A stretch of DNA of 34,635 bases, taken from Acidimicrobiales bacterium (lineage in GTDB: Bacteria; Actinomycetota; Acidimicrobiia; Acidimicrobiales; SZUA-35). How positions within the stretch are numbered: position 1 is the first letter of the stretch; each line of letters opens with the position of its first letter. Where the stretch lies: NCBI GenBank assembly GCA_020630195.1, contig JAHDBV010000049.1, positions 1-34,635 on the forward strand, in the 5' to 3' direction. The notes under the pieces were generated by a model. That model was not told the origin of the DNA and ran no database searches. It was given only the letters and a program-made list of their open reading frames with translations. Below are positions 1-34,635 of the stretch, one piece after another. A program made the translations under genes and the position numbers.

Positions 1-443
1 AAGATCGCCCACGACGAGGGGATGAACTGGAACGGGCCGACGGCCCGGTCCCAGACGGTGTCACCGTCGTAGCGGCCGTCGTCGGTGTCGGGGATGCGGG
101 CGGTGCCGTTGGTGCCGTCGAGCGGGATGCCGATGATAGGGGGGCTGACGGTCCCGTCGGGGTGAAGTGTCGCGCCACCGTGCCGTCCGTGATCGGACTC
201 GACCTTGCCGATCCCGGCAACGACCTGCCACGGCAGACCTGGGCACGCTGTCGACTGGGCGGCGTAGAGCCCCAGGAGCAGCGGCGGAATGTCGGCGACG
301 GCGTCTTCGGACGGGTCGAAGAGCGCGTGACCCTCGGACGCCGAGGCGCTGACCATGCTAGCCGCGAGAGCTGCGAGTCCGAACAGCGCTGCCAGAGGTG
401 AGGCCAATACGGCGAGCCCCGCCGCAGTGAACTTGGCAATCAT
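1..443 (-). CDS. Secreted lytic transglycosylase, cut by the left edge
   Basis: The 147 visible residues begin with a hydrophobic export signal (about residues 3-36). A soluble-lytic-transglycosylase-like domain follows. The motif GIGKVESDHGR places the catalytic glutamate at E82. Next come GIPLDG, IPDTDDGRYDGDT and WDRAVGPFQFIPSSW, the usual signature of MltB-like murein transglycosylases in actinobacteria. The rest of the gene lies outside the window. Such enzymes cleave peptidoglycan glycan strands. Beside a conjugation system it is probably the VirB1-like wall opener. The ATG at 443 gives a clean signal peptide but has no clear ribosome binding site. An in-frame ATG at 602, inside the upstream 41-bp element, would add 53 cytoplasmic residues. 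The family call is firm; the role in transfer is inferred from context. Confidence 0.85.
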   Translation of the reverse strand, partial: MIAKFTAAGLAVLASPLAALFGLAALAASMVSASASEGHALFDPSEDAVADIPPLLLGLYAAQSTACPGLPWQVVAGIGKVESDHGRHGGATLHPDGTVSPPIIGIPLDGTNGTARIPDTDDGRYDGDTVWDRAVGPFQFIPSSWAI

Positions 444-592
444 GTGACGGGTCCCGAGATCACTGCTCGCTGCCGGTTGGCTCCCGAGCTGCAGGTCGTC
501 GCCCGTGGCGCGCCGGTTGCGCAGCGCCTCGGGGATTCGGTGCGGAGTCTGGAAAGCCCGAGCCGGCAAACGGAAGTGCCTCCGGAGTGCTG

Positions 593-633
593 CATGCCTC
601 ATCTGTGGCCCGCCGGCTCCGGCTACTGGGACA
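593..633 (-). promoter_or_regulatory. 41-bp transfer element, copy 1
   Basis: Read on the minus strand it starts TGTCCCAG, has a variable middle, and continues CGGGCCACAGATGAGGCATG. Block order and spacing match the other three copies exactly. It points at the transglycosylase gene and lies 150 bases upstream of that gene's ATG at 443. Function is inferred. Confidence 0.7.
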
Positions 634-644
634 GGCAACATCCG

Positions 645-695
645 GACCCGAGTTCTCCGAGGGCTGCGGCCACTGTTCGAAGCCGAACTCGGGTC
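645..695. repeat. 11-bp perfect inverted repeat
   Basis: The arms are GACCCGAGTTC (645-655) and GAACTCGGGTC (685-695), separated by 29 bases. It lies 11 bases beyond copy 1 of the 41-bp element. The long spacer and the absence of a T-run argue against a simple terminator. A protein-binding site or a recombination scar is possible. Confidence 0.6.
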
Positions 696-870
696 GCGGC
701 GAGGGTGCCTCTTCCGAGCGGGCGCTACCCTCGAGCTGTGGCCGGACGACTTCATCGCTGCCGATCCGATGCGCCGACGACAGACCGCCGTCCACCCGCT
801 CAAGGTCCTCGGCGCGCTGTTCCCCAGCCTGCACCCGCATTGGCTGACGTACTGGGAGAGCGGTGGTTGA
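690..870 (+). pseudogene. Possible C-terminal remnant of an unknown gene
   Basis: The frame ending TGA at 868-870 has high-GC third positions over about 60 codons and ends in a hydrophobic, aromatic-rich tail (LFPSLHPHWLTYWESGG). The open frame upstream runs back to a GTG at 505, but codon bias fades before about 640 and the frame crosses the 41-bp element. That fits a truncated gene better than an intact one. I do not recognise the family. It may be debris at the left border of a Gabija insertion, or chance. Confidence 0.25.
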
Positions 871-894
871 GTTCGAAGGCGCGCCGGTAGTCGG

Positions 895-2610
895 GTGAGA
901 GTCGCCCGCATCAAGTTCTCGAACTATCGCTGCCTGCGCGATGTCGAGGTCGCGTTCGGTCAACGCACCGTACTCATCGGTGCGAATGGATCGGGCAAGA
1001 CGTCGATCCTCGACGCTCTCGACAAGGCCTTCGGCTCGGGTCGGCGCGGCTACGGCTTCCGCGAGAGCGACCTTTGCGACCCCGACCAAGACCTTGTCAT
1101 CGACTACACCCTCGTGCCCGACGACGGCAATACGTTCACCGCTGACGAGCACACCTTGTTCGAGACCCACGTGGATGTCGCGGGTGACGTCGAGGTAGTG
1201 CTGGTGCGGGTTGTAGCGGGCCACGAGGAGGACGGGGTCTTCCGCGCTCGCGCCTTCTTCCTCAAGAGTGACGGTGAGGAGGACGGGGCCTTCGACATCG
1301 CGACACGGTCGGCCATCGGGTTCTTCTTCCTTGGGGCTTCCCGAGACTCGCAACGAGAGTTCGATGACCGGGGCGGACTATGGGCGCGGCTATCGACGCT
1401 GCTGGAAGCGGCTCACGATCCGGAAGCCGTCGAATCTCTGACGGCCGACGCGGGACGAGACCTCGTCGAGGCTGTGTTGGGTGAAGACCGGCTTGGCGAA
1501 CTTGCCGAGACGGTGGAACGGTTCGTGGCGGTCCTACCGGCCGAGGTGCCGCTCTCAGCCGAGCTACGCGCAACATCGGTTGACTTCCGAAGCCTGCTGC
1601 GGGGCACGTCGCTTGTCGTCGGCGCCGGAGACGAGCTGCTCCCGCTGCGGGAACACTCGACCGGACTTCAGAGTCTCGCCCTCTTCGGTCTGTTTCGGGC
1701 ATTCCTCCAGACCGCTGGTGGCGGCTTGCTCGCTGTCGGACTCGAGGAACCCGAGATCCATCTGGCTCCGCATGTGGGCCGTTCCCTCGTAGCGCTAGCC
1801 AGCGAACCCGGCCATCAGGTGATCTTCACCTCCCATGCGCCGTTCATCACGGACACAGTCGAGGTGAACGAGATTCGTGTCCTGCGGAGCACGAGCGCGG
1901 GAACCGTCGTTCGGGCGGTCGACGGAGGCCTTTTTGATGTAGAGGAGCTCGCGCGGCTCAACCGCGAGTTGCGACTTGCTGGAACCGAGTTTCTCTTCGC
2001 TCGCGCCGTCCTGCTTTGCGAGGGCGCTAGCGAACTCGGTGCGCTGCCCGAGTTCGCACGGAAGCTCGCGTGTGATCTTGACCGAAGCGGCGTTTCGGTG
2101 CTCCCGGTCGGAGGCGGTGGCTTCGAGCCGTTCTTGAAGTTGCTGGGCCCCGACGGGTTCGATATCCCGCACTGCGTTGTCTGTGACAACGACCAGACGT
2201 TCGGCACGTTGCGCAAGGTGCTCGACCGACTCGGCCGGCTGCCGAAGGGTGTGCCTGCGAAGGGATCCCTGGATGCCAAGGGTCTGGAGCGAATGGCGAG
2301 CGCTGGGATGTTCACCTATCCGTCTGGTGACATCGAGGCGGTGATGGTCGCCGCAGACGGCTACGACAGCTTCGTCGCCGCAGCGGATTTGCTCTACGGC
2401 AAGGGGGAGCTGGAGGCGTTCCGGCTCCGGTACGTGCGCGACGGTGGCGATGACGACGATGCGACCGTCGTGCAACAGTTTGGCAAGAAGCGGGGGATTC
2501 GGAAGCCAGAATTGGCGGCCGAAGCTGCCAGCCGCATGAGCAGTGTGCCCGATGAACTCGCGGCGGTCATCAACCACATGATCGGTCTCTCCCGCCACAA
2601 GTCGGCATGA
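895..2610 (+). CDS. gajA: GajA-like OLD-family ATPase-nuclease (Gabija)
   Basis: This 571-residue protein has an ABC/SMC-type ATPase followed by a TOPRIM nuclease, the OLD-family layout. Walker A is GANGSGKT at residues 29-36, Walker B is LEEPEIHL near 283, and the H-loop is TSHAPF near 312. The TOPRIM domain shows LLCEGASE near 373 and VVCDNDQ near 428, the glutamate and Asp-x-Asp metal ligands. The start is GTG at 895, which places the first beta-strand (RIKFSNYRCL) at the N-terminus as usual. Its stop overlaps the helicase gene by four bases (ATGA), and the OLD-UvrD pair is the Gabija arrangement. In characterised Gabija, GajA nicks DNA when nucleotide pools fall during phage infection. 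Function here is inferred from family and pairing. Confidence 0.87.
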   Translation: MRVARIKFSNYRCLRDVEVAFGQRTVLIGANGSGKTSILDALDKAFGSGRRGYGFRESDLCDPDQDLVIDYTLVPDDGNTFTADEHTLFETHVDVAGDVEVVLVRVVAGHEEDGVFRARAFFLKSDGEEDGAFDIATRSAIGFFFLGASRDSQREFDDRGGLWARLSTLLEAAHDPEAVESLTADAGRDLVEAVLGEDRLGELAETVERFVAVLPAEVPLSAELRATSVDFRSLLRGTSLVVGAGDELLPLREHSTGLQSLALFGLFRAFLQTAGGGLLAVGLEEPEIHLAPHVGRSLVALASEPGHQVIFTSHAPFITDTVEVNEIRVLRSTSAGTVVRAVDGGLFDVEELARLNRELRLAGTEFLFARAVLLCEGASELGALPEFARKLACDLDRSGVSVLPVGGGGFEPFLKLLGPDGFDIPHCVVCDNDQTFGTLRKVLDRLGRLPKGVPAKGSLDAKGLERMASAGMFTYPSGDIEAVMVAADGYDSFVAAADLLYGKGELEAFRLRYVRDGGDDDDATVVQQFGKKRGIRKPELAAEAASRMSSVPDELAAVINHMIGLSRHKSA

Positions 2611-4364
2611 CGCTGTCCCCTGATGCGGTGCTCGAATCTCAACTCGACGCCGAACAACTCACCGTTGCAGTCGCGGAGGGAAACCTTCTGGTCCTTGCGC
2701 CACCGGGGAGTGGCAAGACCCGCGTCCTAGTCAACGCTGCCGCCCACAGGGTCAGGAACGGCGAAGCCATCACCGGGCGCCGACACACGCGCGCCATGTG
2801 CCTTACCTTCGGGACCGACGCCGCCAGCGAGATGAAGCAACGACTAGGACGCCGTCCGCTCTCCATCCCGTCGCAGCGGTTGTGGGTATCGAACTACCAC
2901 GGTGTGTGTGCACTGCTATTGCGCCGCTACGGGCACCTGATCGGCTGGCCACGTAGTGCTGGCATCGCTGGCACCGTAGAGACTCAGGGCGTGCTCGCAG
3001 AGGCCATCAGCGACCTCGGCATCCGCAACCTCAACGCAGGCGCCGTCACAACTGCGATCAGCCACCTTAAGGGCGGTCGAAGTAGCGAACCTCCCAGCAG
3101 CCGTCTGCAAGCGATACGGGCCCGCTACGACGCGCTTCTCGCTGAACGCAACATGCGCGACTTCGACGATCTCATCGCACATGCGTGTCAACTTCTGGCA
3201 AGTCAGGAACGAGTACGTTGCATCCTCCACGACGCATATCCGTTCGTGTTCGTCGATGAGCTTCAGGACACGAACGTGGCTCAACTCGAACTCCTGGGCC
3301 ATCTCGTGGGCCCGGCTACCTCTGTGTTCGGCGTAGCTGACGACGATCAGATGATCTACGGCTGGCGCGACGCACACCCCGAGAACTTGCATGCCTTCAT
3401 CGAAATGTTCAGGGCCACTGAGCAGCCGCTGGTGGGCAATTACCGCTGCCCGCCTGCCATCGTCGCTGCCGCCAACCGGATCATCAGTGAGAACCCCGAC
3501 CGGCGCAAGCAGGCGATGGAGTCGCGTGTCACGACACGCCACGGAGAACTCATCGTGATGACCGCATCCACGGTTTCCGAACCCGACGCCATTGTCGCCG
3601 CTATCGAGCGGAGCCTGAGCGATGGCTACGAGCTCGGCGATATCGCGATTCTCGCCCCGCACACTTTCAAGTTCGACGATGTCGCCGACGCACTCGAGAG
3701 TGCCGGAATCACGCACACTCGCGTGGGACGCGGCGCTCGAACGATCGCTGACAATCCCACGATCCGACTTCTCGCCCAGTGTCTCCGGCACCTGGCCGGT
3801 GCCACCCTCACCCCTGGCGAGCTGTCCGGTATCGGGGGTTCTTCTCCCGAGGAGCTGATCAACGAGATTGTCCAAGCCTGCTCCAAGGTCGCCGCCGGTG
3901 CCCCGCGTGGCGTGGTCAACAGGCTGCTACGAGAGTTCGATCTCGGCACAACCTCGTATCCAAAGCGGTCGGCCGATGAGGTCAAGGTGTTGGCGGCAAT
4001 GGCCCGCAAGGCCTACGACGACCAGGGCCCGGCATCCGTCTCCCAACTCGCCGAACTCGTCATCCGCGACTGGGACCGGCTTGAACGCTCAGCCCTTGAG
4101 TCCACTGCTGCCGTCAAGTTGATGACGAGCTTTGCCGCCAAGGGAACGGAGTTCCCCGTCGTGATTCTTCCGTACCTCAACAAGGGACTTGTTCCATACA
4201 AGCGCCGCAACGAGGACATCGACTGGCCAGAAGCGCGTCGCCTCTTCTACGTAGCGCTCACGAGAACCGAACACCGCGCCGTCTTGATTCATGATGGCGA
4301 CCTCGATCCATCTGCCTTCCTTGAAGCGGTGCTCGTCGACGCGACCGAGGCGATCGTTCTCTGA
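2607..4364 (+). CDS. gajB: GajB-like UvrD-family helicase (Gabija)
   Basis: This 585-residue superfamily 1 helicase has all main motifs: Walker A APPGSGKT (31-38), motif II VDELQDTN (about 216), motif III DDDQMIYGWRD (about 245), motif V SFAAKGTEFPVVILP (about 507), and motif VI RRLFYVALTRTE (about 542). It begins inside the stop of the nuclease gene, so the two are translationally coupled. In Gabija, GajB associates with the GajA tetramer and is needed for defence, probably by responding to DNA ends or single strands. A free-standing UvrD repair helicase is less likely given the partner. No toxin or immunity gene follows. Confidence 0.86.
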   Translation: MTLSPDAVLESQLDAEQLTVAVAEGNLLVLAPPGSGKTRVLVNAAAHRVRNGEAITGRRHTRAMCLTFGTDAASEMKQRLGRRPLSIPSQRLWVSNYHGVCALLLRRYGHLIGWPRSAGIAGTVETQGVLAEAISDLGIRNLNAGAVTTAISHLKGGRSSEPPSSRLQAIRARYDALLAERNMRDFDDLIAHACQLLASQERVRCILHDAYPFVFVDELQDTNVAQLELLGHLVGPATSVFGVADDDQMIYGWRDAHPENLHAFIEMFRATEQPLVGNYRCPPAIVAAANRIISENPDRRKQAMESRVTTRHGELIVMTASTVSEPDAIVAAIERSLSDGYELGDIAILAPHTFKFDDVADALESAGITHTRVGRGARTIADNPTIRLLAQCLRHLAGATLTPGELSGIGGSSPEELINEIVQACSKVAAGAPRGVVNRLLREFDLGTTSYPKRSADEVKVLAAMARKAYDDQGPASVSQLAELVIRDWDRLERSALESTAAVKLMTSFAAKGTEFPVVILPYLNKGLVPYKRRNEDIDWPEARRLFYVALTRTEHRAVLIHDGDLDPSAFLEAVLVDATEAIVL

Positions 4365-4509
4365 TCTGATCTGATGTGCGCGGTGGTCCAGCGCACGGAA
4401 GGGCTGGCTCACGGACAAGCGAACGTCGCAGCATTGCCCCGAGACTTGTCGGATCGCAACGGAATCCTGTTGCCCAGGGGCCCCAGTCCCGAGGGATTGC
4501 TGTTGTTGA

Positions 4510-4550
4510 TGTCCCAATGGCCGATTCGGACGGGCCACAGATGGGGCATG
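4510..4550 (+). promoter_or_regulatory. 41-bp transfer element, copy 2
   Basis: It starts TGTCCCAATG, has a variable middle, and continues CGGGCCACAGATGGGGCATG. It has the same orientation as the Tad operon, whose first likely start is 258 bases downstream. It is the only copy facing the 12-gene pilus run, so it is the best candidate for that operon's control site. Confidence 0.7.
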
Positions 4551-4582
4551 CACGTTGGGCGATTCGCACCAGAACCCTTGAC

Positions 4583-4598
4583 GGTGACCGAGGTCACC
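4583..4598. promoter_or_regulatory. 16-bp palindromic operator candidate
   Basis: GGTGACC and GGTCACC form perfect 7-bp arms around a GA spacer, between the 41-bp element and the first pilus gene. A TTGACG hexamer (4579-4584) overlaps its left edge and could be a -35 box, but no good -10 follows at 17-18 bases. It would suit a dimeric repressor. No regulator gene was recognised in the window. Confidence 0.4.
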
Positions 4599-4609
4599 TG
4601 GTTCCGTGG

Positions 4610-4618
4610 TTATCCACA
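4610..4618 (+). promoter_or_regulatory. DnaA-box-like nonamer
   Basis: TTATCCACA matches the consensus DnaA box exactly, 11 bases after the palindrome. I saw no second exact copy, so this is not evidence of an origin. It could let DnaA influence the pilus promoter, or be chance. Confidence 0.3.
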
Positions 4619-4807
4619 GGCTGAATCGCGCGGAGAGCGCGAGTCGGTGGCGGATCGGGCGATGCCAGGGGAGGTGCGACGGTGACGGATGGCTGTCACG
4701 ACGGGTTTGTACCGTCGACGACACCAGCTGAACCTGCGAGGTTCGGCCGCGCCGGCAGCTTCTCGATCGTCGCGAGCACGGGCCTCGCCTTCTCGAGGAG
4801 AACCGCC

Positions 4808-5800
4808 GTGCGCCTGACCCATCGCCCTGTCGTTCTGACCCTTCTCGCCGCGGCGCTGCTCGCCGCATGCAGCGGTGGCGACGACACGATCGCCGAACCC
4901 ACCGCAGAGACCGCGCCGACCAGCGAGGCGACCGCGGCTGCGACGACAGCGCCCCCGACGAGTACCGCGGCGCCCACCGCGACTCCCGACCCTTCTGGCG
5001 CCACCGAGGCATGGCTACAGCTGTGGGATGGGACCGAGAAGCTGGTGTCCGACCCCGACGCTGCCTCGGAGGAGATGCTGGTCGTCGCCAGCCCATCCGT
5101 AGTCGAGCAGCTCGCCACTATCTACAACCCGACCCTGGCGTCGGACGTCGCCAGCACGCCGAGATTGTTCGAGAACAACCCGGTCACGGAACCCCATGCG
5201 GACGGCACGGTTGCCGTCAGCGACTGCATCTTCGAGACACCCAAGGCCGGCAACGCCACGATCTGGTACTCGGGCACGGCCGAGGTGGTCGACGGGGACT
5301 GGACGATCACGTCGATCACGCTCAACTCCGAGATCGGCTGCGTTCCTTCGGCGATTGCGACCGAAGCGATCGCCGGCTACGAGGCGTATTGGGACGCACG
5401 GGTCGAGTTCTGGGACCCGGCCGATCCGTCGAGCCCGCTTGTCGACGAGACGATGGCGGGTGCCCACCTCGAGCTGATCGAAGGGCTGCTCGTCGATCAC
5501 GCCGATCGGGGCCTCGCCCTGCGCGGACGGCCGACAACTCACCCCGAGATCATCGAGGTCCGCTCGGCCACCGAGGTCGCCATCCTCGACTGCAGCGAGC
5601 AGGACACGGGCCGGGGTCTCTTCGTGGTCGAGACGGGTGAGCGTCTCGACGACATCCCGGCCGTGCGGGACGGCCAACGTGACCTCACCTCGGCGGTGAT
5701 GCTGCTCGAAGACGGGGCCTGGAAGGTCTCCGATGTACAGGGACAGGCGGACGTGTCATGCGAGTCGGCACCGACACCGCAGGGCTTGCCCGTCGTGTAG
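4808..5800 (+). CDS. Lipoprotein of the pilus operon, function unknown
   Basis: From the GTG at 4808 (GAGGAG at 4795-4800, seven-base spacer) the protein has a short lipoprotein signal: basic start, hydrophobic core, and lipobox LAAC with the lipidated cysteine at residue 21. A Thr/Ala/Pro-rich linker (about 28-62) leads into about 265 residues that look like two copies of an NTF2-like fold. Each has an aromatic-rich strand such as STIWYSGTAEVVDGDWTI-type segments. The frame is open back to GTG 4682, but that start would bury the lipobox. The product should sit on the outer face of the membrane. It is first in the Tad operon, so a scaffold or assembly role is plausible but unproven. Its end overlaps the next gene by 43 bases. 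Confidence 0.65.
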   Translation: MRLTHRPVVLTLLAAALLAACSGGDDTIAEPTAETAPTSEATAAATTAPPTSTAAPTATPDPSGATEAWLQLWDGTEKLVSDPDAASEEMLVVASPSVVEQLATIYNPTLASDVASTPRLFENNPVTEPHADGTVAVSDCIFETPKAGNATIWYSGTAEVVDGDWTITSITLNSEIGCVPSAIATEAIAGYEAYWDARVEFWDPADPSSPLVDETMAGAHLELIEGLLVDHADRGLALRGRPTTHPEIIEVRSATEVAILDCSEQDTGRGLFVVETGERLDDIPAVRDGQRDLTSAVMLLEDGAWKVSDVQGQADVSCESAPTPQGLPVV

Positions 5801-6753
5801 CCGCCGCGTTCGCGGCGGTCACGGCGACGCTGACACTCGTCGCCGCGCCCGTCGCTGCGCAGCCGACGCCGCCCGATCCGGGCCCGCCGGCACCGATCAA
5901 CCCGTTGCCGATCACCCCAGCGTGCCCCGACACCGGAGGCGGTGGAGCGGCGATCGACCAGAATGGCGGCGCCGTCCTCGGCACGTGTTGGGGCAACACG
6001 CCCGGTTCAGGGCCCGACATCACTGTCTCATCTGCTCTCGTGTGGAACTGGTACGGCTGCGACCAGTGGCGTCCGTACTCACCGGGATCGACCGTCTCCG
6101 CCGTCACTCCCCAAGGCGAGCTCTTGCTCGAGGACATCATCGCCCGAGGCCTCGACCCGACCGTCACCTACGTCTGGCACACGGTCGAGTGCACGCATGT
6201 CCAACAGGGAGCAGGCGCTGACGGCGCCGACCTCGTCGAGATCTGGGGTTGGGGACTTCTCGTCATCGGCACGACCGCACCGGTCGATCCGCTGACCCTG
6301 CGTGACATCGCCGCCGCCCGCATCGATCCCGAACCCCCGACCCCGGCTACGTCTCCCATGTGGGGCGAGGTGGCATCGGTCGTCAACATGAGCACCTGGC
6401 TCTGGGTGACCGACGACTGGGAGCCGGTCGAGGAGGAGGAGTCCCAGGGCTTTGTCACCGTGGTGGTCCAGGCCCGCCCGGTGGAGACCTCCTGGGACAC
6501 CGGCGACGGCACCACCGTCGTGTGCGTCAACGGCCCCGGCGTCCCGTGGACGCCGGGCATGGCGAGCGACGACACCTACTGCTCACACACCTTCACCGCC
6601 GCCGGCACGGGACTGGCCGGCTCAGCCACCACCACGTGGACCTTCCGCTGGTGGCTCAACGGCAACGACATGGGCGATTTCGGCGACTTCTCCCGAACCA
6701 CCCCGATCTCGTTCGACGTGACCGAGATCCAGGCAATCGAGACCGGCAGATAG
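5758..6753 (+). CDS. Secreted protein with a PKD-like region
   Basis: This 331-residue protein has a cleavable signal peptide (hydrophobic core about 10-30, AxA-type site near 33) and a Pro-rich stretch (PTPPDPGPPAP). Near residue 242 is a segment like a PKD/Ig-type domain: SWDTGDGTTVVC, later YCSHTFTAAG, then alternating strands. Several cysteines could form disulfides outside the cell. It is likely an extracellular or wall-exposed part of the pilus locus. The ATG at 5758 lies inside the end of the lipoprotein gene, a 43-base overlap. The next start supporting a signal peptide would be lost, so I keep it. Exact role unknown. Confidence 0.65.
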   Translation: MRVGTDTAGLARRVAAAFAAVTATLTLVAAPVAAQPTPPDPGPPAPINPLPITPACPDTGGGGAAIDQNGGAVLGTCWGNTPGSGPDITVSSALVWNWYGCDQWRPYSPGSTVSAVTPQGELLLEDIIARGLDPTVTYVWHTVECTHVQQGAGADGADLVEIWGWGLLVIGTTAPVDPLTLRDIAAARIDPEPPTPATSPMWGEVASVVNMSTWLWVTDDWEPVEEEESQGFVTVVVQARPVETSWDTGDGTTVVCVNGPGVPWTPGMASDDTYCSHTFTAAGTGLAGSATTTWTFRWWLNGNDMGDFGDFSRTTPISFDVTEIQAIETGR

Positions 6754-6760
6754 GAACACC

Positions 6761-7438
6761 ATGACTACGACACTCCGACCCCGGCCCAAGCCGAGCAGCA
6801 ACGGCTCATCACCACCGACGCGCTTCGACATCGAGCCACCGAACCACGGCTCAGCTCGCAGCAAGTGGCCGGAGATCACCCTCGGTCTGCTCGTGGTCGC
6901 CCTCTTTGCCCTCGTCGGAACCTGGTTCTACTCCTCGACCTCCGATCGTGAGCCCGTCATCGCTGTCCGAAACCCGATCGAGCGCGGGCAGCAGATCACC
7001 GCTGGCGACCTCATGGTGGTGGACGTAGCCAGCGAACAAGCGATCAACGCTCTTCCAAGCGACCAGTCCGGCCAGGTCCTCGGACGCAGCGCGCTGGTCG
7101 ACCTTGCGCCAGGGACCCTCGTGTCGGGTGATCTGTTCGCCGAGCAGGCGCAGATCGCTGATGGCGACGGGGTCGTGGGACTCGCCCTCGATCCCGGCGA
7201 ATACCCCACGCTCACCCTTGCCCCCGGAGACCGCGTCCGCGTCGTCGAGACACCCAAGGGAACCGACGCCACCACCGAGATCGTCCTGGTCGCCGACGCC
7301 GAGGTCATCGACGTCACCCCGATTGGGGTCCAGAACCAGCTCTTCGTCTCGGTTTCGATGGCAGCCACCGAAGCCGACGCCGTCGTCGCTGCGGCTTCGC
7401 AGGATCGTGTGCGGCTCGTACAAGTGGCGGGGTCCTGA
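6761..7438 (+). CDS. SAF-domain pilus protein, CpaB/RcpC-like
   Basis: This 225-residue protein has a disordered basic N-terminus, one membrane helix (about 33-54, LGLLVVALFALVGTW) and an external SAF domain. The SAF segment reads PIERGQQITAGDLMVVDVAS and then VLGRSALVDLAPGTLVSGDLF. In Tad loci CpaB/RcpC proteins sit on the outer side of the membrane and help stabilise or guide the pilus. In Gram-negatives they contact the secretin, which is absent here. It starts eight bases after the previous stop, and the next gene begins two bases after its own stop. The family call is good; the partner is unknown. Confidence 0.75.
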   Translation: MTTTLRPRPKPSSNGSSPPTRFDIEPPNHGSARSKWPEITLGLLVVALFALVGTWFYSSTSDREPVIAVRNPIERGQQITAGDLMVVDVASEQAINALPSDQSGQVLGRSALVDLAPGTLVSGDLFAEQAQIADGDGVVGLALDPGEYPTLTLAPGDRVRVVETPKGTDATTEIVLVADAEVIDVTPIGVQNQLFVSVSMAATEADAVVAAASQDRVRLVQVAGS

Positions 7439-7439
7439 C

Positions 7440-8261
7440 ATGGCGCTCATCTGCTTCGCCTCCGCCAAGGGCTCACCCGGTTCGACGCTCACCGCGCTGG
7501 CGGTCGCTGCTGCCTGGCCGACATCCGGCGGTCGTCGCAAGCTGCTGCTCGAAGCCGACGCTTCGGGCGGGACGCTCGCGCTCCGCTACGGACTCGGGCT
7601 CGAGCCCGGTCTCGTCACCTTCGCGGTCGCTGCCCAACGCCACCTCGATCCCGAAGCTCTCTGGGGCCATGCCCAACACCTCCCGGGCGGACTCCCCGTG
7701 ATCGTCGGGCCCGACAACCCCGACAGAGCGGCCTCGGTCCTCGCCCGAAGCGCCGGAATGATCGCCAGCCGGCTGGCCGAACAGTCCGACCTGGACGTCA
7801 TCGTCGACATCGGCAGGCTCGGCACCGAAGCCCCCAACATGGACATCCTTCGGGCCGCCGACGTGATCCTCATGGTGGCCCGGCCGACGGTCGAGCAACT
7901 CCAGCCTGGGGCCCATCGGCTCCGCTCGCTTCCGGTCCCCGACGACCGACTGAGCTGGGTCCTCATCGGGCAGGCACCTCACTCCGCAGACGAGGTTCGC
8001 AAGGCGCTTGGCTTCGACGTCGCTGGCGTCATCGCCGACGACCCCCGTGGAGCCGCTGCCCTCGAAGGCGGCGCCGCCGGGAGCCGACTTCGCCGATCGG
8101 CGCTGGCCCGGAGCGCCAGTGCGCTCGCCGAGACGTTGGCGAAGCGGCACCACCCTGTCGCCCGACAGATGGCCGCGGCGGAGGCCGCCGTCGACGACGA
8201 CAAGCGAATCAGCCGAGCGACGTTCGAGATGTTGATGAACGGAGCCTCCAATGGCCGCTGA
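7440..8261 (+). CDS. CpaE-like MinD-family ATPase homologue with degenerate P-loop
   Basis: This 273-residue protein has the MinD/ParA fold order. It starts with MALICFASAKGSPGST, followed by LLLEADASGG where MinD has the switch I aspartates, and DVIVDIGRLG as the Walker B strand. The deviant Walker A expected as KGGxGKT reads KGSPGST (residues 10-16). The first lysine is kept but the lysine before the final threonine is serine, so ATP hydrolysis is doubtful. CpaE proteins position Tad machinery. Here it sits directly before TadA, as in many Tad loci. The frame is open far upstream, but ATG 7440, just after the previous stop, is the natural start. Its end overlaps TadA by 11 bases. Confidence 0.78.
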   Translation: MALICFASAKGSPGSTLTALAVAAAWPTSGGRRKLLLEADASGGTLALRYGLGLEPGLVTFAVAAQRHLDPEALWGHAQHLPGGLPVIVGPDNPDRAASVLARSAGMIASRLAEQSDLDVIVDIGRLGTEAPNMDILRAADVILMVARPTVEQLQPGAHRLRSLPVPDDRLSWVLIGQAPHSADEVRKALGFDVAGVIADDPRGAAALEGGAAGSRLRRSALARSASALAETLAKRHHPVARQMAAAEAAVDDDKRISRATFEMLMNGASNGR

Positions 8262-9561
8262 TCGCGTTCAGGTTGCGGAGCTCCGACGGAGGGTCGGCGA
8301 CGAGATCAGCCGGCAGGTCGCTGAGGCGGAGCAGCGAAGCGGCTCCGTCATCGGGGGCGACGACCGTCGCATGCTCGCTCACAACATCATCGCTCGACAG
8401 ATCGACGCCCTCGACACCGAGGCGATGAACAGTGGACGGCCGCTCGCCACCGAGTCCGAACGGGACGAGCTCACCCGATCGGTCCTCAACGACCTCTTCG
8501 CCCTTGGCCGCATCCAGCAGTACATCGACGACCCCAACATCACCGACATCGTGATCAATGGCCACGACACGGTCTGGCTCACCGACCGGCGAGGCACCAA
8601 GTTCCGGGGCGAGCCCGTCGCCGACAGTGACGATCACCTCATCGAGATCATCCAGACCGCAGCTCGCCGCGGTCGATCCGAGCACCGTTGGGACCCGGCC
8701 AGTCCCCGTCTCGACCTGCAACTGCCCTCGGGAGATCGACTCAACGCCATCGCCTGGCTGGCCAACCGACCAGCGATCTCGATCCGGCGACACGACTTCG
8801 ACATCAACCGGCTCAAGCAGCTCATCGATCTCGGCACGATCAACGAGCCCCTGCACCACCTGCTCAAGGCGATGGTCCGGGCGCGGTTCAACCTCATCAT
8901 CGCCGGCGGCACCGGGGCCGGAAAGACCACCTTCATGCGGTGCCTCATCAACGAGATCCCGCCCGAGGAGCGACTCATCACGGTGGAGGACTCCCTCGAA
9001 GTCGGTCTTCACCACTTCGCCGATCTCCATCCAGATCAGGTCGAGCTCGAGGCCCGACCGGCCAACGTCGAGGGAGTCGGCGAAGTCACGATGAACGACC
9101 TCGCCATCAACGCCCTACGTATGAACCCCGACCGTCTGATCGTCGGAGAGGTACGCGGCGACGAGTCCCTCACCCTTCTGCTCGCCTGCACGCAAGGCAA
9201 CGACGGGACGCTCTGCACCGTCCACGCCGACTCCTCCGAAGGTGTGTTCGGGCGGCTCCAGATGTATCTGGCCATGACGCGGGAACGCTTCGACCCGGCG
9301 GCGACCAACATGCTCGTTGCCCAGGGGATCGACGCCATCGTGCACGTCGCACGGATCGCCGGCAACCGGCGTGTAGTGACCTCGATCCGGGAAGTGACCG
9401 GCGCCGACCGCGACCTCGTGTCGACCAACGAGATCTACGGCCCTGACGAGACCGGTCGGGCGGCACCCCGCTACACGTTCAGCCCGGCCCGGCTCGAACG
9501 CCTCGAACAGGCCGGGTTCGACCGGCGATGGTTGAACGAACCGGGAAGGTGGGAGCGCTGA
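8251..9561 (+). CDS. tadA: TadA/CpaF secretion ATPase
   Basis: This 436-residue hexameric ATPase belongs to the type II/IV secretion (VirB11/GspE) superfamily. The N-terminal domain carries the Tad/CpaF hallmark YIDDPNITDIVINGHD. Walker A is GGTGAGKT at 219-226, the Asp box is near ITVEDSLE, and Walker B is LIVGEVRGDE near 295-304. A His-box-like stretch, GTLCTVHADS, is near 330. It powers pilin assembly from the cytoplasm with TadB and TadC. Because no separate VirB11 is visible in the window, it could also serve the type IV secretion channel (inference). It overlaps the CpaE-like gene upstream, and the TadB start overlaps its stop (TGATG). Confidence 0.9.
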   Translation: MAADRVQVAELRRRVGDEISRQVAEAEQRSGSVIGGDDRRMLAHNIIARQIDALDTEAMNSGRPLATESERDELTRSVLNDLFALGRIQQYIDDPNITDIVINGHDTVWLTDRRGTKFRGEPVADSDDHLIEIIQTAARRGRSEHRWDPASPRLDLQLPSGDRLNAIAWLANRPAISIRRHDFDINRLKQLIDLGTINEPLHHLLKAMVRARFNLIIAGGTGAGKTTFMRCLINEIPPEERLITVEDSLEVGLHHFADLHPDQVELEARPANVEGVGEVTMNDLAINALRMNPDRLIVGEVRGDESLTLLLACTQGNDGTLCTVHADSSEGVFGRLQMYLAMTRERFDPAATNMLVAQGIDAIVHVARIAGNRRVVTSIREVTGADRDLVSTNEIYGPDETGRAAPRYTFSPARLERLEQAGFDRRWLNEPGRWER

Positions 9562-10427
9562 TGGCCGCCTTCGTGTTCGCCGCTTTGTCGGCCGGAGTGG
9601 GTCTCGGCGTTCTCCTGATCTTCCAGGGTCTCCGAGGCCGGGAAGTAGTCCCGCCGGCTGTGATCGATCTCCGGGGCTTCGCCCGGAGCGGTCGCCTCGC
9701 GTGGATCGCCGGGGCGGCCACTGTTGGTCTGGTCGTGCTCGCCATCACCGGATGGCCAGTGGCTGCTGCAGCTGGGTTCGCGCTCGCGGTCTCCGGACCT
9801 CGTCTGCTCGGCGGCAAGCAGGATCGTGAGACGGGCATCGCTCGAACGCAAGCCATCGCTACGTGGACCGAGACCATCCGCGACAACATGGCCGGTGCTG
9901 CCGGCCTTGAGCAGGCACTCATCGCAACCGCAGCGGTGGCCCCGGGTCCGATCGCCGCCGAGGTGCGACGCTTCGTCCATCGCCTCGACGACATGCCGCT
10001 CGCCGAGGCCCTCGCCCGACTCGGCGACGACCTCGACCACCCATCGGCCGACATGGTGGTCGCAGCCCTCACGAACGCCGTGCGGATGGAGAGCCGCGAC
10101 CTCGGGCCGCTCCTCACCCGACTCGCCGAGTCCATTCGAGGCGATGTGCGGATGCGCCTCCGAGTCGAGGTCGGCCGAGCACGAATCAGGACATCGGCCC
10201 GCATCGTCACCGGCGTCACCATCTTCGTGATCGTCTTCCTCTTCCTGTTCTCCCGCCCGCTGCTCGACGTGTACGACTCCGCTGTCGGCCAGCTCTGGCT
10301 CGCTCTCGTCCTCTCGATCTTCGTCGGCGGCGCCTGGCTCATGAACCACTACAGCCAGGTCGAGATGCCCGAACGATTCTCAGCCCGCCATCGAGCCGAG
10401 GACCGCGTCACGGGGAGCCGGTCATGA
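9561..10427 (+). CDS. tadB: TadB-like pilus platform membrane protein
   Basis: This 288-residue protein has two N-terminal membrane helices, a T2SSF/GspF domain and two C-terminal helices. The T2SSF domain includes ETIRDNMAGAAGLEQALI and then FVHRLDDMPLAEALARLGDDL. The C-terminal helices are IVTGVTIFVIVFLFLFS and LWLALVLSIFVGGAWLM. TadB and TadC form the inner-membrane platform on which TadA acts. I chose ATG 9561, which overlaps the TadA stop by one base and follows AGGTGGGAG. The frame is open to 9528, but that start lies inside tadA. Its end overlaps tadC by four bases. Confidence 0.82.
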   Translation: MAAFVFAALSAGVGLGVLLIFQGLRGREVVPPAVIDLRGFARSGRLAWIAGAATVGLVVLAITGWPVAAAAGFALAVSGPRLLGGKQDRETGIARTQAIATWTETIRDNMAGAAGLEQALIATAAVAPGPIAAEVRRFVHRLDDMPLAEALARLGDDLDHPSADMVVAALTNAVRMESRDLGPLLTRLAESIRGDVRMRLRVEVGRARIRTSARIVTGVTIFVIVFLFLFSRPLLDVYDSAVGQLWLALVLSIFVGGAWLMNHYSQVEMPERFSARHRAEDRVTGSRS

Positions 10428-11368
10428 ACGGTCCGCTGTTCGCTGCGCTCATCGGCGCCGGTCTCGGGGCCGGCTGTCTCCTGATCATCCGTGGGCTGCG
10501 CCCTCGACCGGTGCCGCTCGTCGTCGCCATCCGAGCCCTGGATCAACCCGGGCGCTCAGTCAGCACACCGCTCGCGCCCTCCCACGACGACCTTCGTCGA
10601 CGGCTCGGCCGCTCTAGCGCACGGGTCATGGCTGCGTTCGGGCTCGCCGAGAGCGGGGTGCTCGCCGAGCAGCTGCGAGTGCTCGACAAGCCCATCGAAC
10701 GCCACGCCTACGAGAAGCTCCTCGCCGCAACGGCCGGCTTCGCCCTCCCGATGCTCGCCTACGCAGGACTCACCGCAGGCGGGGTGAGCGTCTCGCCAGT
10801 GGCGCCCCTGATTGCAGCGGTCGTCCTCGCAACTGGTGGCTTCCTCTACCCCGATCTGCCACTCGCTGAACAGGTCGAGCAACGCCGCCAGGGGTTCCGT
10901 CACGCCTTGTCGAGCTGGCTCGATCTCGTCACCATCATCCTCGCCGGCGGCGGCGGCATCGAGACCGCCCTCACCGGGGCATCGAACGTCGGGGGTGGCT
11001 GGGCCTTCGACGAGATCCGCCTCGCACTGCGCCGTGCCGAACTGACCGGGCGCCCCCCGTGGGATCTCCTCGACGAGCTCGGCGCCACCCTCGGCGTCGT
11101 CGAGCTCCAAGAGCTCGCTGCCTCTGTCCGTCTGGCCGGCGGGCAGGGGGCGAAGATCCGCCAGTCTCTCGCCGCCAAGGCCGACGCCCTCCGGGCCCAG
11201 CAGGCCGCCGACATCGAGACGAACGCCGAGACACGCACCGAGAAGATGATCGTCCCGGTCACCGTCATGGTCCTCGGCCTCACCCTCTTCATCGGCTTCG
11301 GCGCCATCGACGCCATCAGCACCGACGGCGGCGCAACCACCTTCACGCCCGCGGCGGTGCAGCCATGA
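10424..11368 (+). CDS. tadC: TadC-like pilus platform membrane protein
   Basis: This 314-residue protein has the second T2SSF domain of the platform pair. Helices occur at about 3-22, 102-145 and 270-295. The conserved cytoplasmic part reads LSSWLDLVTIILAGGGGIETAL, then RRAELTGRPPWDLLDELG, and later RQSLAAKADALRAQQAADIE. It is coupled to tadB through ATGA, and its own stop overlaps a possible ATG (11365) of the pilin gene. The order tadA-tadB-tadC is standard. The pairing with TadB is family knowledge. Confidence 0.82.
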   Translation: MNGPLFAALIGAGLGAGCLLIIRGLRPRPVPLVVAIRALDQPGRSVSTPLAPSHDDLRRRLGRSSARVMAAFGLAESGVLAEQLRVLDKPIERHAYEKLLAATAGFALPMLAYAGLTAGGVSVSPVAPLIAAVVLATGGFLYPDLPLAEQVEQRRQGFRHALSSWLDLVTIILAGGGGIETALTGASNVGGGWAFDEIRLALRRAELTGRPPWDLLDELGATLGVVELQELAASVRLAGGQGAKIRQSLAAKADALRAQQAADIETNAETRTEKMIVPVTVMVLGLTLFIGFGAIDAISTDGGATTFTPAAVQP

Positions 11369-11427
11369 CCCCCGCCCCGACGATCGCCCAGCCACCAACT
11401 GACCCAAAACCAGAGAGGACCGATCCC

Positions 11428-11649
11428 ATGGATCAGCTCAAAGCACACGTCGAGTTCCTGCGATTCGGCATCGAATACAACCTGACCAAGGCCGGCGTCG
11501 CCGTGCGCGACGAACGTGGAGCGATCTCCACCGAGATGGCGGTCGTCATGGCCGGCTTGATTGCCATCGCCGTCGTGGTCACCGGGATCCTGATGTCGAA
11601 GGCGCAGTCCAACGCCAACAACATCCCCGACACCGTCCAGGCCCCCTGA
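11428..11649 (+). CDS. Small Flp/TadE-like pilin
   Basis: This protein of about 73 residues has a basic leader, the prepilin-type site RG|AISTEM (glutamate at +5) and a single hydrophobic helix (AVVMAGLIAIAVVVTGIL). Its short length and short tail after the helix suit the major Flp pilin. The helix would pack into the fibre core after cleavage. The ATG at 11428 follows AGAGGA at about ten bases. The alternative ATG at 11365 overlaps the tadC stop (ATGA) and would add 21 Pro-rich residues. No prepilin peptidase (TadV/CpaA) is visible in the window, so processing must use an enzyme encoded elsewhere. Confidence 0.75.
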   Translation: MDQLKAHVEFLRFGIEYNLTKAGVAVRDERGAISTEMAVVMAGLIAIAVVVTGILMSKAQSNANNIPDTVQAP

Positions 11650-11656
11650 GCCGAAG

Positions 11657-12079
11657 ATGACGACCAGGGCACCGACCGTCGACTCGGCGCGCCGCCGTTT
11701 GCGTGGCGAAACCGGCGTCACGTCGACCGAGATCGCGATCGTCATGCCCGTGATGCTCATCGCCGTGATGCTGGTGTTCCAGGTCGCCCTGTTCTGGCAC
11801 GCCAAACAAGCGGCCGACACGGCCGCTGAGGAAGCCGTCGACGCGGCACAGGTCGCAACGGCGACCGACGCCGAGGGCTACGCCGGGGCGGACACGATCC
11901 TCTCCCAAGCCGGCAACCTGCGAGACGTTCAGGTCAGCGTCACCAGAGACCTCGCCAGCGGCGTCGTCACTGCGACGGTTACCGGCCGGGCTCCGTCGAT
12001 CATTCCCTTCGGATCATGGAGCGTCTCGGCCCAGGCGCAGGGGTCGATCGAACGGTTCATCCCGGCGGACGAGCGATGA
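11657..12079 (+). CDS. TadE-like pseudopilin
   Basis: This 140-residue protein has a basic leader ending TG|VTSTEIAIV, the prepilin cleavage pattern with glutamate at +5. A hydrophobic helix follows (about 27-48), then FWHAKQAADTAAEEAVDAAQ, the TadE core, and a beta-rich C-terminal half. TadE-type pseudopilins are minor components that prime or adapt the Flp fibre. It starts seven bases after the small pilin gene, and its stop overlaps the next ATG. Confidence 0.75.
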   Translation: MTTRAPTVDSARRRLRGETGVTSTEIAIVMPVMLIAVMLVFQVALFWHAKQAADTAAEEAVDAAQVATATDAEGYAGADTILSQAGNLRDVQVSVTRDLASGVVTATVTGRAPSIIPFGSWSVSAQAQGSIERFIPADER

Positions 12080-12507
12080 CCCGCCTGGCTCAGTGGCGCA
12101 GCGACGAGCGGGGATCGGTCGCGACCGAGTTCGCCATCGTCATGGCCGCAGTGCTCCTCGGCTTCGTTGCGCTCGCCGTCTACGGCGGACGAGTCGTCCA
12201 GGCCGAGAACGATGTCCGCAGCGCCGCACAGGAAGCGGCCAGAGCCGCCAGCCTCGAAGGCACCCCGGCAGCGGCCGACGCAGCCGCACGTTCCGTCGCC
12301 GTCGCCAACCTGTCCCGATCAGGAGTGTCTTGCCCAACCCCGGTCGTCGCCGTCGACCTCGCTCGCTTCGGCCCCGGCGGCGAGGTGACCGTGACAATCA
12401 CCTGCACCGCATCCTTCGCCGACGTCGGCAGCCTCGGCGTCGCCGAGTCCCGAGCCTTCACGGCAACGGCCACCGAGGTAGTCGACCGGTATCGAGGTGG
12501 CGCATGA
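12076..12507 (+). CDS. TadE/TadF-like pseudopilin
   Basis: This 143-residue protein has the same layout as the preceding one: leader ending RG|SVATEFAIV with glutamate at +5, one hydrophobic helix, then VVQAENDVRSAAQEAARAAS. A C-terminal domain follows with two cysteines (SGVSCPTP and VTITCTAS) that could form a disulfide. ATG 12076 overlaps the previous TGA, and the frame extending to 12016 is not needed. It is probably a paralogue created by duplication of a TadE gene. Confidence 0.75.
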   Translation: MTRLAQWRSDERGSVATEFAIVMAAVLLGFVALAVYGGRVVQAENDVRSAAQEAARAASLEGTPAAADAAARSVAVANLSRSGVSCPTPVVAVDLARFGPGGEVTVTITCTASFADVGSLGVAESRAFTATATEVVDRYRGGA

Positions 12508-12929
12508 CCACCCGGGCACCCTCAGCCACGCGGGCTGCGTCATCCCTGGCGGGCGAACGGGGCGCAGCCTCGATCCTGTTCGCCGTGCTCGGGCTCGCGC
12601 TGTTGATGGCGACCGGCCTCGCCGTCGACGGCGGCCGCAAGCTCGGCGCACTCAGCGAAGCGCGCGACATCGCCGACAACGCCGCCCGCGCCGGTGCCCA
12701 GATGATCGACGAGGACACCTACCGAACGAGTGGTGTCGCAGCCATCGACCCTGCCGCCGCCATCCAACGAGCACAGGCCTACCTGGCCGCGCACGGCCAC
12801 ACCGGCGTCGTCATTGTCACCGGAACCGACGTCACCGTGACCGTGACCATCACGCTCGACCCCACCTTCCTTCCAGGACTCATGACCGTGTCGGCCACCG
12901 AGTCCGTCACCGCAACCACCGGCACGTAG
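12504..12929 (+). CDS. TadG-like membrane protein without the +5 glutamate
   Basis: This 141-residue protein starts with a leader and RGAASILFAVLGLALLMATG, then LAVDGGRKLGALSEARDIADNAARAGAQ, the usual start of TadG-type proteins. It keeps the glycine before the helix but lacks a glutamate at +5, so it is probably a membrane-anchored assembly protein and not a processed pilin. It has only about 80 residues beyond this region and no von Willebrand A domain, much shorter than Gram-negative TadG. It is coupled to the preceding gene by ATGA. Confidence 0.68.
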   Translation: MTTRAPSATRAASSLAGERGAASILFAVLGLALLMATGLAVDGGRKLGALSEARDIADNAARAGAQMIDEDTYRTSGVAAIDPAAAIQRAQAYLAAHGHTGVVIVTGTDVTVTVTITLDPTFLPGLMTVSATESVTATTGT

Positions 12930-12937
12930 AGGACGCC

Positions 12938-15900
12938 ATGCACCGAATCACCGATCTCATCAAGGGCCTCGCCGGCCTCGCCCTCACGCTCGGCCTTCTC
13001 ATCGGCCTACCAGTCGGGTTGGCCGCCGTAGTCGGCTGGCCCCTCCCGACTGCGTGGCCAGGGCTCGAGACCATCGGGCGTCACCTGAGCGACGGCGACA
13101 TCCCCGACGCGTTCCTCCTCAAGCTCATCGCCATCATCGTCTGGGTGGCGTGGGCGCAGATCACCGTCGCAACGCTGATCGAGTACGTCACGATCATCCG
13201 AGGCAAGGCAGCGCACCGAAGCCCGACCTTGCCAGCTGTGCGGCTCCTCGCAGCGAAGCTCGCCACCTGGACCACGCTGCTGGTCAGCGCCGTCGGTCCG
13301 ATCCGCCCCGCGATGGCCGCGCCCCTCGCTCCGATTCCGGTCGTCGCCGCCGAGCTCGACCTCCCGGTCGCAGCTGCCGAGGGCCCGGCCGACGTGCCCG
13401 ATCCGGACGTGCAGGAAGTCGTCGCATCGCAGCGGTATGTGACCCGCCAGGGCGACACCTGGTGGTCGATCGCCGAAGACCTGCTCGGCGACGGACTGCG
13501 ATGGAAGGACATCCGGGCTCTGAACGTCGAAAGCCGAATGGGCGACGGCACGGTGATCACCGCGTCGACGGACATGGTCCGACCCGGATGGAACCTGGCA
13601 GTGCCGAGCGACGCCGCCCTGCCCACGTCGTTGGTTGAGATCGGCGACGATGCGTCGTCGGAGGTCGTGGTCGAGAAGGGCGATCATTTCTGGGCGATCG
13701 CAGACGAGGCGCTGACCGACGCATGGGGTCGCCCCCCGACTGATGCCGAGCTGACCCCCTACTGGACGGAGATCGTCGCAGCGAACGAGGACCGGCTCCT
13801 GCCACCGGAAGACCCGAACCTCATCTACCCCGATCAGCGCTTCGTCTTGCCGGCACCGCCACCAAGCCCGGACCTCGCCCCCGACCTGAACGGCAACCCA
13901 ACGATCGTCCCGAGCGAGGGCGCCCCTCCGGAGGAAGCTGCGCCGTTGGAGGCCTCCGAGTCGCCAGTCGTCCCGACATCACCCGCTCCACCCGAGGAGA
14001 GCCCTGCACCGTTCGAGGTTCCGACAATCGCTCCGGCACCGGCCGTGTCGACGCTGCCCGAGCCAGCACCCGCTCCTGCGACCGAACCGGCCGCCGGTGA
14101 AGACAGGATCGATCGGGCACTTGACGCGGCGAAGCCGGTCGGCGTCGTCGCCGGGGGCATCGCACTGCTCGGTGGCACGCTGCTCTTCACACTTCGACGG
14201 CTGCGCCACATCCAAGCGGCCCGTCGGCGACCCGGTACGACGATCGATCCGCCCGATCCCGAGGCGGCATCGTTCGAGCGACGGATTCGTTCCATCAGCG
14301 TGGACGGCGAGGACGTCCGGTACCTGGCAGCGGTCAACCGATACCTGAGCCACCAGCTCGAGAAGTCTGACACTGCGATCCCGGCGATCGTCGCCGCCCG
14401 AGCTGGACAGTTTGGCCTCGAACTGCTTCTCGACGAGCCGTGCGAGCCCGTCGCCGGGTTCGTCCCCGCGACCCCGGACAAGTCCGCCTGGCAGCTCGAC
14501 CCGGACCTCGACGCCCGCATGATGGAAGCCGCGTTCGGCGACGACGCCCACCCCTTCGCTCCCGCCCTGTGCCCAGTCGGCGCCACCGATGCTGGCAATC
14601 TGCTGCTCGACTTCGAGCAACTCGGGTCGACAGCGATCGAAGGGTCGGTGGAGGACGTCGCCGCCTTCGAGCGAGGCTTGGTCGCCGCACTGTGCGCCGC
14701 CCCGTGGGGAACCGGATGCGAGATCGTCGCCATCGGGATCGACGGGCTCTCGAACGACGACCTCAGCCGCGTGACGGTGCTGGCTGATCCGGTCGCCTGG
14801 GCCGCCGAGGCAGGGGAGCACATGAAGCGGATCGCCTCGTCGCTTCAGCGGAGCCCCTACGAAGAGCGGGTCGCTCACGGCGAGGTCTACCACCCGACCG
14901 TCGTCGTCATCGGGCCTGGGGCAGAGCTGGCCGGGGTCGCCCAGCACCTCGCTCCAATCGCCGACCTGGCGTACTCGCCCCTCGCGGTCATCTCGGCTCA
15001 CCCTCTCGCCGGTGAGCACCGGATCGCTCTCGAAGCCGGCACCGGAACGATCGAACCGCTCGGCATCAGCTTCGTGCCCGTCTCACTCGCAGCGGCGGAC
15101 CTGCACGCTGTCGACCACCTGATCGCCAACGCGTCCGACACATCCACCAGCCCGCCAGCCGAAGCATGGGCCGAGGAGATCCGCAGCGCCGATCACGCAG
15201 AGTCGTCCGACGGCACGAGCAATGGCTCGGCCCCCGCCGTGATCGACCTGACACCTGAAGCACCGATCGCCGAAGGCGAAGCCGCCGAGCCAAGCCAGGA
15301 AGCGCTCGACCGAATCGCCGCGATCATGGAACCCCGGCCGGTCGAAGTGAAGATCCTCGGTCGCAAGCCCACCGTTGATGGACTCACCGACTCGGCCTCG
15401 GCGAAGCTCGAGGCGATCATCGTCTACCTCACCTTCCACCGCAGCGTGTCGAGCGAGCGGTTCCGCGACGAGTTCTGGCCTCGGTCGAACAGCCGGGCTG
15501 CCGGTGACAACGCCATCACCAAGGTGCGGACCCTCCTCGGCATCGACGCTGAGGGCACGGCACGGCTCGACTCGGCCCGCAACAGCGGAACCTACGTCGT
15601 CAGCGACGAAGTCGGCATGGACTGGCACCGGGTCGAGGCGCTCGTCGCTGCCGCCAAGGGGGCACCGGAGGCCGACGAGATCGCCTATCTGAAGGCCGCC
15701 TGCGAACTCATCGACGGCCACATCGCTGCTGACGCCCCACCGAGCGCCTACGCGTGGCTGCTCCGGGAGCCGACGATCTACACGCTCATCGAGACGACCC
15801 TCGTCGACGCGGCCCACCGCTGCGGCGAACTCGCGCTTGCCGCTGGCGACTGCGACCTCGCCCGCTGGGCTGCTCGCAAGGGCCTCACGATCGTCGAGGG

Positions 15901-16096
15901 CCAGGAGTCGCTGTATCGGATGCGCATGCAGGCCGCCTACGAGGCCGGAGACCGTGACGGCATCGTCCAGGCCTTCCAGGAGGCTCAGCGAGCAGCGGAG
16001 TCCTACGGCTACGCAGAGGAAGTCCAGCCAGAGACCCAGGCGCTGTTCGATCAGCTCACGGCGTCGAGTAGGGCGAGCGGTTCCCGAAACACGTAG
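12938..16096 (+). CDS. Large membrane protein with LysM repeats and a cytoplasmic BTAD domain
   Basis: This protein has 1052 residues from ATG 12938, preceded by GAGG at nine bases. Helices lie at about 8-35, 59-85 and 105-122. An external segment carries two LysM-type modules: YVTRQGDTWWSIAEDLLGDG near 167 and VVEKGDHFWAIADEAL near 244. A Pro/Ala/Glu-rich stalk (about 305-385) and a further helix (about 395-415) follow. The rest should be cytoplasmic. It ends, from about residue 802, in an SARP-like winged helix (KILGRKPTV, later ERFRDEFWPRSNSRAAGDNA) and a BTAD helical domain. LysM binds peptidoglycan, and BTAD domains occur in AfsR/SARP regulators. It could relay wall or pilus status to transcription. 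Such fusions recur beside actinobacterial Tad-like loci, but their role is not established. Confidence 0.72.
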   Translation: MHRITDLIKGLAGLALTLGLLIGLPVGLAAVVGWPLPTAWPGLETIGRHLSDGDIPDAFLLKLIAIIVWVAWAQITVATLIEYVTIIRGKAAHRSPTLPAVRLLAAKLATWTTLLVSAVGPIRPAMAAPLAPIPVVAAELDLPVAAAEGPADVPDPDVQEVVASQRYVTRQGDTWWSIAEDLLGDGLRWKDIRALNVESRMGDGTVITASTDMVRPGWNLAVPSDAALPTSLVEIGDDASSEVVVEKGDHFWAIADEALTDAWGRPPTDAELTPYWTEIVAANEDRLLPPEDPNLIYPDQRFVLPAPPPSPDLAPDLNGNPTIVPSEGAPPEEAAPLEASESPVVPTSPAPPEESPAPFEVPTIAPAPAVSTLPEPAPAPATEPAAGEDRIDRALDAAKPVGVVAGGIALLGGTLLFTLRRLRHIQAARRRPGTTIDPPDPEAASFERRIRSISVDGEDVRYLAAVNRYLSHQLEKSDTAIPAIVAARAGQFGLELLLDEPCEPVAGFVPATPDKSAWQLDPDLDARMMEAAFGDDAHPFAPALCPVGATDAGNLLLDFEQLGSTAIEGSVEDVAAFERGLVAALCAAPWGTGCEIVAIGIDGLSNDDLSRVTVLADPVAWAAEAGEHMKRIASSLQRSPYEERVAHGEVYHPTVVVIGPGAELAGVAQHLAPIADLAYSPLAVISAHPLAGEHRIALEAGTGTIEPLGISFVPVSLAAADLHAVDHLIANASDTSTSPPAEAWAEEIRSADHAESSDGTSNGSAPAVIDLTPEAPIAEGEAAEPSQEALDRIAAIMEPRPVEVKILGRKPTVDGLTDSASAKLEAIIVYLTFHRSVSSERFRDEFWPRSNSRAAGDNAITKVRTLLGIDAEGTARLDSARNSGTYVVSDEVGMDWHRVEALVAAAKGAPEADEIAYLKAACELIDGHIAADAPPSAYAWLLREPTIYTLIETTLVDAAHRCGELALAAGDCDLARWAARKGLTIVEGQESLYRMRMQAAYEAGDRDGIVQAFQEAQRAAESYGYAEEVQPETQALFDQLTASSRASGSRNT

Positions 16097-16120
16097 GGGT
16101 GCCATCGGTAGCATCGTCAG

Positions 16121-17017
16121 ATGGTCTTCTCTAAGCGGAACCACCCGCCCCCACCGGAGGCCGGTCCGGACATCCCAGTCGGAGTGCGGATGTCCATCCT
16201 CAGCACGCTCAGCTACTTCGCAAGTCCCACCGACCTGTGGGAGACGATGATGCGGCGAGAGGGCTGGGCGACGTGGCAGGAGATCGGCGACGACATCACT
16301 GCCCGCTTCGGGCCTGAGCACGAGACGACGTTCGCCTCGGCCATGGAGAGGCACTTCGCAAGCGAGCGACACAGGATGGTGTTTGCCCCAGGTGTCAACT
16401 ACGACGCACAGCCGGCGCTGTCTGCGATACCTGCACCGCTGTTTCTCGATGTGATCGAAGACGCGCTGGCGCGAGGGAGCTACTGGCGGGAGATCGAAGA
16501 GGCGTCGGCAGAGATCAACCGCCTCTTCGAGCATCGTCGGGTCTTCTACCGAGTGTCTGGCGAAACGCGTCTCGTGGAGTGGAACGGTGACCGTCCAGCT
16601 CACGAGGTTGTGATCCGGCCCGCGCTTGACGCTCTGGGCGATGCGCGACTCGCTGGAGCGCGAGCGGAGTTCGAAGCGGCTCTTGCTCACCTTCGGAAGG
16701 GAACCTCGAAAGACTTCGAGGACGCGATTGAGGAAGCAGCCAAGTCAGTCGAGAGCGCAATGAAGGTGCTCGCGGCCGAGCATGGGGTCCCGCTGACTGG
16801 GAAGGAGACCGCCAGACCCTTGTTCGATCTGCTTGCGAAGGCTGGCGTGCTCATTGCGGAGGCCGACCAAGCCGTGTTGGGGCCGTCGCGCATTCGAAAC
16901 GCACATGGTGGTCACGGCTCAGGGCCAACCCCACGGCAGATCCCACTGGACCTCGCAGAGTTCGCGTGCCGATCGTCTGCATCAGCTCTGGGGTTCCTCG
17001 CTGCAGCCCTTCCGTAG
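16121..17017 (+). CDS. HEPN-like protein, candidate abortive-infection factor
   Basis: This 298-residue soluble protein has an alpha-rich C-terminal third. It reads DFEDAIEEAAKSVESAMKVL, then GKETARPLFDLLAKAGVL, and then RNAHGGHG at 259-266, closing with a helix. The Arg-x5-His spacing (R259, H265) and the pattern around it match C-terminal HEPN/Abi-type domains, many of which are RNases or toxins. The N-terminal part (WETMMRREGWATWQEIGDDI and onward) is not recognised. It starts 24 bases after the LysM-BTAD gene with a weak ribosome binding site, and is convergent with the ssb operon. It sits at a module boundary like the other defence genes. I infer a defence role; a stable antitoxin partner is not visible. 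Confidence 0.5.
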   Translation: MVFSKRNHPPPPEAGPDIPVGVRMSILSTLSYFASPTDLWETMMRREGWATWQEIGDDITARFGPEHETTFASAMERHFASERHRMVFAPGVNYDAQPALSAIPAPLFLDVIEDALARGSYWREIEEASAEINRLFEHRRVFYRVSGETRLVEWNGDRPAHEVVIRPALDALGDARLAGARAEFEAALAHLRKGTSKDFEDAIEEAAKSVESAMKVLAAEHGVPLTGKETARPLFDLLAKAGVLIAEADQAVLGPSRIRNAHGGHGSGPTPRQIPLDLAEFACRSSASALGFLAAALP

Positions 17018-17051
17018 TACGAGGTGTTCTGGCTGCTGCTGAGAAGGGTGA

Positions 17052-17075
17052 AGGACCTGCTGGCGCGTCGGTCCT
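17052..17075. terminator. Weak stem between convergent genes
   Basis: AGGACC (17052-17057) and GGTCCT (17070-17075) form a 6-bp stem between the convergent HEPN-like and ssb genes. It has a 12-base loop and no T-tract. It may be a bidirectional terminator, but the support is weak. Confidence 0.25.
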
Positions 17076-17703
17076 AATCGCGGACTGTCGTCTGTCCCGT
17101 AGCAGGAAGGCTCGGGACCACATCTGCTGATTGAAGGCGTATGCCGCGCTCTCTGCCAGGGGCGTCCGGCCGGTAGTCCAAATGCCCTCTCACGGAGACC
17201 GCCTGGTGTACCTGGACGTCGAGCGGCGACTCGGTGTGGGGCGACCAGCGTTCAACGTCGATCCAGAGGCGACCCGACTTCGAACCAGCTCGGCCAGCTG
17301 CCAAGCGAAAGGAATGCATGACGCCACGCTTCGTCGGTCGCTCGGGGTAGAGGGTCTCGACCGTGCCTGCGACGACGACCGTAGAGGGCAGCAGCACGGG
17401 CTCCGGTCCTTCGCGTAGGAGATCGACGTCGAGCGCCGTGACGACGTAGCGGTGGCGGGACTCGCCGGTCTCTCGGTCGCGCCAAGTCTTGTAGGTGAGA
17501 CGACCGCTGACGAGCACCCCGCGTCCGACTGAGCCGTGGTGGGCGACGGTGCCGGCGAGCTGGCCCCAGGCTTCGACGTCGATCCAGAGTCGTCGGTTGT
17601 TGGGTGCTCCGGTCTCGAGCCGGAAGGTGGCGAGGACACCGTTGCGGGTCTCCTTGCGAACGATCTCGTCGGAGATGATGCCGGCCGCTACGAAGAAGGC
17701 CAT
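17074..17703 (-). CDS. ssb: Single-strand-binding protein with two OB folds
   Basis: This 209-residue protein carries two consecutive SSB-type OB folds. The first (about 1-97) reads GVLATFRLE, RRLWIDVEAWGQLA, VLVSGRLTYKTW. The second (about 106-197) reads STVVVAGTVETL, GRLWIDVERW, VSVRGHLDYRP. Ordinary bacterial SSB has one OB fold per subunit and an acidic tip that recruits repair proteins. Here the tail ends TGQTTVRD with no acidic tip. It is probably an element-encoded SSB that coats transferred single strands without recruiting host SSB partners. ATG 17703 lies inside the end of the upstream gene (16-base overlap), so the two form an operon. Confidence 0.75.
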   Translation of the reverse strand: MAFFVAAGIISDEIVRKETRNGVLATFRLETGAPNNRRLWIDVEAWGQLAGTVAHHGSVGRGVLVSGRLTYKTWRDRETGESRHRYVVTALDVDLLREGPEPVLLPSTVVVAGTVETLYPERPTKRGVMHSFRLAAGRAGSKSGRLWIDVERWSPHTESPLDVQVHQAVSVRGHLDYRPDAPGRERGIRLQSADVVPSLPATGQTTVRD

Positions 17704-18119
17704 TGGAGTGCCTCCTCCGATGGACCATCGAACCCGGGCAACGGTTCCTGCTCGTGTCTGGCGGGGCGCTGTCGTCGGGTTCGGCGCTCGCGATCCCTCG
17801 GCTTGGGTCTGGGCGCTGGCGTGGGCGGAGGAGGGTTGTGGCTGGCGACGAGCCGGAGTCGCTCGATGGCGCCGACCGTCTCGCCCGGTGAGCTGGCGTC
17901 GCCGCCGGTGATGACAAGGTCGATGTCGCGGCCGAGGCGGCCCGGGAGCGCTGGGAGTGCCTTCATGGCCGTCACGATGTTCTCCAGCTCGGTGACCTTG
18001 GGCTGCTCTCCGGCGAGCTGACGGTCGTACCAGGCCACGAGATCGCGGCACGCGCTCGAGATGGGAGCGAGGTCGATGACCGAGCCGCCAGGTGCGGTGG
18101 GTTCGTCGTTGGTGTCCAT
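17688..18119 (-). CDS. Unknown protein encoded upstream of ssb
   Basis: This 143-residue protein starts at ATG 18119 with MDTNDEPTAPGGSVIDLAPI. It has an alpha-helical central part (VAWYDRQLAGEQPKVTELEN, then GRLGRDIDLVITGGDASSPG). The Pro/Arg-rich tail (PPPPTPAPRPKPRDRERRTR) suggests nucleic-acid or protein contact. I do not recognise the family. The start codon is the last three bases of copy 3 of the 41-bp element, so the message may be leaderless or begin within the element. The ssb gene overlaps its end by 16 bases. It probably works with the single-strand-binding protein during transfer or establishment (context inference). Confidence 0.6.
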   Translation of the reverse strand: MDTNDEPTAPGGSVIDLAPISSACRDLVAWYDRQLAGEQPKVTELENIVTAMKALPALPGRLGRDIDLVITGGDASSPGETVGAIERLRLVASHNPPPPTPAPRPKPRDRERRTRRQRPARHEQEPLPGFDGPSEEALQWPSS

Positions 18120-18157
18120 GACTCTTCTGTGGCCCGCGGCAGACCACCGTTGGGACA
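18117..18157 (-). promoter_or_regulatory. 41-bp transfer element, copy 3
   Basis: On the minus strand it starts TGTCCCAACG, has a variable middle, and continues CGGGCCACAGAAGAGTCATG. The final ATG is the start codon of the gene upstream of ssb. It is the most divergent copy: the tail differs, but both core blocks are exact. It faces away from copy 4. Confidence 0.7.
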
Positions 18158-18187
18158 CCGATCGTCGGCGAGGAATCGGAGACCGCC

Positions 18188-18228
18188 TGTCCCAATGAGG
18201 CGAGCGGCCGGGCCACAGATGGGGCACG
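18188..18228 (+). promoter_or_regulatory. 41-bp transfer element, copy 4
   Basis: It starts TGTCCCAATG, has a variable middle, and continues CGGGCCACAGATGGGGCACG. It precedes the type IV secretion operon, 24 bases before the GTG start at 18253. Copies 3 and 4 stand back to back, 30 bases apart, serving divergent operons. Confidence 0.7.
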
Positions 18229-18240
18229 TCACCCAGACCC

Positions 18241-18246
18241 AGGAGG
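18241..18246 (+). promoter_or_regulatory. Ribosome binding site for the GTG at 18253
   Basis: AGGAGG with a six-base spacer precedes GTG 18253. It supports that start over the in-frame ACG at the end of copy 4. Confidence 0.7.
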
Positions 18247-18252
18247 CCCGAC

Positions 18253-18549
18253 GTGCGATATCTCTTCACACTCCCGAACGTTCTCGCCCAGATCGACGTC
18301 ACGCCCAGCAATGATGGGCTCCCCGGCGCCGCCTTCTGGCAACAGGTTCTCGGCTGGCTCGCCTGGGGCGGGCTCGCCGGCTCCCTGGCCTCGCTGCTGA
18401 TCGGCGGCGCGGTGTGGGGACTCAGCCACGCCAACGGACACTCCATGGGCGCCTCCCGCGGCAAGACCTTTGCCCTCGGTGGCATGGCCGGTGCCATCCT
18501 TGTCGGCCTCGCCGCCACCATCGTCAACACCCTCTCGGGCATCAGCTGA
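18253..18549 (+). CDS. VirB2/TrbC-like small membrane protein
   Basis: This 98-residue protein has an N-terminal hydrophilic part and two hydrophobic helices (about 31-56 and 72-93) joined by a basic hairpin (SHANGHSMGASRGKT). Size and topology match VirB2-type pilins or channel subunits, and the small two-helix proteins that open actinobacterial type IV secretion operons. A strong ribosome binding site supports the GTG start. It is first in the operon behind copy 4 of the 41-bp element. Its stop overlaps the next ATG. The call rests on topology and position, as no sequence motif is decisive. Confidence 0.6.
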   Translation: MRYLFTLPNVLAQIDVTPSNDGLPGAAFWQQVLGWLAWGGLAGSLASLLIGGAVWGLSHANGHSMGASRGKTFALGGMAGAILVGLAATIVNTLSGIS

Positions 18550-19244
18550 TGAGAGGAGCGATCAAGTGGACCGCAGCCCTTCTCCTCATCGGGGCCCTCG
18601 GTGTCGGTTGGTCGGTCGTGACCGCTGACGGCAACGACACTCCGGCGCCCGCCGCTCACCAACCCGAACCGACAGACCATTCTCAGGTCTCGAGCGAGAT
18701 CCCCGAGCAACGTCCGATAGCCGCCTCCGGCCCCTCGGAGACGGACCCAATCGACGACGACCTTCGGTTCCGGCAGGACGAGGCGGGGGCACGAGCCGCG
18801 GCGGTCGCCTACCTCGAGCTGACCGAGGAGGCGGTGGCGCTCACACCCGCTGAAGCTGCCGCCGTGCAGCGCTCGATCGCAACCGCTGACTTCGCTGAGG
18901 AGTTCGGCGCGGACACCGAGCAGAAGATGATGGAGCTCACCCAGACCGTCCCGGGTGGGGTCATCCTGCGTGTGGCTCCCATCGAGGTACGGAGCGTTGC
19001 TGACGGCGACGACTGGCTCGTCTCGGTCTGGTACGCACTGGCGATCACGATGGTCGGCGACGCAGTCGTCGACGACTGGCGTACGGCCAGCTACCGCATG
19101 CGCTGGGAGGCCGGCACCTGGAAGATCGCCGCCTTCAACTCACAGCGCGGCCCAACCCCGGGCCGTGGCACGCAGCCCGCGTCGGCATCTGCGGTCGACT
19201 TCGAGCTGCTTCTCGACGGCTACAGCGACGAGGGGCTCAGCTGA
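18549..19244 (+). CDS. VirB8/TcpC-like membrane-anchored protein
   Basis: From ATG 18549 (TGATG overlap with the previous stop) the 231-residue protein has one N-terminal helix (about 7-24), a disordered Pro/Thr/Ser-rich linker and an external domain. Helices EAGARAAAVAYLELTEEAVAL come first. Strands follow in GGVILRVAPIEVRSV, WLVSVWYALAIT and SYRMRWEAGTWKIAAF. Such an NTF2-like fold behind a single anchor is typical of VirB8/TcpC assembly factors of conjugation channels. The position between VirB2-like and VirB6-like genes agrees. The frame is open to 18414, but that would run inside the VirB2-like gene. Confidence 0.58.
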   Translation: MRGAIKWTAALLLIGALGVGWSVVTADGNDTPAPAAHQPEPTDHSQVSSEIPEQRPIAASGPSETDPIDDDLRFRQDEAGARAAAVAYLELTEEAVALTPAEAAAVQRSIATADFAEEFGADTEQKMMELTQTVPGGVILRVAPIEVRSVADGDDWLVSVWYALAITMVGDAVVDDWRTASYRMRWEAGTWKIAAFNSQRGPTPGRGTQPASASAVDFELLLDGYSDEGLS

Positions 19245-20686
19245 TGGACATCCCCGGAGTCGACCTGCCCGGACCGGGCGACATCATCGGTGGCGTCGGA
19301 GGCTTCTTCGGTGGACTCGCCGAGGACGCCGGCCAGGCGATCGTCGAGTACGTCATCGAGTTCATCTTCGGGCTGATCGCCCAAGCCGTTGCCTCGATCA
19401 CCAGCGCCCTTGCCGGTGCATTCAACGGCGACTCGACCAGGGTCGACCTTGCCGGCGGCTGGTTCGCCAGCGACGGCGGATCCACGGTCACGACCATGAC
19501 GTCGGTCATCGCCGGATCGCTCGTCCTGGTATTCCTGTTCCTGTCGCTCATCCGAGCCATGGCAGCGGGCGAGTTCTCGACTATGTGGCGAGCCGCGTTG
19601 ATCGATGTGCCGGTCGCATTCCTCGCCACCGCGCTCACGGTCGTCGTCGCCTCCGCTCTGCTGGCGATGGTCGACGAGGCCTCGGCGACACTGCTCGGCA
19701 GCGACGGCGAACAGCTCGCCGCGTTCGGTGAGTCGCTGACCGATGTCGAGCAACTCAGCGTCGCCGGGCTCCTCGGGATCCTATTCGGTCTGCTGTTCAT
19801 CATCGGGGCCGTGCTGGTGTGGATCCAGCTCCTCGTGCGAGCGGCGCTCATTTACATCGTGATCGCCTTCGCTCCCATCACCTGGGTGACTCGGGCCTAC
19901 CCCGGCACCAGGGGCATCGCCCGGCGGGGCGCCGAGGTGGCCGTGGCGCTCATCGTGTCGAAGTTCGCCATGGCGGTCTCGTTCCGGCTCGGCGCCGAAG
20001 CCATGGGCTCGGCCGATGTCGCCTCCGGCGAAGCGGACCTGTCGGCCATGCTCGTCGGCGCTGCGATCATGCTGATGACCGCCTTCATGCCGTGGATGAT
20101 CTTCAAGATCATCCCAGCGGTCGAGAGCGCAACCTCGGCGGCCGGGGCCGAACGAGCGGCTGTCGGTGCCGCAGTCGTCGGCGGTGGACTCGCCTACGCC
20201 GGACTCCGCCACCTCGCTTCTGGTAGCGGTGGTGGATCGGGCGGGAACGGTGGCAGTAGCGGCTCCGGGGGCGCCGGTGGATCGGGTGGTGGAACTGGCG
20301 GACCGTCCGGAGACGGAGGTGGAGGTACCTCTGGCGCCGGCGGCGGTGGATCAACCACGGCGACGGGGGCGACCGCAGGCGCCACGCAGCGGAGCACCGA
20401 CCCGTCGGACCGAAACGCAAACAACGACGATGACGCAGACAACTCCAGCTCGCCGTCCCACGGCGGTGGTTCCACCACGGGATCGAGGGCTTCGGACAGC
20501 GCCGATCACGGCGGCGGATCCACTCGTGCTGGCGAGCTCGTCCTGACGGCGACTCCGGTCGGTGGGTCACCCGGCATCGGCGTCGTCGAGATCGAAGCCG
20601 ATCAGCCAAGTTCACCGGCAGCCCCGGCCATGCCGGACTCCGCGCAGCCACAGACCCTGGCCCGTCTTCGAAGGAGTCAACCGTGA
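19244..20686 (+). CDS. VirB6/TrbL-like polytopic channel protein
   Basis: This 480-residue protein has about six hydrophobic segments in the first 320 residues (VIEFIFGLIAQAVASI, SLVLVFLFLSLIRAM, DVPVAFLATALTVVVASALL, GLLGILFGLLFIIGAVLVWI, AALIYIVIAFAPITWV, AAIMLMTAFMPWMIFKII). The APITW segment and overall layout are VirB6/TrbL-like. From about residue 325 the tail is Gly/Ser-rich, with HGGGST occurring twice, and should be flexible. VirB6 proteins line the inner-membrane part of the DNA channel. Start and stop overlap both neighbours by one to four bases. Confidence 0.72.
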   Translation: MDIPGVDLPGPGDIIGGVGGFFGGLAEDAGQAIVEYVIEFIFGLIAQAVASITSALAGAFNGDSTRVDLAGGWFASDGGSTVTTMTSVIAGSLVLVFLFLSLIRAMAAGEFSTMWRAALIDVPVAFLATALTVVVASALLAMVDEASATLLGSDGEQLAAFGESLTDVEQLSVAGLLGILFGLLFIIGAVLVWIQLLVRAALIYIVIAFAPITWVTRAYPGTRGIARRGAEVAVALIVSKFAMAVSFRLGAEAMGSADVASGEADLSAMLVGAAIMLMTAFMPWMIFKIIPAVESATSAAGAERAAVGAAVVGGGLAYAGLRHLASGSGGGSGGNGGSSGSGGAGGSGGGTGGPSGDGGGGTSGAGGGGSTTATGATAGATQRSTDPSDRNANNDDDADNSSSPSHGGGSTTGSRASDSADHGGGSTRAGELVLTATPVGGSPGIGVVEIEADQPSSPAAPAMPDSAQPQTLARLRRSQP

Positions 20687-22191
20687 CCTCGACCGCCACA
20701 CCCTCACCTGGGCGGCTCTACCGCCTGTCTCCTCCAGACCGGACTGGGCTCATGTTCGGTCTCGGCCTCGTCCAACTCGCCCTCGTCGCCGGTGGTGTCG
20801 TCATCGGATCGACCCTGATGGTGATGGTGTCGGTACCTGCCGGCGTCGCCGTGCTCCTGCTCGGCGCGGTCCTCGGGTTGTTCCGGATGCACGGCGCCTC
20901 GGCAGTCGAGCTCGCCCCGCAAGGGGCCCGCTACCTCCGCCAGCGCCGGGGTGGGCAAGGTCAGTGGTTTTCGGTCGTCCCGCTGCTCGGTGGGGACGAG
21001 CGCGCGGCACCCACGGTGCTCGCAGACCAGGACGTCCTCGTGGTTGACCCCGGCCCGCTCGGCCTCGGCCCACCGGGAGCCGACATCGCCGTGAGCCGTG
21101 ACCGCAAGGTCGGTACGTACGCAGCGACGCTCCGGGTCGCAGGCCGCCAGTTCGCACTCATCGATCAGTCCGAACAGGACTGGCTGGTCTCCCGGTGGGG
21201 AACGGCGCTGCAGGCCTTCATCACCGAACGGAACCCGGTCGTCAGCATCCGATGGTCGGAATGGGCAGCGCCGGCCGGGCTCGAAGAGCATCGCCGTTGG
21301 CTGCGAGATCATCTCGACGACAACCCTCTCCACGACGTCCGCCAGGCCTACGAACAGCTCCTCAACGAAGCCGGCTCCAGGTCGACTCGTCACGAGGTCC
21401 TCGTGACCGTGACGATCCACTCCGGCAAGGTCAAGGTCGGCAAGAGGCACAACGGCGACCGGGTGAAGGCGTCGGTCGAGCTGCTCCTCAGCGAGATGAA
21501 GCTGTTCGCCCAACGACTCGAGGGTGCCGGGCTGCTGGTCTCGGCCCCGCTGTCGCCCGGCGAGTGGGCCCGGGCGATGCGGCTCCGCCTCGACCCGTCG
21601 TGTCGGGCCGCCCTCGACGGGAGGGGCCGCTCCCTGGCTGACACCGCCGGGGAGGTGAGTCTCACCAACGCAGGACCGATCGCCGCTGAGTCGACGTGGA
21701 CGGCGTGGCACACCGACGGCGCCTGGCACCGGGGCCTGTACGTGGCCGAGTGGCCTCGGCTCGACGTCCCCGCCCGCTGGATGAGCGACCTGATGCTCTA
21801 CAACGGCTCGGTACGGACCGTGTCGGTGTTCTTCGAACCGGTGCCGCGCTCGAAGTCTCAGCGCAGCATCACCCGGGAGGCAGCGAAGATCGAGTCCGAC
21901 TCGCAACAGCGAGCCGAGAAGGGGTTCCGGGTCGGCGCCCAGCATCGCCGAGCGGCCCGCGCCGTTGAGGAGCGGGAGGAGGAGCTGGTCGCCGGCTACG
22001 GCGAATTCTTCTACGCCGGGGTGGTCTGCGTCAGCGCCGCCAGCCTCACCGAGCTCGAAGCCGCCACCGACGAGATCACCCAGGTGGCGGCGTCGGTCGG
22101 CCTCGAGCTCCGCCCGCTGCACGGCCGTCACGACCAGGCAGTCGCCGCCGTGCTTCCACTGGCCCGTGGCCTGGCACCGAAGGGGTTCTGA
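20683..22191 (+). CDS. SCO6880-like protein: membrane anchor plus VirB4 N-terminal-type domain
   Basis: This 502-residue protein starts at GTG 20683 (GTGA overlap). Two adjacent hydrophobic helices (about 23-65) resemble PrgI/TcpE proteins. A long cytoplasmic domain follows with YRLSPPDRTGLMFG at the start, VGTYAATLRVAGRQFALIDQ, and SRSTRHEVLVTVTIHSGKVK. No P-loop is present. In this actinobacterial arrangement the VirB4 protein is split: this subunit supplies the non-ATPase domain and membrane link, and the next gene supplies the motor. Family resemblance to Streptomyces SCO6880 is from memory of its layout. The next gene follows after one base. Confidence 0.7.
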   Translation: MTSTATPSPGRLYRLSPPDRTGLMFGLGLVQLALVAGGVVIGSTLMVMVSVPAGVAVLLLGAVLGLFRMHGASAVELAPQGARYLRQRRGGQGQWFSVVPLLGGDERAAPTVLADQDVLVVDPGPLGLGPPGADIAVSRDRKVGTYAATLRVAGRQFALIDQSEQDWLVSRWGTALQAFITERNPVVSIRWSEWAAPAGLEEHRRWLRDHLDDNPLHDVRQAYEQLLNEAGSRSTRHEVLVTVTIHSGKVKVGKRHNGDRVKASVELLLSEMKLFAQRLEGAGLLVSAPLSPGEWARAMRLRLDPSCRAALDGRGRSLADTAGEVSLTNAGPIAAESTWTAWHTDGAWHRGLYVAEWPRLDVPARWMSDLMLYNGSVRTVSVFFEPVPRSKSQRSITREAAKIESDSQQRAEKGFRVGAQHRRAARAVEEREEELVAGYGEFFYAGVVCVSAASLTELEAATDEITQVAASVGLELRPLHGRHDQAVAAVLPLARGLAPKGF

Positions 22192-22192
22192 C

Positions 22193-23563
22193 ATGCGAGA
22201 CACCAGTCGACACACGCCGAGCGCTGCGGTCGACACGAAGCGGTCGAGAGAGAAGGGAATCGGGGGCGCCGTGTTCGCTCCCGGCCTACGCATCCCCCGC
22301 CACCGAGCGACGACGGCACACACCTGTGCCCTGTATCCGTTCCATGCCGACCAAGGCCTCGGTCCACGTGGTGTGTACATCGGCGAGGACGTCTCGGCCG
22401 GGGGGTCTTCCTGGCACTTCGATCCGTTCCAGCTCTACACCGACGGCGTCATCACGAGTCCCAACATCCTGGTGCTCGGGATGGTCGGGGCGGGGAAGTC
22501 CTCGGCGGTGAAGACGATGCTCTACCGGATGGTGGGCCTGCTCGGCTCCGACGGCAAGCCTCGCTGGTGCGCCATCTTGGACCCCAAGGGCGAGTACGGA
22601 CCGCTGGCCAACGCGCTGGGGCTGACACGCCTGGCTCTGTTCCCCGGCGGGCGGACACGACTCAACCCGCTCGACGCCGGCCCGTACGTCGACTCGACCG
22701 ACGAGCTACGGGCTCGGCGCACGCAGATGACCGCAGCGCTGGCGTCCTCGATGCTCCGTCGGGAGCTGACGGCAACCGAAGAGGCTGCGCTGTCGTGGGT
22801 GATCGACATCGTCACCGATGCCGAAGGCGATTCCCAACCAACGCTGCGAGACGTCGTCGACCTACTGGCCAACCCCACCGACGAGATGCTGGTGCGATCA
22901 GCGGAAGACACGAACCGTGACCTAGCTCGGAAGATCGCCGACGTACGCCACGGTCTCGGCAAGCTCCTCGACGGCCCTCTCCGAGGCATGTTCGACGGCC
23001 CCTCGACCGTGAGCCTCGACTGGTCCGGTCGGGGAGTGGTGATCGACCTCTCCGCCGTCCATCAGGACCCCGAGGCGCTCACCGTCGTCATGATCGCCGC
23101 GACCGGCTGGCTCCAAGCTCTGCTCGCCGCGCCCGAGGGCGAAGACGTGCCGAGACGGGTTCAGGTGCTCGAGGAGATCTGGGCGCTCCTCGGCTCGGAG
23201 CGGGTGGCGAAGTACTACCAGTCGTGCCAGAAGCTGGCTCGTGCCTACGGAGTGGCAAACATCTCGGTCGCCCACCGCATCTCCGACCTTCGAGCCCAGA
23301 CCGACGACGGCACCTCGGCGGCGAAGGTCTCGATGGGTCTCCTCGCCGACACCCAGACGCGGATCCTGTTCCGGCAGTCGTCGGACCAGGTGCCGGAGGC
23401 GACGAGCCTGCTCGGTCTGACCGCCGTCGAGGCGAGGATCCTCCCCGAACTGGCGAGGGGTCGATCGCTCTGGCGGGTGGGGGACCACACCGCCATCGTC
23501 CAGCATCGGATCGGCTCCAAGGAGTGGCCGATCTGCGACACCGACGGGAGGCTCACGGTATGA
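22193..23563 (+). CDS. VirB4-type conjugation ATPase (motor domain)
   Basis: This 456-residue ATPase has Walker A GMVGAGKSS at 96-104. Then come WCAILDPKGEYGPLANALG and the VirB4-like GGRTRLNPLDAG. The Walker B region is RVQVLEEIWALLGSERVAKYY, followed by the sensor-like ANISVAHRISDLRAQ and a terminal TRILFRQSSDQVPEATSLLG. It energises channel assembly and substrate passage at the membrane. The usual VirB4 N-terminal domain is missing because it lies in the preceding gene. ATG 22193 comes one base after that gene's stop. Confidence 0.85.
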   Translation: MRDTSRHTPSAAVDTKRSREKGIGGAVFAPGLRIPRHRATTAHTCALYPFHADQGLGPRGVYIGEDVSAGGSSWHFDPFQLYTDGVITSPNILVLGMVGAGKSSAVKTMLYRMVGLLGSDGKPRWCAILDPKGEYGPLANALGLTRLALFPGGRTRLNPLDAGPYVDSTDELRARRTQMTAALASSMLRRELTATEEAALSWVIDIVTDAEGDSQPTLRDVVDLLANPTDEMLVRSAEDTNRDLARKIADVRHGLGKLLDGPLRGMFDGPSTVSLDWSGRGVVIDLSAVHQDPEALTVVMIAATGWLQALLAAPEGEDVPRRVQVLEEIWALLGSERVAKYYQSCQKLARAYGVANISVAHRISDLRAQTDDGTSAAKVSMGLLADTQTRILFRQSSDQVPEATSLLGLTAVEARILPELARGRSLWRVGDHTAIVQHRIGSKEWPICDTDGRLTV

Positions 23564-23844
23564 GATGGCGCCGCAAGCAAGTAGATCTGGCTGAGCGGCT
23601 CCGGCCGTACGCCAACCCAGGCCCCCTGCCGGAGCCAATGGTCGATGCCGACCCGATCCGCATGTTCCTGTTCCGCTGGATGATCGAGACCGGCGACCCG
23701 ATCGAGGTCGTCGCCCGAGGCTTCGACGTAGAACCCGAGCTTCTTCGGGACATCGTGGATCGGCGGGTGACGGCAATGCCGGCACATCTCGCTATGGAGT
23801 TGAGCGAGCGGCTCGGGCTCGCACTCGAGGATGCGGGAACCTAG
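23560..23844 (+). CDS. Small basic protein with a possible helix-turn-helix
   Basis: This 94-residue protein starts MRWRRKQVDLAERLRPYA. Its C-terminal half (about 46-90) reads GDPIEVVARGFDVEPELLRDIV followed by MPAHLAMELSERLGL, a spacing like a lambda-repressor or MerR-type helix-turn-helix. It is coupled to the VirB4 gene by ATGA and is last in the operon. It is a candidate regulator of the 41-bp element, but no direct evidence links them. Its stop overlaps the convergent Res gene by four bases. Confidence 0.55.
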   Translation: MRWRRKQVDLAERLRPYANPGPLPEPMVDADPIRMFLFRWMIETGDPIEVVARGFDVEPELLRDIVDRRVTAMPAHLAMELSERLGLALEDAGT

Positions 23845-26375
23845 CTCAGCGCCTTGTACAGGGCAGAGAGCGCCGAGTCGTAGAGGGATGCGATCTCTGC
23901 TCCCTCGAAGGCCCGGACGAGTTCACGAACGGCGGGGTCCTTGAGATCGAGGGATCGGAGCCCGCTGGCTGTCTTCGAGATCGACTCGATGCGGACGAAC
24001 CGGTCGCCATGGGTCTCGGCGTAGTGGGCGAGGGCGGTGAGCTTGTTTCGTGCGTCTGCGAAGTAGTCCCCGTGCGGATCGACGATAGAGGCGCCCAGGC
24101 TCCCGTCGTCGCGACGCGAGACGACGATGAAATCGGGCTGCACTGACGTCCAGGCCTCGGCGTCGGTCTGATACGCGATTCGTAGGGCTGCTGGCGTCGC
24201 CCGTGAGGGGTTGCGGTACCAAGCGACGAAGCTCGGGCGTTCGATCTCGGTGGCGATGACCTCGGTTTCCCAAGAGGAAGCCGAGCTGACGGGAAAGTTG
24301 CCGTCCTCGTCGGCGTAGATGTGGCCGCCGAAGAGGGGTAGCGGATTGCCGTCTGCGTCAACAGTGGCAACTGACAGGTTGTCCCGGAGATCGACGGTCA
24401 CGGCTTCGGGGGTGAGCGCTTGTTCTTGGACTCGCCGGAATCCATCTCGACGGGCACCGGTGGTGTTGGCGATCTCGACCTTGAACTGGTCGAGTTGGTC
24501 TCGTACCCACTCGGTGGCCTTGGCATCGAGTGACGCGACGACCGCCGGGATCCGTAGGAGCGCGGCGATCTCGACTCGCAGCTCGAGCCGGTCCGCGCCG
24601 GTGCCGGCCTTGGTGGCCCGGTGCTTGTAGTAGTCCTTCCCTGCGCCCTCCTTGATCGAATTGATGACCCGCCGGGTGTCGCGATCGAGGTCGGCCATGT
24701 GGGTGGCGATCTGGCGAGTCGTTGCGGGGAGTTCCTTCCCGTCTGCCCCGAGTCGCGAGCGGTGGATGTCGGTGGTCTTCAGGTCGGCGACGTTGGCTGC
24801 GACTTCGTCGGCGTGTTCGGCGGCCAGTCCATCGAGCCGAGCGTTGAGCAGCTTCGTGAGTTGTGCGCCTGCGCCTGGGAGGAGAGCTGAACCGGGGGCA
24901 GAGTCGGTCAGCAGCTTCGCCAGGGTGCGGGCTCGCCGGAGCGGGCTGACCAGGGTGTCGGGTGCTGGGATGCTCGGCAACGTGCCGATCAGCTCGAACG
25001 CCTCTTCGGGCACCGAGGAGGACCGTCCGAAGACCTTGGGCCTTCGGACAACATCGGCGCCGGTCGTGGCATCGGCGGTACCCGACCGTCCCTCGAGCTC
25101 AGCCTTGATGACGCCGAGAGCGGTGCGGTTGAAGTTCGGCAGGAAGCAGGTGACCGTGTTCAGGGCGTCGTCGGTTGCGATTCGGTGGGCGAGGGGTTGG
25201 CGCACCATGCGCCCGACGACCTGCGCGATGTGGGTGGCGTCGTTGGCAGGGCGTTCGGAGTACAGGACCTCGGCTCGGGGGCAGTCCCAGCCCGTGGAGA
25301 TCGCTTCCTTCGCGAACACGATTCGGATGTCGGTGTCCGCCTGGATCGACTCGGGCGGAACCCAGCGCAACGTTCGTCCTGGAAGGTCGATCGCTTCGTG
25401 TTCGCCGAAGACGTGGACGACCGCCTCTGCGGGGAGGCTGCCCCACTCCGACTCGATCACGGTCAGCAGCTCAGCGAGCTTGTCCGGCGTGGACTTGTCG
25501 GCGACCTGGACCACCATGATCGGGAGGACTTCGGGCTCGTTCTCCGCGGTGGAATAGGCCGACCAGCGCTGCTCGAAGTCTCGCAGCGATGTCACGGCCT
25601 CCCGGAGCAGCGTCGTGCCGAAGGTTCCTGATTCGTCGGGCTCGTCGAGGCCGATCTCGTCCTTGACGAGACCAGAGGCCCGGACCTTGTCGATGTCGAC
25701 CTGGACGTAGGGGTACTCGGTGCGGCCCGAGATGTCCTTCATCGCTGAGGTGAAGCGCTCGATGGTCGCCGAGATGCCCCACACGACAGGAACTGGAGGA
25801 TTTGAGCCGGGTTCGCCGCTGATGATCCGCTGGACGATCGACTTCCGATCCCGGGCGGGTTTCATGCCGCGGTGTGCCTCGTCCAGAACGAGGTAGAGGT
25901 CGGCTCGGTCGCCGTTGATCGTGTTCGTGAGCACGTCCCACATCGAGTGCTGTCGAAGGTTGCGGCCACCCTGGGCGAGACCGGCATTCTTCGAGAGCTT
26001 CTGGATGTTGAGGAAGTAGACCCGGCCCGGCGCCAGCTCCGCGTCGAGGAAGTCGTTGTCGAGGACTCGAAGGCGCGCGTTCTGGAGGAGGTCAGATGCC
26101 TGCAGCATCTTGTTGCGCGTCTGGTTGTTCAACGCCGGGTCGTCGGTGACCCAGAGGAAGGTCGCTCTGGGGTCAGCTTCGACCTCGAGGTCGGCCGAGC
26201 CGTGGAGCATTGCCTCGATGACGGCGGTGGCGATGACGGTCTTGCCCGATCCGGTGATGGCGGAGAGAGCAAACGATGTGAGCTGGCCGCGATCGGTGTC
26301 GGCCCGGCCCCAGTCCAGGCGCTGGAGGCAATCCATCGCCGCCGCACGTTGGTAGTCGAACAGCTCGTACTTCAC
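23841..26375 (-). CDS. res: Type III restriction enzyme Res subunit
   Basis: This 844-residue superfamily 2 helicase-nuclease starts at GTG 26375. Motifs: FDYQ Q-motif at the N-terminus, Walker A TGSGKT (41-46), LDEAH (164-168), GISAT (200-204), motif V FAKEAISTGWDCPRAEVL (354-371), motif VI QVVGRMVRQP (385-394). The C-terminal nuclease region shows PDFIVV (747-752) and SIVDPHGDY near 765, followed by a KL-containing helix. The usual Glu-x-Lys of PD-(D/E)xK is not obvious, so the active site may be a variant. With Mod it would translocate on DNA and cut between opposed unmethylated sites. It overlaps mod by GTGA and is convergent with the secretion operon. Confidence 0.82.
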   Translation of the reverse strand: MKYELFDYQRAAAMDCLQRLDWGRADTDRGQLTSFALSAITGSGKTVIATAVIEAMLHGSADLEVEADPRATFLWVTDDPALNNQTRNKMLQASDLLQNARLRVLDNDFLDAELAPGRVYFLNIQKLSKNAGLAQGGRNLRQHSMWDVLTNTINGDRADLYLVLDEAHRGMKPARDRKSIVQRIISGEPGSNPPVPVVWGISATIERFTSAMKDISGRTEYPYVQVDIDKVRASGLVKDEIGLDEPDESGTFGTTLLREAVTSLRDFEQRWSAYSTAENEPEVLPIMVVQVADKSTPDKLAELLTVIESEWGSLPAEAVVHVFGEHEAIDLPGRTLRWVPPESIQADTDIRIVFAKEAISTGWDCPRAEVLYSERPANDATHIAQVVGRMVRQPLAHRIATDDALNTVTCFLPNFNRTALGVIKAELEGRSGTADATTGADVVRRPKVFGRSSSVPEEAFELIGTLPSIPAPDTLVSPLRRARTLAKLLTDSAPGSALLPGAGAQLTKLLNARLDGLAAEHADEVAANVADLKTTDIHRSRLGADGKELPATTRQIATHMADLDRDTRRVINSIKEGAGKDYYKHRATKAGTGADRLELRVEIAALLRIPAVVASLDAKATEWVRDQLDQFKVEIANTTGARRDGFRRVQEQALTPEAVTVDLRDNLSVATVDADGNPLPLFGGHIYADEDGNFPVSSASSWETEVIATEIERPSFVAWYRNPSRATPAALRIAYQTDAEAWTSVQPDFIVVSRRDDGSLGASIVDPHGDYFADARNKLTALAHYAETHGDRFVRIESISKTASGLRSLDLKDPAVRELVRAFEGAEIASLYDSALSALYKALS

Positions 26376-28474
26376 CGGCGCCCGCCTTGGTTGATAGCGA
26401 ACGTGGAGAGGTAGTTCTCGTAGAGCCGCACAACATCAAGGCCATCAGGCAGCTCGCTGGCGACTCCGGCGAACACCGATGCTGAGTCAGTCACGACAAA
26501 GACGGTGCCCACGGTCTCGGGTAACTCCTGGACAAACGAGCGCCACTCGTCTGTGTCGAAGAGGACGGCGTAGACGCCAGTCAGGGCGTAGGGCAGGGGG
26601 TCGCCCGCTGGATCGGTCCGCTCCTCGATCACCGGGCCACGGCTCCCGGCCCGCATCCACAGCAGTGGAGCGATGCTGGTGAACGCCATGTCGAGTTCGA
26701 TCTCTTCAGCATCGAGATAGGTCAGCTCGACGAACTCGACGTTCTCCTCGAAGCCCTCCGCCATCGGGAACTCGTCTATGAACTTGTAGTCCCCTCTGAC
26801 CGGATCGCCTTCGGGAGTTACGCCGCGGACAGCTGCTTCAACGCGTGGTCGGGTGACATGCTCGAAGATGCCTTGCGCCTCCCACTCGGCGTCGCCGGGA
26901 CGAAAGCCGCGGTCGGCCAGGGCTCGTGCATCGCGCGCCGAGACCTCGTTGTTCGTCACCGCGATCGCTCTCCGATTCCCTCCGTACTGTCTGTTGAGCC
27001 GCATCAATGCGTGGACGGTGGTGCCGGAGCCGACAAAGAAGTCGACCAACACTCCTTCAGGTTTGTCGGCCATGAAGAACCTGACGGCATCCTCGACGGC
27101 ATAAAGGGACTTAGGGAACGGGAACTCTCGCCCGGGCAGGAATTGGTTGAGAAGCCGAGTTCCGTACTGGGTGGAGTCGTGTCCAGTGATGCGCCACTGC
27201 GTCGACGGAACCGTGAAAACCTGATCTGTGTCGATGTCGTCAACGAGGATGGATCCGTCACGACGGTGACCTTTGACCTCAAACTCGCCGCGCAGGATCT
27301 TCTTGTACTCTCCGTCCTTCAAAACCGAGATGGTGTAGCCTTTCTCGGCTGAACCGGTGACACGAACACGCCCTTGATCGATCCTCTTTCGCAAGGTCGC
27401 TGGCGAGGCTTGCCAGTTGCCCTCTGAGCCATCCTGCCGAATAGGGAGGAGCGCGACGAGCCCGGCTCGGCTTGGTGCTGAGTGCTCCCCCTCGGCCAAC
27501 GGTTCGCCTACCTCGGCGATGCTTGGAACCGCCGGGTCGATGTAGATCGGATAGAACAGCGCTGGTCGATCAGCACGCGAGGAATTGGTGCGGCCTGATC
27601 GCCTCAGAAGGTCCCACCGGATGTTGCCAGTGTGTGTTCTGCCGCGAGCGGATGCCCACTCTCGCGGGAGCTTCAGTCGCTGCGGAGCAGCCTCGCCCAG
27701 CATGACGAAGAACAGATACTCATCGTTGCGACCGAAGGCTCCTGACCGCTGAGCACTAGCAGGGTTGATCAGCGTGCTGCACATCTGGAGGCGTGCCTCA
27801 GGGAAGAGCTGCTCAAGCAATAGCCCTAGCCTCAAGTATTCCTTTTCGTCGATCGTAACGATGAGGACCGAGTCCGCCGGGTTGAGAAGTTCCCTCGCTA
27901 GCAGCAGTCGTCGCTGCATCATGGCAAGCCACTTCGAGTGTCGGTACGCGTCGTCACCGTCTACGTAGTCGTTGTTGTACTTCCAGTCTCTCGCGCCGGT
28001 GTTATACGGCGGATCGATGTAGATGCAGTCGACCTTGCCGGCGTGGGTGAACTGGAGTGCTTCGAGTGCGTGGTGGTTCTCGCCCTTCACCACGACATGA
28101 GCCGGCTTGTCGCCGCCCCGCTCGATCGAGCCCAGGCGCTCGAGTCCGGGAAACACTGGCTCTCCGAACTCGGCAACTGCTATCAGGTCGCTGGTCTTGA
28201 CCTCTCGAAGCTCGCCGTCTGCACCGTGGACGGTAGCGATGCCGCCCTCTACGGCTGCGACAAAGCACGGCTCGTCTCCCTGCGCTGACCGGCGGACCGC
28301 CTTCGTTCCTCGCCGGATCTGGTGCTGGTGGAGGAGAACGCGCTCGGGTAGGTGCTCCTCGAAGACGAGTCCGAACTGGCGCTTCTGTCGCAATCGATCG
28401 AATTGCGTCTTCAGGTCCTGGCGCAGTGCGGGATCATCGACCCGGGCAAGTAGCGCCTCGATCTCACTCGCCAC
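26372..28474 (-). CDS. mod: Type III DNA methyltransferase Mod subunit
   Basis: This 700-residue beta-class amino-methyltransferase starts at GTG 28474. The N-terminal KRQFGLVFEEHLPERVLL is typical of Mod proteins. Motif IV DPPYNTG is at 154-160 and motif I FVGSGTT at 480-486. The order (catalytic motif before the AdoMet motif) defines the beta class. The segment between them, about 230-440, should hold the target recognition domain. Parts of that region look less GC-rich than the flanking genes, suggesting separate exchange. Mod sets sequence specificity and protects host DNA, probably by adenine N6 methylation. The recognition site cannot be read from sequence. Confidence 0.86.
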   Translation of the reverse strand: MASEIEALLARVDDPALRQDLKTQFDRLRQKRQFGLVFEEHLPERVLLHQHQIRRGTKAVRRSAQGDEPCFVAAVEGGIATVHGADGELREVKTSDLIAVAEFGEPVFPGLERLGSIERGGDKPAHVVVKGENHHALEALQFTHAGKVDCIYIDPPYNTGARDWKYNNDYVDGDDAYRHSKWLAMMQRRLLLARELLNPADSVLIVTIDEKEYLRLGLLLEQLFPEARLQMCSTLINPASAQRSGAFGRNDEYLFFVMLGEAAPQRLKLPREWASARGRTHTGNIRWDLLRRSGRTNSSRADRPALFYPIYIDPAVPSIAEVGEPLAEGEHSAPSRAGLVALLPIRQDGSEGNWQASPATLRKRIDQGRVRVTGSAEKGYTISVLKDGEYKKILRGEFEVKGHRRDGSILVDDIDTDQVFTVPSTQWRITGHDSTQYGTRLLNQFLPGREFPFPKSLYAVEDAVRFFMADKPEGVLVDFFVGSGTTVHALMRLNRQYGGNRRAIAVTNNEVSARDARALADRGFRPGDAEWEAQGIFEHVTRPRVEAAVRGVTPEGDPVRGDYKFIDEFPMAEGFEENVEFVELTYLDAEEIELDMAFTSIAPLLWMRAGSRGPVIEERTDPAGDPLPYALTGVYAVLFDTDEWRSFVQELPETVGTVFVVTDSASVFAGVASELPDGLDVVRLYENYLSTFAINQGGRR

Positions 28475-28570
28475 CCCTCACCCGTCCCCTCGCTGGCTCA
28501 GATGGGGCCGGCAACGCACTGATCGCATCGCACCATCATCGCACCCGATCGCTGAGCTGCCACCGATCCT

Positions 28571-28586
28571 CTCGGACGACTCCGAG
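28571..28586. terminator. Short stem-loop downstream of the DUF2510 gene
   Basis: CTCGGA and TCCGAG pair around CGAC, 45 bases past the DUF2510 stop in the minus direction. There is no T-run. It could attenuate read-through into mod or be chance. Confidence 0.2.
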
Positions 28587-28630
28587 GAGGTCGGCTTGGC
28601 CGTGCCCGGAGGGGTCGACCCGGTTGGCTT

Positions 28631-29044
28631 CTAGGCGACCTGCTGCGTCCAGCGAGCACCGTTCCAGTAGCGTCGCTGGTGGACGCCCGTTGGGTCTGCT
28701 GCCCAGCCAGGAGTCAACGATCGGGCACGCCACAAATGCATGGTCCTTGGCCGAGCGACGCCAAGGACCTGGTTGGGGTCGAAGCCCGCCCGTTCGAGCT
28801 GGCCTTGGTAGATCCTGACCAGCTTCCGGGCGGTTCGGCGCCGTCGCGGCCCCCAGTGTCTGCACGCTGCGAGGTGATGGCCGAGGTCGACGTGCTCGCG
28901 TGCGAAGCCGTGGCCATCGCGGCGGAAGGCCCCGTCACAAGCCGACGCCAGGTACTGGATCGCATCACGGACGCTGGCATTGGCCGGGTGTCGTCGGTGG
29001 AGCAGCACTCGATCTCCTCGCGCGTGAAAGTAGAGAGCGTCCAC
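28631..29044 (-). CDS. Small DUF2510-domain protein between mrr and mod
   Basis: From GTG 29044 the protein has 137 residues. The C-terminus DPTGVHQRRYWNGARWTQQV is a DUF2510 signature, a short WW-like module common in actinobacterial membrane or binding proteins. No membrane helix is visible. Upstream, DGHGFAREHVDLGHHLAACR and ARKLVRIYQGQLERAG resemble a short repeat-like segment seen near helicases and nucleases. That likeness is weak. The frame stays open to 29185, overlapping mrr, so the start is uncertain. It lies between a restriction enzyme and a methyltransferase on the same strand and may be an accessory to one of them. Confidence 0.5.
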   Translation of the reverse strand: MDALYFHARGDRVLLHRRHPANASVRDAIQYLASACDGAFRRDGHGFAREHVDLGHHLAACRHWGPRRRRTARKLVRIYQGQLERAGFDPNQVLGVARPRTMHLWRARSLTPGWAADPTGVHQRRYWNGARWTQQVA

Positions 29045-29093
29045 CAGGGGTGTGACACGAACCTGCTCTGGCAGAGGGGCGCAGGGCGTCGGG

Positions 29094-30026
29094 CTACTTG
29101 AACGGTGCGAAGAAGGCGTCGTCGACGACTGTGATCTGTCGGATGCCGAGGCGATGCTCCTGGAGGAGCTCGATGAGACGTTCACCGTCGATCAGGTCGA
29201 TCGGCTTGTAGCCAGGTGAGGTGGCCTGCTCCTCGGCTTGCTGGGTGAAGACGCTCGTCGTCATGAAGATGCCGCGATCGAAGGGCCCGAGCGCGCCCTG
29301 GAACTCGCGAATCTGGCGAGGGACGACCTTGTTGCCGTCTGCGTAGAGCTTGCATTGGACGCCGACGCGGAACGAGACAACGGCGCTCACTCTGAGATGG
29401 CCCTCTACATCGATTCCTCGGTCGCCTGCCTGGCCGACCGTACGGAGCTGCACCAGCCCGAGCTGCGTCAGGAGCCTCTTGCAGAGGTTCTCAAATCCCG
29501 CAGGGCTGAGCCCTTGCAGAGTCGTGCGAAGTGCACTGGTGAGGGCGAGTTCCTCAGACTCCTCCTCGTTGAGAGCTTCGACCTCGGGCTCTTCGGCGGG
29601 GTCGTCGTCCTCTGGTTCGGGCTCGTTCTGGCCCCACTCGTCTTTCTTGTCCCGGCGTACCTTCTTGAACAGCTCGTGGGCTGCCGCGTGGTCCTGGGCC
29701 TCGAGATCGAGGTTCCAGCCGGCTGGTGTCAGGTTCCATGCGCCTCGTGTGGAGCCGTCGAGTAGGCCTGCCCACACGAGGTAGTTCCGCGCCCAGTGAA
29801 CCTGGTTGTCGACGCGGAGTGATCCGCTCTTGGTTCGTTCTGCGCGCTCGTCGTCCCCGATGTCGGCTTTGTCGAGCGCGAGATCGACGACCTCCCGAGG
29901 CTTGGCGGATCCCCCGAGCTCGCGGATGGACGCGAGAACCGGCCAGAAGAAGCGAATGAACTTGGGACCGGCAGCCATGAGACGAGGATCGCACACCTCG
30001 GCGGCACCGGTGCGAACGGTTGACAT
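29094..30026 (-). CDS. Mrr-like restriction endonuclease
   Basis: This protein has 310 residues from ATG 30026. The N-terminal winged-helix Mrr_N-type domain (about 22-105) reads FFWPVLASIRELGGSAKPRE, then NQVHWARNYLVWAGLLDGS. An acidic linker follows (EPEPEDDDPAEEPEVE). The catalytic Mrr domain starts LSPAGFENLCKRLLTQLG, with GDRGIDVEGHL (D206) and VGVQCKLY (QCK 224-226), the PD-(D/E)xK core. It ends FMTTSVFTQQAEEQA and LIDGERLIELL. Mrr enzymes cut modified DNA, so it may attack phage DNA or incompatible methylation. ATG 29978 is an alternative start. TAGCGT lies eight bases before ATG 30026, which would suit a leaderless transcript. Confidence 0.78.
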   Translation of the reverse strand: MSTVRTGAAEVCDPRLMAAGPKFIRFFWPVLASIRELGGSAKPREVVDLALDKADIGDDERAERTKSGSLRVDNQVHWARNYLVWAGLLDGSTRGAWNLTPAGWNLDLEAQDHAAAHELFKKVRRDKKDEWGQNEPEPEDDDPAEEPEVEALNEEESEELALTSALRTTLQGLSPAGFENLCKRLLTQLGLVQLRTVGQAGDRGIDVEGHLRVSAVVSFRVGVQCKLYADGNKVVPRQIREFQGALGPFDRGIFMTTSVFTQQAEEQATSPGYKPIDLIDGERLIELLQEHRLGIRQITVVDDAFFAPFK

Positions 30027-30073
30027 CTTGTCCGACGCTAGTGAGATCTGCTGAAAGTCGCAGGTCAAGGGGC

Positions 30074-30135
30074 GCGGAGAGATGGAGGAGAGATTCTCCT
30101 CTGGAGAATCTCCGGCGGAGAGATGAACGAGAGAT
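30074..30135. repeat. Pair of 21-bp direct repeats flanking a hairpin
   Basis: Two 21-base copies, 30074-30094 and 30115-30135, share GCGGAGAGATG and GAGAGAT, with two mismatches in the three bases between. Between and partly overlapping them lies a perfect hairpin: GAGATTCTCC, loop TCT, GGAGAATCTC (30090-30112). This fills the 153-bp divergent gap between mrr and the coupling-protein operon. It may be an operator array or part of an oriT-like region. Confidence 0.6.
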
Positions 30136-30179
30136 CGGCGGTGAGCTGGCTGTAGAGGTGCGGACCTCACGGTCGGGCC

Positions 30180-30950
30180 ATGAAGCACATGGCCTGCAGA
30201 GAACTCAGTGCCGCCCTCGTCGACGAGTGGCGTCACATCGCCTCCGAGCGCCGGTCGGGGGATCGGCTCGCCGCCTGGTCGACGGCCGAACCCGATCTGA
30301 GGGGCCTCGGTTCGCTCAGCGATGTCGTGGACGTCATCGCGGTGCCGATCGGCATTCCGCGGGAGCGATCGGTGGCCGTGACCCAGGCAGTGATCCGCTT
30401 GGCCGAGGACGACACTCTCGCTCGCCGGCTGCTGCTGCAGGTCATGGCGCCGATCCTCGTGAAAGAGATGTTCCGGACCCTGGCTGTGTTGCGACTGGCC
30501 AAGGTCGAGGTCGACGACACCGAGGTGATCTCGGTCGTGCTCGGATCGGCGACCGACGCCATCGCCTCGGCTGCCGGTTCGACGCTCGAGTGGCCGCTCC
30601 GCAACCTCCACCGCCGGTTGACCAAGCGCCTCGTGCGACGGCGGGAGAAGCTGATCGCTGAGGTGCGGGAGCGCCTGGAGTTCCTGCCGGAGCAGGATTG
30701 CGTGGCCCCCGTGTCGGAGCCGTCATCCGCCGTGCTGCTCGCTCAGACCCTCGAGCTGGCTGTCTCCCGCGGCATCGTCAGCGGCGACGACGCCCATCTG
30801 GTCTGGGCGAGCGCGTTCGACGGCGAGACCAGCTTCACGCTTGCCGCCGGCAACCCGCGAGAGGCCGAGCGCCTACGCAAACGCCGCACTCGGGCTCAGC
30901 AGCGCCTCGCCGCTCGCCGGAGCGAACTCGTCGAGGTGATCGCCGTATGA
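30180..30950 (+). CDS. Unknown helical protein upstream of the coupling protein
   Basis: This 256-residue soluble, helix-rich protein includes RERSVAVTQAVIRLAEDDTLARRLLLQVMAP-type segments in the middle. It ends in a basic tail (ERLRKRRTRAQQRLAARRSE). The segment TLELAVSRGIVSGDDAHLVW with what follows resembles sigma-factor region 4 or a helix-turn-helix. I recognise no family with certainty. It overlaps the coupling-protein gene by ATGA, so a partner role at the DNA-channel interface or as regulator is possible. ATG 30180 lacks a good ribosome binding site. ATG 30189 is equally plausible. Confidence 0.55.
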   Translation: MKHMACRELSAALVDEWRHIASERRSGDRLAAWSTAEPDLRGLGSLSDVVDVIAVPIGIPRERSVAVTQAVIRLAEDDTLARRLLLQVMAPILVKEMFRTLAVLRLAKVEVDDTEVISVVLGSATDAIASAAGSTLEWPLRNLHRRLTKRLVRRREKLIAEVRERLEFLPEQDCVAPVSEPSSAVLLAQTLELAVSRGIVSGDDAHLVWASAFDGETSFTLAAGNPREAERLRKRRTRAQQRLAARRSELVEVIAV

Positions 30951-33298
30951 GCGCCACGAACGGTTCCGGAGCGTCGGCTGACAGCGACACGATGCTGATG
31001 CTCGCCATCATCGGGGCTGGCGTCGCCTCGGTCGCGGTGTGGGCCGGCGCCCAGCTCGCATCGCTGATCCACTCCGGGTCGACACTTGGGGTCGGTGCGT
31101 CGCAGGGCTTCCGTGCGATGTTCCGCCTTCCCGCTCACGCGTCTGACCCTCGTCTCGCGTGGGACGAACCTGCGGCTTCGCAGCTCCCGGGTCCGGTCCT
31201 GTACTGGGGGACGACCGGGATCGTCGTCACGTTGGCTCTCGGCATCGCTGTCGCCCTGGCGTTGAAGTTGACCTCGACATCCGTCGGAACCGACCGAGCC
31301 GATCGCCTCGGTGTTGCTCCGAAGGCTCGCCTGGCACGTCGGCGCGACCTCAAGCCGTTGATCGTCGCCAAGCCGACGGCCGGCCGGTTCGTGCTGGGAA
31401 CGGTCGGACGGCATCTCGTGGCCACCGAGGATCGACGCAGCCAGGCGGAGCGAGCACAGCGTGACCGGAGCCGAACCCGAGTTGGGGACCGCTCAGCGGT
31501 GGTGGTCGTCGGCCCGTCGCGTTGCGGGAAGACGGCCAACGTGACCGCCGGGGTGCTCGACTGGGACGGACCCGCCATCCTGTCTTCGGTCAAGGACGAT
31601 CTCTACCGGGCCACCATCGAGCGGCGCCGCCAGCTCGGCCAGGTGTACGTGTTCGACCCCTTCGGCGAGCTCGAAGAAGACCTTGGGGCGAAGGTCGAAC
31701 GGGTCGGGTGGTCGCCGCTGCAGGCCTCGGTCACCATCTCCGGAGCCCAGCAGGCTGCGGCTACTCTGCTCGACGCCGGTCCGTCCGAGGGCGTGACGAA
31801 CGCCAACTACTGGTCGACGAAGGGGCAACAGCTCCTGTGGCCGATGCTGTTCGCCGCCGCCGTCAACGGTCTCACGATGGGCGATGTCGTGCGATGGATG
31901 ACCCTGCAGGACGGCAACCAGAGCGGCGGCAGCGAGGTAGCCAAGTTGCTGGCCGAGACGGCGAAGAGCGCCAAGAGCGCCGAGGCCCGCCAGGCGCTTG
32001 CGGCGTTCACGGGGTTCTGGATGCTCGACTCCAGGACCCGCTCCGACATCTTCTCTACTGCCCAGACCGTGATCACGGCATGGGAAGACCCGTATGTGGC
32101 TGCGGCCTCGGCCACCGAGGTCGCCACGAAGGACGGCGTGCTCACCCAGCAGATCATGGATCTGCGGCTTCTGCTGACTGGGAACAACACCCTGTACCTG
32201 GTGCAGCCGCTGAAGTCGGTCGAGCGGTTCGCTGTGCTGTTCGGCGGGCTGATCGGCGCGCTGTTGCGGGATCAGGCCTACGAGATCTCCAAGCGTGCCG
32301 GGGAGCCAATCCCACCGACGTTGGCGGTGATCGATGAGGCAGGCAACACGCCGCTGCGATGGTTGCCGGACGTGGCGTCGACGTGTTCGGGCATCGGGAT
32401 ACAGCTCGTGACGGTGTGGCAGTCGTTGGCGCAGATGCGGGCGATCTACCAGGCCCAGACCGACTCGCTGCTCACGAACCACGGCTCGAAGATCTTCTTC
32501 TCGGGCCTGTCCGACCGGGAGACCCTCGACTACGCCAGCCACCTCGGCGGAGACGAAGAGGTGCCACAGCAATCGACGTCGAGCGATGTTGGTTGGCGGG
32601 CCGAGCGCCGGTCGGTGGCGATGTCGACCACCAGGGTTCGCCTACTCCCGCCCGATCTGCTGCGACAGGTGCCGCCCGGGTCGGCGCTCCTGCTCCACGG
32701 CACGCTCCCGCCAGCGCATCTCGAAGGACGCCGACCGTGGGAGGACCGGCGGCTTCGAGCGCTGGCCGCCGGACAGGGCCCTGCGCCGCAGTCGCCAGAG
32801 CTGTCCAAGACGCTCGAGAGGGCGCTGAATGCCAAGGAGAGCGTGTCGCCGTTCGTCCAAGCACACATGAACGCAATGGCGAAGCTCACCCCGGTGAAGA
32901 AGCCGAAACCTCAGCCTGACGACGCGACGGCTCCCGACGGGACGACGTCACAACAGCTCGGGAAGGACTCCGCCGACGATGTCGCATCGGTCGCCGGCAT
33001 CGAAGGGGTCGAACCGGCGACCTTGCACGATCCTGGCGATGAGGCCCCGGCCGGAGCCATCGACGACTGCGCTGATGACGCCGGTGAGTCTGCTGGTCCG
33101 CAGTCAAACTCGGGCGAGAACGATCCGACCGACGACGAGCACCCGATCGAACTCGCCCCAGCTGCTGAACCCGTCGAGGAGGTGACCGCTGCCGAAGCGG
33201 TCGGGGCGGAATACGGGCAGGACCAGGATGTCGCCCACATGCTCGAGCTCCTTCGACGCCATCGCACGACTCGGCCTGACCACGGAATCGACCGATAG
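30947..33298 (+). CDS. VirD4/TraG-family type IV coupling protein
   Basis: This 783-residue protein has two N-terminal membrane helices (about 14-35 and 86-108). Walker A is GPSRCGKT (189-196). LSSVKDDLYRATIERRRQLG, the TraG-like YVFDPFGE and NYWSTKGQQLLWPMLFAAAV follow. Walker B is LAVIDEAGNTPL, and the TraG signature is GIGIQLVTVWQSLAQMRAIY. The last 200 residues are acidic and disordered, and could bind relaxase or other partners. It pumps or docks the relaxase-DNA complex at the channel. The frame is open upstream, but ATG 30947 overlaps the previous stop and gives the expected N-terminus. Confidence 0.88.
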   Translation: MSATNGSGASADSDTMLMLAIIGAGVASVAVWAGAQLASLIHSGSTLGVGASQGFRAMFRLPAHASDPRLAWDEPAASQLPGPVLYWGTTGIVVTLALGIAVALALKLTSTSVGTDRADRLGVAPKARLARRRDLKPLIVAKPTAGRFVLGTVGRHLVATEDRRSQAERAQRDRSRTRVGDRSAVVVVGPSRCGKTANVTAGVLDWDGPAILSSVKDDLYRATIERRRQLGQVYVFDPFGELEEDLGAKVERVGWSPLQASVTISGAQQAAATLLDAGPSEGVTNANYWSTKGQQLLWPMLFAAAVNGLTMGDVVRWMTLQDGNQSGGSEVAKLLAETAKSAKSAEARQALAAFTGFWMLDSRTRSDIFSTAQTVITAWEDPYVAAASATEVATKDGVLTQQIMDLRLLLTGNNTLYLVQPLKSVERFAVLFGGLIGALLRDQAYEISKRAGEPIPPTLAVIDEAGNTPLRWLPDVASTCSGIGIQLVTVWQSLAQMRAIYQAQTDSLLTNHGSKIFFSGLSDRETLDYASHLGGDEEVPQQSTSSDVGWRAERRSVAMSTTRVRLLPPDLLRQVPPGSALLLHGTLPPAHLEGRRPWEDRRLRALAAGQGPAPQSPELSKTLERALNAKESVSPFVQAHMNAMAKLTPVKKPKPQPDDATAPDGTTSQQLGKDSADDVASVAGIEGVEPATLHDPGDEAPAGAIDDCADDAGESAGPQSNSGENDPTDDEHPIELAPAAEPVEEVTAAEAVGAEYGQDQDVAHMLELLRRHRTTRPDHGIDR

Positions 33299-33322
33299 CG
33301 TGAAAGTGCAGCGACCGGTGGG

Positions 33323-34342
33323 TTACGCCGTCCGTCGCTGGGAACGTCTGAAGGCCGCCAGCTCGGCACGTGCTTCATCGATCTGGGATGAGGTGAGCGA
33401 GTTGATGAAGGTGACGAGGTCCGCGGACCATCGGACGTAGTTCCGTTCCGCATCCTCATGACACCAGCGGTCATCGCCCCGCATCCGATGGGTGTGCGTC
33501 ACCGCCTGGAAGTCGTAGCTGTTGAATGGCCTGCCGTCAGGGCGAGACACGCGTTCCAGAACATCCTTCATGAAGTAGGGGTGGCTGCGCCGCGGATCGA
33601 CCTTCCGCTCGATGAAGATCGGGTCGTCGGAGGGATCCTCGCCGCCAGCCTTCACCCCCACCACAACGTCGGCGGCCTCGATGCGCTTCATCGACTGCAG
33701 CTTCACTCCGTAGATCGTCATCAGGCGGGAAGTGTCGACGCCGTCCTCCTCGAGGCTGGCTGCAGCGTCAGCGAGATTGCGGAGGAACTCGTCGATGGCT
33801 CCGCTCGAGTGATTGATCTCCCGCCCTCCCCGTAGGTACGAAATCGGATCGATCGGAGGTTCTGTGCCCAGCGGGAGGAGCTGCCAGGTGATCTCGTCAG
33901 CGAGCTCCTGGCCGAACTCCTCACGGAGAAGGTCGCGGTAGTTCGTGATGCTTGTCTGGGCCAGCGAGTAGACGATGATGCCGAAGGATGGCTGGTTGTA
34001 GAAGTGGACTGCGGCATCTCGGTAGGTCGTCAGTTGGCGAAGGTTCGCTTCGATGGCGCGAAACGGGATCCCTGGCGGCCACGCCCGCCGGTGGACCGCA
34101 CGATTGAGAGCGTCCTGCCAGGTGAGCGTTCGGTACGGCTGGCCGACGGACTTCTTGTAGAAGATCGAGACTCTGCGCTTCGACAGCAGCGCTTTCAGCA
34201 TCAGCTCCCAGGCGTTCAGTAAGAGGATGACGAATACCTCGTCCCGATAGTCGAAGCGGGGCTTGTTGTAGATCTCGATCGCCCCGACCATCGCCGATTT
34301 CGAGTTAGCGAGTAGGCGCTTGTAGGAGCCGAAGTAGTTCAC
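33323..34342 (-). CDS. DUF3644 protein with a HEPN-like motif
   Basis: This 339-residue protein starts at GTG 34342. The N-terminal half is helical: FVILLLNAWELMLKALLSKR at 37-56, then TTYRDAAVHFYNQPS with R108 and H113, an Arg-x4-His HEPN-type pair. The C-terminal half includes NSYDFQAVTHTHRMRGDDRW and a helical end, resembling DUF3644 proteins that recur in defence islands. An RNase toxin-like role is inferred. It is inserted between the coupling protein (convergent, 24-base gap) and the relaxase-like fragment. No antitoxin is visible unless the same polypeptide restrains itself. Confidence 0.65.
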   Translation of the reverse strand: MNYFGSYKRLLANSKSAMVGAIEIYNKPRFDYRDEVFVILLLNAWELMLKALLSKRRVSIFYKKSVGQPYRTLTWQDALNRAVHRRAWPPGIPFRAIEANLRQLTTYRDAAVHFYNQPSFGIIVYSLAQTSITNYRDLLREEFGQELADEITWQLLPLGTEPPIDPISYLRGGREINHSSGAIDEFLRNLADAAASLEEDGVDTSRLMTIYGVKLQSMKRIEAADVVVGVKAGGEDPSDDPIFIERKVDPRRSHPYFMKDVLERVSRPDGRPFNSYDFQAVTHTHRMRGDDRWCHEDAERNYVRWSADLVTFINSLTSSQIDEARAELAAFRRSQRRTA

Positions 34343-34399
34343 GATCTCACTCTCGCGCGGCCGGCCGTGGCAGCGTTCGACCCTCCTGTGCGGCCGCTG

Positions 34400-34635
34400 C
34401 TAGCGCCCTCGGCGTAGCACTTGCTCGTGGGCCTTCGGCATCGCCAGGTAGCGGTCGATCTCGGTGGTAACCCTGTCCCACGCCGTGGCCTTGGCTGGCG
34501 TGGTCGGCTTCGCACCGATCGCTCGCGCCAGACCCGCAGCAGATCCCAGCGAACCGTTCTCCGCGGTGATGTGTAGGTGCCGGTGCCGGTAGTTCTCGAT
34601 GGAACGGGCGGCGGTGTTCCAACGCTCTCGGTCAC
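34400..34635 (-). CDS. C-terminal fragment of a probable relaxase, cut by the right edge
   Basis: The minus frame open to the edge gives 77 residues from 34633 to the TAG at 34400-34402. It contains RWNTAARSIENYRHRHLHI, then a Lys/Thr/Ala linker, and EIDRYLAMPKAHEQVLRRGR. The pattern W-x2-AA-x2-I-x2-YR followed by a short alanine-rich end is what I associate with the C-termini of TrwC-like relaxases of actinobacterial elements. The two competing frames here are Arg/Pro-rich and look non-coding. The position next to a coupling protein fits. The catalytic N-terminus lies outside the window, so the call is tentative. Confidence 0.5.
   Translation of the reverse strand, partial: DRERWNTAARSIENYRHRHLHITAENGSLGSAAGLARAIGAKPTTPAKATAWDRVTTEIDRYLAMPKAHEQVLRRGR

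Follow-up and report, generated by a model that had tools for sequence, protein, structure and literature searches.

The transfer genes on the Acidimicrobiales contig analysed here (the window, the whole stretch of 34,635 nucleotides) lie in separate operons, several of which are preceded by copies of a two-block DNA element. This raises the question of what reads that element. A first-pass annotation, made from the sequence alone, had offered two readings: that a master regulator of transfer binds there, or that the sites form an unusual class of promoter. The promoter class fits best and the regulator binding site less well. Our results indicate that the four sites are probably promoters of a putative integrative and conjugative element (ICE) and that their predicted reader is a divergent sigma-70-like factor, itself a product of the element (30180-30950), with TGTCCCA the likely -35 and CGGSCCACAG the likely -10 element.

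Motif sites and the units they face

A scan of the window for TGTCCCA-N14-CGGGCCACAGA returned exact matches at 602-633(-), 4510-4541(+), 18126-18157(-) and 18188-18219(+), confirming the four annotated copies. Block starts are 21 bases apart in 4/4 copies, the fixed spacing that had been reported, and the tails read CATG, CATG, CATG and CACG, again as described. The sites are as follows, their blocks being named after the likely roles given above:

593..633, minus strand: site 1, exact match; -35 block TGTCCCA 627-633, -10 block 603-612, ATG 593-595
4510..4550, plus strand: site 2, exact match; -35 block 4510-4516, -10 block 4531-4540, ATG 4548-4550
18117..18157, minus strand: site 3, exact match; -35 block 18151-18157, -10 block 18127-18136, ATG 18117-18119
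18188..18228, plus strand: site 4, exact match; -35 block 18188-18194, -10 block 18209-18218

The only further match in the window at up to three mismatches, 6964-6995(+), lies within a SAF-domain gene (6761-7438). At the same tolerance, 100 dinucleotide shuffles gave a mean of 0.04 matches (maximum 1), and none reached five. The genes and operons relevant to the sites are:

3..569, minus strand: transglycosylase-like gene, cut by the contig end; start near 443 by homology
4682..16096, plus strand: Tad-type pilus operon (SAF, T2SSE, two T2SSF, TadE, TadE/Tad, LysM)
17074..18119, minus strand: ssb operon, 143-aa protein and single-strand binding protein (PF00436)
18253..23844, plus strand: type IV secretion operon, with a DUF6112-like pilin candidate, SCO6880-family and VirB4-like ATPase proteins and a 94-aa protein
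28631..29185, minus strand: small protein with C-terminal DUF2510 (PF10708)
30180..30950, plus strand: predicted sigma-70-like factor, 256 aa (from homologues' Pfam matches, profile match, predicted fold and synteny)
30947..33298, plus strand: coupling protein of TraG/VirD4 type (PF02534, PF12696), downstream of the sigma-like gene

Pfam matches, gene calls and homology agree with the annotated claim that each copy points into one named unit. Genes were called with a custom script, so their starts are approximate. Site 1 is oriented into the transglycosylase gene: its ATG, at motif position 39, starts a 51-aa ORF whose end overlaps (ATGA) the ATG at 443-441, in the transglycosylase frame. This gene is identified by similarity to the G003 and G032 genes, with 75.7% identity over 107 aa to the G003 homologue, which carries SLT_2 and Peptidase_M23 domains. 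Site 2 faces the Tad operon, and its ATG (position 39) starts a 45-aa ORF overlapping GTG 4682, a codon in the frame of the following gene, for which the caller chose a later start at 4808. Site 3 is directed into the ssb operon, the ATG at position 39 being the start of its first gene (143 aa). Site 4, facing the type IV secretion operon, has no ATG at position 39; the start codon is a GTG with AGGAGG (18253), at a distance of 65 bases from the beginning of the motif.

A degenerate consensus allowing four mismatches found no motif upstream of the coupling-protein operon, and the annotated lack of sites before Gabija, Res/Mod, Mrr and DUF3644 was likewise upheld. Two labels need care: the sole Pfam match at E≤0.5 of the 'HEPN' gene (28631-29185) is the C-terminal DUF2510, and the match behind the BTAD domain is weak (E 0.072). 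Scans of the whole window for tRNAs and Rfam families gave no matches. The window contains channel and coupling protein, a relaxase lies on contig C114 of the same genome, and no integrase was seen in the window. In a relative, G064, integrase, excisionase, Tad, channel, coupling protein and relaxase share one contig beside housekeeping genes, and G064 therefore conforms to the definition of an ICE.

Conservation of the motif and its distance to start codons

A fifth copy (one mismatch) precedes the relaxase gene in the window's genome, and in related Acidimicrobiia elements the motif stands ahead of transglycosylase, Tad, ssb, secretion, relaxase and excisionase genes. It is present in 7 of 39 family genomes, only at transfer-type genes. 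In a table of 21 sites (19 distinct), the letters read TGTCCCA and CGGSCCACAG, positions 2-7 and 26-31 are invariant, and the bases between the two blocks are free to vary. An ATG lies 38-41 bases from the motif start at all 17 tabulated sites outside the secretion operon; the blocks would therefore fall at -35 and -10 of leaderless transcripts. TANNNT is absent from motif positions 19-38 in 21/21 sites.

The table left out 14 matches with 3-4 mismatches from the scan of fetched loci, the G021 site (identical to that of G019) and the G003 and G032 relaxase sites, whose spacer, like that of the G064 relaxase site, is one base longer. The 3-mismatch match L040:10610 was retained because it is divergent to the Tad site and has an ATG at 38. 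Eight weak matches elsewhere (L007, L010, L011, L014, L015, L017, L020 and L026) have no ATG or GTG at positions 34-41; six are intragenic, five on the opposite strand of called genes and L017 on the same strand, while L015 and L020 are in no called gene. We counted all eight as chance.

The first-pass annotation had named random or intragenic occurrence, or absence from orthologous operons, as evidence against its proposal; in relatives, the motif was found upstream of orthologous transfer operons. This holds for the same motif within the close family, whereas the letters differ in more distant elements. The proposed regulon of pilus, channel and DNA coating is also supported, but was drawn too narrowly, since relaxase and excisionase belong to it as well.

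The exact pattern of the window's family (A) occurs in seven stretches of genome_contigs: three from Acidimicrobiia, all at excisionase-like genes, and four from unrelated phyla, which were taken as chance. None was found in viral_contigs. Putative promoters of this type also occur in small relaxase-excisionase-integrase loci whose contigs have neither a sigma nor a channel gene; these loci may be hitchhikers.

The sigma-like protein and sister element families

The product of 30180-30950, one of the binders proposed earlier, is a protein of a divergent sigma-70-like family. Sigma region 4, which binds the -35 element, is recognisable in this family, and homologues P0037 and P0039 pass the Pfam cut-off of Sigma70_r4_2. 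In a profile match against 20 host sigma ORFs, a diverse family alignment reached a probability of 92.3 (reversed controls ≤0.3) and a narrower one scored 57. In the predicted folds, the region-2-like part resembles an RpoS fragment (2.4 Å over 92 residues) and the region-4-like part of P0037 the -35-binding domain of SigD (1.8 Å over 62 residues); Foldseek matches are weak (best E 0.21; 0.013 for P0037). The window protein itself has no match in Pfam (E≤10), NCBIfam (E≤1) or among PDB sequences (profile, E≤10), and finds weak unknowns only in PHROGs.

The position of the sigma-like gene upstream of the coupling protein is conserved in related elements. Among the best 42 of 59 sigma-like rows (17 weaker rows were left out), 14 have a VirB4 row on the same contig no more than 60 kb away, against 1.4 expected. 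The protein was found in 4 of the 39 family genomes, all among the seven with the motif; the motif-bearing G019, G021 and G035 have no sigma-like gene at E≤0.001, with all candidates scored. Elsewhere, absence in the VirB4 and sigma-like surveys proves little because few candidates per genome were scored, the exceptions being G066, G150 and G103, for which all candidates were scored in both surveys. A PF04542 search of seven genomes for a canonical sigma on the element placed none in the G003:C13 or G032:C8 element regions among the matches listed, which extend to E about 3e-9.

The DUF2510 gene is the divergent neighbour of the sigma-like gene in other A and B elements, with tblastn matches adjoining it in G003, G032, G036, G064 and G368; in the window, the Mrr gene separates the two. 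As a guess, its product is a candidate partner or anti-sigma of the sigma-like protein.

A sister family has a 25% identical sigma-like homologue and carries TGTCGCG-N16-GTCCCTSG at the same operons. In a third family, with a more distant homologue, the geometry is the same and the target genes are similar, but the letters are different. At the G064 transglycosylase, the B-type site lacks an ATG anywhere in positions 35-46. A de novo two-block test on divergent regions of related channels was positive in 15 of 55 (p≤0.05, 60 shuffles each) and found no pair in the other 40; three of the 15 (L106, L193 and L195) show other spacings, about the number expected from 5% of 55, and L090, a B element, gave p 0.066. 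A search of 19 G064-family genomes with the B-type pattern (≤2 mismatches) was discarded, its reversed control being of similar size and the result swamped by chance. Each element lineage appears to have a sigma/promoter pair of its own, the geometry staying constant while the letters change.

Competing explanations and comparison with known systems

If the element's sigma factor reads these sites, its gene and that of the coupling protein, which lack such a site, would be expressed beforehand. RNA polymerase carrying this sigma would then start excisionase/integrase, relaxase, secretion channel, Tad pilus, cell-wall hydrolase and SSB units together. For most sites, the predicted transcription start coincides with or adjoins the ATG that lies 38-41 bases from the beginning of the motif, so that the mRNAs would be leaderless.

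Alternatively, an element-encoded activator could bind the motif as its operator and bring in polymerase carrying the housekeeping sigma. The 94-aa protein (23560-23844), the BTAD/LysM protein and the DUF2510 protein are candidates, the first and last being conserved in related elements, and such activators are a known way of control, as with AcaCD (PMC4207636). None of the three, however, has a clear DNA-binding domain (the 94-aa protein has no Pfam match at E≤10), TANNNT is missing from all 21 tabulated sites, and where starts are leaderless, 6-9 bases separate the end of the motif from the ATG, which leaves no room for another -10; we consider this reading unlikely. A host-encoded ECF or other sigma factor is a distinctly unlikely reader, even though the window's genome has 35 PF04542 matches, G019, G021 and G035 have the motif without a sigma-like gene, and the ECF41 promoter (TGTCACA-n16-CGTC, PMC3426412) resembles the site: across the 39 genomes the motif is confined to transfer-type genes, and element families with differing sigma-like proteins carry different letters in it. 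In the ssb/secretion region two copies form a facing pair, and inverted pairs can be recombination or origin sites. Such repeats, packaging repeats or chance are nevertheless a highly improbable source of sites that are oriented into genes, with a start codon at a fixed distance and free bases between the blocks, and that shuffling barely reproduces.

An element-encoded sigma with a private promoter would explain how scattered transfer operons fire together and are otherwise silent. We give about even weight to a wider proposal, that conjugative elements of Acidimicrobiia have a family of orthogonal sigma factors, each lineage with its own promoter code at one geometry and hence activating no transfer programme but its own, and that smaller mobilizable elements without sigma or channel parasitise the promoter. 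The motif is a sequence signature for finding whole transfer regulons and the satellites riding on them in uncultured bacteria, and natural sigma/promoter sets of constant geometry and changing letters would aid the study of how promoter recognition evolves.

In ICEs and plasmids, the known switches for transfer mostly take the form of repressors or activators that act through host sigma factors. Sigma-like proteins are encoded on conjugative transposons, such as Orf7 of Tn916, which comes from another phylum and probably belongs to another protein family than 30180-30950. AcaCD of IncA/C plasmids and the SGI1 island, as described in PMC4207636, is an element-encoded master switch for transfer genes, and satellite islands have its site at their own genes for excision and mobilization; AcaCD, however, is a transcriptional activator complex, whereas here a sigma factor with its own promoter is predicted. 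ECF41, as described in PMC3426412, shares a 7-base -35 beginning TGTC, a fixed spacer of ~16, a short -10 and a sigma with region 4, its region 2 having a putative counterpart in 30180-30950. Both the -35 and the -10 letters of our sites depart from its promoter. An ECF41 sigma controls a single neighbouring transcript and is extended at its C-terminus, whereas here the target would be the transfer regulon of a mobile element and the divergent protein is extended at its N-terminus.

Sites in the window and its relatives

The first-pass annotation had described four copies of a fixed-spacing element, each aimed at one transfer unit and none preceding the defence genes or the coupling-protein operon, and all of this was recovered. 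TGTCCCA-N14-CGGGCCACAGA occurs in four exact copies at the places it had named, against 0.04 matches expected in shuffled window sequence at ≤3 mismatches; the sole further window match at that threshold (6964-6995) lies inside a gene. The sites are oriented into the transglycosylase (site 1), Tad (site 2), ssb (site 3) and type IV secretion (site 4) units. The defence genes and the coupling-protein operon have no upstream site within four mismatches of the degenerate consensus. The four sites are genuine, and by position they constitute a regulon.

A Gabija-like pair, an OLD-like ATPase with a UvrD-like helicase (895-4364), lies between sites 1 and 2. The counterparts of these two sites face each other ∼25 bases apart in the related genome G032 (L040:10610- and 10635+) and lie ∼120 bases apart in G064; this makes the defence genes resemble cargo inserted between the two sites.

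The window is the complete contig C125 of a genome of 4.9 Mb (200 contigs, 82% complete). The scan of the remaining genome and of related elements that the annotation had proposed revealed a fifth site, with one mismatch, on contig C114, ending immediately 5′ of the ATG of a MobF/TrwC relaxase. Among 39 family genomes scanned with TGTCCCA-N14-CGGSCCACAGV at ≤1 mismatch, seven (G000, which is the window's own, G003, G019, G021, G032, G035 and G036) have matches at transfer-type genes. Occurrence inside genes of relatives, which the annotation had named as evidence against its reading, was found for one further match at this threshold, in G034. Matches with two mismatches in these 39 genomes lack an ATG or GTG at positions 34-41, counted from the first base of TGTCCCA. 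Downstream of the family sites lie transglycosylase genes, Tad, ssb and secretion operons, relaxase genes and genes for small excisionase-like proteins; a serine recombinase follows one of these last. The exact pattern among named records placed the family in Acidimicrobiia.

Probable promoter geometry

Positions 2-7 and 26-31 are invariant in 21 sites (19 distinct), partly by construction as the sites were collected by pattern, whereas the 14-base spacer varies. TANNNT is absent from positions 19-38 in all 21. Of the two readings offered by the annotation, a regulator-binding site or an unusual promoter class, the promoter is well supported at sequence level by an ATG starting at position 38-41 in all 17 sites not serving the secretion operon. 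This ATG is the gene's own start at four excisionase-like genes, three distinct ssb-operon sites and the C114 relaxase; at the remaining ones it begins a 7- to 83-aa ORF, which overlaps the next gene's start as ATGA, GTGA or TGATG at site 1, two relaxases (L044 and L046) and the G032 transglycosylase. The secretion operon differs, its pilin-like gene starting 65-72 bases from the motif start. At the 17 other sites the geometry suggests that transcription would start at the ATG; if so, the blocks would span about −38 to −32 and −17 to −8, the positions expected of −35 and −10 elements.

A sigma-like protein and the differing letters of its proposed targets

30180-30950, sigma-like protein, directly 5′ of the coupling protein

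Homologues of this protein were found in four of the 39 family genomes (all candidates scored), all within the seven motif-bearing ones (4e-4 by chance if the genomes are treated as independent, although they are only partly so). Profile searching listed 36 proteins. For sigma-70 region 4, the homologues P0037 and P0039 exceed the Pfam cut-off and that of G064 falls short of it (E 0.0013); the window protein has no Pfam match. Compared with 20 host sigma ORFs (one of which resembled only one other), a diverse family alignment gave 92.3% probability over 222 columns and a narrower one 57%, with reversed controls reaching at most 0.3%. The AlphaFold model is all-helical (pLDDT 83), and nearly all of the 50 VIA-align matches listed for it are sigma factors or initiation complexes; an RpoS region-2 fragment superposes at 2.4 Å over 92 residues. 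Foldseek alone was weak (best E 0.21). In the P0037 model (pLDDT 85.5; best Foldseek E 0.013), the C-terminal domain matches the SigD −35-binding domain (1.8 Å over 62 residues) as well as DNA-bound sigma region 4 (1.4 Å over 57). The sigma-like nature of 30180-30950 is well supported.

The Mrr frame as listed, 29094-30611 (−), overlaps the sigma-like gene. Mrr_N does not begin until residue 219 of this frame, so the true start is probably near 29970.

The window's channel type was found in 108 of 397 order genomes by VirB4 search. In a sister family (G064 and G368; VirB4 78% identical, similar gene order), alignment puts the sigma-like protein at 25% identity (27-29% in local matches) and the sites read TGTCGCG-N16-GTCCCTSG. 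G064 carries this exactly at the ssb and secretion operons, with one mismatch each at the transglycosylase and Tad operons, and with one mismatch and a spacer one base longer at the relaxase. In both genomes the ssb operon opens with an ATG at position 38-39, whereas none lies at 35-46 of the G064 transglycosylase site. G066 and G150 use TGTGGCG-N14-RCACCAGTMG (6 and 8 exact copies) before relaxase, excisionase, Tad-like, secretion and transglycosylase genes, accompanied by a sigma-like gene adjoining relaxase genes; no exact copy occurs in the eight other genomes of their family. A compact locus in G066 (L297:4636-6788, contig C32) holds relaxase-like, excisionase-like and its own sigma-like genes plus an integrase.

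A motif-free test sought a 7-base and 10-base pair (spacers 6-24) common to both strands of the divergent region before the channel operon. Of 55 regions, 15 reached p≤0.05 and the other 40 yielded no signal. In 12 of the 15, several of them closely related, the best spacers include 13-16, with seven letter codes. For six codes, one element or more has a sigma-like gene ≤60 kb away on its contig; the seventh (G103) has a single weak match, on a different contig. In another channel clade (L101, L102 and L103, from G395, G043 and G040), a facing pair GTAGGCCCC / GGGGCCTAC seen by eye in the divergent region was not significant in this test. Co-occurrence and the parallel difference of letters suggest that the sigma-like protein of the window would read its predicted promoters.

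Mobility, candidate satellites and known systems

L037:5-90 (G003), tRNA-Leu(GAG) gene
L110:2370-2456 (G064), tRNA-Leu(GAG) gene
23560-23844 (+), 94-aa protein, after VirB4

The G003 and G032 elements, in two genera, share several long stretches, mostly at 91-97% identity; the sequences taken from ahead of them yielded no match. In G064 the tRNA-Leu(GAG) gene lies ∼2 kb from the integrase, in G003 ∼10 kb from the serine recombinase; it is a possible common attachment site. It also lies near gap/tpi genes in both genomes.

A second copy of the channel in the window's genome (L107, G000:C168:1-3749) is ended by the contig edge; the C-terminal part of its VirB4 is 96% identical and its version of the 94-aa protein 59%. 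The window's 94-aa protein, which has no Pfam match, is conserved at 55% in G003 and at 39% over 56 aa in G305, both related elements.

Three satellite candidates carry relaxase, excisionase-like and integrase genes:
G066:C38
G066:C57
G150:C103

These genes surround two divergent copies of TGTCGCG-N14-RCACCAGTAG. Scoring of all candidates gave neither a VirB4 match (E≤1e-20) nor a sigma-like one (E≤0.001) on the three contigs, and the loci look like mobilizable elements borrowing the promoter of a resident conjugative element. The sites of G019 and G021, at excisionase or relaxase genes in assemblies of >600 contigs each with no VirB4 (E≤1e-40) or sigma-like gene, may likewise come from mobilizable satellites.

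A mostly title-level literature search revealed no recognised description of transfer genes of this kind being served by a sigma encoded on the element itself; in the portion consulted, a review of Gram-positive conjugation uses 'sigma factor' for host sigma-H only (PMC6540685). Element-encoded activators with satellite islands are known, as the consulted part of PMC4207636 describes for AcaCD. The nearest promoter met in the literature consulted is that of ECF41 sigma factors, TGTCACA-n16-CGTC (PMC3426412, in part), to which the window motif is similar but not identical.
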